Below are positions 1-64,000 of a DNA stretch of 64,000 nucleotides, piece after piece (the first letter of the stretch is position 1; each line of letters opens with the position of its first letter). Under the pieces are notes generated by a model. That model was not told where the DNA came from, made no database searches, and saw nothing but the letters and a program-made list of their open reading frames with translations. Source of the DNA: Lachnospiraceae bacterium (GTDB lineage: Bacteria > Bacillota > Clostridia > Lachnospirales > Lachnospiraceae). Made by a program: the position numbers and the translations under genes. Where the stretch lies: the NCBI GenBank assembly GCA_017621815.1, contig JAGASK010000029.1:124001-188000 (forward strand). Reading direction: 5' to 3'.

Positions 1-1107
1 AGGTTCTTCGTCCATAACAGCAAATACACGCTCTGCACCTGCAAGGGCAGAAAAAATGGTATTGACCTGCATTGCAACTTCATTAATGGGGCGCGAAAAC
101 TGTCTGGAATAATTGACAAATACTGTAAGTCCGCCGATGTCAAAGCCCCGGAGCACACAGAGGATACCGCCGATACAAGCCGTCAGTGAGTAGCTTACCT
201 GGCTTAAATTTCCCATCACAGGACCCATAATGCCACCGAAAAACTGCGCTTTAATCTGCTTTCCTCTTAAATCCTTATTAAGATATTCAAACTCATCCCT
301 TGCGTCATCCTCATGACAGAATACCTTTACTACCTTCTGACCTGTTACTGTTTCTTCAATATATCCGTTTAAGGTACCGATTGCAGCCTGCTGCGCCTGA
401 TAATATTTCCGGCTCTTGCTTCCCACTGTCTGCACAGCCTTAATCATAACAGGAATCATTACAATCGTAATGAGCGTCAGCCATACATTAGTATAAAGCA
501 TGAGTGCAAAGGTTCCCACAATGTTAATTGTACCGGAAATCAACTGCACTACTGTATTGTTCAGCATTTCTCCTACAGCATCCACGTCATTGGTAAAGCG
601 GCTCATCATATCACCATGATTGTGTGTATCATAATACTTCACTGGAAGCTTTTGAAGCTTCTGGAATAACTCATTTCGAAGCTTTTGAATAGCATTCTGG
701 GATATGGTTATCATAATTCTCTGCTGCAGGTACTGCGCAAGAACTGCCACAAGATAAATACATATCATGGTTAAAATCCCTTTAAGCAGGGACGATATGC
801 TTCCATCCTCTGAAGTAAGTCCGTTAATAATGGGACGCAGCATATAGGAACCTGACAGGTTTGCAACCGTACCGCCGATAATGCAAATCAGCACCACCAC
901 AAGCTGCCACTTATTATGCGAAATATAAGAAAACAATCTTCCCAGCGTCTTCTTCATTTCCTTAGGCTTACCGGATGCCATCTGCCCTCTCATGTTTTTG
1001 CTGCCCGGTCCCTTAGGCCTTGGCTGTTCTCCCGAAATTCCTGCTTTAACAGGCTTCAGTCTGCTTTCATATTTTTTCTGTAAATATTCTAATTTTTCCT
1101 GCTTCAT
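1..1107 (-). CDS. ABC exporter half-transporter, permease domain (C-terminus cut off by window edge)
   Basis: The reading frame starts at the ATG ending at 1107 and runs off the left edge, so about 369 residues are visible. After a basic N-terminal tail (MKQEKLEYLQKKYESRLKP) come the six membrane segments of a type I ABC exporter, with typical stretches such as YDTHNHGDMMSRFTNDVD and VTGQKVVKVFCHEDDA. The nucleotide-binding domain lies outside the window. The ATG overlaps the TGA of the upstream gene by four bases, so the two half-transporters are translationally coupled and probably form a heterodimer. The partner has the degenerate ATP site, so this subunit is expected to supply the catalytic Glu, but that part cannot be seen. 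The substrate is unknown; drug or lipid export is usual for the family. Confidence 0.9.
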   Translation of the reverse strand, partial: MKQEKLEYLQKKYESRLKPVKAGISGEQPRPKGPGSKNMRGQMASGKPKEMKKTLGRLFSYISHNKWQLVVVLICIIGGTVANLSGSYMLRPIINGLTSEDGSISSLLKGILTMICIYLVAVLAQYLQQRIMITISQNAIQKLRNELFQKLQKLPVKYYDTHNHGDMMSRFTNDVDAVGEMLNNTVVQLISGTINIVGTFALMLYTNVWLTLITIVMIPVMIKAVQTVGSKSRKYYQAQQAAIGTLNGYIEETVTGQKVVKVFCHEDDARDEFEYLNKDLRGKQIKAQFFGGIMGPVMGNLSQVSYSLTACIGGILCVLRGFDIGGLTVFVNYSRQFSRPINEVAMQVNTIFSALAGAERVFAVMDEEP

Positions 1108-2840
1108 GATGCGCTGACCTCCTTATCCATCTGAGAATAATAGATTTCCTGGTAAGCCTGACAGCCCATCATCAGTTCATCATGAGTTCCCATACCTGCA
1201 ATTCTGCCCTCATCAAGCACCAGTATCTTATCCGCATCCATAACAGAGGTAATTCTCTGGGCAATAATAATTTTAGTGGTATCCTTTAATGTACTGGTAA
1301 AGCTTTCCCTGATTTTCGCTTCCGTTGCCGTATCCACTGCACTGGTGGAATCATCGAGAATCAGGATTTTTGGCTTTTTAAGAAGCGCCCTGGCTATACA
1401 GAGCCTCTGCTTCTGTCCGCCGGAAACGTTAACGCCTCCCTGACCCAGCTCTGTTTCATATCCTTCAGTAAAAGTATCAATAAAGGGCGCTGCCTGGGCA
1501 TCCTGCGCAGCACGTGCAATCTCCTCATCCGATGCATTTTCATCACCCCACATCAGATTTTCCATAATAGTGCCGGAAAATAATACATTTTTCTGCAATA
1601 CCATGCCCACGCCTTCTCTGAGATTCTTCAAAGAGTAATCCCTGACATTGACACCGTCTACCAGCACTTCTCCTTCATCAATATCATAAAGACGGGGAAT
1701 CATCTGTACCAGTGTAGTTTTACCGCTTCCTGTCGAACCGATAATTCCAAGCACCTGTCCGCTTTCCACTTTGAAATTAATTCCGTCCAGAACCTTTTCC
1801 TTATTATCTTTGTAATAACGGAAAGAAACGTTTTTAAACTCTACCCTGCCGCTTTCCACTTTTCTTTCAGGAAATGCGCAGCCTTCATCTGTAAGATCAA
1901 CTTCTGTATCCAGAACTTCCGTAATACGATGCAGGGAAGCCAGGGCTCTTGAACTTTGCAGAAGCACCATGGCAAGCATCATAAGAGACATCAGAATCTG
2001 TACAATATAAGCAGTAAAGGCTGTCAAATCTCCTACCGGCATATTTCCTGCCAGTATCTGCTTTCCCCCAAACCATACTACCGCAAGTGTGGTGGCATTC
2101 ATCATCAGCATCATAATAGGCATATTCAAAATAACCACTTTAAAAGCATTTAAACTGGACTGCTTCAAGTCTTCATTGGCAGCTGCAAATTTTTCTTCTT
2201 CATAAGTACCCCGCACAAAGGATTTAATGACCCTGACGTTGGTGAGCATTTCCTGAATATTGGAGTTCAGAATATCCAGCTTCTTCTGCATAACTTCAAA
2301 TCTTGGAAACGCAATTCTGATAACAACTGCAATAAGAGTTACCAATATAGGAATAACCACAAGCACAACGATTGCCAGCTGGGCGTTCATCAAAAAAGCC
2401 ATAATAAGGGCGCCTATCAGCATTCCCGGCGCACGAAGCATCATACGAAGCGCCATATTAATAAGATTCTGCACCTGTGTAATATCGTTGGTTAATCTTG
2501 TTACCAAAGAACCGGTACTGAACCGGTCAAGATTAGCGAATGAAAATTTCTGTACCTTATCGAACACATCGCTTCTTAAATCGGAGGAAAAACTGATAGC
2601 TGCTTTTGCTGCAAAATAAGCGCCCCCGATTCCGCCTGCCATCATAAGAAGCGCGGTAATTACCATGACAATCCCCATTCCGATTATATATGGGATGTCT
2701 CTGTTTGCTGCCCCGATATTGATAATGTTTGCCATAAACTTCGGCAGCAAAACTTCACCGATAACCTCCACTATCATCAGAAGCGGACCACATATAAATG
2801 CCGTCAGATACGGTTTTATATACTTCCAATATCTTTTCAT
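1104..2840 (-). CDS. ABC exporter half-transporter with degenerate Walker B (578 aa)
   Basis: Complete type I ABC exporter subunit: a six-helix membrane domain (about residues 1-310) and a nucleotide-binding domain (about 340-570). Walker A is GSTGSGKTT, the signature VSGGQKQR and Walker B ILILDDSTSA. The residue after the Walker B Asp is Asp rather than the catalytic Glu; in heterodimeric exporters of the TM287/288 and BmrCD type this marks the subunit with the degenerate ATP site. It lies 4 bp downstream of the MarR gene and overlaps the next half-transporter by ATGA, giving a marR-abcA-abcB operon. The likely role is efflux of a compound sensed by the MarR protein; the substrate cannot be read from sequence. 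Confidence 0.93.
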   Translation of the reverse strand: MKRYWKYIKPYLTAFICGPLLMIVEVIGEVLLPKFMANIINIGAANRDIPYIIGMGIVMVITALLMMAGGIGGAYFAAKAAISFSSDLRSDVFDKVQKFSFANLDRFSTGSLVTRLTNDITQVQNLINMALRMMLRAPGMLIGALIMAFLMNAQLAIVVLVVIPILVTLIAVVIRIAFPRFEVMQKKLDILNSNIQEMLTNVRVIKSFVRGTYEEEKFAAANEDLKQSSLNAFKVVILNMPIMMLMMNATTLAVVWFGGKQILAGNMPVGDLTAFTAYIVQILMSLMMLAMVLLQSSRALASLHRITEVLDTEVDLTDEGCAFPERKVESGRVEFKNVSFRYYKDNKEKVLDGINFKVESGQVLGIIGSTGSGKTTLVQMIPRLYDIDEGEVLVDGVNVRDYSLKNLREGVGMVLQKNVLFSGTIMENLMWGDENASDEEIARAAQDAQAAPFIDTFTEGYETELGQGGVNVSGGQKQRLCIARALLKKPKILILDDSTSAVDTATEAKIRESFTSTLKDTTKIIIAQRITSVMDADKILVLDEGRIAGMGTHDELMMGCQAYQEIYYSQMDKEVSAS

Positions 2841-2844
2841 AATC

Positions 2845-3300
2845 TTAATTCTCCTGTTTCAATAAACTTTGATAATAAATGTCTCCGTTTTTAATAATAC
2901 GTCTGAGATATTCTTCCAGCTGCTCCATCTCTTCTTCCGAAAAGCCCACGAAAAAAGCGTTTTCTATTTCAATAAAATCATTAATGCTGGCTTTAATGGT
3001 TTTCCACCCTTTTTCAGTAACAGCAACATGATTGACACGATTGTCATTTTCATTGCATTGTCTGCTGACATATCCTGATTTTTCCAGCTTTTTTAAAGAA
3101 ACAGCTACAGCTGCCGGTGAAACTTCCATTTTTTCCGCAATTTCGGTTTGAGAGCACTCCGGAAACTTTCCAAGTAACATCAGAAGCCTGTGCTGACTTC
3201 TATAGACACCGGTTCCCTCTACCTTTTTATCAATAGAGCGTTTCAATATCCGGTCAGCAACACGAAACAGATTAACTATCTGATGCTGTTTCTCTCCCAT
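2845..3300 (-). CDS. MarR family transcriptional regulator
   Basis: A 151-residue winged-helix regulator. The DNA-binding part includes CSQTEIAEKMEVSPAAVAVS (helix-turn-helix) and the wing ENDNRVNHVAVTEKG. It is first in an operon with two ABC exporter half-transporters and ends 4 bp before the first, a common arrangement for a local repressor of an efflux pump. A consensus promoter and a perfect 12-bp palindrome lie just upstream (3334-3383), so autorepression is likely. MarR proteins usually release DNA on binding small aromatic or lipophilic ligands; the ligand here is unknown. Confidence 0.92.
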   Translation of the reverse strand: MGEKQHQIVNLFRVADRILKRSIDKKVEGTGVYRSQHRLLMLLGKFPECSQTEIAEKMEVSPAAVAVSLKKLEKSGYVSRQCNENDNRVNHVAVTEKGWKTIKASINDFIEIENAFFVGFSEEEMEQLEEYLRRIIKNGDIYYQSLLKQEN

Positions 3301-3333
3301 GAATTTTCGCCCCCTTAATTAAGTAATTAATAT

Positions 3334-3383
3334 TTAACTAGTTAACTATTTGACATTATATGTCCGGATAGCTCTACTGTCAA
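3334..3383 (-). promoter_or_regulatory. marR-ABC exporter promoter with palindromic operator
   Basis: On the minus strand TTGACA (3378-3383) and TATAAT (3355-3360) are separated by exactly 17 bp. The perfect palindrome TTAACTAGTTAA (3334-3345) sits at the expected transcription start, followed by AT-rich TTAATTA repeats down to about 3314. A dyad in this position fits a MarR dimer site that blocks the promoter. Confidence 0.75.
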
Positions 3384-3419
3384 CACAATATAATATTCTT
3401 AATAAATATACTATATTGT

Positions 3420-4199
3420 TTATAAAAATTTTAGATGTATCAGATATAAGAGCAAAAGATGCGCCGGATAGAATACGTAAAAGATATATTTCAGTTTAAG
3501 ACCCTTTTTCCCATTATAGAAAGCCACAAAAATGAAAGCCAGAGGAGCTGTAATCTCCCAGATAAATGCCACACAGCCTGCAATCAACTGCTCCTTTCTC
3601 TCTTTTCTGAACATATAAAGGAGGGCTATCGCTATAATTCCTTTAGCGCCGTAATCACAATGAATGAATTCGGCAGACAATACGGCAGCGAGGAAAATAA
3701 TAATATCTATTCCCCATATGAGCCATGGATTCTCCGCTTTTTCTTTCACAGCTTCCCAAAGATATAACATCAGAAAAGCTATCCAAAGCGTAAAGAACAC
3801 ATTTCCATGATTCCAATCAAACACCGTTCCATAAAAAGCAAGGTCAAAAGGTATCTCTGAAATCAACGCAAACAAAAACAGCCGCAGCGCATACTTTGTC
3901 CTGCTGCCAGTTCTTTGAAACCCTTCCACCAATAAAAAACAATAAATCGGAAATGCAATCCGCCCAACCAGGCGCCGCATCACCTGATAAGCCACATATA
4001 CATATCCCACATAACCTGCCGCAAAAAGCTCCTTTATATAATCCGGAGAAAGATTTCCCACCGAATATATTCCGTTTTCAATAAGTACAGGACCAAAAAG
4101 TATAAATGCCCCATGGTCAATCAGCATGGATATCATCGCTATTAATTTTAAAGTGCTGCCGCTTAAACCTTTACTTTTCACTATTTGGACACTCTCCAT
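3420..4199 (-). CDS. TraX family membrane protein
   Basis: A 259-residue multi-pass membrane protein. The N-terminal pattern GSTLKLIAMISMLIDHGAFI and the later motifs RIAFPIYCFLLVEGF, SEIPFDLAF and NVFFTLWIAF match the TraX/acyltransferase-like family, named for the F-plasmid pilin N-acetylase. Chromosomal copies in Firmicutes are common and have no established substrate. It stands alone: the MarR operon promoter lies downstream and a divergent ECF gene upstream. The function is inferred from the family only. Confidence 0.85.
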   Translation of the reverse strand: MESVQIVKSKGLSGSTLKLIAMISMLIDHGAFILFGPVLIENGIYSVGNLSPDYIKELFAAGYVGYVYVAYQVMRRLVGRIAFPIYCFLLVEGFQRTGSRTKYALRLFLFALISEIPFDLAFYGTVFDWNHGNVFFTLWIAFLMLYLWEAVKEKAENPWLIWGIDIIIFLAAVLSAEFIHCDYGAKGIIAIALLYMFRKERKEQLIAGCVAFIWEITAPLAFIFVAFYNGKKGLKLKYIFYVFYPAHLLLLYLIHLKFL

Positions 4200-4269
4200 A
4201 CAACAATTTGAAATAATACTACATCAATTCCGGTTTCTTTTCAACTGGCATGGTTAAAAAATCATGATT

Positions 4270-4289
4270 TGGCACTTTTTGTAGTGCCA
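4270..4289 (+). promoter_or_regulatory. 7-bp inverted repeat upstream of the ECF S component
   Basis: TGGCACT and AGTGCCA form a perfect inverted repeat with a 6-nt spacer, 67 bp before the ATG at 4356. It could be an operator or a short leader hairpin. No poly-T follows it, so it is not a terminator. Confidence 0.45.
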
Positions 4290-4355
4290 CTTATGTGTAT
4301 ACTAAGTTTTATCAGAAAAAACATAAATGCAATAACATATGAGGAGGAACATATT

Positions 4356-4955
4356 ATGAAGAATCAAACAACACAAAAAATTGCATTAACCGGCCTCATG
4401 GCTGCCCTATCTTATGTAGTTTTTACCTTTTTACAGATTAAAATCCCGCTTCCCGGAGGAGATGCTACATCCATTCATCTCGGAAATGCTGTCTGCGTAC
4501 TGGGCGCACTGCTTCTGGGCGGCTTTTATGGGGGCCTTGGCGGCGCTATCGGTATGACAATCGGAGACTTACTTGACCCTGTTTATATTGCATATGCTCC
4601 CAAGACCTTTATTCTTAAATTATGCATCGGCCTGATTACCGGACTGATTGCCCATAAAATAGGCAAAATTACCGTGGAAAAAGATGAGCAGAAAGTTCTT
4701 CTCTGGACAATTTTAGCCGCAGCCGGCGGACTTTTATTTAATGTAATCTTTGACCCTCTGGTAGGATACTTATATAAGCTTGTTATTATCGGCAAGCCTG
4801 CGGCAGAACTGACCCTTGTATGGAATGTGGCTTCCACCTCCATCAATGCAGTTACCTCCACCATTGTATCCGTGCTTATTTACATGGTGCTTCGTCCTGC
4901 TCTGAAAAAGGCCGGATTATTCTTCATCTTATCTAAGGATAAAACTGCAAAATAA
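4356..4955 (+). CDS. ECF transporter S component (substrate-binding membrane subunit)
   Basis: A 199-residue membrane protein with five to six hydrophobic segments. The start is placed at 4356 because GAGGAGG (4341-4347) sits 8 bp upstream; a frame extension back to 4269 has no ribosome site and covers the inverted repeat. The motif HLGNAVCVLGALLLGG followed by GGLGGAIGMTIGDLLDP is typical of the DUF1393/ECF S-component family. S components bind a vitamin or similar micronutrient and dock with a shared EcfA/EcfA'/EcfT module, which is not in this window. The substrate cannot be told. A terminator follows directly. Confidence 0.85.
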   Translation: MKNQTTQKIALTGLMAALSYVVFTFLQIKIPLPGGDATSIHLGNAVCVLGALLLGGFYGGLGGAIGMTIGDLLDPVYIAYAPKTFILKLCIGLITGLIAHKIGKITVEKDEQKVLLWTILAAAGGLLFNVIFDPLVGYLYKLVIIGKPAAELTLVWNVASTSINAVTSTIVSVLIYMVLRPALKKAGLFFILSKDKTAK

Positions 4956-5005
4956 TTCACAAAAACAAAAAAGTCATTCACAGCAAACCAACTGTTATCA
5001 TAAGC

Positions 5006-5042
5006 AAAAGCTGCCGAATCCCACAAGATTTGACAGCTTTTT
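5006..5042 (+). terminator. Rho-independent terminator of the ECF gene
   Basis: AAAAGCTG pairs with CAGCTTTT around a 20-nt loop and runs into TTTTTATT. A palindromic element (5044-5084) begins immediately after the T-run. Confidence 0.75.
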
Positions 5043-5043
5043 A

Positions 5044-5084
5044 TTCATGACAACATAAAAGCTCACGAAGCATATTTTCTATTG
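5044..5084 (+). repeat. TTCATGACAATAG-type palindromic element, copy 1
   Basis: A 41-nt imperfect palindrome that starts TTCATGACAACAT and ends TTTTCTATTG. It abuts the T-run of the preceding terminator. Compare the copies at 12012, 29159, 41773, 44267, 57632, 57671 and 58332. Confidence 0.65.
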
Positions 5085-5102
5085 CGCTTCTTCCATTATA
5101 TC

Positions 5103-5345
5103 TTATACAAAGCATCCCCGAAACGGATTCAATAAGCAACCTGCCAGTTTAAAACACAAAATGCCCGCCGGAATTAGAATCAATGTACAGCACAAGACCG
5201 CTCCAAATACCCCGCAGAGAATTGCGCAGGGCAGACAGAAAATCAGTTTTAATGCCAGCTTCAGCACTCCGCCTGCCAGCCTGAAACACAAAGAACATAT
5301 AAAACAGACAATGATTAAAACAATTATAGTAATTAAAGTAATCAT
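5103..5345 (-). CDS. Small hydrophobic membrane protein (80 aa)
   Basis: Almost entirely hydrophobic and Cys-rich, with about two or three membrane segments (start MITLITIIVLIIVCFICSLC). AGGAGTG precedes the ATG at 5345. It lies 12 bp after the DUF4097 gene and is the last gene of the PadR-DUF1700-DUF4097 operon. I do not recognise a family. Its position suggests a role in the same envelope-stress or membrane-sensing unit, which is inference. Confidence 0.7.
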   Translation of the reverse strand: MITLITIIVLIIVCFICSLCFRLAGGVLKLALKLIFCLPCAILCGVFGAVLCCTLILIPAGILCFKLAGCLLNPFRGCFV

Positions 5346-5357
5346 AATTTGTCACTC

Positions 5358-6332
5358 CTATTCCTGATTATCAAATGCAATTGTAATGTTTCCCATACTG
5401 CATTCTATGTCAAATTTACTTGCAGCGTTATTATTTATTGTTTTCTCCGATGCAAGCGCCGATACGGAAAAGCTTCCTATTTCAATATTACCCGCTCCGC
5501 ATTCGATTTCATAATTATGGTCTGTTTCGCTTCCGGTTAAGTGAAACTCCATATTCCCCATGCTGCATTCGGCATCAAGCTTTCCGGCAATGGTTCCTCC
5601 GTAAATGCATTCCCCTACTCCTACGCTGATTTCTGCATCCTTCGTCCTGATATTAGAAGCCTCCATTTGGCCCGCCCCCACTTCAACTGATAATTTTTCT
5701 ATATCCATATCATTTAAGTAAAGAACTGCGGCTCCGAGTTCTGCATCTAATTTATTCACTTTTATATTTGATATTTCCATCAGGCTTGCACCTGTCTCTA
5801 CATCCAGCTTGTCAAGACTGCTGCCTTTCGGAAAACTTATTCTAATCTCATTATTATCTGCAGCATTATTATAATCCGACCATTTCCATCCTTTAAAGCC
5901 TTCCACATGAAGTGTGCTTCCCTTTACATAGTCATTATAGCTGTCAATTCTTGTTCCGGATACCAATATATCAATCATGCCGTCATCCGTTCCTTTTTCT
6001 TCTATAATAAAGGTTCCCGCGCCAAGCTCCAGTTCCAGATTTCTGATTCCGTCCGCTTCTATTTGATGCGATGTTCCCGCCACAGTACTTGAATTTGAAC
6101 TTGAAGAAGTATGCTCATCTTTTAAATATCCCCATCTGCCGTCTGTAGAGTAATAAAAGCTTTTTCCCACCGCATCCACAAAGCTTTCGATTTTATCATC
6201 CAGTTCATCTTCTTCCCTTATAATCCTAAACACATTGCCGCCGCAGGCCAGCGCACTGACAGAGCCAAATACAAATCCTACGATTAAAAGAATTCCTGCT
6301 GTCATCAGACTTATTTTCACAAATTTTTTCAT
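5358..6332 (-). CDS. DUF4097 family beta-repeat envelope protein
   Basis: A 324-residue protein with one N-terminal membrane segment (ISLMTAGILLIVGFVFGSVS) and a long beta-strand-rich outside domain built of repeats such as LDAELGAAVLYLNDMDIEKL and LSVEVGAGQMEASNI. This is the DUF4097 adhesin-like beta-helix fold. Its ATG overlaps the stop of the DUF1700 gene by four bases. PadR-DUF1700-DUF4097 is a recurrent Firmicutes operon whose job is poorly understood, probably envelope-related sensing or scaffolding. The start has a good ribosome site inside the upstream gene. Confidence 0.88.
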   Translation of the reverse strand: MKKFVKISLMTAGILLIVGFVFGSVSALACGGNVFRIIREEDELDDKIESFVDAVGKSFYYSTDGRWGYLKDEHTSSSSNSSTVAGTSHQIEADGIRNLELELGAGTFIIEEKGTDDGMIDILVSGTRIDSYNDYVKGSTLHVEGFKGWKWSDYNNAADNNEIRISFPKGSSLDKLDVETGASLMEISNIKVNKLDAELGAAVLYLNDMDIEKLSVEVGAGQMEASNIRTKDAEISVGVGECIYGGTIAGKLDAECSMGNMEFHLTGSETDHNYEIECGAGNIEIGSFSVSALASEKTINNNAASKFDIECSMGNITIAFDNQE

Positions 6333-7135
6333 CCCTTTGCTCCTTTCTTTTTACCGAATATGCTGCTGAAGATATAGGCAATTCCCTGAATAATTCCGGG
6401 AATACACTTGCCTGCAATCAGGATTGTAACCAGCATGCATAAAATACCCACCGCTGCACAGATACAGCCTCCTCCTATCAGACCGATTCCCACAAAAGGC
6501 TTCACAATAATACATCCGAAACCGCCGATTACAAGGGAAACTGCTACAACAAAACATATTAACGCTGCCAATCCAAACCCCAGGACAACTCCCAGTACAG
6601 CAACAATAATTCCTGCCAGAATCCCCACCAATGCTCCTGCTGCGCCTATAATTGCCGGCGAAAAAACAATACAGGCAATCACAATCAGAACGATAGCCCA
6701 AGTCGGCAAATCCTTTTTCTCCTGTGTATCTTTTTCTGCAGCGCTTCCTTCATATAGAGTTTTATCCTGAGACCTTCTGGAACCTGTACTGTCATTTCCG
6801 TTTTCACTGTAATCAGCTCCGAAGCCGGATATATCCCTTTCACTGCCGTCCTTATCTGCCGTTCTTTTCATTACTTCATTTTTTGTTTCTTCAGCCGCCT
6901 TACTTGTAAATCCGTTTTCCGTAAATTCCCCCTGATTTTCATTTTCAGCAAGACCTTCCTTTACGATTTGGGCTACCTGCTGCGGAGAACCAAGAGCATC
7001 AATCACCTCTTTTTCATTCTCCTTTCCGGCATCATTAAAATAATCATTATAATATTGAAGGGCCTCTTCTCTCTCACTTGGTGAAATATCAGAAAGCAGC
7101 TCTTCAAGTCGTCTCATAAATTCCCATCTGCTCAT
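6329..7135 (-). CDS. DUF1700 domain membrane protein
   Basis: 268 residues. The first 75 form the DUF1700 helical domain: EFMRRLEELLSDISPSERE, then YYNDYFNDAGKENE and VIDALGSPQQVAQIVKEG. A charged low-complexity linker follows, then four hydrophobic segments rich in Gly/Ala/Val/Ile and a basic tail (FGKKKGAKG). It overlaps the PadR gene upstream and DUF4097 downstream by ATGA junctions, so the three proteins are made in a coupled way. No enzymatic motif is visible. Confidence 0.88.
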   Translation of the reverse strand: MSRWEFMRRLEELLSDISPSEREEALQYYNDYFNDAGKENEKEVIDALGSPQQVAQIVKEGLAENENQGEFTENGFTSKAAEETKNEVMKRTADKDGSERDISGFGADYSENGNDSTGSRRSQDKTLYEGSAAEKDTQEKKDLPTWAIVLIVIACIVFSPAIIGAAGALVGILAGIIVAVLGVVLGFGLAALICFVVAVSLVIGGFGCIIVKPFVGIGLIGGGCICAAVGILCMLVTILIAGKCIPGIIQGIAYIFSSIFGKKKGAKG

Positions 7136-7455
7136 TTTATCATTCCTCCCTCGAAAATACTGTTGATTTTAGCAGAATATTTTCTCCATTCACTTTCATA
7201 TAAGTTTAGCTGTAAACGTCCTTTTTCCGTTGCTTTATAATATCTCCTGTTTCTGCCCGCACATTCCATATCATAAACTTCAAGACACTCATCCTTCTGC
7301 AGACGCCTGAGCACGGGATAAAGTGTGGATTCCGAAAGTTCAATTACCTGCCTTACATCCTGAGTTATTTTGTATCCGTAAGCCCCCTCAGGCTCCCTGG
7401 ATACTACCGCTAACACAATCGCATCAAGAAGTGCTGCTCCTGTATTAAAAACCAT
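7132..7455 (-). CDS. PadR family transcriptional regulator
   Basis: 107 residues from the ATG at 7455, which has GGAGGAAAAG 5-8 bp upstream; an in-frame extension to 7503 has no ribosome site and runs into the promoter. Motifs VSREPEGAYGYKITQDVRQV, LSESTLYPVLRRLQKDECLE and RNRRYYKATEKGR are the winged helix of PadR proteins. It is the first gene of an operon with DUF1700, DUF4097 and a small membrane protein, which it probably represses. The ligand is unknown. Confidence 0.93.
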   Translation of the reverse strand: MVFNTGAALLDAIVLAVVSREPEGAYGYKITQDVRQVIELSESTLYPVLRRLQKDECLEVYDMECAGRNRRYYKATEKGRLQLNLYESEWRKYSAKINSIFEGGMIK

Positions 7456-7488
7456 CGCTTTTCCTCCTTTCTTGCATAAAATATATTT

Positions 7489-7559
7489 TATAATATTATA
7501 CATTATATAATATTAACTTTGATATAAATACTATATGACATATAATATTATTCTGTCAA
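7489..7559 (-). promoter_or_regulatory. PadR operon promoter with repeated TATAATATTA
   Basis: On the minus strand TTGACA (7554-7559) and TATAGT (7530-7535) are 18 bp apart. Three copies of TATAATATTA (from 7489, 7506 and 7541) flank and overlap the promoter and resemble the AT-rich dyads bound by PadR proteins. Confidence 0.6.
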
Positions 7560-7585
7560 TGTGTTTTGAAAAAATATATAAAAAA

Positions 7586-7620
7586 GACTGTTATAAAATA
7601 TTTAACGTTTCATAACAGTC
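7586..7620 (-). terminator. Terminator after the CmpB-like gene
   Basis: GACTGTTAT pairs with ATAACAGTC (9-bp stem); on the minus strand it is followed by a T-run (complement of 7578-7585). Confidence 0.75.
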
Positions 7621-7665
7621 TCTTTCTTCAACCTCACATTATTTACTTTTTTCCGGTCTTTCCGC

Positions 7666-8994
7666 CTATTCATTTACAATTTTAGCATTCGGATAAATTC
7701 TTTCCATTCTTTCATCCGGAAAATGACTGTCCAGAAATTCATCCAGACTGCCGGTCATCTCCGTACCCACTTCTTCTGTTCCCGCAGTATTCCTCTCCGT
7801 ATATCTTGCAAGGGCAAGAGAAGAAATGATGCAGTTAAAAATCATAAACACAATTGCTGCATTACAAATAATCGTACCTGCCTTTACCGGCAGCTTTTCA
7901 ATCCATGCAGCAAAACGGGGATATAAAAACTTCATCCACACAACTGCTGCAATTCCCCAGAAGAAACAGTATAACAGATTAATCCTTCCCCCTAAATTAA
8001 ACATAAAGCCGCTGTAATCCCAAAAAACTGTTCCAAATACAAGTTCGGTAAAAACGCTGCATACATATTCATAGGCTCCTCCAAGCAGTGTACCTGCCGC
8101 AAAAATATAAGAATCGCTTTTATCCTTAATTCTGTATAAAATAGCAGTAAGAAGGCTGCAACCAAGTCCCCAGACAATACTGAAGGGACCGTAAACCACA
8201 CTGCTGCGGCTCATCAACACTCCGGTGGTAACCAGGCAGAATATTGTTTCTGTAATATCCCCCAGAAAAGCTCCTATGAAAAACAGGCTCACCAGCTTAT
8301 AAAAACTGCATCCTTTAGCAAAAACAGTCTTTTCCTTCTTTTTTAAAACTGCCTGCCTTTCCTCCAAAGCAGGAAAAGCTTTTTCCATACGTCTTGTAAT
8401 TCTTTTTGTAATTGCATTTTCCAGCAGTTTTGAAACCTGCCCTATACCTTCAGACCATTCCGAAACCTGAACTGCCTTTTTCTGCATGCCGAGAATTGTC
8501 AGTGAAGTTCCCAATATATCTACCAGAAGCAGTCCCGAAAGAATCCAAAGCAATATATTCCCCAAAAGGCGGGGAATCAAATGAATTACCGTACCCAGAA
8601 ACGGATTTACAAAAAGAATAAGCAGCACTGCAAACACACCCCACAAAAGAGAATATTGCAGGCAGATATATCCTTCAAAATTAAACTTAAGTCCTGAATA
8701 ATCCCACCATTTTTTCCGAAAAAGCTTCTCCAAAAACACGCCCGTAAAAAATTCTGTAAGGGAGGCAAGAATCACGCCTCCCAAAAACAGGAAAAAGATG
8801 TTTTCACGAAGTTCGGGCAGAAAAACAGCAAAAATCACCGCACCAATACCATAAACCGGGCAAAACGGACTATTCACTACTCCCCGGTTTATAAACTTCT
8901 TTCTTGCAAATGCCGCCACACATACTTCCCCGCACCAGCCCGCAAAGGAATACACAAAAAAGAACCATAGAAGCTCATAAAATGAATATGTCAT
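7666..8994 (-). CDS. Duplicated CmpB-like (PF06541) membrane protein, putative ABC transporter permease
   Basis: 442 residues, strongly hydrophobic, with two copies of one module. The first holds YSFAGWCGEVCVAAF, INRGVVNSPFCPVYGIGAVI and WWDYSGLKFNFEG; the second repeats them as GAFLGDITETIF, SSVVYGPFSIVWGLG and FWDYSGFMFNLGG (about residues 230-370). This is the putative ABC-transporter type IV family (ABC_trans_CmpB). No ATPase gene is adjacent, so the transport role is only a family label. It is a single-gene unit with its own terminator. Confidence 0.8.
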   Translation of the reverse strand: MTYSFYELLWFFFVYSFAGWCGEVCVAAFARKKFINRGVVNSPFCPVYGIGAVIFAVFLPELRENIFFLFLGGVILASLTEFFTGVFLEKLFRKKWWDYSGLKFNFEGYICLQYSLLWGVFAVLLILFVNPFLGTVIHLIPRLLGNILLWILSGLLLVDILGTSLTILGMQKKAVQVSEWSEGIGQVSKLLENAITKRITRRMEKAFPALEERQAVLKKKEKTVFAKGCSFYKLVSLFFIGAFLGDITETIFCLVTTGVLMSRSSVVYGPFSIVWGLGCSLLTAILYRIKDKSDSYIFAAGTLLGGAYEYVCSVFTELVFGTVFWDYSGFMFNLGGRINLLYCFFWGIAAVVWMKFLYPRFAAWIEKLPVKAGTIICNAAIVFMIFNCIISSLALARYTERNTAGTEEVGTEMTGSLDEFLDSHFPDERMERIYPNAKIVNE

Positions 8995-9032
8995 AAAAGC
9001 TGCTCTCCTCTTTTGTAAAAGATATTATCGTG

Positions 9033-9518
9033 TCACATTTTTCTTTCATATATTCTGAATGATACTATATAGCTTAACATAAAGCACATCAGAATGAACA
9101 GAAGCATTTTTACCAAAATGGGATAAAAAATTCCTCCTATCATGCTGACAGCCAGAGTTGCAATCAGCATGACCCCGAATGCCGACTTTAAAGCATGATT
9201 GCTGATTTCAGAAAGCCTTTCGTCGGAATTTTCCAGGCGGCTCTCCTTTAATTTCTTCTCATCCTTCAAAAGCATCAGATTCCTCACCATCAAAATCACC
9301 CCGGCTACTGCAATGCCTGTTCCGGCTCCTGCATAAACTCCCAGCATATATTCCGGCAAAGCGGCAACGCCTTTTGCATCAGCAATGAAAGCTGCAGCTG
9401 CAATCACAATTCCCACAATAATCAGAACTGCCATATACTTGTTTCTGCCTTTCACTATTTTCCTGTATTCTTCATTAGTAGCTGCCGTAGTTCCGCAAAA
9501 AATTCCTTTTATCTTCAT
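9033..9518 (-). CDS. Four-helix membrane protein paired with an XRE regulator
   Basis: 161 residues with hydrophobic segments at about 28-47, 57-77, 112-130 and 134-152 and a charged central loop. The ATG overlaps the end of the XRE gene by ATGA. Small helix-turn-helix regulators followed by such membrane proteins are frequent in Firmicutes; the membrane partner probably modulates the regulator or is its regulated target. No named family is certain. Confidence 0.75.
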   Translation of the reverse strand: MKIKGIFCGTTAATNEEYRKIVKGRNKYMAVLIIVGIVIAAAAFIADAKGVAALPEYMLGVYAGAGTGIAVAGVILMVRNLMLLKDEKKLKESRLENSDERLSEISNHALKSAFGVMLIATLAVSMIGGIFYPILVKMLLFILMCFMLSYIVSFRIYERKM

Positions 9519-9724
9519 AAGTTTTCATCCTCCCTGTCAAATAAGAACATTTCTTCAATTGTCACTCCGAAAAACTGGGCTATTTTATGGGCAAGCACAA
9601 GGGACGCTTTGTATTTCCCGTTTTCAAGGGAAATAATCGTCTGTCTCGTCACATTTACCGCATCAGCAAGTTCTTCCTGAGTAATCTTTCTTTCCTTTCT
9701 GTATTCAGTTATTCTGGTCTTCAT
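9515..9724 (-). CDS. XRE family helix-turn-helix regulator (69 aa)
   Basis: A compact single-domain regulator: KTRITEYRKERKITQEELAD, then VNVTRQTIISLENGKYKASL and LAHKIAQFFGVTIEEMFLF, the five-helix Cro/CI fold. It is the first gene of a two-gene unit with a membrane protein. Direct repeats in its promoter (9743-9785) are probable self-binding sites. Confidence 0.92.
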   Translation of the reverse strand: MKTRITEYRKERKITQEELADAVNVTRQTIISLENGKYKASLVLAHKIAQFFGVTIEEMFLFDREDENL

Positions 9725-9742
9725 AAAACCATCCTTTCAATA

Positions 9743-9810
9743 AGTATAGCATGCTTTACATTTTGAGTATAGTTTGCTTTACATTATTTGTCAAGTAAAC
9801 TTTACATTTT
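9743..9810 (-). promoter_or_regulatory. XRE operon promoter with 20-bp direct repeats
   Basis: Minus-strand TTGACA (9789-9794) and TATACT (9766-9771) are 17 bp apart. Two 20-bp direct repeats, AGTATAGNNTGCTTTACATT, lie at 9743-9762 and 9766-9785, and a shorter copy AACTTTACATTTT at 9798-9810. One copy fills the promoter spacer and one lies over the start point, as expected for autoregulation. Confidence 0.7.
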
Positions 9811-9822
9811 AGTTTATTTTTT

Positions 9823-9834
9823 TATTGTCATGAA
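9823..9834 (-). repeat. TATTGTCATGAA half-element, copy 2
   Basis: Only the conserved end of the palindromic element family is present (minus strand TTCATGACAATA). It directly follows the T-run of the terminator at 9840-9860. Confidence 0.5.
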
Positions 9835-9839
9835 AAAAA

Positions 9840-9860
9840 GACAGCCCTTAACGGACTGCC
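9840..9860 (-). terminator. Terminator of the GH13/inositol phosphatase operon
   Basis: On the minus strand GGCAGTCC pairs with GGGCTGTC, with two G-U pairs, followed by seven T and then the TTCATGACAATA half-element. Confidence 0.7.
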
Positions 9861-9870
9861 TTAAAAACAA

Positions 9871-10662
9871 CTATGCCTTTTGTATCTCCTGCCAGACTTT
9901 TATGGTCTTTTCATTTCCTGCCACTACACCGTTCTTTTCATCAAAGGTAATTTCTTTTCCTTCCGTATTAACAATCCTTCCTCCCGCTTCCGTCAGAATT
10001 AAGGAACCGGCAGCATAATCCCAGGGGCTGAGGAGCAGTTCAAAATAAAGCTCCGCCCTTCCGCATGCAACATTGCACAGGTCAATAGCCGCCGAACCGC
10101 TCCGCCGCACGTCAAGGCTTCTTATAAAAAGCTCATAGGCACATTGAAAAGAACGTTTTGACAGTTCTTCATTATAAGGCGCCGTACCAAAGAGCACCAA
10201 CCCTTCACTTAAGTCATGGTCAGAAACATGAATTGCTTTTCCGTTGCAATAAGCCCCTTTTCCCTTTTCTGCACGAAACAACTCATCCAGATAAGGATTA
10301 TATACGATTCCCAACACAGGTTTTCCTGCCTGTAAAAGTCCTACGGAAATGCAGCTTACACAATAACCCTTCATAAAATTGGTGGTACCGTCAATAGGGT
10401 CTATGATAAAAGCATAGCCCTCAGGCAAAGCGGCATGTTCTTCCTCTTCTTCACCGATAAACACAGCGTCGGGCAGTATCTTCATCAACTTCTGAAACAA
10501 AAAATCCTGCACCCTTTTATCATAGGCTGTTACAAAATTAGCCCTGCCGCTTTTTTCTTCCACCGTTTCCTCAACACGAACCGCATTTATAAGAATCCTT
10601 CCCGCTTCTTTCACAACAGCTTCTATTTTTTCTGCCAATTCGCTTAAACAGCAATCTGCCAT
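9871..10662 (-). CDS. Inositol monophosphatase family protein
   Basis: 263 residues with the full metal-binding signature of the family: IGEEEEEH (first Glu), IDPIDGTTNFMKG, and PWDYAAGSLILTEAGGRIV near the C-terminus. Members dephosphorylate inositol monophosphate, fructose-1,6-bisphosphate, NADP or 3'-phosphoadenosine-5'-phosphate; the substrate cannot be fixed from motifs. It is 3 bp downstream of a GH13 enzyme and surely co-transcribed, so a sugar-phosphate substrate is possible (inference). Confidence 0.88.
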   Translation of the reverse strand: MADCCLSELAEKIEAVVKEAGRILINAVRVEETVEEKSGRANFVTAYDKRVQDFLFQKLMKILPDAVFIGEEEEEHAALPEGYAFIIDPIDGTTNFMKGYCVSCISVGLLQAGKPVLGIVYNPYLDELFRAEKGKGAYCNGKAIHVSDHDLSEGLVLFGTAPYNEELSKRSFQCAYELFIRSLDVRRSGSAAIDLCNVACGRAELYFELLLSPWDYAAGSLILTEAGGRIVNTEGKEITFDEKNGVVAGNEKTIKVWQEIQKA

Positions 10663-10665
10663 ATC

Positions 10666-11976
10666 TTACTTCTCCATTTTCCAGAAATAAGCACTGTAGG
10701 GCGGGAGTTCGCTTCCGCCGCCGAAGTCATGCATTATTCCGGTGATTAAATCCACCGCCGTGCCGCAGCCAGCATCAAAATGGGCTGTATATGCCTCTGC
10801 ATCCGCATTAATGGCAACAAGAACCCTTTCCCCTTCTGTTTTTCTTTCAAAAATACACTGCTTATTCGTAAGAACCACGGAACGGAAATCTCCATAATTT
10901 AAAGCCCTTGAATTTTTCTTAGCCTCGGCAAGCCTGCTGAGCCATTCCGACAGTTCATTATAAACAGGCTCTTCAAAACAAGCTCTCAGTGCAGGGTCGC
11001 CTTCACTCTTATTGGCTTTTGCTCCCCACTCGCTTCCGTAATATACGCATGGGATTCCGGGCATTCCGAAAGCCAGTGCATAAATTAAAGGAAGATGCTT
11101 TTCATTGGAAAGAATGCTTGCCACTCTGGTAACATCATGGTTATCCACAAAAGTAAACAAATGCTTTCCTTTGTAAAGCGTCCAGTTTTCAGGTCCGAAC
11201 TGCCGCAGCAGAGAATGATTGATTTCAAACATATTCATGCTGTTAAAGCTGGAATACAAGCCCTTATAACATTCATAATTAGTAGCGGAATGCAGCATGC
11301 TGTCATTTACCAGCCTGTTATAATCCCCATGCAGCATTTCGCCCAAAAGATAAAATTCGCTCTTAAGTCCCTCTGTAAAGCTTCTTAATCTTCTGACAAA
11401 ATTCTCGTCCAGGCAATAAGCCACATCCAGGCGCAGTCCGTCAATATCAAATTCGTCCACCCAGTATTTAACCGCATCCAGAATGTGCTCCACCACTTCA
11501 CCGTTCTGAAGATTCAGCTTTACCAAATCATAATTTCCTTCCCAGCCTTCATACCAAAGCCCGTCATTATAATTGGAGTTGCCGGAAAGATTAATGTGAA
11601 ACCAATTCAAATAACGTGAATTCTCTCTGTTCTTTACCACATCCTGAAATTGGTAAAAGCCGCGTCCCACATGATTGAATACGCCGTCCAGCACTACCTT
11701 AATTCCATTTTCATGAAGTTTTTGGCAAACCTCCTTAAAATCCTCATTTGTTCCCAGACGTACGTCAATTTTCTTATAATCTCTTGTATTATATCCGTGT
11801 GTATCAGATTCAAAAACAGGGGAAAAATAAATTGCATTGATTCCCAGCTTCTTCATATGGGGAATCCATTCCTCCACCTTTTTAATCCTGCTTGTCAAAA
11901 CTCCGTCATTTTCAAAGGGAGCTCCGCAAAATCCCAAGGGATAAATCTGATAAAAAACACTTTCATATGCCCACAT
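10666..11976 (-). CDS. GH13 alpha-amylase family glycoside hydrolase
   Basis: 436 residues. The start is set at 11976 because AGGAGG lies 9 bp before that ATG; the frame can be extended to 12030 but that part covers a palindromic element. GH13 regions are clear: VVLDGVFNHVG, IDGLRLDVAY (nucleophile Asp), YLLGEMLHGDY (acid/base Glu) and FVDNHDVTR. The compact length and lack of a signal peptide suggest a cytoplasmic maltodextrin-degrading enzyme (alpha-glucosidase or cyclomaltodextrinase-like). A glycogen phosphorylase elsewhere in the window acts on the same class of polymer. Confidence 0.88.
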   Translation of the reverse strand: MWAYESVFYQIYPLGFCGAPFENDGVLTSRIKKVEEWIPHMKKLGINAIYFSPVFESDTHGYNTRDYKKIDVRLGTNEDFKEVCQKLHENGIKVVLDGVFNHVGRGFYQFQDVVKNRENSRYLNWFHINLSGNSNYNDGLWYEGWEGNYDLVKLNLQNGEVVEHILDAVKYWVDEFDIDGLRLDVAYCLDENFVRRLRSFTEGLKSEFYLLGEMLHGDYNRLVNDSMLHSATNYECYKGLYSSFNSMNMFEINHSLLRQFGPENWTLYKGKHLFTFVDNHDVTRVASILSNEKHLPLIYALAFGMPGIPCVYYGSEWGAKANKSEGDPALRACFEEPVYNELSEWLSRLAEAKKNSRALNYGDFRSVVLTNKQCIFERKTEGERVLVAINADAEAYTAHFDAGCGTAVDLITGIMHDFGGGSELPPYSAYFWKMEK

Positions 11977-12011
11977 ATTATGTTTCCTCCTAATCTGCAT
12001 CTGCTGCCAGA

Positions 12012-12050
12012 CAATAAAATTATATTTCATAAGCTTTCTATTGTCATGAA
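12012..12050 (-). repeat. TTCATGACAATAG-type palindromic element, copy 3
   Basis: 39 nt; minus strand begins TTCATGACAATAGAAAGC and ends TATTG. The middle is AT-rich and poorly paired. It lies in the leader of the GH13 gene. Confidence 0.55.
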
Positions 12051-12399
12051 TCAGTCTGCTTTAGTTTACCACATTTTCCCCCGTATGTATACGATAATTA
12101 CCTGCTTTTCAAGGCAGCAGCCGCTAAAATAGCGTTATTTGAGCTAATATTGATTCATTCGGTCAATTTTTAGGAGTCTTTTATTGACCATTTCAGTATT
12201 TTCAGCTTTTTTGAATTTCTACACTTGCAGTTTTAAACTGAAAAACATTCAAAATTTTTAATTTCAAAAACGTAAATCAAAAAGAAATCCCCAATTTCCA
12301 CAGAGTTATCCACAATGACACAAATGTCATAAATTGTGACTCAAATAATTTTTTTAATAAAAAGCGGCGTCGTTTTTCTCAAATTCCTTCATTTCTGAC
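12051..12399. other. AT-rich intergenic region with one perfect DnaA box
   Basis: No convincing gene. It contains TTATCCACA (12306-12314), identical to the DnaA-box consensus, with a weaker TTTCCACAG-like match 3 bp before it, and CACAA/TTGTG inverted repeats just after. Nothing else here suggests an origin, so the box may be regulatory or chance. Confidence 0.4.
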
Positions 12400-14817
12400 T
12401 TATAACCATTCATTCCAGAAGTTCTCCACTCTTTTTTCAATCTGCTCTAAGGATACTCTTTCAAAATCCTCCCATTCCCTGGGGAACATCCTCAAATAAG
12501 AGGGGGAGAGAAACCGTTCATCGAGAAGCGCAACAATCCCCACATCATCCACTGTCCGTATCACTCTGCCTGCCGCCTGAAGCACCTTATTCATGCCCGG
12601 ATATTTATAAGCATAGTCAAATCCATTGTCACCCTGCTCATCAAAATAGTTCTTCAATATTTCACGCTCATTACATACCTGCGGCAGCCCGGTTCCCACA
12701 ATAATCGCCCCTATCAGACTGTCATTCTTAAGGTCTATTCCTTCACTGAATATTCCCCCCAGCACACAGAAACCTATCAACGTCTTTTCCTCTTCTTCCC
12801 TGAATCTTGCCAGAAATGCCTCCCGGCTCTGCTCATTCATATATTCTTCCTGCAAAAGACATTCCACCCTTTCTGTATCAAGAAAATACGCAGAAAAAGC
12901 ATCATACACATTCTGTAAAAAAGTGTGGGACGGGAAAAATACCAGATAATTTCCCTTACGCCTTCTGACAATTCTTTGTATATAGGAGGCTATATTATAG
13001 TATTCCATCTCAGAACGTCTTGTATATTTGCTTGTCACATCTGCGGCAACAAATAATCCCTTCCTTTCCGGGTTAAAGACAGATTTCGCATATACCTCAT
13101 AATCTCCTTCCTCCGCCCCGAGAAGTCTTTTATAATACTGAATCGGCAGAAGTGTAGCAGAAAACAAAATAGTACTTCTCCCCCGCATCATACATTCCCT
13201 TAAGTTTCTTGCAGGATTCACACAATATAATTTAAGGCTGAATCCCCCATCCGATTCCATTTGGGAATAAATCACATAATTTTTATCCAGATTTTCATGT
13301 ATCAGAAGAAAATGAGATATCTCAAAATAAAAGTCAAGAACATCACTTTTAACCGGGCTGTCCTCATGTTCTTCCAGATAATCATCTATGGTTGTGGAAA
13401 GCCTGATTAAAGCCCTGACAAAAGGTGCAATGGAATTTTCGCTCTCAATAATATAATTCTCGCATTCTCTTTTCAATTCCAAAAGCTCCCTGTTGCATTT
13501 CTCCAACTGCCGGTATATTTTCTCATCATAATCCTTCACAATCTTCTTTAACGCAAGAAAATCTTCCTTCTTAAGCACGGCACTGTACATTTCCCTGCCC
13601 CGCTCCACCAGATTATGAGCTTCATCAATCAGAAATGTATAATCCTCCCTTATGCCCTCCGTAAAAAAGCGTTTTAAATATACATGAGGGTCAAACAGAT
13701 AATTGTAATCACAGATAACTGCATCCGCAAACAGGCTCATGTCAAGACACATTTCAAAGGGACAGACCTGATGCTTTAAAGCATATTCTTCTATGGCTTC
13801 CCTGGTAAAGTTATCCGCATGAATCAATAAATCATAAATGGCATCATTAATTCTGTCAAAATGCCCCTTCGCATAGGGGCAATAATCCGGATTACACTCT
13901 GTTTCTTCCATAAAACAAATTTTATCCTTAGCAGTCAATATGACAGATTTAAACTTAAGTCCGCCCTCACGCATAATTTCCAATGCATTTTCTGCCACCG
14001 TTCTGGTAATGGTCTTGGCGGTCAGATAAAAAATCTTCTGTCCCATCCCTTCACCCATGGCTTTTACTGCCGGAAATAATGTGGAAATAGTCTTTCCCAC
14101 TCCCGTAGGTGCCTCAATAAACAGCTTTCTTTTATGGTAAATTGTCTGATATACATAAGTGACAAGGTCCTTTTGTCCTGTCCTGTATTCAAAAGGAAAC
14201 TTCATTTCCCTGATGGACTGCTGACGTTTGTTCTGCCACTCAAATTGAAAATCTGCCCACTTCCGGTAATTCATCATGATATCATCAAACCATAAGGCCA
14301 GCTCTTCCATATCATATTCATAATGAAAATACTTAATTTCTTCCGTATCAATATTGCAATATGTCAGCCTGACCCTGATATGCCGTAACCCGTTTTGTAT
14401 TCCGTAAATATAAGCATAGCACTTAGCCTGTGCCAGGTGCACCGGAACCGCTTCCTTTATTCTGTGTATCTCGCGATAGGTACCCTTGATTTCATCAATT
14501 GTTACAGTTACACAATCCTTATAAGCCGGGGATAATTCTGTCTCTGTCAGTTCGGGAATCTGCGCCTTATCCCCCAGTTTTTGTATAATAATTCCGTCAG
14601 CCCTGCCTTCTATTTTGATTGTATAATTTTCTGTCTCCACCAAATAGCGAAGAAGCACCTCTGCATGATAATCAGCGCCCATTCTTCTTTGAATCATGCG
14701 ATGAATCCTGCCGCCTTCCTGCATGGCATTATCAGGCGATTTTGTTCTTCTGTTATCAATATTTCCACTGCGGAGAATAAACTCCACCAGATTTCTTACA
14801 GAGACTTGAATTTCCAC
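12400..14817 (-). CDS. PD-(D/E)XK nuclease fused to DinG/XPD-type iron-sulfur helicase
   Basis: 805 residues. The N-terminal 190 form a RecB/Cas4-like nuclease with intact core residues: KIEGRADGII (Asp), TIDEIKGTY (Glu-x-Lys) and HLAQAKCYAYIY. The helicase follows: Walker A EAPTGVGKTISTLFP (about 235), four Cys for a 4Fe-4S cluster (CFMEETECNPDYC, then CPFEMC), DEAH box FLIDEAHNL, and motif VI AAGRVIRT. This matches superfamily 2 XPD/DinG enzymes that unwind 5'-3' and process recombination or replication intermediates. It is a single gene with a strong terminator just upstream. The physiological substrate is unknown. Confidence 0.9.
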   Translation of the reverse strand: MEIQVSVRNLVEFILRSGNIDNRRTKSPDNAMQEGGRIHRMIQRRMGADYHAEVLLRYLVETENYTIKIEGRADGIIIQKLGDKAQIPELTETELSPAYKDCVTVTIDEIKGTYREIHRIKEAVPVHLAQAKCYAYIYGIQNGLRHIRVRLTYCNIDTEEIKYFHYEYDMEELALWFDDIMMNYRKWADFQFEWQNKRQQSIREMKFPFEYRTGQKDLVTYVYQTIYHKRKLFIEAPTGVGKTISTLFPAVKAMGEGMGQKIFYLTAKTITRTVAENALEIMREGGLKFKSVILTAKDKICFMEETECNPDYCPYAKGHFDRINDAIYDLLIHADNFTREAIEEYALKHQVCPFEMCLDMSLFADAVICDYNYLFDPHVYLKRFFTEGIREDYTFLIDEAHNLVERGREMYSAVLKKEDFLALKKIVKDYDEKIYRQLEKCNRELLELKRECENYIIESENSIAPFVRALIRLSTTIDDYLEEHEDSPVKSDVLDFYFEISHFLLIHENLDKNYVIYSQMESDGGFSLKLYCVNPARNLRECMMRGRSTILFSATLLPIQYYKRLLGAEEGDYEVYAKSVFNPERKGLFVAADVTSKYTRRSEMEYYNIASYIQRIVRRRKGNYLVFFPSHTFLQNVYDAFSAYFLDTERVECLLQEEYMNEQSREAFLARFREEEEKTLIGFCVLGGIFSEGIDLKNDSLIGAIIVGTGLPQVCNEREILKNYFDEQGDNGFDYAYKYPGMNKVLQAAGRVIRTVDDVGIVALLDERFLSPSYLRMFPREWEDFERVSLEQIEKRVENFWNEWL

Positions 14818-14869
14818 AATTCTACACCTTTCAAGGGGTTCTTTTATATAAACTGCCGCAAAAGCAAAA

Positions 14870-14908
14870 ACTCCCTGAAAAGATAGTACGCTATCTTTTT
14901 TAGGGAGT
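14870..14908 (-). terminator. Strong terminator after the HPr-like gene
   Basis: ACTCCCT...AAAGATAG pairs with CTATCTTT...AGGGAGT, a long two-part stem, followed on the minus strand by TTTTT. Confidence 0.8.
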
Positions 14909-14955
14909 CAATCTTCTTGCTTACTTCACCACACAACATCTATAAATTCATACAA

Positions 14956-15183
14956 TTAGCAGGCCAATGCAAAACGGTTCAAATACTCTTCAAATTCGTC
15001 ATTGTATCCATTATAGGAAACCGTCAGAACCTGATTGAAATCCAAGCCGAGCACTCCTACTATTGATTTGGCATCTACCACAAAGCTATTATAAGAAATA
15101 TCAATATCAAAGTCGCATTTGGCAGCTGCTGCAACAAACTCATTTACCTCATCCAGCCTCAATTTGATTTTACGTGTCATCAT
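14956..15183 (-). CDS. HPr-fold protein lacking the phosphorylatable His
   Basis: 75 residues from the ATG at 15183 (GGAGAAAGGTG just upstream); the next codon is also ATG. The fold looks like HPr: KIKLRLDEVNEFVAAAAKCD, then SFVVDAKSIVGVLGLDFNQ and a final amphipathic helix FEEYLNRFALAC. The active-site segment that normally carries His15 (LHARPA-type) is replaced, while the Ser46-type SIVGVL segment is kept. It is therefore unlikely to carry phosphate in the PTS, and may be a regulatory paralogue. It stands alone. Confidence 0.75.
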   Translation of the reverse strand: MMTRKIKLRLDEVNEFVAAAAKCDFDIDISYNSFVVDAKSIVGVLGLDFNQVLTVSYNGYNDEFEEYLNRFALAC

Positions 15184-15498
15184 AATATCACCTTTCTCCT
15201 TTACCATTACAGGTCATATGAAAAACGTTTTCTTGTACTTTTAGGAAAGATTACCACCCATTTTTGAATTTGTAAAGTTTTTTTTCAAATACAATTTTCC
15301 AGGATTATCCATAAACCAGGCTTTCGGAATATTTCTCTTAACATATTGACGAAAAAAACATTTATGAGACTATTTTCCCATGCATTTTGATGATAATGTT
15401 ACCTGATTATTAAGATTTTATTGGAAACAGCAGGCATCTTCCATCGATATCTTTGTATATTATTACCAAAGTTTACAGATTCATACATTACAATCCGC

Positions 15499-16287
15499 TT
15501 ATTTTAAGAATTCCGTCATATATTTCCTGTATCTTAAGGGCAGCATTCCTCTTTGAAGCACATAATTATTACGCTCCTTTATTGCTATGGTATGAAAGAA
15601 ACGGCAAAACAGTTCACTGTACTCTTCTTCTCCCTTCGAAAAGCTGTCACTGTGTATTTCCATTCCTTCTTCCTGAGATGTTAAAAACCAGTCCTTTCCT
15701 TTAGGATGCACTGCAAAAATCCCGCGTATCTCATCATGAATCACAAAATTTTCAAGGGGCAGCCTGTCCGCAAAATGAAGCATAATGAAAGTGATAATAT
15801 TATTTTTCGGTCCTATTTTCGCATAAAGGATTCCGTTTTCAAGCTCCCTGAACCTTAAAAACTCTACATGAAAATGTGCTTCATTTGCGGTAAATCTTGC
15901 CAATTCAAATACTCTGTGAACATATGGGTTTGCCAGGTTTCCCATTAACGCTTTCCTGTTTTTCATGTGAAATCCCGTTACCACTGTTTTGTAAACGGCC
16001 TCTCCCTTGTCCGTTTCTCCGGATGCCAGTGCCCTGCAAATGGCAAGATACGCTTCCGTCCCGAATTCCCTGATAATGGTTCCCGCCACACTGGCTGCCT
16101 TCTTTTCATCAGCAGGGCAATCTTCATAAACAGCAAATAAACGCAGATTTTCTTCTTCACCTATGCTTATATGCAGCCGGCTATGGGGCTTTTTCATCAA
16201 ATAGGCATTATATATACCCGTAAAAACGCCCTCCAGGGAATCCTCACAGATTAAATAATATTCTTCCACAGCCAATCTTCCTTCCAT
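15499..16287 (-). CDS. TIGR03915-type DNA metabolism protein, partner of the radical SAM repair protein
   Basis: 262 residues, matching the uncharacterised family that always accompanies the TIGR03916 radical SAM protein. It contains YLICEDSLEGVFTGIYNAYL near the start and FLRFRELENGILYAKIGPKN and LENFVIHDEIRGIFAVHPKG later. It follows the radical SAM gene by 16 bp and is the third gene of a unit beginning with rarA. Its biochemical role is unknown; a linked function in repair or modification of DNA is a family-level inference. Confidence 0.85.
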   Translation of the reverse strand: MEGRLAVEEYYLICEDSLEGVFTGIYNAYLMKKPHSRLHISIGEEENLRLFAVYEDCPADEKKAASVAGTIIREFGTEAYLAICRALASGETDKGEAVYKTVVTGFHMKNRKALMGNLANPYVHRVFELARFTANEAHFHVEFLRFRELENGILYAKIGPKNNIITFIMLHFADRLPLENFVIHDEIRGIFAVHPKGKDWFLTSQEEGMEIHSDSFSKGEEEYSELFCRFFHTIAIKERNNYVLQRGMLPLRYRKYMTEFLK

Positions 16288-16303
16288 AATATTATAGTTT
16301 TTA

Positions 16304-17719
16304 TCATCCGCTGACAGCCTGATTCCAGCTGCTTATCATCCCATCATCAAACAAAGAAAGCTGCCTGTAAGTCATACCATCCCTGTCAAAAGGAAGCTTC
16401 TCCTTATTTGATATCAGGTTCCTGGTAATATAATCTTCTTCTATTTTAGTGGGATACATCATTCTGCCGCTGCAGGTAATAAAATACAATGCCCTCTTTA
16501 AGGTAACACCGATTTTCTTCAAATCATCAAAAGAGAGATTACCGTTTCTCCTTGCACGTACAATTCTCTGTGCACTTTTTACCCCAATGCCCGGCACTCT
16601 TAATATTGTCTGATAATCAGCCCTGTTAATCTCTACAGGAAACATCTCAAGATGCCGCAGCGCCCAGTCAGCCTTAGGGTCTAATAATATATTGAAATTA
16701 GGCTTTTGTTCACTTAAAAGTTCATCTGCTTCAAAGCCGTAAAACCGCAGCAGCCAGTCGGCCTGATATAATCTGTGCTCTCGCAGCAGCGGCGGTCCGC
16801 CCGGCAGGGCAGGCAGTTCTTTGTCCTCATTAACACTGACAAAGGCAGAATAATAAACTCTTTTTAAATCAAATTTTTTGTACAAATTCTCTGCCACCAT
16901 CATAATCTGATAGTCGCTTTCAGGCGTAGCACCTACAATCATTTGCGTGGATTGACCAGCCGGGACAAAAGAAGACGCATGCTTATAGACCACAATTTCT
17001 TCTTTATTCTGAGTAATTCCTGTTTGAATCTGTCTCATAGGTGTCAGTATATTTTTACGGTGCTTATTAGGTGCAAGCTTCTGAAGTCCTTCCGCCGTAG
17101 GCAATTCCAGATTTACACTCATTCTGTCCGCAAGCATTCCAAGCTGCTGGATTATCATAGGGTCTGCTCCCGGAATGGCCTTCACATGAATATATCTCTG
17201 AAACCGATACTTGGTTCTCAGTTTATAAACTGCTTCGTATATCAACTCCATAGTATAAGTAGGACTATTAATAATACCTGAACTCAAAAACAGTCCTTCG
17301 ATGTAATTTCTCCTGTAAAACTGAATTGTCAGCTCACACACTTCATCCGGCGTAAAGGATGCTCTCGGAACATCATTGGATTTCCTGTTAATGCAATATT
17401 TACAGTCATAAATACATTCATTGGTAAACAGAATCTTTAAAAGCGAAATACACCTTCCGTCAGAACTGAAACTATGGCAGATGCCTGCTGCAGAAGTATT
17501 TCCTATTCCCGTTCCGTCTCCTTTGCGCCCCACACCGCTGGAAGAGCAGGAAACATCATACTTGGCGGCATCTGATAAAATCCCCAGTTTTTCCATAAGA
17601 GTCATTTTCCTGCCGGATTCCGGCAGAGTCATCGCAATGTCATTACTGCAATTTACTGCCATCCCCCGGCTGCTGTCCGGTATTAAATTATATTGTGTTT
17701 TTTTACTGTCAGAATTCAT
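16304..17719 (-). CDS. Putative DNA modification/repair radical SAM protein (TIGR03916 type)
   Basis: 471 residues. The radical SAM cluster motif is NECIYDCKYCINR (CxxxCxxC, about residue 95-105), within a TIM-barrel related to spore photoproduct lyase. Near the C-terminus RVPGIGVKSAQRIVRARR is a helix-hairpin-helix, a non-sequence-specific DNA-binding element. Such proteins are annotated as putative DNA repair or modification enzymes, without a known reaction. The gene is 9 bp after rarA and 16 bp before its TIGR03915 partner; the upstream LexA-like boxes suggest damage induction of all three. Confidence 0.9.
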   Translation of the reverse strand: MNSDSKKTQYNLIPDSSRGMAVNCSNDIAMTLPESGRKMTLMEKLGILSDAAKYDVSCSSSGVGRKGDGTGIGNTSAAGICHSFSSDGRCISLLKILFTNECIYDCKYCINRKSNDVPRASFTPDEVCELTIQFYRRNYIEGLFLSSGIINSPTYTMELIYEAVYKLRTKYRFQRYIHVKAIPGADPMIIQQLGMLADRMSVNLELPTAEGLQKLAPNKHRKNILTPMRQIQTGITQNKEEIVVYKHASSFVPAGQSTQMIVGATPESDYQIMMVAENLYKKFDLKRVYYSAFVSVNEDKELPALPGGPPLLREHRLYQADWLLRFYGFEADELLSEQKPNFNILLDPKADWALRHLEMFPVEINRADYQTILRVPGIGVKSAQRIVRARRNGNLSFDDLKKIGVTLKRALYFITCSGRMMYPTKIEEDYITRNLISNKEKLPFDRDGMTYRQLSLFDDGMISSWNQAVSG

Positions 17720-17728
17720 CCTTGCCTC

Positions 17729-19062
17729 TTAAATCTCACCGTTTCTGAATTTTATAATTTTCTCGAGCCTTGTCTTTACTTCCGCCTCATGTCCTTCCCC
17801 GGCAGGTTCATAATACCTGCGGCCCTGCAGGGATTCCGGCAGGCATGTCATGCGGGTCAGCTTCTCTTCCGTGTCATGTGCATACTGATAGCCTTCCCCA
17901 TAGTGCAGTTCCTGCATTAATTCCGTGACACCATTCCTGATTTGAAGCGGTACCGGTTCGGTCAACATCACTCTGGCATCTTCCCTTGCTTTTCCATATC
18001 CGACATAAAGGGCATTGGATTTAGGCGCCATGGAAAGATAAACCACCGCATGAGCAAGATTCACATCACACTCAGGCATTCCGTTAAAATGACATGCCTG
18101 ATAGGCCGAAACAGCAACCTGCAGTGCCTGTGAATCTGCCAGTCCCACATCCTCACTGGCAAAACGAATCAAACGTCTTGCAACATAAAGCGGGTCTTCC
18201 CCGGCTTCCAGCATCCTTGCCAGCCAGTAAACGGCTGCATCCGGGTCGCTGTTCCTCATTGACTTATGCAGTGCTGATATCAGATTATAATGCTCTTCGC
18301 CATTTCTGTCATAAAGAAGCATCTTTTTACCGGTACATTGCTCCAGCATTTCCTCCTGAACGGTAATGGAACCGTCTTCCCCTATTTTTCCGTTCAATAC
18401 CGCCATATCCAGGGTATTAAGGGCTGTTCTGGCATCGCCATTGGCAAATACCGCTATCACATGAATCAGTTTTTCTTCTATATGAATGATTTGATTTCCC
18501 AGTCCCTTAACATCCGTCAGAGCACGGTGCAGAAGCTTCTCCATGTCCTGCACCGTAAGTGCCTTCAGCACAAATACCTTGCATCTGGATAAAAGCGCAG
18601 AATTAATTTCAAAAGAGGGATTTCCGTAGTCGCCCCTATCAGAATAATGCTCCCCTTCTCCACGTAGGGAAGGAATGCATCCTGCTGGGCTTTGTTAAAA
18701 CGGTGGATTTCATCCACGAAAACAATTGTTTTAAGCCCCAGCATTCTGTCATTCTCTGCCTGTTTCATAACATCTTTAATTTCCTTAATACCGCTGGTTA
18801 CAGCACTGAAATCAATAAAGGATGCCTTCGTTCTGTGAGCAATAATACGGGCGAGGGTTGTCTTTCCTACCCCGGGAGGCCCCCAGAATATCATGGATGT
18901 AATCATATCCTTATCCAACATTCTCCTGAGTACCCTGCCCTCCCCAGTCAGATGCTCTTGACCTATATAGTCATCCAATGTATCCGGCCTGAGACGGCTT
19001 GCCAGAGGTGCATTTCTGTTTATTTCTTCCGAAAAAAGTGTCAGCTGCTCCATATCTTTCAC
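17729..19062 (-). pseudogene. rarA: rarA (mgsA) replication-associated recombination protein A, single-base frameshift
   Basis: Two overlapping frames together make a normal RarA of about 444 residues. The first (18565-19062) has LASRLRPDTLDDYIGQEHL, Walker A WGPPGVGKTTLA, Walker B IVFVDEIHRFNKAQQDAFLP and sensor LIGATTE, then goes out of frame. The second (17729-18571) resumes with LKALTVQDMEKLLHRALTDV and runs through to the C-terminal oligomerisation domain. Adding one A in the GAAAT run at 18620-18623 restores GATTENPSFEINSALLSRC, the normal family sequence. RarA is an AAA+ ATPase acting at stalled replication forks. The break could be a real mutation or a sequencing error in a short homopolymer. 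Confidence 0.9.
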
Positions 19063-19093
19063 CCTTATTCCTTACTTCCCGAACCTCCGATTC

Positions 19094-19165
19094 AGAACAT
19101 TTGTTTGTTATGACAATAATAACACATCCGGTAACAAAAGGCAACAGTTTTAGAACGTTCGTTCG
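19094..19165 (-). promoter_or_regulatory. Two LexA-like SOS boxes and promoter of the rarA operon
   Basis: AGAACGTTCGTTCG (19152-19165) fits GAAC-N4-GTTC exactly, and AGAACATTTGTTTG (19094-19107) fits with one change; both resemble the Bacillus/Clostridium LexA box CGAACRNRYGTTYC. On the minus strand TTGCCT and TATTAT, 17 bp apart, lie between them, so the second box sits just after the -10 element. Confidence 0.7.
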
Positions 19166-19173
19166 TTTATTTT

Positions 19174-19974
19174 TTAGGAACTTGCACTATTGTAATGTCT
19201 GATTCCGTTTTTCCACAAAAATGCTGTTACCCCGGTAAAAATACATACTGCCAGTATTCCATATATTCCCAGCCCCAAAGACATCTCCCCTATGAGACTC
19301 TGCACCGGCAGTGTAGCCATAATTCCATAGGGCAGAATACAATAAAAAATGAACTTATATATTCCGTAAAAAGCAATCCCCGGAAGTTTCATGCATAAAT
19401 CCAGACAGGCCTCTTCCAGCTGCTCCATTTTTGCTGTGGAAATTGTATAAAACGCAATGGAACGTATCAGCACCTCCATATCATAATAAAACACTTGCAT
19501 TATAAGCAGCCAGAAAAGATAGCATAACACTTTTTTCCCGCCAGGCTGCATATCAGCAGTATGAATTCCGTAAAAAATGATACAGACGCTCATTATCACT
19601 AACGGTATGGAACCCGGATTGATTCTTTCCAGCGATATCCTGAATAACGGACTTACGGGTTTTGTAAGATACAAGTCCATTTCACCGTTTTTTATCTTTC
19701 CGGAAATACCGCATATTCCAAAAAAGCAGATTACCATATTCACGGCATTAAGCAGTGAATATGTGCCGATATATATAATCATTTCTCCTTTTCCCCAGCT
19801 TCCGATGCGCTCTACATTTGAATAAACTGCCTGAAACACTAAAAGCTGCACTGCAAACAAGCTTCCATCCACAAAAAACGGTCCGAAGAAACCTATTTTA
19901 AACATCATAAGATTTTGAAACCTGAGCCTTACTAATTCTTTTAATACTCTGTAATTTTTTCTGAATTGTTTCAT
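19174..19974 (-). CDS. ABC-2 family permease (second subunit)
   Basis: 266 residues with six membrane segments. It resembles the PF06182 (DUF990) permeases: MMFKIGFFGPFFVDGSLFAV, IIYIGTYSLLNAVNMVICFF and KIKNGEMDLYLTKPVSPLF. The ATG overlaps the stop of the upstream permease (TAATG). With that permease and the ATPase it forms an EviABC-like exporter of the kind reported for viologen or antibiotic resistance. The substrate is not known. Confidence 0.85.
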   Translation of the reverse strand: MKQFRKNYRVLKELVRLRFQNLMMFKIGFFGPFFVDGSLFAVQLLVFQAVYSNVERIGSWGKGEMIIYIGTYSLLNAVNMVICFFGICGISGKIKNGEMDLYLTKPVSPLFRISLERINPGSIPLVIMSVCIIFYGIHTADMQPGGKKVLCYLFWLLIMQVFYYDMEVLIRSIAFYTISTAKMEQLEEACLDLCMKLPGIAFYGIYKFIFYCILPYGIMATLPVQSLIGEMSLGLGIYGILAVCIFTGVTAFLWKNGIRHYNSASS

Positions 19975-20768
19975 TATATTCCCACCCCATCATACTTTCT
20001 GCTGTATTTTTTCCAAGTATAAACTATTAGAATCTGCATCACTATGCACCAGCCTGAAATAACAAAAAGTCCTGTTACAGCCTCCTGCCTGCAGCGTCCT
20101 GTCAAAAGCATGGAAGGCAGATAGGTAACGTAGTAAAACGGCAGAAGTTTCATATATCTTACTACCGCCTCAGGAAAAAGCGTAAGCGGCACAATACTGC
20201 CTGTTACCAGGGAGATCAGATTGTTTTTAATCATAAGAAAGGTACTGATTTCCTCATATTTTAAAGTCAGTATACCTAAGAAATAATTCAGCTGAACCAT
20301 AAAAAACAGACCAATGATAACCATTAACAACGCACAGCAGAAAATAAAACCACTCTGAACAAATACAAACTCAATTCTGAAAATAAATACCCAGATAAAA
20401 GCTGCTGCCAGATCAAATCCCAGGTAAAAAAGTACAATTCCTGCTTCCATTGCCGTAAAATACCCTTCAATGCTGATTGGCAGTACCATATAATTTGAAA
20501 ATGAGCCATTTCGTATTTTATAAGTTATTTCCTCACTGATGCCCCCGGACTTCTCAAGCTGAGACAAAAAGGAACTGATAATGTAATAGGAAAGCATACT
20601 ATGATAGGTAAATCCTGATACCATTTCTCTTTCTTCAAAAATAAGACCCCATAGCAGGCAGGCAAATAATATTTTTGTTACCGTAAACAGCATATGAAAC
20701 AGAACATCTCCCCGCCATGCAAGCTGGGTTTTCAGGTAGGTTCTTCCCACTTCAATATACTTACTCAT
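19974..20768 (-). CDS. ABC-2 family permease (first subunit)
   Basis: 264 residues, six membrane segments, same PF06182 family as its neighbour: YLKTQLAWRGDVLFHMLFTV, ISEEITYKIRNGSFSNYMVL and the end KKYSRKYDGVGI. It overlaps both neighbours by one base (TAATG at each end), so all three subunits are translationally coupled. The two permeases probably form the heterodimeric membrane channel. Confidence 0.85.
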   Translation of the reverse strand: MSKYIEVGRTYLKTQLAWRGDVLFHMLFTVTKILFACLLWGLIFEEREMVSGFTYHSMLSYYIISSFLSQLEKSGGISEEITYKIRNGSFSNYMVLPISIEGYFTAMEAGIVLFYLGFDLAAAFIWVFIFRIEFVFVQSGFIFCCALLMVIIGLFFMVQLNYFLGILTLKYEEISTFLMIKNNLISLVTGSIVPLTLFPEAVVRYMKLLPFYYVTYLPSMLLTGRCRQEAVTGLFVISGWCIVMQILIVYTWKKYSRKYDGVGI

Positions 20769-21748
20769 TAAGTCTCGCTCCTTCCTTTGTATATTCTTTC
20801 TACTACCGTACCGATTTCCTCTTCCTCCACTGAAATATCACTGGGATTTTCCTCCATAATGGCTTGGAGCACCTGATAGGTTTTTTCCTTTGGAACACTG
20901 ATTACCTTTTTATGCGGAGTATCCTCGAGCATAAGTCCATCCGTCAAAAAGCGGCTTCCGTCTACAGGCTGTTCAAATATTGCTGTAATCTTTTTACTGT
21001 TCTGATATTTTTCAAATAGCGCTTCTGTCCTGCCATCATATATTTTACTGCCATGATTTATGACAACACAGCGTCCGCATAAGGTCTTAATATCCTCCAT
21101 ATAATGGGAGGTCAGAATAATCGTGGTTCCTTTTTCCTGATTAACCTGTTTTAAAAAGCCCCTGATTTGCCTGGATGCAATCGCATCCAGGCCGATTGTC
21201 GGCTCATCCAAAAACAAAATTTGGGGATTATGAAGCAGTGCGGCTATCAGCTCCATTTTCATTCTTTCCCCTAAAGAAAGAGTTCTCACCTGCATATTCA
21301 TTAATTTTTCCACCCCGAATAATTCTATAAAATACTGTTTCCGTTCCTGATACTCAGCTTCCGGAATGCCGTATATTTCTTTGAACAGCCTCAGGGTATC
21401 ATTGGCGGTAAGTTCAAAAAACAACTGGCTCTTTTGCCCCATTACTACCGCATACTTTTCTTTAAACTCATTTTTTAAATCATTAGGGTAATATCCAAGG
21501 ACTTCTATTCTGCCTGAAGTTGGTGCAATAATACCTGTCAGCATTTTAATAAGCGTTGTCTTTCCCGCTCCGTTTGGCCCTATCAATCCTATAAACTCTC
21601 CCTCTTCAATTTTCAGGTTAACTGAATTAACGGCATTTTTTTCTTCGTATTCCCTTTTCCATAACCCCTGGATACTGCCAATGATTCCTTCCCTCTTTTT
21701 ATATCTTTTATAGGTTTTTGTTAAATTTTCCGTTTCAATTACGTTCAT
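20768..21748 (-). CDS. ABC transporter ATP-binding protein (export type)
   Basis: 326 residues: Walker A GPNGAGKTTLIKML (about 61-68), Q-loop MGQKSQLFFELTA, signature LSLGERMKMELIAAL, Walker B ILFLDEPTIGLD and the H-loop LTSHYMED. The N-terminal TYKRYKKREGIIGSIQGLWK insertion is typical of the ATPases that go with DUF990 permeases. AGGAGG precedes the ATG. A strong hairpin terminator ends 39 bp upstream of the start, so expression may be controlled by attenuation. Confidence 0.92.
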   Translation of the reverse strand: MNVIETENLTKTYKRYKKREGIIGSIQGLWKREYEEKNAVNSVNLKIEEGEFIGLIGPNGAGKTTLIKMLTGIIAPTSGRIEVLGYYPNDLKNEFKEKYAVVMGQKSQLFFELTANDTLRLFKEIYGIPEAEYQERKQYFIELFGVEKLMNMQVRTLSLGERMKMELIAALLHNPQILFLDEPTIGLDAIASRQIRGFLKQVNQEKGTTIILTSHYMEDIKTLCGRCVVINHGSKIYDGRTEALFEKYQNSKKITAIFEQPVDGSRFLTDGLMLEDTPHKKVISVPKEKTYQVLQAIMEENPSDISVEEEEIGTVVERIYKGRSET

Positions 21749-21771
21749 ACTGTTTACCTCCTTTTATATTT

Positions 21772-21783
21772 TATTGTCATGAA
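21772..21783 (-). repeat. TATTGTCATGAA half-element, copy 4
   Basis: Minus strand TTCATGACAATA directly after the T-run of the hairpin at 21788-21834, in the same setting as the copy at 9823. Confidence 0.5.
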
Positions 21784-21787
21784 AAAA

Positions 21788-21834
21788 ATAACCATGGGTA
21801 TCTGCCTCAGCAGGCAAAATACTTCCATGGTTAT
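21788..21834 (-). terminator. Long hairpin terminator or attenuator before the ABC exporter operon
   Basis: ATAACCATGG pairs with CCATGGTTAT, extended inward by GTAT/ATAC and TGCCT/AGGCA, giving a nearly continuous stem of about 20 bp. Seven T follow on the minus strand, 39 bp before the ATPase start codon. Confidence 0.75.
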
Positions 21835-21867
21835 AAAAATATGATTACACTTTAATAACGGCTAAAA

Positions 21868-21893
21868 AAAGCGTGACCATACAGCCACGCTTT
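21868..21893 (-). terminator. Terminator, AAAGCGTG/CACGCTTT
   Basis: AAAGCGTG pairs with CACGCTTT, with seven T on the minus-strand side. It closes the region downstream of the transposase remnant and the decayed small locus. Confidence 0.65.
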
Positions 21894-22120
21894 GCATCTA
21901 TAACATAATGTAATCCTGAAAGTTTGTTAAGCATATTGTAAGGCAGATACCCAGCAGTCAGCCTGCTGATTTTGCGGACAGACACTACAATAGAAAATTC
22001 ACTCCACGAATTTCCTATTTACAGGAATAAAAAGCCTTTCCGCAAATTATTTAGTTTACACTAATTGCCATTACGATAACGCCTGACAAACAATCACCTC
22101 GCTTTTCAAAATTATGCATT
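21894..22120 (-). other. Possible decayed holin-like type I toxin locus
   Basis: The minus strand near 22100 reads GCGAGGTGATTGTTTGTCAG followed by GCGTTATCG, close to the start region of small holin-like toxin genes of Firmicutes (GAGGTGATT, then an ALSLM-coding stretch). A stop codon follows at once and no frame of useful length remains. The GCGTG/CACGC terminator at the other end also fits such loci. The identification rests on remembered similarity and is weak. Confidence 0.3.
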
Positions 22121-22146
22121 AATAATAATCTATCCCCCAAACTTTG

Positions 22147-23135
22147 TCAATTACTTTTATTCAGATACTTTGCAGCCTGTTCTTTTGAAAGCTGATACTG
22201 TTCCACAATCTCATCCAGAATTTTCTCATCCGGCAGGCCGGATTTTTTCATTCCGGATACCGTATTGCGGATACTGTTTTCAATAATTGCCTGCATCTGA
22301 ATTATTGTATCATTTTGCTTGTCTATGGTATACTTCTGCTCGTCTATGGTGTCCTTCTGTTCGTCTATGGTGTCCTTCTGTTCGTCTATGGTGTCCTGCA
22401 TCTCATCAATCATATATTGTACTGTGTTCTTATCCAGTTCATATAATTCTCTTGAAAACATTGCCATCACCTCTTCCATATTGCAGCAGATATCATAAGC
22501 TTCCTCATAAATCTTCTTAAACTCCGGATACTGCTCTATCAATTTTATAATCGTATCCAAATCATCCACTATAAACAGAGTAAGCCATGCATCCATTTTA
22601 TTGGTTATTATTTCTTTATTGTGCTGAATTTCCTTGAATATGTCAAGGGGTATGAACAGGTATTTCTGCAAAAGTTCCATATGTAATCCTGTATCAGATT
22701 TTTGTTCAAAATAATGATAATAAGAATCGGGAAACTCATGAAAACTTTTCGGGCTATTTTCTGCACTTCCACATTGGCTATACTGCCGTCTTCCAGTTCT
22801 ACTACTATATCCATAATAACCAAAGAGCTTTCATCTGCTATTCTGCCTGAATCTGCTGGCAGCACTGTCAATACCTTTACTTTTTTTCTTAAAGCCTGAG
22901 AGAGAAAATCATTGAGCCGTTCCGGACTGTGTTCAGGATTCATGATTTCTTTAAAGAATCCGTCATATAACAGTTTGATTCCGCGAACTCCTGTACAAAA
23001 ATTCAAAAAATCTTCCTGCCGTTCTTTGCTCCAGCTTTCAAACTGCTCCTCCAGTTCCTTCCGGCTCCTGATTTCATCAAGAATATCCTTTCGTTCCCGT
23101 ATCATGGGAAAATACTTCTTCAGCTTACTTGCCAT
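22147..23135 (-). pseudogene. PD-(D/E)XK nuclease family transposase (Rpn-like), internally deleted
   Basis: The first part (from 23135) gives MASKLKKYFPMIRERKDILD through ADESSLVIMDIVVELEDGSI and NVEVQKI, the nuclease core. At about 22755 the frame is wrong: another frame continues with SPKSFHEFPDSYYHYFEQKS, the normal C-terminal part, which runs on to LLQKYLFIPLDIF. Roughly 45 family residues (the LFPGER...RQYKRV region) are missing, so a deletion that is not a multiple of three has removed part of the core. The C-terminal part still has four heptads DTIDEQK encoded by 21-bp repeats (about 22310-22395). The element is inactive. Confidence 0.8.
22310..22395 (-). repeat. 21-bp tandem repeat encoding DTIDEQK heptads
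   Basis: About four copies of a 21-bp unit (plus strand TTCGTCTATGGTGTCCTTCTG with minor changes) inside the transposase remnant. They encode a seven-residue repeat suited to a coiled coil. Copy number in such repeats varies by slippage. Confidence 0.8.
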
Positions 23136-23271
23136 ACCATTCCTCCAAACATATTATTTTTTAGTTTTTATTCATCACTGGATAATCCTGAAGCAGGAAA
23201 ACCGAAATGAGATGCCCTGCGGCTTAGAATAAAAAGAAATTTATGATAAGAAAAATGATACAGCAAATATT

Positions 23272-25923
23272 TTATTCTGTCAATTCGTTTCTGTTCGGAT
23301 TAAACCGCAGCTTGTCTATCGCTCTTTTTTGGACATCCGCTATAAATTCATCGTATTCTTCCTGAGAACCGGTGGTCACACCCAAATCCTCTTCATCACT
23401 GAAGCCAAAATCATAGGACTGCCACTCAATTTCTTCACCCAGCCACCATTCTGTTGACGGCAGGTTATTATGCAAAGGACCGTCTGCATACCAGCCATCC
23501 TCCTTCTTTACCAGATAGAGAAATCTCTCCAGCGAAACATGATTATCCTCTGTATATTCAGGGAAACCAATAATACCGCTGTCTTCAAATACCAGGTTAA
23601 GCACATAAACTGCCCTTCCTTCTCCTTGCACAAGTTCAAGTCCCGATACTGCCACAGTAACACTGTTCCATGCTTCCGCCGTTTCCGAATTCACTTCTTC
23701 TGTTTGCACTTCCTCTCCGGCTTGCACAGAATCTCCTGCCAGAAGGGAAATTATAAACGGGCTGTCTCCCATATATAAGCAATAAAGCTCAAAGATTTTT
23801 CCTGCATCGGAGCGCATATTTGCAATTGCCTTTTTTGCCTGTTCCTTCATCTTCAAATCCAATTCCGTGACCGATTCAGGAACCTGATATGAGCTGTCAT
23901 CGTATAGAACCTCATGCACTCTTCTTATTTCCTCCGCCCACTCAAAGCACAAAAGGTAATCATTTCCATCTTCCACATAAATGGAATTGTCACCCCCTGC
24001 AAAAAACGCAGTATAGGAATCCTTTATCTGAATGCCTTCCTTTTGAAGCAACTCAGCCGCTGTCTGCTCCCATCTTTCCATCATGCGGTAATATCCGCCG
24101 GGAGACTGATAACGAAGCTGCAAATACGCGGCGGTCTGAATTCCGTTTAAAATCTGACTTCCGCTTTTTGTTATCGCTTCCTCATCTTTCAGTTCTCCAC
24201 CTCCGGTTATGGAAATCAGACAGTTATTGACCGCCTCTGTTTCCTTTTCTTCCACATTAACCAAAAGACCTCCCGCCCCGTCTATCCGGTCTATAAAAGA
24301 ATCATAATCCCATATTTCTATTTCCCCTAAATTCAAATCCATGCTGCAGTTTAATACCTTAAGGATTTCCTCCTCAGTTCTGCTGCGGCATATATCCTGA
24401 AGCCTTACATAATTTCCTTCCGAATCCGGCATATATAAAGTCGAATCAATGAGCATTGCTTTCCTTTCCTCATTGTCCTGCTCCTCACCGGAACCCGGCG
24501 TTAAAATAAGAAACTTATCCTCCAGATCCCCGTACAAATCAGAAGAATTGTCTCCTCCCTTCAAAACTATCACCTTACCGCCATACTGTAAGCCCCTGTT
24601 TTCTTCTGTGAGCGCTGCCGCTTCATCTGCTTTTTCTTCCCCTTTCGCAGAATCTAATTCATCCCATAGAACATCCGCTGCTTCTGCCGGTTCAGTTTCT
24701 GCCGTTGCTGTTTCTGTCGATGCAGTTTCTGCTGTTGCCGTTATTTCTCTTTCTTCTTTCTCATTTCCGGTATAAGTACAGCCTGCGGCAAAAAGCATAA
24801 GCACTGCGAAAACAACTGCCGGAAAAATGCTTTTCCTTCGGTTTTCCGTAATTTTTTCTATTCTCTTTTTCATGAAATTTTTTTCTGAAGTCATCATAGT
24901 AGCATACTTAAAAAGCTCTTCCTTTTTCTTCATCGGTTTTATCATTGCCAAAAGCGCCTCTCCATAAGCGTATTTCCTGTCCTCACCAAGCCTGTAAATG
25001 CAGCCTGCATCACAGGCAAGCTCGCCGTCCCTTACAGACAGTCTGGCTGCAGCATAGACAAGAGGATTATACCAGTTGATAATAAGACACAAAATTCGTA
25101 CAAAAGCCCAGATATGGTCCCCGTGCCTGTAATGTGTCAGTTCATGCTCTAAAATATAGGTAAGCAGCTCTTCCTGTTCCGGGTCTTCCCAGTTGCTTCC
25201 CCCGGGAATATATACGGCAGGCACAAGTCCAAACAGGCAGGGAGAAGAAAGTCTGTTATCCGCAACATAAACAGGAATCCTTCTCTTCCCTGTGCCTGTT
25301 TCCTTTATTTTCCTTCTAACCTGGCGAAGATATCTGTAAAAAGAAAGATTCTTCCATAAAAATATAACGGAAAATACCAGCATTCCCATAAGCCAGACCG
25401 CAACAGATAAATTTACTATTTTGCCGAAGAGTGTAGGCGCCGGATGCCATTTAAGTTCTATTGCCTCTGCTTCCACATTTTCCTTATCTTCATCTTTTCC
25501 CGTATTGCCAATAAGATTAGAGCTGTTTTCCAGTCCGGCAGAAATATCTCCCGCCGCCTCCGGCGCTTCCTCTGCTCTTACCCTCTGCCCCGAATCAGAT
25601 GCCTTCGGGGCACTATCTGATTGCATTGCCTCTGCTCTGAACTTAGCCATTGCTTTTTCATATAGCTGCGGATATAACTGCTCCCTGTACTCTTCATATT
25701 GCCTGTCCTGCTCCTCTTTCAGCACAGTGCTTCCCAGGTTCCAGATTCCAGTATTCATAATGCTGATAGGACTGATACCCACAGTCCCGGGCAAAATAAG
25801 ACGTACTGCCACAATAAACCACATGGAATATAATAAGACCGGGCTTATTTTTTTCTGAAAAACTGCCCTGATAATCAACACTGCAATTATTAATACGGAT
25901 GATGCTGCTATTTTTCCCAACAT
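23272..25923 (-). CDS. M56 (BlaR1-like) metallopeptidase fused to an LCP-like extracellular domain
   Basis: 883 residues. The first 360 are a BlaR1/MecR1-type M56 membrane protease: membrane segments, then LEHELTHYRHGDHIWAF (HExxH zinc site, about residue 260) and VRDGELACDAGCIYR. A further membrane segment FPAVVFAVLMLFAAGC leads to a long outside part. Residues about 440-650 resemble a LytR-CpsA-Psr domain: WDYDSFIDRIDGAGGLLVNV and ILNGIQTAAYLQLRY followed by YYRMMERWEQTAAELLQK. The first LCP Arg motif (PRD-type) reads IDST, so ligase activity is doubtful. It is 50 bp after a BlaI-type repressor that it is expected to inactivate by proteolysis. Confidence 0.82.
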   Translation of the reverse strand: MLGKIAASSVLIIAVLIIRAVFQKKISPVLLYSMWFIVAVRLILPGTVGISPISIMNTGIWNLGSTVLKEEQDRQYEEYREQLYPQLYEKAMAKFRAEAMQSDSAPKASDSGQRVRAEEAPEAAGDISAGLENSSNLIGNTGKDEDKENVEAEAIELKWHPAPTLFGKIVNLSVAVWLMGMLVFSVIFLWKNLSFYRYLRQVRRKIKETGTGKRRIPVYVADNRLSSPCLFGLVPAVYIPGGSNWEDPEQEELLTYILEHELTHYRHGDHIWAFVRILCLIINWYNPLVYAAARLSVRDGELACDAGCIYRLGEDRKYAYGEALLAMIKPMKKKEELFKYATMMTSEKNFMKKRIEKITENRRKSIFPAVVFAVLMLFAAGCTYTGNEKEEREITATAETASTETATAETEPAEAADVLWDELDSAKGEEKADEAAALTEENRGLQYGGKVIVLKGGDNSSDLYGDLEDKFLILTPGSGEEQDNEERKAMLIDSTLYMPDSEGNYVRLQDICRSRTEEEILKVLNCSMDLNLGEIEIWDYDSFIDRIDGAGGLLVNVEEKETEAVNNCLISITGGGELKDEEAITKSGSQILNGIQTAAYLQLRYQSPGGYYRMMERWEQTAAELLQKEGIQIKDSYTAFFAGGDNSIYVEDGNDYLLCFEWAEEIRRVHEVLYDDSSYQVPESVTELDLKMKEQAKKAIANMRSDAGKIFELYCLYMGDSPFIISLLAGDSVQAGEEVQTEEVNSETAEAWNSVTVAVSGLELVQGEGRAVYVLNLVFEDSGIIGFPEYTEDNHVSLERFLYLVKKEDGWYADGPLHNNLPSTEWWLGEEIEWQSYDFGFSDEEDLGVTTGSQEEYDEFIADVQKRAIDKLRFNPNRNELTE

Positions 25924-25973
25924 TTCTGCTCCTTTCCCTGCCGGTCCACTCTACAGAATACATTTTCCCGGAA

Positions 25974-26369
25974 CTAATTTTCTTCCCGCTTTTCTTCCGC
26001 TTTATGTAATATCTGCTTTAACTCTTCTATATCCTTTTCTGTCAGCTGATTGTTCTCCGCAAAGGTATTTACCAGCAGTCCAAGACTGCCGCCAAAAGCC
26101 CGGTTTAAAAAGGATTCTGTTTCCTTTAAAACCACCTTTTCCCTCTTTAAATCCGTAAAATATAATCTCGCTTTTTCCCCTTCTTCAAATCTGATATATG
26201 CTTTTTCCTGCATTCTGCGCAGCATTGTTCCTGTAGTGCTTTTGCTCCAGCCCTGCTTCTCTTTCATTTCATAAACCAACTGCATTAAGGTTTTAGGCTG
26301 CTCCTGCCACAGAGCTTCCATAATGCACCATTCGGAATTGTTTAAGCTGATATTTTCCTTCATCTTCAT
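25974..26369 (-). CDS. BlaI/MecI/CopY family repressor
   Basis: 131 residues: SLNNSEWCIMEALWQEQPKT, then GWSKSTTGTMLRRMQEKAYI (recognition helix) and LYFTDLKREKVV, the winged helix of BlaI/MecI proteins, and a C-terminal dimer domain holding the site normally cleaved on signalling. It is transcribed with the M56 gene downstream. Two TACA-NN-TGTA-like operators overlap its promoter (26415-26465). No beta-lactamase or penicillin-binding protein gene is adjacent, so the regulated target may lie elsewhere or be the M56-LCP protein itself. Confidence 0.92.
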   Translation of the reverse strand: MKMKENISLNNSEWCIMEALWQEQPKTLMQLVYEMKEKQGWSKSTTGTMLRRMQEKAYIRFEEGEKARLYFTDLKREKVVLKETESFLNRAFGGSLGLLVNTFAENNQLTEKDIEELKQILHKAEEKREEN

Positions 26370-26409
26370 TCCTTCTTTCTGCAGCCTTTTTACACCCTGA
26401 TACGCAAAA

Positions 26410-26470
26410 AGGTTGACAAATGTAATCCTTTCTGTTTTAAGATATCATCAAGGGTTACATCTGTCAACCT
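26410..26470 (-). promoter_or_regulatory. blaI promoter with paired BlaI-type operators
   Basis: Two operators, GACAAATGTA (26415-26424) and TACATCTGTC (26456-26465), form inverted arms of about 19 bp with two mismatches. On the minus strand TTGACA (26462-26467) and TATCTT lie 17 bp apart, so one operator covers the -35 element and the other the early transcript. Confidence 0.75.
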
Positions 26471-26506
26471 GTATTTCATATTTTTACAAATATTTTATTT
26501 ATTACT

Positions 26507-28204
26507 TTATTTATCCATGCTCTTTTTGTATTCTGCTTTTTCCAGATACATTAATGCATCCGCCTTCTTAAAGCATTCATCAATTCCGCTTTCATCCACA
26601 GCATAGCTGCCGCATGCAACGGAAAACTGATATCCTGTGGTTTTATTCTCCTGCTCAACAAGCTGCCTGAACTTAATACCGGCACTTGTAAACTCCTCTT
26701 CCGCTATATCCGTACCGATTACACAAAACTCATCTCCGCCGATACGGTAGCAATTACATTTTTCACTAAAGCACTGCTGCAGCAAATAACCTATTTTAAT
26801 AATAGTCTCATCTCCTTTTGCATGACCGAAATTATCATTAATATATTTCAGGTTATTCATATCCGCTATAAAAATAATCACAGACCACACTCCCTGCTTT
26901 TTCCTCAATTCATCCATCCTTTTTTCAAAAGCAGTTCTGTTTTCAAGTCCCGTCATTATATCCTTAAATGCCAGTTCTCGATAGAGACGATGCCGTGCCT
27001 CCTGTGCTTCCATCTCACCAATCTGCCTGACAGCCGAATATCCCAGATACAGGAAACATGCGAGCAGCCCTATTTTACTGAATTTTCCCACAACTCCCGT
27101 GGGATTCAGATAGTAACCTATAATATCTATCCCGCAGAATCCCCCAAGCAAAATGATAGCTTTATAAACATATGCGTCTTCATTTTTATTTTCTGTTTTC
27201 TGCAGATCATAATAACACTTTAACACCCCTGCAATAATCAGCACGATCAGAATATGCGCCACAAAGACCATCTCAATATAATAAGCAATGCCAAGCACCT
27301 GTAGAATCTGAACCAGTAGAAAAGCTGCTGCGGATATCCAAAGAAACACATGCATATATTTCTTTCTGTTAATTGAATTAAAAGTCAAAAGAAAAGAAAC
27401 CGCTAAAACCGGTACCAAATAAAAACAGGAAAACAGAAGATAGGCTGCTATCACCATATTTCCATAAAACAGCTGGGTAATTCTTGATTCCATAAGACTC
27501 CATCCACTGGTAACTATGGAAAACAAGCCAAATCTGACCAGCCTTTTTGCCACCAGCTTATGTCTTAAGCACATTCCCATAATCAGAATTCCTGCTCCCA
27601 ATATCAGCGTGGGGATGCTGACCAGCATAGAAAACGCCCCCTGCTTCAACACCATATATATAAAGGAAGCTTTCGTTCCCGAATAAATCTCCGGTAATTC
27701 CTTTGCATAATTATCAAAGCAGGGCAAAATTTCAATTTGCAGCGTTTTTCCCTCATAATCCTCAGGCAGTTTGCAAAAATACCAGTAGGATCCCGGTGTC
27801 ATGGGAAAGGGAAGATTGCGCTCCCTGTCAGATTCTACCTGCAGTTCACCATCCAGAAAAACCCTTACCCATGACTGCTTCGCATAAAAAATAAGGGAAT
27901 TTCCCGCCAGGTCACTGCTGCTTATGGTTTTGGTAATTACAATGCAATCGCCGGCTCCGGCATTGACCACTGCCGGAAGCGGTGTACTGATTTGTTCTTC
28001 ATTTACCGTTACTGTAAACTCTCCCGTAACCGGCTTTGCCTCTTCTGTATTAAAACAAACATCTTCCACTTCCTGCCTGATAAAAATCCATAAAAACAAC
28101 GTTATAAACACACAAAAAAGAATTATCAGCAAAACAGTGCTTTTATCTGAACTTCTGATGTTTTCTTCATTATTATTCTGATCTTCCTTCAGATTGCTTT
28201 TCAT
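26507..28204 (-). CDS. 7TM-DISM receptor with GGDEF diguanylate cyclase domain
   Basis: 565 residues from the ATG at 28204, which has AAGGAG 7 bp upstream; a frame extension to 28228 lacks a site. One membrane segment near residue 25, an outside beta-rich sensor domain (about 50-190), seven membrane helices (about 195-400), then a GGDEF domain (about 410-560). The active site RIGGDEFCVIG is intact and the nearby NNLKYINDNFGHAKGDE is normal, so c-di-GMP synthesis is likely. No EAL domain is present. The sensor signal is unknown. Confidence 0.9.
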   Translation of the reverse strand: MKSNLKEDQNNNEENIRSSDKSTVLLIILFCVFITLFLWIFIRQEVEDVCFNTEEAKPVTGEFTVTVNEEQISTPLPAVVNAGAGDCIVITKTISSSDLAGNSLIFYAKQSWVRVFLDGELQVESDRERNLPFPMTPGSYWYFCKLPEDYEGKTLQIEILPCFDNYAKELPEIYSGTKASFIYMVLKQGAFSMLVSIPTLILGAGILIMGMCLRHKLVAKRLVRFGLFSIVTSGWSLMESRITQLFYGNMVIAAYLLFSCFYLVPVLAVSFLLTFNSINRKKYMHVFLWISAAAFLLVQILQVLGIAYYIEMVFVAHILIVLIIAGVLKCYYDLQKTENKNEDAYVYKAIILLGGFCGIDIIGYYLNPTGVVGKFSKIGLLACFLYLGYSAVRQIGEMEAQEARHRLYRELAFKDIMTGLENRTAFEKRMDELRKKQGVWSVIIFIADMNNLKYINDNFGHAKGDETIIKIGYLLQQCFSEKCNCYRIGGDEFCVIGTDIAEEEFTSAGIKFRQLVEQENKTTGYQFSVACGSYAVDESGIDECFKKADALMYLEKAEYKKSMDK

Positions 28205-28325
28205 TTCTGCTCCTTTTTGTTTTTTCATTTTATAATATCATAAATTGCAATTTTCTTCCTAGGGCAAAAAGTCCAAAATTACATTTAAAACCGGCATCTA
28301 TACATTCAAAAGTAACAATTATTAT

Positions 28326-28396
28326 ACTTTATAATTGACACACTTTATAATTAATACACTTTATCATTTGAAAACAGCCGATTAATGTGATATATT
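28326..28396 (+). promoter_or_regulatory. plsC promoter and three 16-bp spaced repeats
   Basis: TTGAAA (28368-28373) and TATATT (28391-28396) are 17 bp apart before plsC. Just upstream, ACTTTATAATT (28326), ACTTTATAATT (28342) and ACTTTATCATT (28358) repeat with a strict 16-bp period. Confidence 0.5.
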
Positions 28397-28426
28397 CTTT
28401 TATGTCAGAAATGTGAGGTTGATTTT

Positions 28427-29143
28427 GTGTTAAGATTATTCTTTGTAATTATAGTTTCATTACCCTTTGTTTTATTCTATTTAGGAAAAGCCATATATAT
28501 TGAAAAACATGATAATCAATATAGTGAAGAGGAACGCTATGTGGTAGCAAAGCGCGCTGTTAAAATCATGCAGCATAACGGCTTCATTCATACGGATGTA
28601 TACGGTGCGGAAAATCTGCCTGACGAAGGCGGTTATGTCATGTATGCCAACCATCAGGGAAAATACGATGCCCTTGGCATTATCTCAGGACATTCCAAAC
28701 CATGTACTGTTATGATTGATGATAAGCGTTCCCATCAGATTATCACTTCCCAGTTTGTCTCACTGCTGAAGGGCAGCCGTCTGGACAAGACTGATATGAA
28801 AAAGCAGTTAAAAACTATTCTGGATGTGGTTTCAGAAGTAAAATCCGGACGACGATATATTATTTTTCCTGAAGGCGGCTACGACCACAACAAAAATGAA
28901 GTACATGATTTTCTGCCCGGCGCTTTTAAGTGTGCAATCAAATCAAAGAGCCCCATCATTCCGGTAGCCCTTATTGATTCTTATAAGCCTTTTGGAGTCA
29001 ATTCTTTAAAGCCGGTGAAAACTCAGGTACATTTCCTGAATCCGATTTATTTTGAAGAATATAAAGACATGACCTCCAGAGAAATAGCGGAATTAACCAG
29101 AGATAAGATTATAACAACAATTAAGGAAGCCTGCAGTCAGTAG
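28427..29143 (+). CDS. 1-acyl-sn-glycerol-3-phosphate acyltransferase family protein
   Basis: 238 residues from a GTG start with GAGGT upstream. One N-terminal membrane segment, then the PlsC motifs: YANHQGKYDA (HX4D catalytic motif), IIFPEGGYDH and SPIIPVALIDSYKPF. It adds the second acyl chain in phosphatidic acid synthesis or a related acyl transfer. The gene stands alone on the plus strand; its terminator stem begins inside the last codons. Confidence 0.88.
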   Translation: MLRLFFVIIVSLPFVLFYLGKAIYIEKHDNQYSEEERYVVAKRAVKIMQHNGFIHTDVYGAENLPDEGGYVMYANHQGKYDALGIISGHSKPCTVMIDDKRSHQIITSQFVSLLKGSRLDKTDMKKQLKTILDVVSEVKSGRRYIIFPEGGYDHNKNEVHDFLPGAFKCAIKSKSPIIPVALIDSYKPFGVNSLKPVKTQVHFLNPIYFEEYKDMTSREIAELTRDKIITTIKEACSQ

Positions 29144-29150
29144 GCTTCCT
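29124..29150 (+). terminator. Terminator of the plsC-like gene, overlapping its stop codon
   Basis: AGGAAGCCT pairs with AGGCTTCCT; the TAG stop lies at the right arm. A weak T-rich tail (TTATTCATATT) and then a degenerate palindromic element follow. Confidence 0.7.
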
Positions 29151-29158
29151 TATTCATA

Positions 29159-29198
29159 TTCATCACAGCCGAAAACCCGCAAAGCGTGCTTTCTATTT
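29159..29198 (+). repeat. Palindromic element, degenerate copy 5
   Basis: 40 nt: TTCATCACAGCC then GAAAACCCGCAAAGCG and TGCTTTCTATTT. The length and positions of the CGC/GCG and CTTTCTATT parts match the family, but TTCATGA is mutated. It lies just after a terminator, like copies 1, 2, 4, 6 and 9. Confidence 0.45.
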
Positions 29199-29208
29199 AC
29201 TCGTCAAT

Positions 29209-30702
29209 TTACTGTATCATCAGGTTTGTATATCCCATCAGGCTTTCATCCACTGCTCTTGCAGCTTCACGGCCTTCTCGTATTGCCCATACTACCAGGG
29301 ACTGGCCTCTGTGCATATCTCCTGCCGTAAATACATTTTTAACGCTGGTCTCATATTTTCCGGGGGCTGTCTTGACATTGGTTCTTTCATTTACCTCCAC
29401 CTTAAAGGCATCGGTTACATATTTCTGGCTTCCAAGGAACCCCGCTGCTATCAGCACGATTTCCGCGGGAAGTGTCTGCTCGGAGCCGGGTACCTCCTTC
29501 ATATTCATGCGTCCTGTTTCAGCATCCTTTTCCCATGACAATTTCACAATCCTGACAGCCTTTAAATTGCCGTTTTTATCCTTCACGAATTCCTTTACTG
29601 TAGATTCATAAATTCTGGGGTCATGACCGAATACGGCAATGGCTTCTTCCTGACCGTAATCCGTTTTACAGATTTTGGGCCATTCGGGCCATGGATTATT
29701 CTCTGCCCGCTTATCAGGAGCCTTAGGCATCATCTCAATCTGGGTTACTGACTTACAGCCGTGGCGGATGCTGGTTCCCACACAGTCGTTGCCGGTATCC
29801 CCACCGCCGATAATCACCACATTTTTATCCTTCGTATCCACATACTGCTTATCTGCAAAATCAGAGTCCAGAAGGCTCTTGGTATTTGCCTTTAAGAAAT
29901 CCACCGCAAAATAGATTCCCCTGGCATCCCTGCCCGGTGCATTGATATCACGGGGATTGGAAGAACCGCAGGCAAGCACTACCCTGTCAAATTCTTTCAA
30001 AAGCTTATCTGCTTTCACATCTTTTCCGATATCAGTATTTGTGACAAAGGTGACGCCTTCTGCTTCCATGACCTTAATTTTGCGGTCCACAATATGCTTT
30101 TCCAGCTTCATATTGGGGATACCATACATTAAAAGCCCGCCCACTCTGTCAGAACGTTCAAACACCGTTACGCTGTGGCCTCTTTTATTAAGCTGATCTG
30201 CCACTGCAAGACCGGAGGGTCCGCTTCCCACAACCGCCACTTTTTTACCGGTACGTACCTTGGGAGGTTTCGGATCCGCATATCCCTTTTCATAAGCATT
30301 TTCAATAATGGCGTACTCGTTTTCCTTGGTTGCTACCGGCTCACCGATTAAATTGCAGGTACAGGCCGCCTCACAAAGGGCGGGACATACCCTTGAAGTA
30401 AATTCAGGAAAACTGTTGGTTTTTTTCAGTCTGTTATATGCCTGCTGCCAGTTTCCGGTATATACAAGGTCATTCCATTCCGGTACCAGATTGTGCAGGG
30501 GACATCCGCTTGTCATACCGCAGATATTCATTCCTGCCTGACAGAAGGGAACTCCGCACTCCATACAGCGTGCACCCTGAAGCTGCTGCTTCTCCATGGG
30601 AAGATGCTCATGAAATTCATTAAAATTCTTTATTCTGTCCTTAGGCTTTACGTCCTTTGATACTTCTCTTTTATAATCCATAAATCCTGTTGGTTTTCCC
30701 AT
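29209..30702 (-). CDS. gltD: Glutamate synthase small subunit
   Basis: 497 residues. The N-terminal part has the Cys-rich iron-sulfur domain (ARCMECGVPFCQ, CPLHNLVPEWN, CPALCEAACTCNL) and is followed by FAD- and NADPH-binding Rossmann folds (VAVVGSGPSGLAVADQLNKR, VVIIGGGDTGNDCVGTSIRH). It delivers electrons from NADPH to the large subunit for glutamate formation from glutamine and 2-oxoglutarate. It starts 11 bp after gltB with GGAGGTG as ribosome site. Confidence 0.96.
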   Translation of the reverse strand: MGKPTGFMDYKREVSKDVKPKDRIKNFNEFHEHLPMEKQQLQGARCMECGVPFCQAGMNICGMTSGCPLHNLVPEWNDLVYTGNWQQAYNRLKKTNSFPEFTSRVCPALCEAACTCNLIGEPVATKENEYAIIENAYEKGYADPKPPKVRTGKKVAVVGSGPSGLAVADQLNKRGHSVTVFERSDRVGGLLMYGIPNMKLEKHIVDRKIKVMEAEGVTFVTNTDIGKDVKADKLLKEFDRVVLACGSSNPRDINAPGRDARGIYFAVDFLKANTKSLLDSDFADKQYVDTKDKNVVIIGGGDTGNDCVGTSIRHGCKSVTQIEMMPKAPDKRAENNPWPEWPKICKTDYGQEEAIAVFGHDPRIYESTVKEFVKDKNGNLKAVRIVKLSWEKDAETGRMNMKEVPGSEQTLPAEIVLIAAGFLGSQKYVTDAFKVEVNERTNVKTAPGKYETSVKNVFTAGDMHRGQSLVVWAIREGREAARAVDESLMGYTNLMIQ

Positions 30703-30713
30703 TACTGCACCTC

Positions 30714-33700
30714 CTACCTTGCTGCCTGAATTGCGTAAAACGCTTCAATCTGTGCCTGCTCTGCGCTTAAGCCCTTCTCTTCCATCTGTACGATAGTAGC
30801 AAGCATCTTCTCATAATCATGAGGGATGATTTTCTTAAACTTAGGCAGATAATCTTTAAAGTTATCCAGTATCAGCTTACCTTTTTCGGAATTTGTCAAA
30901 GCCACATGCTCTTTAATCATTTCCTTCAATTCAATTACGTCATATTTGGAAGTAACCTCATAAGAAGAAACCATCTCCTTATTCAGCCGGATATATAAAT
31001 CATTATCTTCATCCAGTACATAAGCAATACCGCCGCTCATACCTGCCGCAAAGTTCTTGCCTGTTCTGCCGAGAACTACCACCCTGCCGCCTGTCATATA
31101 TTCGCAGCCATGGTCTCCTACACCTTCCACAACAGCGATGGCTCCCGAATTACGTACGCAGAATCTTTCACCTGCCACACCGTTAATAAAAGCTTTACCG
31201 CTGGTTGCGCCATAAAGGGCAACGTTACCGATAATAATATTTTCATCTGCCTTGAACCGGCTTCCTTTAGGTGGATAAACCACCAGCTTACCGCCGGAAA
31301 GACCTTTTCCGAAGTAGTCATTGCTGTCACCCACAAGTTCAAGTGTAAGTCCCCTGGGAATAAAGGCGCCAAAACTCTGTCCGCCGGCTCCGTTGCAAAG
31401 AACACGGTAAGTATCTTCATCCAGATTATCTCCGAGACGTTTGGTAATCTCAGAACCTAAAATCGTGCCGAATGCTCTGTCTGTATTCTTTACATCCACC
31501 TCTATGCTGCGTTTTGTACCGGCATCAATAGCCTTGTTCAGCTGCTTTAACAATACCTTTTCATCCACAGTATTTTCCAGCTTAAAGTCATATACCTTCT
31601 TAGGGTCAAAGATAACCTTTTCTTTTCCTCCTGCATAAGGATTCTGCAGAATAAGGCTTAAATCCACCTGCTTCAGATTTGAGGACAGATTTTCCTTCAC
31701 TTTCAAAAACTCTGTATGGCCAACCAGTTCGTCCACGGTACGCACACCCAGCTTTGCCATATACTCACGAAGCTCTTCCGCAATAAACCGCATAAAGTTC
31801 ATGACATATTCCGGTTTTCCCTTAAAGTTCTTGCGAAGCTCCGGATTCTGCGTTGCCACACCTACAGGGCAGGTATCCAGGTTACATACCCTCATCATTA
31901 CGCATCCCATGGTAACAAGGGGCGCTGTAGCAAATCCGAATTCCTCGGCACCGAGAATGGCCGCAATGGCAACATCGCGTCCGCTCATTAACTTACCGTC
32001 TGTCTCAATACGGACTTTATTTCTCAGCCCGTTCATAATCAGCGTCTGGTGTGTTTCCGCAAGCCCCAGCTCCCAGGGAAGTCCCGCATTGTGAATAGAA
32101 TTCCGGGGAGCTGCGCCGGTACCGCCGTCATAACCGGAAACAAGAATAACCTGCGCGCCTGCCTTGGCAACACCTGCCGCTACCGTTCCTACTCCTGCCT
32201 CAGAAACCAGCTTCACGCTGATTCTTGCATCCTTATTTGCATTCTTCAAGTCATAAATCAGCTCTGCAAGGTCCTCAATGGAATAGATATCATGATGAGG
32301 CGGGGGAGAAATAAGCCCTACACCGGGGGTTGAATGCCTGGTCTTGGCTATCCATGGATATACCTTTCCTCCGGGAAGGTGACCGCCTTCGCCCGGCTTT
32401 GCTCCCTGTGCCATCTTAATCTGAATTTCATTTGCGCTTACCAGATATCTGCTGGTAACGCCAAACCGTCCGCTGGCCACCTGCTTAATGGCAGAGCATC
32501 TGTTTATACCGTCTGCTCCTACAGTGAGCCTGTCTAAATCCTCACCGCCTTCACCGGAATTAGAACGTCCGTGAAGCCTGTTCATGGCAATCGCCAGAGT
32601 TTCATGGGCTTCCTTGGAAATGGAGCCGTAACTCATGGCACCTGTTTTAAATCTTGTAACAATGGAATCCACGCTTTCCACTTCTTCAATGGGAACCCCT
32701 TTTTCCGGGAAATTGAAATCCATCAGTCCTCTCAAATTCTTAACAGACTCCTCATCATTTACCAATGCGGTATACTGCTTGAACATCTGATAATCTCCGC
32801 GCTTGGTGGACTCCTGAAGAAGATGAATGGTTGCGGGATTATAAAGATGCTCATCCGCTCCGCTTCTCATTTTATGATGCCCGAGACTGTCGAGGGTCAG
32901 ATCATTGGCAAGTCCAAGAGGGTCAAACGCCTGTGAATGGAGTGCATCCACCTGCTTTTCAATATCCTTTATGGTAATACCTCCCACACGGCATACCGTA
33001 TGAGGGAAATATTTATTAATCACATCCTTATCAATACCGATTGCCTCAAAAATCTGGGAGCCTTCATAAGACTGAATGGTACTGATGCCCATTTTTGATG
33101 CAATCTTTACAATGCCGTGCAAAATGGCATTGTTATAATCCTCAACTGCTGCATAATAATCTTTATCCAGCATATGGTTGTCTATCAGTTCCTTAATAGA
33201 TTCCTGCGCCAGATAAGGATTGATTGCGCAGGCACCATACCCCAGCAGTGTTGCAAAATGATGCACTTCCCTGGGCTCTCCCGATTCCAGAATCAATGCC
33301 ACACTTGTTTTCTTCTTGGTAACAACAAGATGTCTGTTAAGCGCTGATACAGCCAGCAGAGAAGGAATTGCCACATGGTTTTCATCCACACCCCTGTCAG
33401 AAAGAACCATGATATTCACACCGTCCCTGTAAGCCCTGTCCACTTCCACAAACAGCCTGTCAATGGCGCGCTCAAGACTGGTATTCTTATAGTAAGTAAT
33501 AGGAATGACTTCTACTTTAAAACCGTCTTTCTTCATACTTTTAATCTTCATCAAATCCGTATTGGTTAAAATCGGATTGTGTACCTGCAATACATTGCAG
33601 TTCTGAGGAATTTCTTCCAGAATGTTTCCGTCTGTTCCGATATAAACTGTTGTAGAAGTAACCACCTCTTCACGAATGGCATCAATAGGAGGATTCGTTA

Positions 33701-35264
33701 CCTGGGCAAACTTCTGCTTAAAATAATGGAACAGAGGATGATGGGTCTTGCTTAAAACAGGAAGAGGTGTATCCACGCCCATAGCCGCAATCGCTTCCCC
33801 GCCGTTTTTCGCCATGGGAAGAATGCTTGTCTTAAGCTCCTCATAAGAGTATCCGAAGGCCTTCTGCATACGCTGCCTTTCTTCATAAGTAAATTCAGGC
33901 ACTCTTTCATTGGGAATCTTCAAATCCTTTAAATGCACAAGATTTCTGTCAAGCCATTCGCCGTAAGGCTGTCTGGATGCATAGCTTTCCTTCAGTTCAT
34001 CATCATCAATAACCTTTCCCTTCACCATATCCACAAGAAGCATTTTACCGGGACGCAGACGCTCCTTCACAAGAATTTTAGAAGGAGCAATATCAAGAAC
34101 CCCCACTTCCGAGGAAAGAATCAGCTGGTCATCATCGGTAATCATATATCTGGACGGACGAAGCCCGTTTCTGTCAAGCACGGCGCCCATTACATCACCG
34201 TCACAGAAAAGAATGGAAGCGGGGCCGTCCCAGGGCTCCATCATAGTTGCATAATACTGGTAAAAATCTTTTTTATGCTGGGACATGGTTTTATTATTTG
34301 CCCAGGGCTCAGGAATAGTAATCATTACCGCATGGGGCAAATCCATTCCGCTCATAACAAGAAACTCCAGCGTATTATCCAGCATTGCCGAGTCGGAACC
34401 TGCCGTATTCACCACAGGAAGCACCTTGTGAAGCACACTGTGAAGATGCTCTGATTCCATATTTTCTTCGCGGGCAAGCATTTTATCCGCATTTCCCTGA
34501 ATGGTATTGATTTCTCCGTTATGCACAATGAAACGGTTGGGATGAGCTCTTTCCCAACTGGGATTCGTATTGGTGGAAAAACGGGAATGCACCATGGCAA
34601 TGGCGGATTCATAATCTTTATCCTGTAAATCAGCAAAGAAGGTCCGAAGCTGGCCTACCAGAAACATTCCTTTATACACAATGGTTCTGCTGGACAAAGA
34701 TACCACATAAGTATTATCGGAAGACTGCTCAAACACTCTTCTTACAATGTAAAGCATCCTGTCAAAATCAAGACCCTTTGCCACTCCTGCCGGCTTTTTA
34801 ACAAATGCCTGCATAATATGAGGCATACACTCTACCGCCTTATGTCCCAGAACCTCAGGATGTGTGGGCACTTCCCGCCATCCAAGAAAAGTCAGTCCTT
34901 CCTTTTCCACAATGATTTCAAACATCTTCTTGGCCTGGTTTTTCTGTAATTCATCCTGAGGGAAGAAAAACATTCCCACACCGTATTCTCTGTCCTCTCC
35001 TATGGCAATGCCAAGAGACTTTGTCACCTTCTTGAAAAATTTATGGGGAATCTGGGTCAGAATCCCGACACCGTCACCGGTCTTTCCTTCTGCATCTTTA
35101 CCTGCACGATGCTCCAGATTTTCAACAATCTTAAGGGCATTTTCAACCGTTTCACGGCTCTTTGTCCCTTTAATGTTTACACATGCGCCAATACCGCAGT
35201 TATCATGTTCAAACTCCGGACGGTAAAGCGGTGCTTTCGGAACCGTTAATTTCGCATCAAACAT
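30714..35264 (-). CDS. gltB: Glutamate synthase large subunit
   Basis: 1516 residues from the ATG at 35264 (GGAAGGAG upstream); a longer frame to 35381 runs through a terminator hairpin and is not used. The N-terminal glutaminase domain has the EHDNCGIGACVNIKG nucleophile Cys, presumably exposed by propeptide removal. The FMN-binding synthase domain contains AKPGEGGHLPGGKVYPWIA and the 3Fe-4S ligands VCNLDTCPVGVATQ; a beta-helix domain with CEYMTGGRVVVLG closes it. Together with gltD it is the ammonium-assimilating GOGAT. The leader has a LysR-type dyad and a terminator. Confidence 0.97.
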   Translation of the reverse strand: MFDAKLTVPKAPLYRPEFEHDNCGIGACVNIKGTKSRETVENALKIVENLEHRAGKDAEGKTGDGVGILTQIPHKFFKKVTKSLGIAIGEDREYGVGMFFFPQDELQKNQAKKMFEIIVEKEGLTFLGWREVPTHPEVLGHKAVECMPHIMQAFVKKPAGVAKGLDFDRMLYIVRRVFEQSSDNTYVVSLSSRTIVYKGMFLVGQLRTFFADLQDKDYESAIAMVHSRFSTNTNPSWERAHPNRFIVHNGEINTIQGNADKMLAREENMESEHLHSVLHKVLPVVNTAGSDSAMLDNTLEFLVMSGMDLPHAVMITIPEPWANNKTMSQHKKDFYQYYATMMEPWDGPASILFCDGDVMGAVLDRNGLRPSRYMITDDDQLILSSEVGVLDIAPSKILVKERLRPGKMLLVDMVKGKVIDDDELKESYASRQPYGEWLDRNLVHLKDLKIPNERVPEFTYEERQRMQKAFGYSYEELKTSILPMAKNGGEAIAAMGVDTPLPVLSKTHHPLFHYFKQKFAQVTNPPIDAIREEVVTSTTVYIGTDGNILEEIPQNCNVLQVHNPILTNTDLMKIKSMKKDGFKVEVIPITYYKNTSLERAIDRLFVEVDRAYRDGVNIMVLSDRGVDENHVAIPSLLAVSALNRHLVVTKKKTSVALILESGEPREVHHFATLLGYGACAINPYLAQESIKELIDNHMLDKDYYAAVEDYNNAILHGIVKIASKMGISTIQSYEGSQIFEAIGIDKDVINKYFPHTVCRVGGITIKDIEKQVDALHSQAFDPLGLANDLTLDSLGHHKMRSGADEHLYNPATIHLLQESTKRGDYQMFKQYTALVNDEESVKNLRGLMDFNFPEKGVPIEEVESVDSIVTRFKTGAMSYGSISKEAHETLAIAMNRLHGRSNSGEGGEDLDRLTVGADGINRCSAIKQVASGRFGVTSRYLVSANEIQIKMAQGAKPGEGGHLPGGKVYPWIAKTRHSTPGVGLISPPPHHDIYSIEDLAELIYDLKNANKDARISVKLVSEAGVGTVAAGVAKAGAQVILVSGYDGGTGAAPRNSIHNAGLPWELGLAETHQTLIMNGLRNKVRIETDGKLMSGRDVAIAAILGAEEFGFATAPLVTMGCVMMRVCNLDTCPVGVATQNPELRKNFKGKPEYVMNFMRFIAEELREYMAKLGVRTVDELVGHTEFLKVKENLSSNLKQVDLSLILQNPYAGGKEKVIFDPKKVYDFKLENTVDEKVLLKQLNKAIDAGTKRSIEVDVKNTDRAFGTILGSEITKRLGDNLDEDTYRVLCNGAGGQSFGAFIPRGLTLELVGDSNDYFGKGLSGGKLVVYPPKGSRFKADENIIIGNVALYGATSGKAFINGVAGERFCVRNSGAIAVVEGVGDHGCEYMTGGRVVVLGRTGKNFAAGMSGGIAYVLDEDNDLYIRLNKEMVSSYEVTSKYDVIELKEMIKEHVALTNSEKGKLILDNFKDYLPKFKKIIPHDYEKMLATIVQMEEKGLSAEQAQIEAFYAIQAAR

Positions 35265-35323
35265 ACTTGTTTCTCCTTCCCTTTGTATATATCTAATACA
35301 GAAATACTGTCTGCAGTAAAAAA

Positions 35324-35361
35324 AGGTCGCAAAGAGCTTTAAACTCGCTCCTTTGCGACCT
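35324..35361 (-). terminator. Terminator hairpin in the gltB leader
   Basis: AGGTCGCAAAG-AGC pairs with GCT-CTTTGCGACCT (14 bp, one bulge), followed on the minus strand by TTTTTTT. It ends 60 bp before the gltB ATG. It may end transcription from the CPBP gene or attenuate gltB. Confidence 0.8.
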
Positions 35362-35369
35362 GTAGGTTC

Positions 35370-35439
35370 ACTATACAACAATTTTTCTCATTTGTAAATA
35401 ACGAATATTTATATAATTGTCAGATAATTTGACAATTAT
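35370..35439 (-). promoter_or_regulatory. Candidate gltB promoter and LysR-type activator dyad
   Basis: Minus-strand TTTACA (35393-35398) and TATAGT (35370-35375) are 17 bp apart. Upstream, ATAATTGTCA and TGACAATTAT (35413-35439) form a perfect 10-bp inverted repeat with a 7-bp spacer, centred about 62 bp before the predicted start, the usual place for a LysR-type activator such as GltC. Confidence 0.65.
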
Positions 35440-35507
35440 TGTTTTTCATCAGTATTAATCTGACTTATTTTTAAATTTTCAGTCTTATTTTAATTATTAA
35501 GCACAAT

Positions 35508-36440
35508 TCAAATTGTTTTTTCTTCCTTTCCAAGCTTCCTTTTAAGATAGAAAAATATCAGAATTGAGGCTGCCAGCATAATTGTTCCTGTTGCAAGTGC
35601 GATTTTCCGGCTCACAAATTCCGGATTGCTGCGGTAGGTAAGGGCATATACACTGATATTGGCAATTCCATGAAACAGCACCGGAACCGTAAAGTCCTTA
35701 AACAATTCATAGAAATAAGCAATCAGTATCCCCAAAATACTTCCATAAACCGCCTGCACCAAATTCCCATGATATGCTCCGAATAATACCGCCGAAAGCA
35801 CCAGTGCAATTCCAAAGCCAAAGCATCTCTTCATCCTGTTATAAATTAATCCCCGGAATATGGCTTCTTCTGCCAGAGGAGAAATAATTCCGTATAAAAA
35901 CAGTCCGATTGCAAACTGTACGCCGTATTGTAACTCATACACTTTATCATAACTTTGGGAACTGCCGGTAAAACCTGTCTGATAAAAGAAAATATTAAGG
36001 CCGATGGAAACACAGCATGCAAAAGCTGCAAGGAAACAATATGCTGTTATCCTATCCGCATTTACTTTAGTCTTTCCGCTTCTGCCTTCTTTCTCCGGCT
36101 GCTCTTGCTTTCTTTCCCGGGAAAGCTCTTTCCCCTTGTTTTCTTCTGCCGAAAGCTCGTTTTTAACCGCAGGAAAAACTGCCGCTGCCCCCAGTAAAGC
36201 TGCCAGTGCATTTATCAATCCCTGCAGCGTATATGCATTCTCACTGAAAAAGGAAAATACCTTTTCCCCGCTGCTTCCGATAACAGCCTCCGCAAGCGCC
36301 CACAACACAATTTCAGCGGCATCATGGGCAACAAAATAGACCAGAAGGGGAAACAGAATATAAACCGTTTTTCTGAAGGATGTCCATTTTTTCAGTTCTT
36401 CTTTCCCCCACCTGTATGTCAGCGTTTTCCAAAAGTCCAT
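35508..36440 (-). CDS. CPBP family intramembrane metalloprotease
   Basis: 310 residues with about seven membrane segments. The CAAX-protease/bacteriocin-processing (CPBP, Abi) motifs are intact: PLAEEAIFRGLIYNRM, then LFGAYHGNLVQAVYGSILG and VPVLFHGIANISVY. A charged linker (about 103-125) separates the first and later helices. The family includes prenyl-protein proteases and bacteriocin self-immunity proteins; no bacteriocin gene is visible, so the role is open. Single gene. Confidence 0.88.
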   Translation of the reverse strand: MDFWKTLTYRWGKEELKKWTSFRKTVYILFPLLVYFVAHDAAEIVLWALAEAVIGSSGEKVFSFFSENAYTLQGLINALAALLGAAAVFPAVKNELSAEENKGKELSRERKQEQPEKEGRSGKTKVNADRITAYCFLAAFACCVSIGLNIFFYQTGFTGSSQSYDKVYELQYGVQFAIGLFLYGIISPLAEEAIFRGLIYNRMKRCFGFGIALVLSAVLFGAYHGNLVQAVYGSILGILIAYFYELFKDFTVPVLFHGIANISVYALTYRSNPEFVSRKIALATGTIMLAASILIFFYLKRKLGKEEKTI

Positions 36441-36522
36441 TGCACGTTTTCCTCATTTCTGTTTTTATGAAGCTGTACTTCCGAAGCAGATGAATAAAAT
36501 TTTATGTATTCCTCTGCTTATA

Positions 36523-37191
36523 TTAAGTCTTAGATAACAGCTTATGCAGTTCTGCTACCGTATCAACCACATAATCCGCTCCCTCTGCTTCCAGTTCGCC
36601 TTCCGGTGCATATCCGAACCGTACACCTATGCCGGTAAGACCGTGAGCCTTTGCGCCCTGTATATCAAATTTTCTGTCCCCTGCCATAGCACACTTACTT
36701 TTTCTTTCGCCGGCAGGCAAATCAAGAATTTTAAGCTGACGCAGCGCTTCTTCCACTACCTCTTCCTTTGTACCCCTGGTTCCGTCCAGCTCGCTTCCCA
36801 CAATCACATCAAAATATTTCTCTATCTTGAAATGCTCCAATATCTGCTTCACAAAACAATATGGTTTGCTGGAAGCAACCGCAAGCTTCTTTCCGCTTTC
36901 ATAAAGGTCTTTCAGCATTTCAGGTATTCCTTCATAAATATAATTTTCCAGTACCCCTATGGGTCTGAACCTTTCTCTGTAAACTTCCACTGCCTTAAGA
37001 GCCTGCTCCCCGGTCAGTCCGTAAAACTCCATAAAACTGTCCTTCAGCGGCGGTCCGATAAAGACTTCCAGCTTCTCCAAATCCGGCTCCTCTATATCAA
37101 ATGCCTTCAGTGCATACTGGACAGATTTTGTAATTCCCTCTTTCGGATCTGTCAGGGTGCCGTCCAAATCAAACAAGCAATATTGAAACAT
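36523..37191 (-). CDS. HAD-superfamily phosphatase, phosphoglycolate phosphatase-like
   Basis: 222 residues: motif I LFDLDGTLTDPKEGIT, motif II AVASSKPYCF, Lys in SELDGTRGTKEEV, motif III CAMAGDRKFDIQGAKAHG. The helical cap domain and the order GFxPEG-like ending (RFGYAPEGELEAEGADYVV) are typical of Gph/YfnB-type enzymes and 5'-nucleotidase-like relatives. It sits 21 bp after a DUF3592-type gene and has its own AGGAAAG site. The substrate is not certain. Confidence 0.88.
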   Translation of the reverse strand: MFQYCLFDLDGTLTDPKEGITKSVQYALKAFDIEEPDLEKLEVFIGPPLKDSFMEFYGLTGEQALKAVEVYRERFRPIGVLENYIYEGIPEMLKDLYESGKKLAVASSKPYCFVKQILEHFKIEKYFDVIVGSELDGTRGTKEEVVEEALRQLKILDLPAGERKSKCAMAGDRKFDIQGAKAHGLTGIGVRFGYAPEGELEAEGADYVVDTVAELHKLLSKT

Positions 37192-37212
37192 TTCTTTCCT
37201 CCTGGATTCTTT

Positions 37213-37776
37213 TCACATTGTCACCAAAATTCCCGCATAAGCAATTAAAAATATTATCCCCATGAGAAAAACCACATAGTAGTTTAACGACACTTTTTTC
37301 CGGGTCACACAGCTTTGCGGGTTCTTCTCATCAATTAAAATCTGATAGGTTTCTCCCGTTATAAAAAGTTTTTCAATTTTTCTGCGGGAATATCCCTCAT
37401 AGGTCTGACGTTCATATTCCTTTCCTTCAAAAGCATAGCGGAATACCGGCGCATAGGAGTGCTGCCCTTTTCCGCCGTAATATTCATTATAATACAGATA
37501 AACTGCAGCCACAGGTGTTTTGCACCTGCATACCTGATACCATGCATAAATGAAAACTAAAACACAAATCAGGCCTACCGGCAGCATCAGGGCGGTAAAA
37601 GACAACTTGTCATCAGGGATAAACTCTCCCAGCAAACCGCAAATGCCGAATGCCAAAAAGAAAATGCCAAGAAATATCCCTTTTATACGCTCAGACGCAT
37701 ATTTTTTATCCAGCTTTACAAAACATAACATTCCGCAGATGCTCCATGCAAGTCCCATGAGCAAACCTATTCCCAT
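37213..37776 (-). CDS. DUF3592-like membrane protein
   Basis: 187 residues: two or three hydrophobic segments at the N-terminus, a soluble middle (SYAPVFRYAFEGKEYERQTY, then GETYQILIDEKNPQSCV) and a last membrane segment. The middle resembles DUF3592. It probably shares a transcript with the HAD phosphatase, though no functional link is known. Confidence 0.7.
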   Translation of the reverse strand: MGIGLLMGLAWSICGMLCFVKLDKKYASERIKGIFLGIFFLAFGICGLLGEFIPDDKLSFTALMLPVGLICVLVFIYAWYQVCRCKTPVAAVYLYYNEYYGGKGQHSYAPVFRYAFEGKEYERQTYEGYSRRKIEKLFITGETYQILIDEKNPQSCVTRKKVSLNYYVVFLMGIIFLIAYAGILVTM

Positions 37777-37829
37777 AATTTTACTCTCCCGTTCTCTACG
37801 GTCATAACAGCTTCCATATTGCCACTACC

Positions 37830-38738
37830 CTAAAATCCCAGCTTTTTAAACAAATCTCCCAGACTGGTACCCACACTTTCACCTGTAGAAAATTGTTTCT
37901 CATCAAATTCTTCGGCTTCATCAGCTTCCTGGTTTTCTTCTACAGCCTTAATACTTAATGATATCTTCCCGTCATTGGTATTCAGCACCTTTACCTTTAC
38001 CTTATCTCCCACCTTTAAAACCTCAGAAGGCTTTTTGATTCTCTTCTGGCAAATCTGGGAAATATGCACAAGCCCGCTAAGTCCATCCTTTAAATCCACA
38101 AAAGCGCCGTAAGGCTGCAGACTTTCAACCACGCCTTCTGAAATTGTCCCCGGCACAATCATGGCTACTTTATGATCATGCTCTTCTTTTGCCTGCTCCT
38201 TTAATATTTCCCTGGCGGAAAGAACCAGTTTTTCTTTTTCTCTGTCCACTGTTATGACTCTTACAGTCAATTTTCTTCCCTTATAAGGCTCCAAATCTTC
38301 TACATAGGAGACATCCAGCTGAGATGCCGGTATAAAGCCCCGGATTCCTTCTACGTAAGCAACCGCTCCTGCATTCACGATTTCACTTACCTTTACTTCA
38401 AGGTTTTTCTTTTCTTCCATATACCCTTCCAGCACATCCCATGCAAGCACTGCATTGGCTTCCTTTCTGGAAAGAAGAATATTGCCCTGTCCGTCATCTA
38501 CCCTGACAACAGTGGCCTCGATTACATCCCCGATTCTCACATCATTCAGAATAGAAAATCCCGGGTCTTCACTCATATCCTGAGCTTTGATAATACCCTG
38601 TGTATAATATTTCAAATCAAGAGTCACTTCTTCTTCGTTAACATCAATAACAGTTCCCTGTATTACATCGCCCTCATTGATTGTCCTGAAAGATGCCTCC
38701 AGTTCTTTTTCATAATCCTTCATTGATTCTTCCATCAT
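37830..38738 (-). CDS. S1 RNA-binding domain protein (ribosomal protein S1-like)
   Basis: 302 residues with three S1/OB-fold repeats: GDVIQGTVIDVNEEEVTLDL (about 19-88), KVSEIVNAGAVAYVEGIRGF (about 108-178) and PGTISEGVVESLQPYGAFVD (about 195-262), followed by an acidic tail. Firmicutes S1-like proteins with three or four repeats are often annotated as RpsA; they bind mRNA and may help translation initiation, but are not always ribosomal. A stable hairpin sits at the predicted 5' end of its mRNA. Confidence 0.88.
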   Translation of the reverse strand: MMEESMKDYEKELEASFRTINEGDVIQGTVIDVNEEEVTLDLKYYTQGIIKAQDMSEDPGFSILNDVRIGDVIEATVVRVDDGQGNILLSRKEANAVLAWDVLEGYMEEKKNLEVKVSEIVNAGAVAYVEGIRGFIPASQLDVSYVEDLEPYKGRKLTVRVITVDREKEKLVLSAREILKEQAKEEHDHKVAMIVPGTISEGVVESLQPYGAFVDLKDGLSGLVHISQICQKRIKKPSEVLKVGDKVKVKVLNTNDGKISLSIKAVEENQEADEAEEFDEKQFSTGESVGTSLGDLFKKLGF

Positions 38739-38765
38739 TTACGCCTCCATTTTTCTCTATATGAC

Positions 38766-38803
38766 AAGATGCCACCAGCTCTGGCTGATGACATCTTATT
38801 ATA
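38766..38803 (-). promoter_or_regulatory. Leader hairpin and -10 element of the S1 gene
   Basis: AAGATGTCATCAGCC pairs with GGTGGCATCTT (minus strand) directly after TATAAT (38798-38803), so the transcript would begin with this stem. There is no T-run. It could protect the mRNA or be a binding site for S1 feedback control. Confidence 0.45.
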
Positions 38804-38834
38804 ACATGTTTTTCTGTTGGTAACTACGGAAAGA

Positions 38835-39371
38835 TTAGTAATTCTCGGACTTTATCTGGAAATAGGACTGGGGATGCGCACATACAGGGCAAACTTCAGG
38901 CGCCTGCTTACCCACACAGATATGTCCGCAGTTTCTGCACTGCCAGATAGTATCTCCTTCTCTGGAAAATACCAGGCCGTTTTCGATATTTGCAATCAGC
39001 TTTCTGTATCTTTCCTCATGCTCCTTTTCCACTGCTGCCACACCGGCAAATAAATCCGCAATGTTGTCAAAGCCTTCTTCTCTTGCTTCCTTTTCAAACT
39101 TATCATACATGTCAGTCCACTCATAATTTTCGCCTTCTGCTGCATGACCTAAATTTTCAAGAGTAGAGCCGATTCCGCCGCTGAGCAGCTTATACCACAT
39201 TTTAGCATGTTCTCTTTCATTTGCAGCGGTTTCCTCAAAAATTGCAGCTATCTGCTGATAACCATCCTTTTTTGCCTTAGACGCAAAATAAGTATACTTA
39301 TTTGTAGCCATTGATTCTCCTGAAAATGCTGCCATTAAATTTGCTTCTGTTCTTGAACCTTTTAAATCCAT
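38835..39371 (-). CDS. Rubrerythrin
   Basis: 178 residues: a four-helix diiron domain ([48 protein letters not shown]) and a C-terminal rubredoxin-like domain ([12 protein letters not shown], then [13 protein letters not shown]). Rubrerythrins reduce hydrogen peroxide in anaerobes using electrons from rubredoxin-type partners. It follows the rubredoxin-flavoprotein gene by 52 bp and probably shares its Fur/PerR-type promoter. Confidence 0.95.
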
Positions 39372-39423
39372 TTTTTCTTCCTCCTTTTTATTTCTCTGCT
39401 TATTATTTCCAAAATTTACATTC

Positions 39424-40068
39424 TTATTTTATTTCCTCAAATTTATCTGCTCCCATGCCGCAGACAGGACATTTATAATCCGCAGGCAATTCATCTCCCT
39501 CATAAATATACCCGCATACCTGACATTTAAATCTGCGGACCGCCTTTTCTTCTGATACTGCTTCGTCTTCCTCTGGAAGATAAGTGGGCGCATTCTTAGG
39601 ACTTTTGCCCTTTACTACCTTATGATAGTATGCATAAGTCATGGCTTCCTTATCACCAAAAACTTCTCCTCCCACAACTTCACCTAAAAATACAGTATGC
39701 GTTGACGTTTCCATCTTATCAATTACATTGCACACGATATATCCGCAGGAATCACTGATTACCGGCATATAATCTTCCACGGAATACTTTACGGCATCAA
39801 ACTTATTGACATCCTTACCTGACTGAAAACCAAATGTGCCGATAATGGAAGGCTCCGATTCCTCCGAAAGAATTGAAACGGCAAATTTACCTGTCTTCTC
39901 AATGCAGCCATTGGTATAGTTATCATGATTAATGCTGACTGCAATGGTTGCAGGCGATGAAGTTATCTGCATGGCGCTGTTTGCCGTGCAGCCTGTTGCT
40001 CTTCCATCGTCCCAGGTGCTTATGACATAAACACCGTAAGAAAGCTTTCTGAAAATATTAGTATCCAT
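39424..40068 (-). CDS. Flavin reductase-like protein fused to rubredoxin (high-molecular-weight rubredoxin)
   Basis: 214 residues. Residues 1-155 are an FMN-binding split-barrel flavin reductase ([20 protein letters not shown], then [20 protein letters not shown]), and the last 50 are a rubredoxin with [20 protein letters not shown] and [11 protein letters not shown]. This is the architecture of Moorella Hrb, which passes electrons from NAD(P)H to rubrerythrin or a flavodiiron protein in oxygen and peroxide defence. The rubrerythrin gene lies directly downstream. A 7-1-7 dyad covers the promoter start point. Confidence 0.93.
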
Positions 40069-40092
40069 ACATTCTTCTCCCTGTTTTTAAAT

Positions 40093-40141
40093 CAGTAATG
40101 ATTACTGTTTTTAGTATAGTCCCTTTTCCATCTTTTGTCAA
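40093..40141 (-). promoter_or_regulatory. Promoter with Fur/PerR-type 7-1-7 box
   Basis: CAGTAATGATTACTG (40093-40107) is a perfect 7-1-7 inverted repeat, like the TTATAATNATTATAA box of PerR/Fur proteins. It lies just after TATACT (40113-40118), which is 17 bp from TTGACA (40136-40141) on the minus strand. Confidence 0.75.
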
Positions 40142-40215
40142 TCTCCCATTTGACATTCTTTTCACTGCAGGGTAACATAATTACAGTTATATCCAAATAC
40201 AAGAGGAGTTATTAC

Positions 40216-41772
40216 ATGAGCATTTTAAATGTTGAACACTTAACCCACGGCTTTGGCGACCGTGCAATTTTCAATGATGTTTCTTTCCGCCTTTTGAAAG
40301 GGGAGCACATAGGCCTTATCGGAGCCAACGGAGAAGGCAAATCCACCTTTATGAATATCATTACGGGAAAGCTCATGCCTGATGAAGGCAAAATAGAATG
40401 GGCAAAAAATGTCCGTGTGGGCTATCTGGATCAGCACACTGCTCTCGAAAAAGGAATGTCAATTCGGGATGTGCTTTCCTCAGCCTTTGATTTTCTTTAT
40501 GAAATGGAAGCAAATATGAACGCAATCTGTGACAAAATGGGCACTGCTTCCGAAGAAGAACTGGAAGTTTATATGGAAGAGCTTGGCACCATCCAGGATT
40601 TGCTCACCATGCATGATTTTTATATGATAGATTCTAAGGTAGAGGAAGTTGCAAGGGCCCTTGGACTTTTGGATTTAGGTCTTGCCAAAGATGTTACCGA
40701 TTTAAGCGGAGGTCAGAGAACCAAGGTGCTGCTGGGAAAGCTTCTTTTGGAGAAGCCTGACATCCTTTTGCTGGACGAGCCCACCAACTATCTGGATGCA
40801 GAGCATATTGAATGGCTGAAACGGTATTTAAATGACTACGAAAATGCCTTCATCCTGATTTCCCATGATATCCCTTTTCTTAACAGTGTCATCAACCTGA
40901 TTTATCATATGGACAATCAGCAGTTGACACGCTATGTAGGCGATTATGATAAATTCCAGGAAGTTTATGCCATGAAACAGGCCCAGCTTTCCGCCGCTTA
41001 TAATAAACAGCAGAAAGAAATTGCCGATTTGAAGGATTTTGTAGCCAGAAACAAAGCCCGGGTTGCTACCAGAAATATGGCAATGTCACGGCAGAAAAAG
41101 CTGGATAAAATGGATGTAATCGAACTGGCTTCAGAAAGGCCCAAGCCGGAATTTCATTTTAAGGAAGCCCGCACTCCCGGCCGTTACATCTTTCAGACAG
41201 CCGACCTTGTCATCGGCTATGAGGAACCTCTGTCCACTCCCCTTAACCTTTCCATGGAAAGGGGACAAAAAATCGTTTTAACAGGTGCTAACGGAATCGG
41301 CAAAACCACTCTCCTGAAAAGTATACTCGGACTGCTTCCTCCCATCAGCGGCAGCGTAGAACAGGGAGATTATTTAAGCATAGGATATTTTGAACAGGAA
41401 ATGGACCAGAATATTTCCACCACCTGTATTGAAGAAATCTGGAAGGAATTTCCCGGCTATAGCCAGTATGAAGTGCGCTCCGCCCTTGCCAAATGCGGTT
41501 TAACCACCAAACATATTGAAAGCCGGGTAAAGGTTTTAAGCGGCGGCGAACAGGCAAAAGTTCGGCTGTGCAAGCTGATTAACAGAGAAACAAATATTCT
41601 GCTGCTTGATGAGCCCACAAATCATTTGGATGTGGATGCGAAAGATGAACTGAAACGGGCTTTAACAGAATACAGGGGAAGCATCCTTATGGTCTGCCAT
41701 GAGCCGGAATTTTACGAAGGGCTTGCCAGCGAGATTTGGGATTGTACCAAGTGGACAACAAAAGTAATTTAA
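40216..41772 (+). CDS. ABC-F family ATP-binding protein
   Basis: 518 residues from the ATG at 40216 (AAGAGGAG upstream); the frame extends to 40135 without a site. Two ABC ATPase domains without membrane segments: Walker A GANGEGKSTFMN and GANGIGKTTLLK, signatures LSGGQRTKVLL and LSGGEQAKVRL, Walker B ILLLDEPTNYLD and ILLLDEPTNHLD, joined by a basic linker (NKARVATRNMAMSRQKKLDK). ABC-F proteins act on the ribosome as translation factors or antibiotic-resistance factors; the subfamily cannot be set here. Convergent with glgP. Confidence 0.93.
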   Translation: MSILNVEHLTHGFGDRAIFNDVSFRLLKGEHIGLIGANGEGKSTFMNIITGKLMPDEGKIEWAKNVRVGYLDQHTALEKGMSIRDVLSSAFDFLYEMEANMNAICDKMGTASEEELEVYMEELGTIQDLLTMHDFYMIDSKVEEVARALGLLDLGLAKDVTDLSGGQRTKVLLGKLLLEKPDILLLDEPTNYLDAEHIEWLKRYLNDYENAFILISHDIPFLNSVINLIYHMDNQQLTRYVGDYDKFQEVYAMKQAQLSAAYNKQQKEIADLKDFVARNKARVATRNMAMSRQKKLDKMDVIELASERPKPEFHFKEARTPGRYIFQTADLVIGYEEPLSTPLNLSMERGQKIVLTGANGIGKTTLLKSILGLLPPISGSVEQGDYLSIGYFEQEMDQNISTTCIEEIWKEFPGYSQYEVRSALAKCGLTTKHIESRVKVLSGGEQAKVRLCKLINRETNILLLDEPTNHLDVDAKDELKRALTEYRGSILMVCHEPEFYEGLASEIWDCTKWTTKVI

Positions 41773-41812
41773 CAATAGAAAGTGCGCCTACCGAACCTTC
41801 TATTGTCATGAA
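41773..41812 (-). repeat. TTCATGACAATAG-type palindromic element, copy 6
   Basis: 40 nt with well-paired ends: minus strand TTCATGACAATAGAAGG to CTTTCTATTG. It lies between the convergent ABC-F and glgP genes, next to the glgP terminator. Confidence 0.7.
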
Positions 41813-41819
41813 ATAAAGA

Positions 41820-41853
41820 GGCTGAACAACATTGAATTTGTTCAGCCCCTTTT
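41820..41853 (-). terminator. Bidirectional terminator between glgP and ABC-F
   Basis: GGCTGAACAA pairs with TTGTTCAGCC. The plus strand continues CCTTTT and the minus strand TCTTTATTTCATGA, so it can serve both convergent genes. Confidence 0.8.
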
Positions 41854-41904
41854 AACTTCTTACAAAAGATTTTCCGCTTAGCGTGAAATCTTTTTCCTGT
41901 TTTT

Positions 41905-44214
41905 TTATTTCAGCTTCCAGATATCTCGGTTATATTCCGCAATCGTCCTGTCGGATGAGAAAAATCCTGCCTTTGCAATATTTACAAGCATCATCTCTTT
42001 CCATTTCTGCCTGTCTTCATAATCAGCAAGCATCTTATCCTTGGTTGCAATGTAATCTTCCAAATCAAGCAGCGTCATAAACCAGTCTTTGTTTAAAAGC
42101 TCCTTGTAAAGCCGTTCCAGGTTTTCTTTATGTCCCACCTTCAAAGCCTGTTTGCTTACAATAAAGTCAACCGCTTCCTTAATCACAGGACTCTTTTTAT
42201 AATAATCCCTGGAAACATAATCTGCTTTTTCATAATGCTTAATGACTGTCTCTGATTTCTCGCCGAAGATATAAATATTGTCATCTCCCACAAGCTCATG
42301 AATTTCTACATTTGCTCCGTCTGAAGTTCCCAAAGTAACTGCACCGTTTAACATGAATTTCATGTTTCCGGTTCCTGATGCCTCCTTGGAAGCCAGGGAT
42401 ATCTGCTCTGAAATGTCGCAGGCGGGAATCAGCTTCTCCGCATAACTTACATTGTAGTTTTCCACCATCAGTACTGTCATATAAGGGCTTACATCAGGGT
42501 CATTATTTACAATTTCCTGCAGCACTAAAATCAAATGAATGATATCCTGTGCAATCACATAAGCAGGAGCCGCCTTTGCACCGAAAATAAAGGTAATGGG
42601 TCTTACCGGCTTCTTTCCTGACTTGATTTCCAGATACTTATGGATAATATAAAGTGCATTCATCTGCTGACGCTTATATTCATGAAGCCTCTTCACCTGA
42701 ATGTCAAATATAGAGTCTGGATTTAAATCTACGCCTTCTTTTTCCTTCACATAGGCAGCCAAATCCTTTTTGTGGTTATATTTAATTTCAGCAAGTCTGT
42801 TTAAAACATCCTGGTTATCCTTAAATTCAAGGAGCTTTTCAAGCTTATCCGCATCCTTCTTGAATCCGTCGCCAATGGTTTCGGAAAGGAAGCCTGCCAG
42901 TTCCCTGTTGCAGGATAAAAGCCATCTTCTGAAGGTAATTCCGTTTGTCTTGTTATTAAACTTTTCAGGATAAAGCTTATAGAAAGCATTTAACTCTGTT
43001 TCCTTCAGAATCTCTGTATGGATTGCAGCCACACCGTTTACGGAAAATCCATAATGAATATCAATATGTGCCATATGAACACGATTATCTTTATCGATAA
43101 TCTGAACCTTAGGGTCTTTGTACTTTGCTGCCACTCTCTTATCCAGCTCTTTTATATAAGGAACTAACTGGGGCACTACCTTCTCTAAATACTTAAGAGG
43201 CCATTTTTCCAACGCTTCCGCCAAAATTGTATGGTTAGTGTAGGCGCAGGTCTTACTTACCACTTCAATAGCTTCATCGATAGTAAATGCTTTCTCCTCA
43301 ACCAGAATACGAATTAATTCAGGTATAATCATGGTAGGATGGGTATCATTAATCTGAATTACTGCATGCTCATACATCTTACGGAGGTCATATTTCTTTT
43401 CCTTCATTTCACGTAAAATTAATTGTGCAGCGTTGCAGACCATAAAATACTGCTGATAAATACGAAGCAGATTGCCGGCTTCGTCAGAATCATCGGGGTA
43501 CAGGAATAAGGTCAGATTCTTTTCGATTTTTTCCTTATCAAAATCAATTCCTTCTTTTACAAGACTTTCATCCAGCGATTCAATATCAAATAATCTCAGC
43601 TTATTTACGCCGCTGTCATAACCTGCCACATCAATATCATATAAACGTGATGTCACCTTCTTCTTACCAAAATATACGTCAAAAGTGACGTCTGTTTTGG
43701 TAAGCCATGAATTTTCTTCAATCCACTCATTCTTTTCCGCAGTCTGAATTCTGTCTTTAAAAACCTGCTTAAACAAACCGTAATGATAATTCAGACCGAT
43801 TCCTTCACCGGGAAATCCCAGAGTTGCAATGGAGTCAAGGAAACAGGCTGCCAGCCTTCCAAGTCCGCCGTTTCCAAGAGAAGGCTCCGGCTCAATTTCT
43901 TCAATAACAGAAAGCTTTTTTCCGTACTTTTCAAGAATTCCGCTCATCTTATCATAAACACCGAGATTAATCAGGTTATTGGACAAAAGCTTACCAATCA
44001 GAAATTCTGCTGAAATATAATAGATTTTCTTCTCGCCTTCATTGCTGTCTGATACAGCCATCAATCTCTTTGTCAGAACCAGAACTGCATAATAGGTTTC
44101 CTGGTCATTTAAATCCGCAAGTTCCTTATCGAACATTTCTTTTGCAACCTCTTTGAGCTGCTCTTCCAGATTTAAAACAAGTACATCCTTTTGTAAATTT
44201 GTTTGTGCTGACAT
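41905..44214 (-). CDS. glgP: Glycogen/starch/alpha-glucan phosphorylase
   Basis: 769 residues, slightly short for the family. The N-terminal region has [20 protein letters not shown] and [16 protein letters not shown]. The pyridoxal-phosphate Lys lies in [20 protein letters not shown], and [16 protein letters not shown] and [16 protein letters not shown] are normal. It releases glucose-1-phosphate from alpha-glucans. A LacI regulator gene is just upstream and a matching operator lies between the promoter elements (44346-44374), so control by that regulator is very likely. Confidence 0.96.
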
Positions 44215-44266
44215 AATATCCTCCTGTCTCTCTTATAAATTGTAATATTTTACTCTTAACTTATTA

Positions 44267-44306
44267 TTCATGACAACAGAAAGTTCGCAGGGCGCGCTTT
44301 CTGTTG
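44267..44306 (+). repeat. TTCATGACAATAG-type palindromic element, copy 7
   Basis: 40 nt: TTCATGACAACAGAAAG, centre TTCGCAGGGCGCG, then CTTTCTGTTG; 9-bp arms. It lies in the glgP leader, without a neighbouring terminator. Confidence 0.7.
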
Positions 44307-44345
44307 GATTGCTGATTTATATATATTGCTCCTCTGACATGCTCA

Positions 44346-44374
44346 AGTGTATCATAGGAAAACGTTTTCTGCAA
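44346..44374 (-). promoter_or_regulatory. glgP promoter with LacI-type operator in the spacer
   Basis: Minus-strand TTGCAG (44369-44374) and TACACT (44346-44351), spaced 17 bp, enclose the perfect palindrome GAAAACGTTTTC (44358-44369). Confidence 0.75.
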
Positions 44375-44438
44375 GTGGATTTTGAAAATTTATCCAAAAA
44401 TTTTTCTTTTGGCAAAAAGGCTTAATTCCCCTTCTTGC

Positions 44439-45428
44439 TTAACATATAATATCCTCATATTTCATTCTCACCAGTGTATGCTCAAGCACTACCTTTCTTC
44501 CCTTTTCACCGCCAAGCAAAAGCTGCAGTTCTTCCATTGCCCTTGCTGAAATTTCTGCAAAATCCTGACGCACGGTATTCATCTGCTTTCCCACATAACC
44601 CATAAGAATAATGCCGTCAAAACCACAGACAGGACGGAAAATATCCATTTCTATAAGCGCCTTCATTGCTCCGATTGCCATTAAATCAGAAGCACAGACT
44701 ACAACATCCTTATTCTTGGCAAATTTCATAGTAATATTCCTTGCCTGCAGTTCGGAGAACTCTCCGTTTCTCACCAGCATGGAAAGATTCTTTTCCTTAA
44801 CCAGCGCTTCCATTCCAAGGAGACGCTCATCCGTTACATATCCGTTGCGCTTCCCGGCTATATAAAGGATTTTTTCACTCTTATTATCCTCAATAGTCTT
44901 TTTCGCCACATCATACTGCGCTTTTTTATGGTCTATTCCCACGCTGGAAGTACTGTCATTCACAAAGGGAGCGTCAATCACTACACATTTAAATTCCTGC
45001 GAGGCAATCAAATCATGAAGCACTTTATTGTCCTTGGACACTCCGTAAATAATAATGCCTGCTATGCTTTGAGACTTAAAGTACCTGATAATTTCTTCTG
45101 TGGTCTTTCCCTGAAACATGCAGAAGAAAAGAGTAATCACATCAAGATTCAGCTCCATTGCCTTATTAAGCGCCCCGGAAATATACTGCATATCAATTTC
45201 ATCGATGGCATTGGTCTTCATATTGCTGTTAATCAGAAGCGCCACCCTTCCCGCCTGCTTGGAGGAGAGGGCTGCTGCCACGGAATTGGGGACAAAATTC
45301 AATTCCACCACGGATTTATTTACTTTTTCCCTGGTCTCTTCGCTCACATTGGGATAATTATTCAGAACCTTTGAAACGGTTGATATGGCAACGCCTGCGT
45401 GCCGGGCAACATCTTTAATTGATACCAT
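44439..45428 (-). CDS. LacI family regulator, probable glgP repressor
   Basis: 329 residues: helix-turn-helix and hinge MVSIKDVARHAGVAISTVSK to NNYPNVSEETREKVNKSVVE, then a periplasmic-binding-protein-like ligand domain (GIIIYGVSKDNKVLHDLIAS, VVCASDLMAIGAMKALIEMD). It lies 70 bp upstream of the glgP promoter in the same direction. GAAAACGATTTC at its own start point and GAAAACGTTTTC before glgP point to autoregulation and glgP control. The effector is probably a maltodextrin or sugar phosphate (inference). Confidence 0.93.
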   Translation of the reverse strand: MVSIKDVARHAGVAISTVSKVLNNYPNVSEETREKVNKSVVELNFVPNSVAAALSSKQAGRVALLINSNMKTNAIDEIDMQYISGALNKAMELNLDVITLFFCMFQGKTTEEIIRYFKSQSIAGIIIYGVSKDNKVLHDLIASQEFKCVVIDAPFVNDSTSSVGIDHKKAQYDVAKKTIEDNKSEKILYIAGKRNGYVTDERLLGMEALVKEKNLSMLVRNGEFSELQARNITMKFAKNKDVVVCASDLMAIGAMKALIEMDIFRPVCGFDGIILMGYVGKQMNTVRQDFAEISARAMEELQLLLGGEKGRKVVLEHTLVRMKYEDIIC

Positions 45429-45460
45429 ATGAGTTCCTGCTTTCTTGTTTGAAAAGTTTA

Positions 45461-45508
45461 GAAAACGATTTCCTTGTTTAGCATACTCCTGTATGTATAA
45501 AAATGCAA
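45461..45508 (-). promoter_or_regulatory. LacI gene promoter with self-operator
   Basis: Minus-strand TTGCAT (45503-45508) and TATGCT (45480-45485) are 17 bp apart. GAAATCGTTTTC (45461-45472) lies just downstream of the start point, near-identical to the glgP operator. Confidence 0.65.
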
Positions 45509-45599
45509 GCAGATTTCTATTCTGATTTTCCAGTTTTGAGATTCACAAAATATTTTTGCACCTATCCGCATTTTTGTTTCGAGTATTCTTTTATTTATA

Positions 45600-45628
45600 C
45601 AAAAAAAGAGTGACTCCCGCCGCTCTTT
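45600..45628 (-). terminator. Terminator of the CheY/CheX-like unit
   Basis: AAAGAG pairs with CTCTTT around a GC-rich 12-nt loop; a run of nine T on the minus strand follows. Confidence 0.55.
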
Positions 45629-45666
45629 TCCTGCTTTTCATCAATATCCACAATATCCCTTACCGG

Positions 45667-46026
45667 CTAACCCAATATCCTTCCGATTACTTCCACAACC
45701 TCTTCCGGTTCAAAAGGCTTGGTGATAAACTCCTCTGCGCCTGCTTTTATGGCCTGCATCATTTTTTCCTTCTGGCCTGCTGCCGTCACCATCACAACAT
45801 GGGCTTCTTTATCCAAATGCCTGATTAACTGAAGTGCCTGGATTCCATCCGTTACCGGCATGGTAATGTCCATAGTCACCACATCAGGCTTTAATTCCTT
45901 ATATTTTATATAACCTTCATCTCCGTTAGCAGCCTCTCCAATAATTTCATGACCTGCCTCTTCCAGAATGCCCTTTAAAAATCTGCGGGAGGTTCTGGAA
46001 TCATCAACAATCAATATCCTCGCCAT
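45667..46026 (-). CDS. CheY-like single-domain response regulator
   Basis: 119 residues, receiver domain only. ILIVDDSRTSRRFLKGIL holds the acidic pair, VVTMDITMPVTDG the phosphorylated Asp (about 52), MVTAAGQ the Thr and EFITKPFEPEE the Lys. It is 13 bp after a CheX-like protein gene. No kinase or motility genes are nearby, so the pair is an orphan module. Confidence 0.92.
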   Translation of the reverse strand: MARILIVDDSRTSRRFLKGILEEAGHEIIGEAANGDEGYIKYKELKPDVVTMDITMPVTDGIQALQLIRHLDKEAHVVMVTAAGQKEKMMQAIKAGAEEFITKPFEPEEVVEVIGRILG

Positions 46027-46039
46027 CTCTTTTGCCCTC

Positions 46040-46927
46040 CTACTGTAGTTCTATCCTGTTATCCACGGCTATAAGAAAATTCACACGTCTTCCTTTCACA
46101 TAAAGAGGAATTATCAGCATTTTTCCGCCTGCTGCCTTTGTTATGTCCGTGGAATATTCCGGCGGCAAAAGCTCCAGCGTTACGCCTCTTTTACTTGCTT
46201 CTGAAGCATACATCCCATTAATGCAGTTTAATAATTCTCCCACTGCATCCAGTGCATCTTCATTAACTTCCGGAAATGCTTCCCGCCCGAAAGCAGATGC
46301 AATATATAAAAGCTCATTTCCTCTCCCTGTCAGGGCACAGGCAATATCAGACTTCCCTTCCATCCTCTGGAGGGCGCCGTTATCCGCCTCTACCCGGGAA
46401 GCAATATACGCCTTTCCGGGATAAATTTCCGTATCCACACAGCGCATCATCATTCTTATTGCCGTTCCGGCTATTTCCAGATATTTATCGCTGCCTACAG
46501 GAAGATAAAGCGGCAGGATGCGGTCCACATCATCACTTTTAATATCCTCCATATCAGAAGCCGTCATATGATTTTCATATTGATAATCCAGCATAAACTG
46601 CTCAAGCTGTTCTACTGTCATTAACTGCTGGTTCTCCAATGCCTGTGCAAAAGCCAGATAAGCGCTTCCCTGCTTTTTCAAAAGCGAACCTACCTGTCCT
46701 TCCGTCAGATACCCCTTTTCTACTGCAATGTCCCCGAAACGCTTGTCCATCACAGTCTGCAGACGGTTTACCCTGTCTGCTTCATCCTGAGACATAAGCC
46801 CTTCTGCTACCGCAATAAGCCCCAGCTTCACCCTCACCTTCTGCTGATCCAACAATAAATCACGGAACTGTTCCTGTGTAATCAGACCCTTATCTATCAA
46901 ATAATTTCCTACAATACTTGATACCAC
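46040..46927 (-). CDS. CheX/CheC-like phosphatase domain protein with N-terminal MshEN-like repeats
   Basis: 295 residues. Residues 1-115 hold two helical repeats (VGNYLIDKGLITQEQFRDLL and FGDIAVEKGYLTEGQVGSLL) like the MshEN/GSPII_E N-terminal domain, some of which bind c-di-GMP. The rest resembles CheX: GTAIRMMMRCVDTEIYPGKA and the active-site helix DALDAVGELLNCINGMYASE, with the conserved Glu and Asn. It probably dephosphorylates the CheY-like protein encoded 13 bp downstream. The link to second messengers is an inference. Confidence 0.78.
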   Translation of the reverse strand: MVSSIVGNYLIDKGLITQEQFRDLLLDQQKVRVKLGLIAVAEGLMSQDEADRVNRLQTVMDKRFGDIAVEKGYLTEGQVGSLLKKQGSAYLAFAQALENQQLMTVEQLEQFMLDYQYENHMTASDMEDIKSDDVDRILPLYLPVGSDKYLEIAGTAIRMMMRCVDTEIYPGKAYIASRVEADNGALQRMEGKSDIACALTGRGNELLYIASAFGREAFPEVNEDALDAVGELLNCINGMYASEASKRGVTLELLPPEYSTDITKAAGGKMLIIPLYVKGRRVNFLIAVDNRIELQ

Positions 46928-47094
46928 AAAAACTCCCCCTCCTTACAAAATTTTACATGAATTTTACCATACATTCAGAATAATATATTTCCTCTTTTTA
47001 GTCAATGCAGGGCATATCATTCGCGTTTTTGCTAAAATAACGGTGGATAACTCCGGTTTTTTAGGGAAAACATCCACCAGCAATTCCCCAGCCA

Positions 47095-47122
47095 AAAAGG
47101 CAGCCCTGCCCGGACTGCCTTT
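47095..47122 (-). terminator. Terminator of the phosphofructokinase gene
   Basis: AAAGGCAG pairs with CTGCCTTT around a GC-rich middle; TTTTT follows on the minus strand. Confidence 0.75.
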
Positions 47123-47151
47123 CCATTAACACTCTCTTATTGAATTACTAA

Positions 47152-48381
47152 TTATTTACGTACCAGATGACGGGGTGTACCGTTAACGAAGATAGGTAAC
47201 AATTCGCCCATAATAAGGGGTCTTGCATATTTGATATAGCCGTCATTCAGGCCGCATCCGTCTTCTGTAATCCACTCTGCGGGAACAGGTCTCTCAACGT
47301 TGGCGATAGCATGAATATCATATGCGCTGGTACCGCACTGATAAGGGTCATCACCGTTTCTGTCAAGAGTAATCATCATACCTGTCTTGCCTTCTTCTGC
47401 TGCAAGAACTGCGTCATGACCTACCTGGAATGCTTCGTTAATATCTGTTAAAGAAGCAAGGTGAGTAGCTGCTCTCTGAAGAGTTGAGAACTCAATAGCT
47501 CTTGTCTTTAAGCCTGTTTCTGCTGCAACAAGCTGTGCAAGATAAGCTGCTGTACCGGACATCTGCTTATGTCCGAATGCATCTACTGCAACATTCTCAT
47601 TGGCAAGCTCGCATACATAACGTCCGTCTGCTACATGCACACCTTCGGAAACTGCAATAACAACAGATGATTTGGTTGCTGCCAGCTCCTTAACCTTAGC
47701 CATAAATGCATCGATATCAAATACCTTTTCAGGTAAATAAATTGCATCTGCACCGCTGCAGTCATCTCCTTTTGCAAGAGCTGCTGCTGCTGTTAACCAG
47801 CCCGCATTACGTCCCATAATTTCAACAATACAAACAGTGGGCTTCTTAGCGCCGAAGGATTCGTTGTCACGAATAACTTCCTTTAAGCTGGTTGCGATAT
47901 ATTTTGCGGCACTGCCGTAGCCGGGACAATGGTCTGTTACAGGAAGGTCATTGTCGATTGTCTTGGGAACACCCATAAATCTCTGAGGCTTATTGTGAGC
48001 TGCCGCATAATCGGATAACATTTTTACAGTATCCATGGAGTCATTTCCGCCTGCATAGAATAAGCATTCAATATCATGCTTTTCCATGATTTCAAATATC
48101 TTCTCATATACATCTTCATGTCCTTCAATCTTGGGCATTTTAAAACGGCAGGAACCTAAAAATGCAGAAGGAGTTCTCTTCAATAATTCGATACCTGTGG
48201 GGTCATCCAGATAGGGCTCCAGCTCAATCAGCTTGTCCTCTAAAAATCCTTCAATACCATGTACCATACCATATACTTTTTTAACACCAATCTGCTTAGC
48301 AGCTGCATAAACACCTGCTACAGAAGAGTTAATTACGGCTGTAGGGCCGCCTGACTGTCCAACTACGATATTACCTTTCAT
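47152..48381 (-). CDS. 6-phosphofructokinase, probably pyrophosphate-dependent
   Basis: 409 residues from the ATG at 48381 (GGAGAG upstream); a longer frame to 48441 crosses the leader. Motifs: IVVGQSGGPTAVINSSVAG, YAGGNDSMDTVKM, GVPKTIDNDLPVTDHCPGYG and IVEIMGRNAGWLTAAAA. The Asp in GGNDS in place of the Gly of ATP-PFK, and the Lys in PKTIDND, indicate the PPi-using group. It phosphorylates fructose-6-phosphate, reversibly if PPi-dependent. A perfect cre sequence lies upstream of its promoter. Confidence 0.9.
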   Translation of the reverse strand: MKGNIVVGQSGGPTAVINSSVAGVYAAAKQIGVKKVYGMVHGIEGFLEDKLIELEPYLDDPTGIELLKRTPSAFLGSCRFKMPKIEGHEDVYEKIFEIMEKHDIECLFYAGGNDSMDTVKMLSDYAAAHNKPQRFMGVPKTIDNDLPVTDHCPGYGSAAKYIATSLKEVIRDNESFGAKKPTVCIVEIMGRNAGWLTAAAALAKGDDCSGADAIYLPEKVFDIDAFMAKVKELAATKSSVVIAVSEGVHVADGRYVCELANENVAVDAFGHKQMSGTAAYLAQLVAAETGLKTRAIEFSTLQRAATHLASLTDINEAFQVGHDAVLAAEEGKTGMMITLDRNGDDPYQCGTSAYDIHAIANVERPVPAEWITEDGCGLNDGYIKYARPLIMGELLPIFVNGTPRHLVRK

Positions 48382-48467
48382 TTTTTCTCTCCTTAACATA
48401 AAATTATAGACTGCAAAGAATATCATTTCTGAAAAGCTCATGAAACATTCATTCCCGCAACACCAAG

Positions 48468-48545
48468 ATTATAGCAGACTTTTTAAGCCAAAACAATGGG
48501 TTTTAACCAAGTTTTGGCTCTTCCTGAAAATGTAATCGCTTACAT
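48468..48545 (-). promoter_or_regulatory. Phosphofructokinase promoter with upstream cre box
   Basis: Minus-strand TTGTTT (48491-48496) and TATAAT (48468-48473) are 17 bp apart. ATGTAAGCGATTACAT (minus strand, 48530-48545) fits the CcpA cre consensus WTGNAARCGNWWWCAW at every position and lies about 78 bp upstream of the start point, an activating position. AGCCAAAAC and GTTTTGGCT (48486-48519) add a dyad over the -35 element. Confidence 0.75.
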
Positions 48546-48570
48546 TTCCTTTATTCCAATATCATTTTTC

Positions 48571-49938
48571 CTATCCTATCTTCTGCAGCGTTTCCTTTGA
48601 AACAATTTTCTTAATATTCAATAAAAACAATATTGTTGCCATGGTGGCGGAAAGCACATCCGAAACAGGCTCCGCATAATAAATTCCCATGACGCCAAAC
48701 TTAAGGGGAAGAATAAGCGCAAGAGGTATCAGCAGTATTATTTTTCTGAATACAGCAATAAATAAAGAAATCTTTGCCTGCCCCAATGCCAGAAAAGTAG
48801 GCTGAATTCCCTGCTGAAGCCCGAATACCAGCATACCGCACATAAAAACAGGCATCATTTTTTCCACCAGCGCTATCAGCTGCGCATCGCTTGTAAAAAG
48901 CCCTGCAAAAAATCCCGGGAAAATAATGACCAGCAAAGTAGCAGATGCCGCAAAAATGAAACAGCTGGCTATCATGCTGCGGTAAAGTTTCTTTACCCTG
49001 TCAAAATTTCCGGCACCGAAATTATAACTGATAATGGGCTGTACTCCCTGTGTAAATCCGCCAAGGGGAGCCGAATACATCTGCATGACACTCTGCATAA
49101 TTGTCAAGGACCCCACGTAAATATCCCCGCCGTACTTTTGTAATCCGCTGTTCAGCACAATACTGATCAGGCTTTCCGTGGCACGCATGATAAAGGGTGA
49201 AATTCCCAGCGCCAGCACACTTCCTATAATCCGGAAATCAGGTATCATAGCCTTTAACTTTATGGTAAGCGATGATTTGGAGCTTATTAAAAATCCTACC
49301 GTCCATACAGCACTTAAAATCTGAGATATAACAGTAGCAACAGCGGCGCCCTTTACACCCATTCCAAACACAAAGATAAAAACAGGGTCCAGAATAATAT
49401 TGGTTGCCGCTCCGATAAGCACTGCCATCATGGCTGTTCTTGACTGCCCCTGGGAAATAATAAATGCATTGAGACCAAGCGCCAGTTCTACGAATATAGT
49501 GCCCGCCAGATAAATGGAAATATAACTGACTGCATATTCTATAGTAGCATCACTTGCCCCAAACATATAAAGCAGCGGTCTTTCAAAAGCATAAAAAAAT
49601 GCCATCAGAATCATGGTAAAGAAAAGCAGGAGCGTCACGCCGTTTCCCAATATTTTTTCCGCCCTTTTCCTGTCTCCTTTTCCCAGCCAGATAGCGGCAA
49701 GAGGCGCTCCTCCCGCACCCACAAAAGCTGAAAAGGCAGAAATCAGCGTTATAATCGGAAATGTCACTCCCACACCGGTTAATGCTTCCATTCCCACGCC
49801 CCTGATATGCCCTATATAAATACGGTCTACAATACTGTAAAGAATATTAATTACCTGGGCAATAATAGAAGGAACCGCCATACTGATCATCAGCTTTCCT
49901 ATCCCTTCCGTTGCCATTCTCTGCTCTTTATCCTGCAT
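48571..49938 (-). CDS. MATE family efflux transporter
   Basis: 455 residues from the ATG at 49938; the longer frame runs through the terminator of tRNA-Leu and is not used. Twelve membrane segments in two halves: LMISMAVPSIIAQVINILYS, IVDRIYIGHI, and second-half PIISYNFGAGNFDRVKKLYR. It uses a sodium or proton gradient to export cationic drugs or metabolites; the substrate is unknown. The first helix and the two-fold pattern match NorM/DinF-type MATE proteins. Confidence 0.92.
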   Translation of the reverse strand: MQDKEQRMATEGIGKLMISMAVPSIIAQVINILYSIVDRIYIGHIRGVGMEALTGVGVTFPIITLISAFSAFVGAGGAPLAAIWLGKGDRKRAEKILGNGVTLLLFFTMILMAFFYAFERPLLYMFGASDATIEYAVSYISIYLAGTIFVELALGLNAFIISQGQSRTAMMAVLIGAATNIILDPVFIFVFGMGVKGAAVATVISQILSAVWTVGFLISSKSSLTIKLKAMIPDFRIIGSVLALGISPFIMRATESLISIVLNSGLQKYGGDIYVGSLTIMQSVMQMYSAPLGGFTQGVQPIISYNFGAGNFDRVKKLYRSMIASCFIFAASATLLVIIFPGFFAGLFTSDAQLIALVEKMMPVFMCGMLVFGLQQGIQPTFLALGQAKISLFIAVFRKIILLIPLALILPLKFGVMGIYYAEPVSDVLSATMATILFLLNIKKIVSKETLQKIG

Positions 49939-49982
49939 CTGCTTTCTTTCCTTTCCAATCCCGCGAAACTTTCCGGCTACGC

Positions 49983-50011
49983 AAAAACGGCTCATTTTAT
50001 GAGCCGTTTTT
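49983..50011 (-). terminator. Terminator of tRNA-Leu
   Basis: AAAAACGGCTCA pairs with TGAGCCGTTTTT; on the minus strand it ends in a T-run 14 bp after the tRNA 3' end. Confidence 0.85.
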
Positions 50012-50024
50012 ATATAGCCGGGAA

Positions 50025-50106
50025 TGCGGTTGGTGGGACTCGAACCCACACGCCTTCCGGCATAAGAACCTAAATCTTACATGTCTGCCAATTCCATCAC
50101 AACCGC
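50025..50106 (-). tRNA. tRNA-Leu (UAG)
   Basis: Minus strand GCGGTTG ... CAACCGC acceptor stem, a long variable arm (TATGCCGGAAGGCGT) typical of Leu, TTCGAGTCC T-loop. The anticodon loop TTTAGGT gives UAG. 82 nt; CCA is not encoded. Confidence 0.95.
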
Positions 50107-50165
50107 ATTTGCCTAACACACAAGATTATAGCATATTTTTCCCATACTGTATAGAATATTTTTCC

Positions 50166-51104
50166 CTAAATAAATGATGAAATGCAGTATGCCGCATAAG
50201 TTGCAAGCAACACAATTCCCTGTACTCTGGAGGATTTTTTGCGGATTAAAATGGGCAGAATCAAAACTGCCATTACCAAAAGCGCAAGAGGCATGTCCAC
50301 TGATACCGTGGATTTTTCAAGGGGAATACCTGCCACAGCTGCGGGAATGCCGATAACCAGAAGCATATTTAAAAGGTTTGCGCCGATTATATTGCCAAGG
50401 CCTACATTTCCGTATCCCTTAATTAAGGAAACTACTGATGTAACAAGTTCGGGAAGGGAAGTTCCCAATGCGATAAATGTAACTGCAATAACTCTCTCCG
50501 GCACGCCTAAGCTTTCCGCAATAATAATTCCATTGTCCACCAGTAAATTAGCTCCCACATAAAGAAGCGCTGCACAAACCACAAGTATCAAAAGCTGCTT
50601 CGGTACGGAAATTTCATCTGCATTTTCCTCTTCTTCGCCGGCATCTCCCTCCGATGCGGAACGTTTGATATTCAAATATGCATATACCACAAAAAGCAAA
50701 AGAAGCACAATGCCAACGGGACGATTATACACGCCAAACACAAAACCGTAAATGTTCATGGCTATCAGCACAATAAAGAAAAAGGCGCTGCGCCATCCAA
50801 GGGCCGAGGTTTCCACCTTTTTTGCGGGTCTGATGGTTTGCGTAATTCCCGCAATCAAAGCCGTATTACAGATAATAGAACCGAATGCATTGCCTGCTGC
50901 AATCGCCGCCGAACCATCAAAAGCTGCTGTAGTGGAAACAAGAATTTCCGGCAGCGTCGTACCCAGACTTACAATGGTGGCTCCCACCACAATCTGGGGA
51001 ATACCCAGCTTTTTAGCTATCGCCACCGCAGCATCCACAAGCCGGTCTCCTCCCAAGCAAATCAAAATAAGTCCTGCCACAAATAATAAAATTGCCTGTA
51101 CCAT
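50166..51104 (-). CDS. Calcium/sodium antiporter family protein (CaCA, YrbG-like)
   Basis: 312 residues from the ATG at 51104 (AGAAGGAG upstream). Two inverted repeats of five membrane segments; each has the CaCA alpha motif: VVGATIVSLGTTLPEILVST and VIAVTFIALGTSLPELVTSV. A charged cytoplasmic loop (SEGDAGEEEENADE) separates the halves. It exchanges calcium or another divalent cation for sodium or protons. The gene has its own promoter and a structured leader with a terminator (51192-51387), suggesting control by an ion or small ligand. Confidence 0.92.
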   Translation of the reverse strand: MVQAILLFVAGLILICLGGDRLVDAAVAIAKKLGIPQIVVGATIVSLGTTLPEILVSTTAAFDGSAAIAAGNAFGSIICNTALIAGITQTIRPAKKVETSALGWRSAFFFIVLIAMNIYGFVFGVYNRPVGIVLLLLFVVYAYLNIKRSASEGDAGEEEENADEISVPKQLLILVVCAALLYVGANLLVDNGIIIAESLGVPERVIAVTFIALGTSLPELVTSVVSLIKGYGNVGLGNIIGANLLNMLLVIGIPAAVAGIPLEKSTVSVDMPLALLVMAVLILPILIRKKSSRVQGIVLLATYAAYCISSFI

Positions 51105-51191
51105 AATCTTTCTCCTTCTTATGTATAAGTATACCCTGTTTTTTCTTAACAAGAATCAATATTCAAAAATTCCTTTACATTAATTCCCATA

Positions 51192-51387
51192 AAGAAAAAA
51201 AGAGACTTCAGGGCACCGTTATCGTGCGCCAAAAGTCTCGTACTTCCTTTTTCGGAACTTCCGCTTTCGGAACTTCCATTTTGGGAAGTGTCCAGCCACG
51301 GCTTCCTGCCGGGGATTGTTGGCTGAACCCTTTTTACTACTCCCTTTTAACTAAAAAAACTCTACCAAAAAACTGCCTTTCTGTCAA
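51192..51387 (-). promoter_or_regulatory. Promoter and riboswitch-like leader of the cation antiporter
   Basis: Minus-strand TTGACA (51382-51387) and TAGAGT (51359-51364) are 17 bp apart, so RNA should start near 51352. It begins AAAAGGGAGTAG and can fold into GGGAGT/ACTTCCC (P1), CAGCC/GGCTG (P2) and CGGC/GCCG (P3). Two tandem GGAAGTTCCGAAA repeats follow, then a terminator: GAGACTT/AAGTCTC around a GGCGCAC/GGTGCC stem, with seven T. The ATG is 88 bp further on. The GGGAGTAG segment recalls the conserved GGGGAGUAG of yybP-ykoY manganese riboswitches, but I cannot match the rest. Confidence 0.65.
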
Positions 51388-51394
51388 CCACATA

Positions 51395-52765
51395 TTATTT
51401 TTCTCCAATATGCCGTATAATCTTTTTATTAATTCTTGTTATAAAAATAACGGACATTATCAGCGACACCACTTCCGCAATAGGGAAAGCCCACCATACA
51501 TAATTGACATTCCCCAGTCTGGAAAGCAGATAAGCTGCCGGCAAAAGAACCACTAACTGCCTTGCAAATGATACCAGCATACTGTATACACCATTTCCCA
51601 GCGCCTGAAATACCGAACTGCAGACAATACAAAATCCTGCAAGCAAAAAGCTGAGACTGATAGTTCTCAAGGCAGGTATTCCGATTTCCAGCATAGTCTC
51701 GGAAGCCTCAAACAACATAAACAGCTGAGACGGAAAGATTTGAAATACCATAAATCCCACAGCCATAATGATTACAGCATACATGATGCTGAGCTTAATC
51801 GTCTTAACCAGCCTGTCCCTTTTACCTGCCCCATAATTATAAGCAATAATAGGCACCATACCGTTATTCAGTCCGAATACAGGCATAAAAATGAAACTCT
51901 GAAGCTTAAAATAAACACCGAATACTGCCGCTGCAGTAGAAGTGAATACAATTAAAATTCTGTTCATGCCATATGTCATAACCGAACCGATTGCCTGCAT
52001 TATAATAGAAGGAATTCCTACTACGTAAATCTGTCCTATAATAGGTAATTCCGGTTTAAAACCTTTAAGGGAAAGGCTGATTTCCGTGTTTTTCTTTATA
52101 TTAATAATAAATGCAAATACAGCTGCAATAATCTGCCCGATTACTGTAGCTACGGCAGCTCCTGTCACGCCCATCTTCGGAAAACCCAGATAACCGAAGA
52201 TTAAAACAGGATCCAAAATAATATTGATGATTGCGCCTGTTCCCTGCGTAATCATCGTATAAAAAGTTTTACCTGTTGACTGGAGCAGCCGTTCAAAAAC
52301 AAACTGTCCATACATCCCGAATGAGAAGCAGCATACAACCGTCAGATATTCCTTTCCGTATTCAAGAATCTGCGCATCCGTTGTCTGGCTCATATAAAAA
52401 GGATTTACTGCCGTAAGCCCCACAATAAGAAAAATAATATAATTGACTGCAGCCAGAAACATACCGTTTACAGCTACTTTATTTGCTTTCTCAAACTCCT
52501 TTTCACCAAGAGACCTGGAAAGCAGCGCATTAATACCTACTCCCGTTCCCGCTCCCAGCGCAATCATAAGGGACTGAATCGGGAATGCCAGTGATACTGC
52601 CGTCAAAGCATTTTCATTAATTCTTGATACAAAGATGCTGTCCACAATGTTATAAAGAGCCTGGACAAGCATGGAAATCATCATGGGCAGTGACATGCTG
52701 ATCAGCAGTTTATTTACGGGCATAACTCCCATTTTGTTTTCTTTTACCATATCTTTTGAATCCAT
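51395..52765 (-). CDS. MATE family efflux transporter (second)
   Basis: 456 residues from the ATG at 52765, with AAAGGA upstream; a TTG nine bases earlier is less likely. Twelve membrane segments: LLISMSLPMMISMLVQALYN, IVDSIFVSRI, and MVPIIAYNYGAGKRDRLVK in the second half. It is not adjacent to or a close copy of the other MATE gene, though they share the PxxAxNxGAG pattern. The leader contains a terminator, so induction by attenuation is possible. Substrate unknown. Confidence 0.92.
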   Translation of the reverse strand: MDSKDMVKENKMGVMPVNKLLISMSLPMMISMLVQALYNIVDSIFVSRINENALTAVSLAFPIQSLMIALGAGTGVGINALLSRSLGEKEFEKANKVAVNGMFLAAVNYIIFLIVGLTAVNPFYMSQTTDAQILEYGKEYLTVVCCFSFGMYGQFVFERLLQSTGKTFYTMITQGTGAIINIILDPVLIFGYLGFPKMGVTGAAVATVIGQIIAAVFAFIINIKKNTEISLSLKGFKPELPIIGQIYVVGIPSIIMQAIGSVMTYGMNRILIVFTSTAAAVFGVYFKLQSFIFMPVFGLNNGMVPIIAYNYGAGKRDRLVKTIKLSIMYAVIIMAVGFMVFQIFPSQLFMLFEASETMLEIGIPALRTISLSFLLAGFCIVCSSVFQALGNGVYSMLVSFARQLVVLLPAAYLLSRLGNVNYVWWAFPIAEVVSLIMSVIFITRINKKIIRHIGEK

Positions 52766-52807
52766 AAAACGCAAATCCTTTCCGTTTTTAGCGTAACAAA
52801 AAAAGAG

Positions 52808-52914
52808 AAATCAGAAATCCCTGATTTTTCTTTTTCTAAACTGCATATAATGTTTATATTATATACAATTAAATATACGCATAATTATTATACAGCTGAT
52901 ATATAACTTTGCAA
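52808..52914 (-). promoter_or_regulatory. MATE gene promoter and attenuator-like leader
   Basis: Minus-strand TTGCAA (52909-52914) and TATAAT (52887-52892), 16 bp apart, should start a transcript that meets a terminator before the gene: AAATCAG/CTGATTT (52808-52827) followed by CTCTTTTTTTG. A short frame ATGCAGTTTAGA...TGA (52811-52846, 11 codons) ends inside that hairpin but has no clear ribosome site. Confidence 0.5.
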
Positions 52915-53009
52915 GCATTTTTTTAAGCACTTTTCCCTGTAAAAACCTGAAGGGAAAACTTTTGGAAAATTCGCTGGAAAATTCCTTTTGAAAAATTTTC
53001 AATTTTTTG

Positions 53010-53038
53010 TTGACAGAATTCTCCACATCAAATATAAT
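53010..53038 (+). promoter_or_regulatory. tRNA cluster promoter
   Basis: TTGACA and TATAAT, both perfect consensus, spaced exactly 17 bp, 42 bp before tRNA-Pro. Confidence 0.85.
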
Positions 53039-53079
53039 ATATCTTGCGTTGTGTGAGTGTCAACAAGGAAAGAGACCAG

Positions 53080-53154
53080 CGGGGTGTGGCTCAGCTTGGC
53101 TAGAGCGCCTGGTTTGGGACCAGGAGGTCGCAGGTTCGAATCCTGTCACCCCGA
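53080..53154 (+). tRNA. tRNA-Pro (UGG)
   Basis: Acceptor CGGGGTG/CACCCCG, anticodon loop TTTGGGA (TGG), T-loop TTCGAATC. First of six tRNAs in one transcript. Confidence 0.95.
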
Positions 53155-53179
53155 TTTAATAACAACGCAGTTTGATTCT

Positions 53180-53250
53180 GCGGGTGTAGTTCAATGGTAG
53201 AACACCAGCCTTCCAAGCTGGATACGTGGGTTCGATTCCCATCACCCGCT
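53180..53250 (+). tRNA. tRNA-Gly (UCC)
   Basis: Acceptor GCGGGTG/CACCCGC, anticodon loop CTTCCAA (TCC), T-loop TTCGATTC; 71 nt. Confidence 0.95.
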
Positions 53251-53274
53251 TTGTACTTGATTTCAGGTGCATGT

Positions 53275-53348
<74 letters not shown>

Positions 53349-53398
53349 CTTTGAGATATGGATAAAGTCAATTGGCTGTTATGTACTATCTCTCATAT

Positions 53399-53473
53399 GG
53401 TGGGTATGGCGCAGTTGGCTAGCGCGCCAGATTGTGGCTCTGGAGGCCGAGGGTTCGAGTCCCTCTATCCACC
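53399..53473 (+). tRNA. tRNA-His (GUG)
   Basis: Acceptor GTGGGTA/TATCCAC with the extra G at position -1 opposite C73, a His identity element. Anticodon loop TTGTGGC (GTG). Confidence 0.94.
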
Positions 53474-53481
53474 CTTTACCA

Positions 53482-53501
53482 AGCTTGCCTTTGGGCAAGC
53501 T
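53482..53501 (+). other. Hairpin between tRNA-His and tRNA-Gln
   Basis: AGCTTGCC pairs with GGCAAGCT around a 4-nt loop. No T-run follows, so it is more likely an RNA-processing feature than a terminator. Confidence 0.4.
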
Positions 53502-53530
53502 ATTGTTCCAGGGATGAGCTTGGTGTATAT

Positions 53531-53602
53531 TGGGCTATCGCCAAGCGGTAAGGCACAGGACTTTGACTCCTGCATTCGCTGGTTCGAATCCAGCTAGCCC
53601 AG
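53531..53602 (+). tRNA. tRNA-Gln (UUG)
   Basis: Acceptor TGGGCTA/TAGCCCA, anticodon loop CTTTGAC (TTG), T-loop TTCGAATC. Confidence 0.95.
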
Positions 53603-53623
53603 TTTTGTTTTATAATTATATAT

Positions 53624-53696
53624 GGGCTACTAGCTCAGGTGGTAGAGCACTTGACTTTTAATCAAGTTGTCCCGGGTTCGAGTCCCGGGTGGCTCA
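53624..53696 (+). tRNA. tRNA-Lys (UUU)
   Basis: Acceptor GGGCTAC/GTGGCTC with two wobble pairs, anticodon loop CTTTTAA (TTT), T-loop TTCGAGTC. Last tRNA before the terminator. Confidence 0.94.
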
Positions 53697-53698
53697 TT

Positions 53699-53736
53699 AA
53701 AAAAAGTTGTTAAGCATTTTGTTTAACAACTTTTTT
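53699..53736. terminator. Bidirectional terminator between the tRNAs and the phosphoesterase gene
   Basis: GTTGTTAA pairs with TTAACAAC, flanked by A-run and T-run on both sides, serving the tRNA transcript (plus) and the operon ending at 53749 (minus). Confidence 0.85.
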
Positions 53737-53748
53737 GTTAGTATTCTT

Positions 53749-54228
53749 TCAGAGATAATTAATTGTGAAATGGGCATCCCCGTTTTTATCCAAATCCATG
53801 ATTATATATGAAGGTTTTTTCCCTTCCTGTCTCGGATATGTAAGGCTTCCCGGATTAATTGCTATAATATCACTTTCAATATCTATCACAGGCCTGTGTG
53901 AATGTCCGTACATCACAATATCCACGCCTCTTTCCCGTGCTTCTCTCTTTATATTTTCATTGCTCATAGATACATAATATGTATGTCCATGAGTCAGCCA
54001 TACTTTATATTTACCTATGTTAAACTCTTTTTCTCTTGGCAAATCAGAAAAAAAGTCATTATTTCCCATTACCATCTGTACAGGGCATCCGGCACATTCC
54101 GCAATCAGATATTCACTGCCTTCAATATCACCGCAGTGAATAACCATATCAACGGGTGCAACTCTTTCAATTACCCGAATGTAATTATCATTATGATGAT
54201 GTGTGTCACTGACAATCAATACTTTCAT
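53749..54228 (-). CDS. YfcE/MJ0936 family metallophosphoesterase
   Basis: 159 residues with all calcineurin-like motifs: MKVLIVSDTHHHNDN (D-x-H), VIHCGDIEG (GD), VMGNNDF (GNxD), WLTHGH and MYGHSHRPV. Such short enzymes are metal-dependent phosphodiesterases of unsettled substrate. It is the last gene of an operon and starts 30 bp after the XTP pyrophosphatase. Confidence 0.92.
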   Translation of the reverse strand: MKVLIVSDTHHHNDNYIRVIERVAPVDMVIHCGDIEGSEYLIAECAGCPVQMVMGNNDFFSDLPREKEFNIGKYKVWLTHGHTYYVSMSNENIKREARERGVDIVMYGHSHRPVIDIESDIIAINPGSLTYPRQEGKKPSYIIMDLDKNGDAHFTINYL

Positions 54229-54258
54229 ACTTTATCCCCAACTTCGCATATAAGTATC

Positions 54259-54870
54259 TTATATGTTCTCCTCAAGTCTTTTTCTGATAGCACGCAGTGC
54301 TTTTCCTCTATGGCTGATTTCATTCTTTTCATCTTCTGATAATTCTGCTGTGGTTTTCCCATAGTCCGGGACATAAAAAATCGGGTCATAGCCAAAACCG
54401 TTGTCTCCGCGTTCTTCATATCCGATTCTTCCTTCTATGGTACCTGTTTCGGTAATGATATTTCCGCCGGGAAGCGCCGCCGCTATGGCACAGACAAAAC
54501 GAGCCGTTCTTTTCTCATCCTCCACACCGTTTAATCTTTCTATCAGATTGGCATTCTTTATGCGATAAGAAGTATCCTCTCCCATATACCTTGCAGAATA
54601 AATTCCGGGCTCCCCATTCAAATAATCAATTTCAAGTCCTGAATCATCAGCAAGAACAATCGCATCCTCAACTTTCAATGAAACTGCCCTGGCCTTAATC
54701 ACGGCATTTTCCGCAAAGCTTTTACCATTCTCAACAATATCCGCATTGATACCGGCTTCTTTCATTGAAAGAATCTCTGTTTCTTCTCCGCCTATCTTCA
54801 TATTTTCAAGTATTTTTCGTATTTCACGCATTTTACCCTGATTTCCGGTTGCAAAAATAATTCTGCGCAT
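54259..54870 (-). CDS. rdgB: XTP/dITP diphosphatase (Ham1/RdgB family)
   Basis: 203 residues: IIFATGNQGKMREIRKIL at the N-terminus, IVLADDSGLEIDYLNGEPGI, SARYMG, and the NGFGYDPIFYVPDYGKT nucleotide-binding segment, then SHRGKALRAI. It removes non-canonical purine triphosphates (XTP, ITP, dITP) from the nucleotide pool. It follows the amidase-like gene by 21 bp. Confidence 0.95.
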   Translation of the reverse strand: MRRIIFATGNQGKMREIRKILENMKIGGEETEILSMKEAGINADIVENGKSFAENAVIKARAVSLKVEDAIVLADDSGLEIDYLNGEPGIYSARYMGEDTSYRIKNANLIERLNGVEDEKRTARFVCAIAAALPGGNIITETGTIEGRIGYEERGDNGFGYDPIFYVPDYGKTTAELSEDEKNEISHRGKALRAIRKRLEENI

Positions 54871-54891
54871 AAATTATCCTCTTTCGATTAC

Positions 54892-55947
54892 TTATTGAAT
54901 TTCCTCATATACCTTTATAATGGCATTATAAATTCCCGTTGCAATCTTATCTATGTATTCTTCCCTGCTCAGTAAGGCAGCCTCCTGTTTATTGGTAATA
55001 TAACCCACATTGACTGCTGCAGCCGGTATGACGGACTGTCGAAGGGTATATTCTTCCTTCTCTGCCTCTACAAGTCCGACAGCCTTACCCTTAATGGCAG
55101 TTACCACTTCCCTCTCCAGGCAGTCCGCCAATTCTACATTACCGAATCCCGGAATAAAATAATCACCATTATAAACAGCGCTCGTCCCATATACCGAAGA
55201 ATCTTCGGACGCACTCAACTGAATACGGATATACATATCTGCTCTTGTTTCGTTACCAAGCGCCGTCCTGTCTTCTTTTGAAGGATTCACATCATCCATT
55301 CTGGTATAGTATGCTTTAATGTCGCTTCCATCCAGCTTTTCCTTCAATTTTCTGGCAATCTGCAGGTTTATATCCTTTTCCAGAATATTTTCTGCCGTAT
55401 ATCCCAAATCACTGCCTCCGCATGCCGGGTCAATTACTACAATTTTGTCATACATCTCAGCAGGCGCCAAAAAACTGATATAAAGATTTTCGTTTTCTAA
55501 AATAGTACGGCATTCATAAATTCCTGTCAACTGAAAATTAAGGGCAATTCCCTCTTTTGTCACTTCAAAAGAGCCCTGTCTGACTGATTCCCTGTTTCCT
55601 GAAATAACATTTTCTTCATAAAAATCTTCGTCAGCATTTGGTATCAAAATCCACAAAGCTCTGTCCATATAATGATTTTCAATAATAATATCATCAGCCT
55701 TGCATCCTTCAGGCAGCGGTATCCTCAAATAGCTTGTATCAGCTTCGCCCAGTTTAAAGGTAAGGTTCTTTACTGCTCCGTCTCCGGCAGTATTTTCCTT
55801 TACTGCCAGGTTTTCCATCACCTCATCCTGAGCCACATCAGCAATAGTGATTACTTTATTTGCTGACATCCCAAAAATCATTCCCATAGCTGCAAGAAAA
55901 AATACAAGACTGCAGACCGCCGTTTTTTTCATCAATGTCTGATTCAT
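54892..55947 (-). CDS. Amidase_3 domain protein lacking zinc ligands (probable inactive N-acetylmuramoyl-L-alanine amidase)
   Basis: 351 residues from the ATG at 55947 (GAGGTG just upstream). A membrane anchor (VCSLVFFLAAMGMIFGM), a region of unknown fold (about 45-165), then an amidase_3 domain (about 170-345). The zinc site is lost: the usual DPGHGG reads VVIDPACGGSDLG (His to Cys), the second His (SIHxN-type) reads IRIQLSAS, and the late catalytic Glu (VEVGF-type) reads AVNVGYITN. Only the middle Glu (ILEKDINLQIA) remains. It may bind peptidoglycan or regulate another amidase. It begins 2 bp after the methyltransferase stop. Confidence 0.82.
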   Translation of the reverse strand: MNQTLMKKTAVCSLVFFLAAMGMIFGMSANKVITIADVAQDEVMENLAVKENTAGDGAVKNLTFKLGEADTSYLRIPLPEGCKADDIIIENHYMDRALWILIPNADEDFYEENVISGNRESVRQGSFEVTKEGIALNFQLTGIYECRTILENENLYISFLAPAEMYDKIVVIDPACGGSDLGYTAENILEKDINLQIARKLKEKLDGSDIKAYYTRMDDVNPSKEDRTALGNETRADMYIRIQLSASEDSSVYGTSAVYNGDYFIPGFGNVELADCLEREVVTAIKGKAVGLVEAEKEEYTLRQSVIPAAAVNVGYITNKQEAALLSREEYIDKIATGIYNAIIKVYEEIQ

Positions 55948-55949
55948 AA

Positions 55950-57095
55950 TCACCTCTGCTTCGGCGGTTTAGGCCCCGGAAATTGATAAAAATACGTTTT
56001 CATCATCCCATTATATATTTTTCTGTTTTTAGCCGCCTTCATTTTCATTGATTCTTCTGCCTGTTCATAAGCAGTAATTAAATACATGGACCATGAATCC
56101 AGAGTTCTGAACCTTTCCCCTATTGTTCTGTAAAGTGAAGGAAGATTTTTCTTTTCCTCTATCCTTTCTCCGTAAGGCGGATTCGTTATAATAAAACCAT
56201 ATTTTTTACTATGGCTGAGTGCCGAAACATCTCTTCTCTGGAAATGAATCAGAGAATCCACCCCTGCAAGCCTTGCATTTTCTCTGGCAATGTCCACCAT
56301 CTTTTCATCAATGTCATAACCCTGAATATCTGTATCCACATTCAGATTTACCATTTCCCTGGCCTCATCTACAGCATGATACCATTCCTTTGAAGGCACC
56401 AGGTGCTGCCATTTTTCAGCCGTAAATTCCCTGTTCATTCCGGGAGCAATTCCGGCTGCCATCAGTGCCGCTTCAATGGGAAATGTTCCGCTTCCGCAAA
56501 AAGGGTCAACTAAAATCCTGTCCCCCTTCCAGGGTGTCAGCATAATCAGTGAAGCCGCCAGATTTTCCGCAATGGGCGCTTTTGCCGTCAGCTTACGATA
56601 TCCTCTTTTATGTAGAGATTCCCCTGTGGTATCAAGAGCTGCCGTAACCTCATCTTTCATCAGGAACACGCGAATCGGAAAAGGCTCGCCGTCTTCCGTA
56701 AACCAGTTCACCTTATAAATTTCCTTCAAACGCTCCACCATGGCTTTTTTCATCACAGACTGAATATCAGAAGGACTGAAGAGCTTACTCTTTACACTTG
56801 CCGCCTTAGTTACCCAGAATTTTCCATCAACCGGAACAAATTCTTCTAAGGGAAGAGCCTTCGTCCCCTGAAACAGTTCCTCATAGGTTTCCGCATGAAA
56901 GCTTCCTATTTTAATCAGAATCCTCTCTGCCGAACGCAGGAATACATTAGCACGGCAAATTGCTTCTTCATCACCAATAAAGGTAATCCTGCCATCTTCT
57001 ACCTTTGATACATCATATCCCAAATCTGTTATTTCTCTTTTCAACACTGCTTCCAGTCCAAAATGACATGGCGCAATCAATTCGTATCTTTTCAT
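55950..57095 (-). CDS. THUMP-domain class I SAM-dependent RNA methyltransferase (RlmL/YpsC-like)
   Basis: 381 residues. N-terminal THUMP RNA-binding domain (about 1-155: PCHFGLEAVLKREITDLGYD) and a Rossmann methyltransferase domain with DPFCGSGTFPIEAALMA, VNLNVDTDIQGYDIDEKMVD and the active-site IITNPPYGERIEEKK. It is annotated in B. subtilis as YpsC and in enterics as the N-terminal half of RlmL, which methylates 23S rRNA at a guanine N2. It heads an operon with the amidase-like, XTP pyrophosphatase and phosphoesterase genes. Confidence 0.92.
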   Translation of the reverse strand: MKRYELIAPCHFGLEAVLKREITDLGYDVSKVEDGRITFIGDEEAICRANVFLRSAERILIKIGSFHAETYEELFQGTKALPLEEFVPVDGKFWVTKAASVKSKLFSPSDIQSVMKKAMVERLKEIYKVNWFTEDGEPFPIRVFLMKDEVTAALDTTGESLHKRGYRKLTAKAPIAENLAASLIMLTPWKGDRILVDPFCGSGTFPIEAALMAAGIAPGMNREFTAEKWQHLVPSKEWYHAVDEAREMVNLNVDTDIQGYDIDEKMVDIARENARLAGVDSLIHFQRRDVSALSHSKKYGFIITNPPYGERIEEKKNLPSLYRTIGERFRTLDSWSMYLITAYEQAEESMKMKAAKNRKIYNGMMKTYFYQFPGPKPPKQR

Positions 57096-57179
57096 TTCAA
57101 TTTACCCTATAGTTTCAGTTTTTCATGCATTTAGAGTTAGTATAACACACTTTTTCTACTTTTGTATACGTCATACGTC

Positions 57180-57206
57180 AAAAAGGGATGCCGAAGCATC
57201 CCTTTT
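57180..57206 (-). terminator. Terminator of the Asn-rich protein gene
   Basis: AAAAGGGATGC pairs with GCATCCCTTTT around CGAA; A and T runs on both sides. Confidence 0.85.
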
Positions 57207-57228
57207 CTCTGTGACAAAATTGACTGAC

Positions 57229-57375
57229 TTAAAACTCGTTATTCTTCTTATTGCTGTTTGAGCTGTTGTTAGAAGAACTGTTTTTCTGGCTGTTCTTGCA
57301 TTCCTGATTATTCTTGTTCTCCTGATTTTTGTTGTCACAATTCTGATTGTTCTGATTATAATCGTTCTTAGACAT
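57229..57375 (-). CDS. 48-residue Asn/Gln-rich protein
   Basis: The ATG at 57375 has AGGAGG 9 bp upstream and the frame closes at TAA 57229, just before a terminator. The composition is extreme: about 21 Asn, with Gln, Lys and Ser and hardly any hydrophobic residues, beginning MSKNDYNQNNQNCDNKNQEN and ending KKNNEF, with two Cys. It must be disordered and soluble. I do not recognise a family; short hydrophilic Asn-rich proteins of clostridia are sometimes spore- or stress-related. Two GGTAC dyads lie in the promoter region. Confidence 0.75.
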   Translation of the reverse strand: MSKNDYNQNNQNCDNKNQENKNNQECKNSQKNSSSNNSSNSNKKNNEF

Positions 57376-57450
57376 ATTTCATTCCTCCTGATTCTTTAGG
57401 TTACAGGAGTAGTATTTTCTTTTTTATAAGCATTTATTCAAGACTTGCAT

Positions 57451-57527
57451 GGTACTTTAGTACCTGTTTTTTATTTATTTTGCACAATTTTCTTCAAAAT
57501 ATCGACCGGTACTTTTGTACTATTATA
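57451..57527 (-). promoter_or_regulatory. Promoter region of the Asn-rich gene with two GGTAC dyads
   Basis: GGTACTTTAGTACC (57451-57464) and GGTACTTTTGTACT (57508-57521) share the motif GTAC-N4-GTAC and are 57 bp apart. The second directly follows TATAAT (57522-57527, minus strand), where the start point should be; the -35 element is weak. Confidence 0.6.
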
Positions 57528-57631
57528 TCATTGCTTTTTATTTGTCCCTACGCTATAATATAAACGTAAACAGGAAACCCCTTCATATTCCTATTTACAA
57601 CCCTTATATTAATTATTTATACTCCCCAAAT

Positions 57632-57670
57632 AACAGAAAATTCGCAAAGCGGATTTTCTGTTATCATGAA
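57632..57670 (-). repeat. TTCATGACAATAG-type palindromic element, copy 8
   Basis: 39 nt; minus strand TTCATGATAACAGAAAATCC, then GCTTTGCGAATTTTCTGTT. Directly abuts copy 9, giving a tandem pair. Confidence 0.75.
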
Positions 57671-57709
57671 CAATAGAATGGCGCTTTGCGGATTTTCTAT
57701 TGTCATGAA
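57671..57709 (-). repeat. TTCATGACAATAG-type palindromic element, copy 9
   Basis: 39 nt; minus strand TTCATGACAATAGAAAATCC, then GCAAAGCGCCATTCTATTG. Follows the terminator at 57711-57740. Confidence 0.75.
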
Positions 57710-57710
57710 T

Positions 57711-57740
57711 AAAGCCTGTCAGCCCCCCTGACAGGCTTTA
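57711..57740 (-). terminator. Terminator of the gene at 57748-58134
   Basis: AAAGCCTGTCA pairs with TGACAGGCTTT; on the minus strand TTTATTCATGAC follows, entering element copy 9. Confidence 0.8.
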
Positions 57741-57747
57741 TACTTTT

Positions 57748-58134
57748 TTACAATTTATCTTCTCCACGACCTTCTTCCAGTCTTCTTACATACTCATCAG
57801 GATGCCGCTGCATATCAATCATAGTTCTGAATGCTCGCATTACCATTCTCTCTTTATTACATGTCCGCGGATTCTTTCCAATCTCCCGGACGAGATTATA
57901 TTTATCCATCTGCCAGACATATATATCCGACAGGGAATAACCTCTTACTTTTATCTTATCCATAAAAGTATGATGCTCGATATAATAAACAAGCTCCTCA
58001 TAAATATCTCTGCAGGTTATAATATCTGTCCACAGCTTATCTGTCCATTCTTTATCAAATTCCGCATATTCACAGATGTCATAAAAGCCCTGACATACTT
58101 TTATTCTCGATGCATCATATAAAATTCCCTGCAT
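57748..58134 (-). CDS. Hypothetical protein (128 aa)
   Basis: AAAGGAT lies upstream of the ATG at 58134 and a terminator follows the stop, so the gene is probably real. The protein is soluble and mostly helical, rich in acidic and aromatic residues (FYDICEYAEFDKEWTDKLWT, then SLSDIYVWQMDKYNLVREIG). The C-terminal RMVMRAFRTMIDMQRHPDEY is basic. I do not recognise a family. It lies between two sets of palindromic repeats. Confidence 0.65.
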   Translation of the reverse strand: MQGILYDASRIKVCQGFYDICEYAEFDKEWTDKLWTDIITCRDIYEELVYYIEHHTFMDKIKVRGYSLSDIYVWQMDKYNLVREIGKNPRTCNKERMVMRAFRTMIDMQRHPDEYVRRLEEGRGEDKL

Positions 58135-58151
58135 AATAAATTATCCTTTCC

Positions 58152-58255
58152 CACCAAACGGCCTAAAGGCCTTATTGGACAAACGGTCTGACGACCTTAT
58201 TGGACAAACGGCCTAAGGGCCTTATTGGACAAACGGCCTGACGACCTTATTGGAG
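58152..58255. repeat. Four 25-bp palindromic tandem repeats
   Basis: Units start GGACAAACGG and end CCTTATT with no spacers. Units 1 and 3 have GGCCTAARGGCC, units 2 and 4 GGYCTGACGACC, so the array alternates A-B-A-B with a 50-bp higher period. Each unit is itself a short dyad. It lies upstream of the gene at 57748-58134. Confidence 0.8.
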
Positions 58256-58272
58256 TAAATGGAATATAAAAA

Positions 58273-58305
58273 GTGTTCCGCACTATGTATTATAGTACGG
58301 AACAC
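58273..58305 (-). terminator. Terminator of the sugar ABC transporter operon
   Basis: GTGTTCCG...TACTATA pairs with TATAGTG...CGGAACAC; on the minus strand TTTTTATATT follows. Confidence 0.75.
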
Positions 58306-58331
58306 CCTTAAAATTCAACTATTCAATTATA

Positions 58332-58370
58332 CAATAGAAAGTACTCTGTATAAACTTCCTATACTATGAA
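58332..58370 (-). repeat. Palindromic element, degenerate copy 10
   Basis: 39 nt; minus strand TTCATAGTATAGGAAG ... CTTTCTATTG. It sits between the solute-binding protein stop codon and the operon terminator. Confidence 0.45.
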
Positions 58371-59939
58371 TTAGTTACCAGCCTTCCAAGCATCATACTG
58401 AGCTGTGAACTCAGCTAAGATATCCTGATATCCAGCTTCGTCAAGAGCTGCCTGATATGCTTCGATAGTAGCTTCTACATCAGCTTCTGCAAATCCACCG
58501 TTTTCAAGAGGGAAACCATAGGTTTCAAAAACGTTCTGGCATGCGCTGAACTGAGCTGCAACGGGCTCTTTATCAAAACGGAAACCAGCTGCGCAGGATG
58601 TGTTAGCACCACCGTTGAAATCCTTGTAAAGGTCTGCTTTGTCATCGGGCTCATTGTCAAGAGGAGTAACGATTGTAGCGGAAGCAGATTCCCACATGGA
58701 GTGGTTGTACTTGTCACTTGACTGTGTTACATGACCATTTGCATCATATGTAAAGTCTTCGCCTTCGATACCGAATGTCCAAAGATCAGCAAGTGTGCTG
58801 TCTGTGTAAAGAAGACCCATGAAATCGATACAAGCCTGTGCCTGTTCAGGTGTGCTGTTTGCTGTTACGCAGTAGCAGGAACCAAGAGCTGATGTGGAGT
58901 GTGCCCATCTGTCAGTAATAGGAGTCATAACAACTTCCTGACCATAACGGCTGTTAGCTTCATCATTTACCGGGATATCTGTCCACCATGAGAAAGCCCA
59001 ATCCTGTGTCTGAGTTGTTGTATCTGTTGTTGTCTTTGTAACATCATCTTCAGAAATATAACCAGCTTCTGCCCATTTAGCCATTAAAGTACAGAACTCT
59101 TTATACTGAGGAGTAAGAACTACATCAACAACGCTGTCTGTTGCTCTGTCAACTGCAATCCAGTTAGCTGTAGCATCAGCTGTGAAGAAATCAAAATCAT
59201 TGATGTAGAGTCTGTAGAACATAGCTGTCTTCTGTGTTAACCAGGGATACTTAAGTCCTTCTGCCTTTGCATCTGCAAGCATGGGCTCAAGGTCAGCAAG
59301 AGTCTTAACAGTAGAAAGATCCCAGCCATACTTGTCAACAAGTTCTTTACGAGCCATGATATCGTAGCCTTCTACGTTGTCCTTGTATACAGGAATGAAG
59401 TAATTTCTTCCGTTATACTTGGTAGCTTCCCACTGTCCTGCATCCATGGATTCATAGAGAGGTGTGCCGGGAAGTAAATCTGTAATGTCATAAACGGCAT
59501 TGTTAGGAACAAGGTCATTTGTTCCGATTGTGCTTTCCCATGAAGCTGTCCACAGTAAGTTAATCTCGTTGTTAGCCAGTGCAAGGTTAGCCTTATCAGT
59601 GAACTCACCAGAACCGATATCAGTAAGAGTAATCTGAACATTAATCTTATCCTTGATGTACTCGTTAACTGCGTCCTGTACCTTCTGAACCTGTGCAGAA
59701 TCAGGAGTTGCAAGGTTAAATGTAGCTCTTGTTACATTAATTGTTACAGCGTCTCCTGAAGCTTCTGTCGTGTCTGCAGCTGTTGTGTCTGCAGCTTCTG
59801 TTGTGTCTGTTGTTTCTGTTGTGTCAGCTGTTGTTGTGTCAGCTGATGACTCTGTTGTGCCTGAACCGCCGCATCCAACGAGTAAGGATGCTGTCATAGC
59901 TCCGGCCAAAACCAAAGCCAAGAGTTTTTTGATTTTCAT
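58371..59939 (-). CDS. Sugar ABC transporter solute-binding lipoprotein
   Basis: 522 residues. A lipoprotein signal peptide (KKLLALVLAGAMTASLLVGC) is followed by a Thr-rich linker (about 25-60) with repeated DTTE and then a binding-protein fold (VTINVTRATFNLATPDSAQV, NNEINLLWTASWESTIGTND). It is exported and anchored at Cys of LVGC. It is the last gene of a LacI-permease-permease-binding protein operon of the LplABC type. A glucose-containing oligosaccharide is a reasonable substrate given the GH94 gene across the regulator, but this is inference. Confidence 0.92.
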   Translation of the reverse strand: MKIKKLLALVLAGAMTASLLVGCGGSGTTESSADTTTADTTETTDTTEAADTTAADTTEASGDAVTINVTRATFNLATPDSAQVQKVQDAVNEYIKDKINVQITLTDIGSGEFTDKANLALANNEINLLWTASWESTIGTNDLVPNNAVYDITDLLPGTPLYESMDAGQWEATKYNGRNYFIPVYKDNVEGYDIMARKELVDKYGWDLSTVKTLADLEPMLADAKAEGLKYPWLTQKTAMFYRLYINDFDFFTADATANWIAVDRATDSVVDVVLTPQYKEFCTLMAKWAEAGYISEDDVTKTTTDTTTQTQDWAFSWWTDIPVNDEANSRYGQEVVMTPITDRWAHSTSALGSCYCVTANSTPEQAQACIDFMGLLYTDSTLADLWTFGIEGEDFTYDANGHVTQSSDKYNHSMWESASATIVTPLDNEPDDKADLYKDFNGGANTSCAAGFRFDKEPVAAQFSACQNVFETYGFPLENGGFAEADVEATIEAYQAALDEAGYQDILAEFTAQYDAWKAGN

Positions 59940-60027
59940 TTTTAAAAATCCTCCCGTTTTTTTATTTATTTCTAATCCTCCGCACTATTGCTTCAGATTG
60001 AAACCTGATTTAATAAAACAATTAATA

Positions 60028-60960
60028 TTAGCCTTTTACGGAACCAACCGTAAGACCTTTGACAAAGTATTTCTGGAAGAACGGATATACTATCATAATC
60101 GGTCCGATAACTACCAGCACAGTTGCCATTGTTGATGAATACTGAGGAATATTTCCTCCCATAGCTGCTCTTGCTGATGCAGGAACATTTGAGTTATTCA
60201 ACAAGAATTCAATACTCTTCTGAATATTAACGAGCAGTAACTGCAGCGGTTTCTTATTATCACTTGTGATATAAAGCAAAGCATTCTGCCAGTCATTCCA
60301 GTATGCTGTAGCCATCATGAAACCTACGGCTGCAAGTGAAGGCTTAAGCAGCGGAAGAGTAATCTGGAAGAAAGTACGATACTCACCGGCGCCGTCAATC
60401 TTAGCCGCTTCCATCAATTCATTAGGAATACTGTTTGCTATGTATGTCCTTAAAATAATAACATTCATTGTTGTTACGCACAATGGCAAAATCAAAAGCC
60501 ACAGGCTGTCTTTTAAATGATAGTAGGATGTAAAGATTACATATCCTGAAAGCTGACCACCATTGAACAACATGGGAATCAGTAAATATATGGATAAAAA
60601 CTTGGATAATCTGAAATCCTTCCTGCTGATGGAATAAGCGAACATACTCATAACAAGCAGTCCTAAAAATGTTCCGAATACCGTAACAAAAATCGTTATT
60701 CCATAAGAGGTTAAAAGCTGTGAACCATATCTTAATACGGAATTTACACCGGCCATGGACCACTTTTCCGGGAAAAAGCTGAAACCATTCTGTGTAATGG
60801 ATTTTTCATCGGTAAAAGCTGAAATAAATACCAGCAAAATCGGCAGTCCGCAAAACAATGTATAAAGCAGAAGGAAAAAGCCGAGAATGTATTGTCCTAA
60901 CCCCTTTTTTTCTTCTTTAGATGGTGCCAAATCGGCAGCATTACCTTTTTTCTTACTCAT
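60028..60960 (-). CDS. Sugar ABC transporter permease (LplC type)
   Basis: 310 residues with six membrane segments. The EAA loop ELMEAAKIDGAGEYRTFFQI and the following TLPLLKPSLAAVGF contact the ATPase; the N-terminus YILGFFLLLYTLFCGLPILL and end FFQKYFVKGLTVGSVKG are typical of the CUT1 carbohydrate uptake family. It is 19 bp after the LplB-type gene. No ATPase is encoded in this operon, so it probably uses a shared MsmX-type ATPase. Confidence 0.93.
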   Translation of the reverse strand: MSKKKGNAADLAPSKEEKKGLGQYILGFFLLLYTLFCGLPILLVFISAFTDEKSITQNGFSFFPEKWSMAGVNSVLRYGSQLLTSYGITIFVTVFGTFLGLLVMSMFAYSISRKDFRLSKFLSIYLLIPMLFNGGQLSGYVIFTSYYHLKDSLWLLILPLCVTTMNVIILRTYIANSIPNELMEAAKIDGAGEYRTFFQITLPLLKPSLAAVGFMMATAYWNDWQNALLYITSDNKKPLQLLLVNIQKSIEFLLNNSNVPASARAAMGGNIPQYSSTMATVLVVIGPIMIVYPFFQKYFVKGLTVGSVKG

Positions 60961-60979
60961 CTTTCAATCTCCTCTCCAA

Positions 60980-61885
60980 TTAGAACAATGCATCATCCGG
61001 TGAAACCTTACGAACCATACCATTGGCAAACAGCATCAGTAAAAGCCCCACAATAGACTGGAAGAAACTTGTTGCAGAAACAAATCCGAAGTTTGAATTC
61101 TTGAAGATAGCGTTTAACACATAGGAGTCAATAACCTGTGTAGTCGAATACAATACACCGCTGTTTCTTGTAACCTGATAGAACAAACCGGTATCAGATC
61201 TCATAATATTACCAACAGAGAGAAGCAGCATAACTGTAATCATAGGAATCAGTGAGGGCAGTGTGATATGCCAGATCTGTTTCCATTTATTAGCTCCGTC
61301 AATCTGGGCAGCTTCATAAAGCTCTGTATCAATACCGGCCAGAACGGACATATATAAAACGGAACCGTAACCTACGCTGTTCCATATCTTAACGATAGTC
61401 AGAATAAGCGGCCACCAGGAGGCAGTTGAGTAAAATCTTATACCCATATCGAATGTGTTATTCAAGATACCGGTATCTGTACTGATAAACGCATATACAA
61501 TAAACTGAACTGCAGCATATGAAATAAATACAGGGATAATCATAATGGTCTGCATTACCTTTGCCACTTTCTTAAACACAAACTGGTCAATGGCAATGGC
61601 AAGAACCACATTCAAAAAGGTTCCCAGACCAGTAAAAATAATATAATACAAAATCGTATTTCTCGTCATTGAAATGAAAGTATTTTTCGATGCCATCAGG
61701 AACTTGAAATTGTCCAGTCCGCACCACGGGCTTCCCCAAATACCTTTCGAAAAGTCAAAGCTCTTAAATGCCATCACAAGACCGGCCATCGGAACATACA
61801 TGATGAAAAATAAGATCAGAAAAGCCGGTAAAGCCATTACTACATGTGCCCTGTGCTTCCACGTGTTTTCTAAAAAGCTCTTCAT
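60980..61885 (-). CDS. Sugar ABC transporter permease (LplB type)
   Basis: 301 residues, six membrane segments. The EAA loop is ELYEAAQIDGANKWKQIWHI followed by TLPSLIPMITVMLLL; the start HRAHVVMALPAFLILFFIMY and GLDNFKFLMASKNTFISMTR are those of LplB/YtcP-like CUT1 permeases. It follows the LacI gene in the same direction and precedes the LplC-type permease. Confidence 0.93.
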   Translation of the reverse strand: MKSFLENTWKHRAHVVMALPAFLILFFIMYVPMAGLVMAFKSFDFSKGIWGSPWCGLDNFKFLMASKNTFISMTRNTILYYIIFTGLGTFLNVVLAIAIDQFVFKKVAKVMQTIMIIPVFISYAAVQFIVYAFISTDTGILNNTFDMGIRFYSTASWWPLILTIVKIWNSVGYGSVLYMSVLAGIDTELYEAAQIDGANKWKQIWHITLPSLIPMITVMLLLSVGNIMRSDTGLFYQVTRNSGVLYSTTQVIDSYVLNAIFKNSNFGFVSATSFFQSIVGLLLMLFANGMVRKVSPDDALF

Positions 61886-61952
61886 ACTACAATCTCTCCT
61901 TTTAATAATTTTTAACCGCTAAAGCATGCATAACACACATGCAACAGTTCAA

Positions 61953-62963
61953 CTAAATTCTGGCAACTGAGCTGCCTTCAAATATTTTTCCTTCGACCAC
62001 TATCTGCTCTGTTAAAGTAGTCTTCGGCTTTTCAATCAGGCTGATCAGCTTTTCCGCCGCTTTCCCGCCAAGACACCTGGTATCCTGAATCACCGTTGTC
62101 AGCTTCGGTTCATAATTTATGGCTATCTGCGTTCCGTCATAACCGGCAATGGAAATATCATCGGGAATTCTCATTCCCCGCTCATGTATGGCATTTATTC
62201 CGCCAAAACATGCAAAATCATCCGGATACAAAATGCAGGTAGGCGGATTTTTAAGACCGAGAAGTTCTTTCGTCTTATGATAAGCTTCCTGCGTGTCGCG
62301 ATATTGGGCTTCGCATATATATTCCGGAGGAACTGTCACATTTAATTCTTCGCATGTCTTATAAAAAGAAGAAAGCCGGCTTCTGGTAACAGCCGAATCT
62401 GCCCCGTGTATATATGCAATTTTACGATGTCCCATTTTATATATGTACTGGACGAGATCCCTCATTCCCTTTACATTGTCTGAAAGAACTGCGCTTTTAT
62501 CGTTAAAAATATAATCTATTGTTACTACAGGAATACTGCTCCTGACCAGTTCTTCCACCTCAGGGTCATTAAAATTCACACATGCAATAACAACCCCGTC
62601 AAACCGCCGGTACCTGCTGTGCTCCAGATACGACATTCTGCCGGGTCTTGTTTTACAGCAATTAATAAAAGTAATATCATAGCTTTTCTGCTCTGCTGTA
62701 CGCTTAAAGCTGTCCAGCACATTGGCAAAATAATCGTGGGTCAGCCCGCTCTGGCTGTCATCCACAAACAGAACTCCAAGGCTGTAAGTCCGGTTCGTTT
62801 TTAATGCTTTGGCAGCCGAATCGGGAAAATATCCGATTTCCTTAGCCACCTGCCGGATACGTTCCTTTGTTTCTTCCCCAATATCCTTATGATTATTTAA
62901 TGCCTTACTGACAGTTGCTATTGATACACCGCAAGCCATCGAAATATCTTTCATCGATGCCAT
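61953..62963 (-). CDS. LacI family regulator of the sugar uptake and GH94 genes
   Basis: 336 residues from the ATG at 62963 (GAGGAGGG upstream); a frame extension to 62984 covers that site. Helix-turn-helix MASMKDISMACGVSIATVSK, hinge and ligand domain (TYSLGVLFVDDSQSGLTHDY, ILYPDDFACFGGINAIHERG, CLGGKAAEKLISLIEKP). It lies divergent from the GH94 gene and ahead of the permease genes. The identical 14-bp operator ACTTAATCGTTTTC occurs at its own start and before GH94. Confidence 0.93.
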   Translation of the reverse strand: MASMKDISMACGVSIATVSKALNNHKDIGEETKERIRQVAKEIGYFPDSAAKALKTNRTYSLGVLFVDDSQSGLTHDYFANVLDSFKRTAEQKSYDITFINCCKTRPGRMSYLEHSRYRRFDGVVIACVNFNDPEVEELVRSSIPVVTIDYIFNDKSAVLSDNVKGMRDLVQYIYKMGHRKIAYIHGADSAVTRSRLSSFYKTCEELNVTVPPEYICEAQYRDTQEAYHKTKELLGLKNPPTCILYPDDFACFGGINAIHERGMRIPDDISIAGYDGTQIAINYEPKLTTVIQDTRCLGGKAAEKLISLIEKPKTTLTEQIVVEGKIFEGSSVARI

Positions 62964-63050
62964 TTTCTTTCCCTCCTCTGTCACAGAAGTCCGGCTTATT
63001 CAACTATTCATCCAAACACCTGTTACAGATGAGTTTTACCCCGAAAACCC

Positions 63051-63101
63051 ACTTAATCGTTTTCGTGTTTTTAGTTTATATCATTTTTTATACATTTGCA
63101 A
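63051..63101 (-). promoter_or_regulatory. Sugar-operon LacI promoter and operator
   Basis: Minus-strand TTGCAA (63096-63101) and TAAACT (63073-63078) are 17 bp apart; the operator ACTTAATCGTTTTC (63051-63064) lies right after the start point. The intergenic stretch from here to 63360 is AT-rich and shows nothing else. Confidence 0.65.
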
Positions 63102-63362
63102 TAGATTTTTAAAATTTTTTCGTCATTTTTTACTATTTTAGCAAACTTCCACAGTTTTTTTTACTCATTTTTTGTACTTTTTCATAGTTTCAATTAGTCA
63201 AAATTTGATTTGGCAACATTTTTAGTTAATTTTAGTTAATTTATCATCCTTTATTTCATTTATTAATCATTTTTAATCACTTTTCCGAAAATCTGTCGTT
63301 TTTTCCACCCCGATTTAGATTTAATCTCCGATTTATATAATATAAATTGCACAATTTTATTA

Positions 63363-63421
63363 TTGCAATGGCTGGATAATTTAGGTATAATTCATGCTAT
63401 AGTATTAACTTAATCGTTTTC
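63363..63421 (+). promoter_or_regulatory. GH94 promoter and LacI operator
   Basis: TTGCAA (63363-63368) and TATAAT (63386-63391) are 17 bp apart. The operator ACTTAATCGTTTTC (63408-63421) follows the start point by about 10 bp. Confidence 0.75.
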
Positions 63422-63439
63422 TAAAAAGGAGAAGAAGCT

Positions 63440-64000
63440 ATGAAATTTGGTTATTTCGATGATGCGAACCGCGAGTACGTAATCACCACCCCTAAAACGC
63501 CGCTTCCCTGGATTAATTATCTTGGCTGCAATGACTTTTTCAGCCTGATATCCAATACCTGCGGCGGTTATTCCTTTTATAAGGATGCAAAACTGTTAAG
63601 ACTTACCCGTTACCGTTACAATGATGTTCCGGCAGACATTAACGGTAAGTACATTTACATCAAGGACGGCGACACTATCTGGAATCCCGGATGGCAGCCT
63701 GTTAAGACAGAGCTTGACTCCTATGAATGCCGTCATGGTATCGGCTACAGCCGTTTTACTTCTTCCAAAAATGATGTACAGGCTTCTGTTCTCACTTTCG
63801 TTCCCATGAATGATACCTGCGAAATAAGCCAGTTGAAAATTACAAATAATTCCTCTGAAGCTAAAACACTTTCTGTTTTTTCTTATGTAGAATGGTGTCT
63901 GTGGAATGCAGACGATGACAGCAGAAACTTCCAGAGAAATTACAGTACAGGTGAAGTTGAAGTAGTTGATTCCACCATTTTCCATAAAACAGAATACAGA
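63440..64000 (+). CDS. GH94 family phosphorylase (cellobiose phosphorylase-like), cut by window edge
   Basis: 187 residues are visible from the ATG at 63440, with AAGGAG upstream. The sequence begins MKFGYFDDANREYVITTPKT, followed by PLPWINYLGCNDFFSLISNT, CGGYSFYKDAKLLRLTRYRY and GYSRFTSSKNDVQASVLTFV, the N-terminal beta-sandwich domain of cellobiose phosphorylase. The catalytic domain is beyond the edge. Family members split cellobiose or related beta-glucosides with phosphate to glucose and glucose-1-phosphate. It is divergent from its LacI regulator. Confidence 0.92.
   Translation, partial: MKFGYFDDANREYVITTPKTPLPWINYLGCNDFFSLISNTCGGYSFYKDAKLLRLTRYRYNDVPADINGKYIYIKDGDTIWNPGWQPVKTELDSYECRHGIGYSRFTSSKNDVQASVLTFVPMNDTCEISQLKITNNSSEAKTLSVFSYVEWCLWNADDDSRNFQRNYSTGEVEVVDSTIFHKTEYR

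What the first reader, a model, noticed from the sequence alone, without database searches (positions are those of the whole stretch)
5044..58370. Interspersed palindromic element family ending in TTCATGACAATAG, preferring sites right after terminators
About ten intergenic copies occur: 5044, 9823, 12012, 21772, 29159, 41773, 44267, 57632, 57671 and 58332. Complete copies are 39-41 nt with the layout TTCATGACAATAGAAAG-centre-CTTTCTATTG. The arms vary together (CAATAG/CTATTG versus CAACAG/CTGTTG), which suggests selection for pairing. Two copies are in direct tandem at 57632-57709. Six copies begin immediately after the T-run of a Rho-independent terminator (5042, 9840, 21788, 29150, 41820, 57711), and the TTCATGA end always faces it. 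None lies in a coding sequence. This is not an IS or a known REP/BOX that I can name. It could be a non-autonomous mobile element using terminators as insertion sites, or a 3'-end RNA signal.
Basis: seen in the sequence. Interest (0 to 1): 0.78.

Follow-up and report, generated by a model that had tools for sequence, protein, structure and literature searches.

The report
Mobile hairpin inserted after gene terminators
A 40-letter hairpin of DNA has copied itself about a hundred times or more through this gut-type bacterium's genome, about half the time landing within a few letters of the signal that ends a gene, and none of the copying enzymes that were searched for accounts for it.

Summary
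The window has seven of the ten reported copies as hairpins, two as 3'-truncated half-copies, one (58332) weak, plus one unreported (21988-22027). Genome-wide, TTCATGACAAYAG occurs 43 times against 0 for the reversed control; 115 copies were collected by looser criteria, perhaps a few by chance. The unit is 40 nt: an unpaired tag TTCATGA, then a hairpin with a conserved mismatch. Lineages carry different stems that keep pairing (46 double changes against 11.8 shuffled). A strong terminator-like hairpin ends 0-12 nt before the tag in 55 of 115 copies (62 of 114 in other genomes), against 2 and 8 when the point moves 13 nt, and 7 and 5 at the other end. Module-free copies of a host repeat show insertion between A and T without a clear target duplication. 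Distribution is patchy. Y1 (IS200/RAYT), Y2, Rep_trans and reverse-transcriptase families are each missing from several carrier genomes. Best reading: a REP-like, non-autonomous element, probably of single-strand type, with a new tag, inserted 3' of hairpins by an enzyme not identified. Its sequence was not found in the open papers searched. A new variant of a known kind.

The parts
5044..5084 (+). copy, full hairpin, directly 3' of a terminator
9822..9834 (-). copy, 3'-truncated (tag and first stem bases), directly 3' of a terminator on the - strand
12012..12050 (-). copy, degenerate 3' half; tag end preceded by ...CAGACTGA
21771..21783 (-). copy, 3'-truncated, directly 3' of a terminator on the - strand
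   Evidence: 24.6 bits, E 0.001;
29159..29198 (+). degenerate copy, directly 3' of a terminator
   Evidence: 22.3 bits
41773..41812 (-). full copy between convergent genes, directly 3' of the terminator of the phosphorylase gene; 7 of 7 relatives' orthologous gaps lack it
   Evidence: 55.5 bits
41820..41853 (-). terminator hairpin and T-run next to the copy at 41773-41812 (bounds read by eye)
   Evidence: sequence
44267..44306 (+). full copy without an adjacent terminator, 5' of the phosphorylase gene; 13 of 13 relatives' orthologous gaps lack it
   Evidence: 63 bits
57671..57709 (-). first unit of a head-to-tail pair, next to the terminator
57631..57670 (-). second unit of the pair, with the centre of the hairpin flipped
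57712..57740 (-). terminator hairpin next to the tandem pair (bounds read by eye)
   Evidence: sequence
58334..58370 (-). degenerate copy starting at the stop codon of the ORF 58371-59939
   Evidence: 18.1 bits, E 0.03

Best explanation
A family of miniature, protein-less mobile elements of the REP type. The unit is 40 nt: an unpaired tag (TTCATGA) and a hairpin whose conserved mismatch (T.G / T.T near the loop) makes the two strands unequal. Inferred mechanism: an enzyme supplied in trans recognises the tag and the folded single strand, and joins the unit into single-stranded or hairpin-extruded DNA between A and T of a 5'-TnTnA^T site, preferably the T-run just 3' of a DNA hairpin. Terminators would be the commonest such sites in a low-GC genome. 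Shown: unit length, tag, stem covariation, sharp one-sided position next to hairpins, A|T flanks, filled against empty sites in a host repeat, arrays of about 40-nt units, lineage-specific subfamilies, patchy spread. Inferred: single-strand chemistry and the existence of the enzyme, which was not found.
For: Copy number far above control (43 against 0). All 104 selected 40-nt copies carry TTCATGACAA, but the tag was used to select them; the independent sign is that subfamilies with different stems keep it: CAATAG/CTATTG, TAATAG/CTATTA, GAATG/CATTC, GAATCC/GGATTC. Covariation: 46 cells changed on both sides against 11.8 (sd 2.8), 0 of 500 shuffles. Terminator-like hairpin at the tag end: 55/115 own and 62/114 named copies; other end 7/115 and 5/114; 300 nt upstream 2/114 and 1/104; 300 nt downstream 3/113 and 4/109; random 11/230 and 11/228; shuffled 3/115 and 2/114. 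Without copies that may follow another unit, whose own hairpin can be called, 44/94 and 57/105. Moved 13 nt upstream: 2/115 and 8/114. Fisher p 3e-13 and 6e-18 against the other end. Flanks A|T in 53 of 88 and 75 of 94 full-length non-tandem copies; the -5, -3 and -1 preferences are similar with and without a terminator. Empty sites: a host repeat without the module reads (hairpin)...A|TTTGGCGACTGC in 3 genomes, against ...CA|[31 nt]|TATGGCGAC in 8 of 9 G002 copies and TATGGCGAA in the ninth; a second host repeat agrees roughly. Orthologous gaps of relatives lack the copy: 0 of 7 and 0 of 13. Of the 43 own copies compared, flanks matched each other only in three pairs of overlapping neighbouring loci. 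Patchy: 22 of 250 genomes of the family have TTCATGACAAYAGAA, only 4 have 3 or more.
Against: No mobilising enzyme was identified. About half of the copies have no terminator next to them by my own, uncalibrated caller. Leading/lagging strand bias, expected for single-strand transposition, is weak: 78 of 115 own and 74 of 114 named copies on the locally G-rich strand, but 35 of 53 and 23 of 44 for copies without a terminator. The empty sites come from different genomes with base differences at the junction (the related repeat in G000, L273, reads TTCACTCGG there), and a duplication of one or two T cannot be excluded. Neighbouring units in arrays resemble each other more than random pairs (33.7 against 23.3 of 40 identical; the list counts some arrays on both strands and the random set includes loose matches), so arrays partly arise by local duplication. 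Some copies spread as passengers of larger repeats.
Confidence: 0.66

Rival explanations
1. An ordinary REP family moved by an IS200/IS605-type Y1 transposase (RAYT) that was lost, or fell into unassembled parts.
For: Layout (unpaired tag plus imperfect hairpin, lineage subfamilies, intergenic positions) is that of REPs. The window's genome is a draft, 91.6% complete. Y1 genes occur in 13 of the 21 genomes, most of which hold copies, and in 14 of 36. HuH subclass 1.1 is reported well represented in Clostridia (PMC6006769, one passage seen).
Against: PF01797 finds nothing in G000, G002 (97% complete) and G030 (97%), nor in G062, G064, G067, G075, G076, G077, all of which hold at least one copy. 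Of the 15 largest protein clusters near copies that were shown, none looks like a transposase. The tag is not GTAG or CGTC (PMC3733652, abstract and passages seen).
Confidence: 0.14
2. A functional 3'-end signal (RNA processing, transcript protection, or a protein site) kept by selection beside terminators.
For: Sharp position next to terminators; stems kept by compensatory change; the tag strand folds better as RNA than its complement (-16.5 against -13.6 kcal/mol).
Against: Absent from orthologous gaps of relatives (0/7, 0/13) and from most genera sampled. About half of the copies are not beside a terminator. G.U-type and A.C-type mismatches are about equal outside pair 18-30 (63 against 78, by subtraction), so no RNA strand is favoured there. 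Transcription that stops at the terminator would not reach the element (inference).
Confidence: 0.08
3. A retroelement by-product of group IIC introns or another reverse transcriptase, which also land just 3' of terminators.
For: Group IIC introns insert immediately after Rho-independent terminators (PMC8919778, passages seen). Of the copies found by the 5' motif 11 of 43 lack a good 3' arm, while 2 of 24 found by the 3' arm lack the tag. RVT_1 genes are present in G000, G030, G002, G060 and G067.
Against: No RVT_1 match in G061, G062 and G064, each with three or more copies listed. 40 nt cannot be a group II intron. The truncation asymmetry is weak and may reflect later deletion of the hairpin.
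Confidence: 0.05
4. Spread mainly as a passenger of larger interspersed repeats rather than by movement of its own.
For: 9 of the 12 G002 copies fetched lie in one ~95-bp repeat; similar embedding in L068/L099/L122/L138 and in L197/L202/L207 of G030.
Against: In the window's genome, flanks of the 43 copies compared matched each other only where neighbouring loci overlap, and upstream hairpins differ from copy to copy.
Confidence: 0.04

Closest known systems
REP elements (GTAG- and CGTC-tagged palindromes; REPtrons with RAYT)
   Same: 20-40 bp palindrome with an unpaired motif at one end, many copies, predominantly downstream of genes, some families species-specific. CGTC-tagged REPs are also reported to lack a dedicated transposase (PMC3733652, abstract and passages).
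   Different: Tag TTCATGA; insertion right after hairpins at A^T; found here mainly in Lachnospiraceae and related Clostridia (titles); no Y1 transposase found in nine carriers.
Group IIC (bacterial class C) introns
   Same: Insertion immediately 3' of terminators (PMC8919778, passages); no target duplication (recalled).
   Different: No room for a ribozyme in 40 nt; no reverse transcriptase found in three carrier genomes.
IS200/IS605 family derivatives and PATEs (recalled)
   Same: Hairpin recognised as single strand, no target duplication, insertion 3' of a short target.
   Different: One hairpin instead of two ends; no Y1_Tnp found in nine carriers.
Helitrons / IS91 (recalled)
   Same: Helitrons insert between A and T without duplication; hairpin near the 3' end.
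   Different: 40 nt; Y2_Tnp not found in six carriers.

Membership tests
REP (GTAG/CGTC) | short palindrome of 20-40 nt with an unpaired motif at one end, in many copies | tested here: met
REP (GTAG/CGTC) | tag fits GTAG or CGTC | tested here: not met
   tag is TTCATGA in the subfamilies seen; copies were mostly found by that tag
REP/RAYT | RAYT (Y1_Tnp) gene in the genome, flanked by the repeat | tested here: not met
   PF01797 not found in G000, G002, G030 and six further carriers; several of these are incomplete drafts; carriers with Y1 were not checked for flanking copies
Group IIC intron | insertion directly after terminators | tested here: met
   (about half of the copies)
Group IIC intron | ribozyme and reverse transcriptase | tested here: not met
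   length 40 nt; no Rfam intron in the window at gathering score; no RVT_1 in G061, G062, G064, though present in G000, G002, G030
Classical MITE of a DDE transposase | terminal inverted repeats at both ends and target-site duplication | tested here: not met
   ends are unequal, tag at one end only; no clear duplication at the filled/empty site, 1-2 nt of T not excluded
IS91/Helitron-like | Y2 transposase | tested here: not met
   PF04986 not found in carriers G000, G002, G062, G063, G064, G066; found in carriers G030 (partial), G060, G061, G065
Rolling-circle Rep/relaxase-moved element | shared Rep_trans gene | tested here: not met
   PF02486 only in G000 and G030 of 13 genomes searched, 10 of them carriers; other Rep and relaxase families not tested
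Integron attC | folded site with integron integrase | not tested
   no whole-genome search left

The most novel reading that the evidence does not exclude
A single-strand mobile element system distinct from the known ones: an enzyme outside the Y1, Y2, Rep_trans and reverse-transcriptase families recognises the TTCATGA tag and hairpin, and uses extruded terminator hairpins as docking sites, inserting 40 nt bluntly at A^T.
Probability: 0.28. Interest if true: 0.82.

Novelty: new variant of a known kind. Interest (0 to 1): 0.62.

Why it matters
Tagged REP palindromes are reported mostly from Proteobacteria, many with the Y1 enzyme RAYT (PMC3733652, abstract). Here is a clostridial counterpart with its own tag, a precise target (the 3' side of terminator hairpins, A^T) and no enzyme of the tested families in several carriers, so how such hairpins move becomes testable in culturable gut bacteria. 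It also marks terminators as safe landing sites, as for group IIC introns, and would need masking in terminator and small-RNA annotation of Lachnospiraceae.

Tried and rejected
RAYT/Y1, Y2, Rep_trans and reverse transcriptase as shared mobiliser: each is missing from several carriers, though each is present in some. A transposase next to copies: the 15 largest of the protein clusters within 1.5 kb of copies (those shown) are led by ABC transporters and sensor kinases, none read as a transposase, named from recall of the sequences; the largest ORFs beside 18 chosen copies without one arm likewise. Insertion exactly at stop codons: only 2 of 115 own and 2 of 114 named copies directly follow the stop of an ORF of 100 or more codons. 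RNA-strand test by G.U against A.C mismatches: no preference outside pair 18-30. Replication-strand bias: weak. Rfam: no family fits the element in the loci and window searched. Plasmids: no match. Phages: 25 records matched, the 20 listed all from human faecal samples; the 8 fetched are from Mexico and the one whose ORFs I read looks bacterial. First terminator caller was too strict (23 of 115 and 28 of 114) and was replaced. Aligned gaps of relatives at sites A and B were too diverged to give exact empty sites.
Full report
What was checked. The window is G000:C17:124001-188000, from a draft genome of 3.50 Mb in 52 contigs, 91.55% complete.

Anatomy. From 104 full 40-nt copies, chosen by the tag, the consensus is TTCATGACAATAGAAAGTTCGCAAAGCGTGCTTTCTATTG. 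Positions 1-7 are unpaired and 8-40 form a hairpin with a conserved T.G/T.T irregularity below the loop; as single-stranded DNA a consensus copy folds at -11.1 kcal/mol, z -5.4. Lineages have different stems: the window's genome has the consensus and a TAATAG/CTATTA form; copies of G030 and G002 a GAATCC/GGATTC form; a faecal bacterium filed as phage a GAATG/CATTC form; G002 also a 31-nt short form. On 100 distinct copies (alignment A2, picked by me from 169 candidates chosen on tag and loosely on both arms) 91.7% of cells pair against 88.5 shuffled; 46 cells are changed on both sides against 11.8 (sd 2.8), 0 of 500; 8 pairs have a change on both sides against 5.6, 29 of 500. The selection on both arms favours pairing. 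Some copies have the hairpin centre inverted (L015, L038, window 57631).

Numbers and spread. Own genome: 43 exact TTCATGACAAYAG, control 0; 137 model matches at E<=0.01 (only 150 candidates scored, some hairpins on both strands); 115 copies by looser criteria from fetched stretches, which were themselves picked by tag or model. At least one of the 115 (L022, minus strand, 627) is a probable chance match. Same genus by model: G030 43, G002 24, G028 4, G003 3, G008 0, G019 0. Over the family, genomes of 250 genera: 22 of 250 have TTCATGACAAYAGAA, 4 have 3 or more (38, 8, 6, 3); the reversed control gives one hit in each of 7, so some single matches are chance. One 31-nt copy in a viral contig lies 46 nt from an ORF that matches phage tape-measure families.

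Position. A hairpin of -8 kcal/mol or better followed by at least 4 T in 7 ends 0-12 nt before the tag in 55 of 115 own and 62 of 114 named copies; at the other end, on the other strand, in 7 and 5; 300 nt upstream in 2 of 114 and 1 of 104; 300 nt downstream in 3 of 113 and 4 of 109; at random points in 11 of 230 and 11 of 228. For a copy that follows another unit the caller can pick up that unit's hairpin: leaving out 21 own and 9 named copies that a loose test flags, 44 of 94 and 57 of 105 remain. Moving the point 13 nt upstream gives 2 of 115 and 8 of 114. If copies merely survived better downstream of genes, the distance would be broad, so this sharpness speaks for targeting. The caller is my own and uncalibrated; the comparisons, not the absolute rate, carry the argument. 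Across copies the flanks read T(-5) N T(-3) N A(-1) | T W T.

Insertion. The G002 ~95-bp repeat exists without the module in A. muris (L066), Blautia parvula (L176) and G030 (L202)...A|TTTGGCGACTGC against ...A|[31 nt]|TATGGCGAC. A related repeat in G000 (L273) also lacks it but differs at the junction. The module thus went in just after a short hairpin, between A and T, with no clear duplication; a shift of one or two T cannot be resolved. A second repeat (L367/L369 against L368/L364) agrees with base differences at the junction. Two sites of the window are empty in all relatives compared: 0 of 7 and 0 of 13 by alignment, and the model finds nothing above 12.3 bits in those 20 stretches. Units in arrays repeat at 39-41 nt, often exactly 40; several share private changes, so local duplication adds to insertion.

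Enzyme. PF01797 was not found in nine carriers, PF04986 in six of ten carriers, RVT_1 in three of eight carriers, PF02486 in eight of ten carriers. Each family is present in other carriers. Draft assemblies lose repeats, so absence is strong only in combination.

Known kinds. The closest are the GTAG/CGTC-tagged REPs (PMC3733652: abstract and passages seen), of which the CGTC class is also reported without a dedicated transposase, and group IIC introns for the landing site (PMC8919778: passages seen). It works like a REP but fails the tag and RAYT tests, so it is not filed as a member. A search for five of its sequence words in 5.39 million open papers gave 0; word searches on terminators and repeats listed nothing on point in titles and abstract starts. 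Most subscription papers are not in that library.

Noticed in passing
L274-L282 (G002), L066:1540-1600, L176, L202:716-770, L273: A separate interspersed repeat, TTATTCCCGCGAGCAACGAGCC...(hairpin)...GGCGACTGCCGCGAGG, occurs in several genomes with and without the 31-nt module inside.
   Followed up: partly
L207:1400-1640 (G030) against window 40142-40204: A ~220-bp repeat with ends like AACAGTTCAG/CTGAACTGTT, carrying the 40-nt element, sits in G030 where the window's genome is empty.
   Followed up: partly
L068, L099, L122, L138: A ~250-bp repeat with long inverted arms that contains the 40-nt element at the same place in all four copies.
   Followed up: partly
MT836618.1 (L364) and related records: Records filed as 'UNVERIFIED: Bacteriophage sp.' from human faeces may be bacterial: L364 has ORFs that read as DNA polymerase I, a PTS enzyme I and glucosamine-6-phosphate deaminase (named from recall of the translations, not by a search).
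   Followed up: partly
window 58155-58254: Tandem 25-bp units CAAACGGCCTAAAGGCCTTATTGGA between two ORFs.
   Followed up: no
window 22303-22407: 21-bp repeat units inside an ORF on the minus strand.
   Followed up: no
window 1-64000: Strong GC skew of one sign (-0.13 to -0.25 in 8-kb steps), so the minus strand is probably the leading strand here.
   Followed up: no
L155:60-250: A ~170-nt insert with inverted ends (GTTACTTTTCACGGG...CGTGAATAGTAAC) seems to split one copy of the element in its loop.
   Followed up: no
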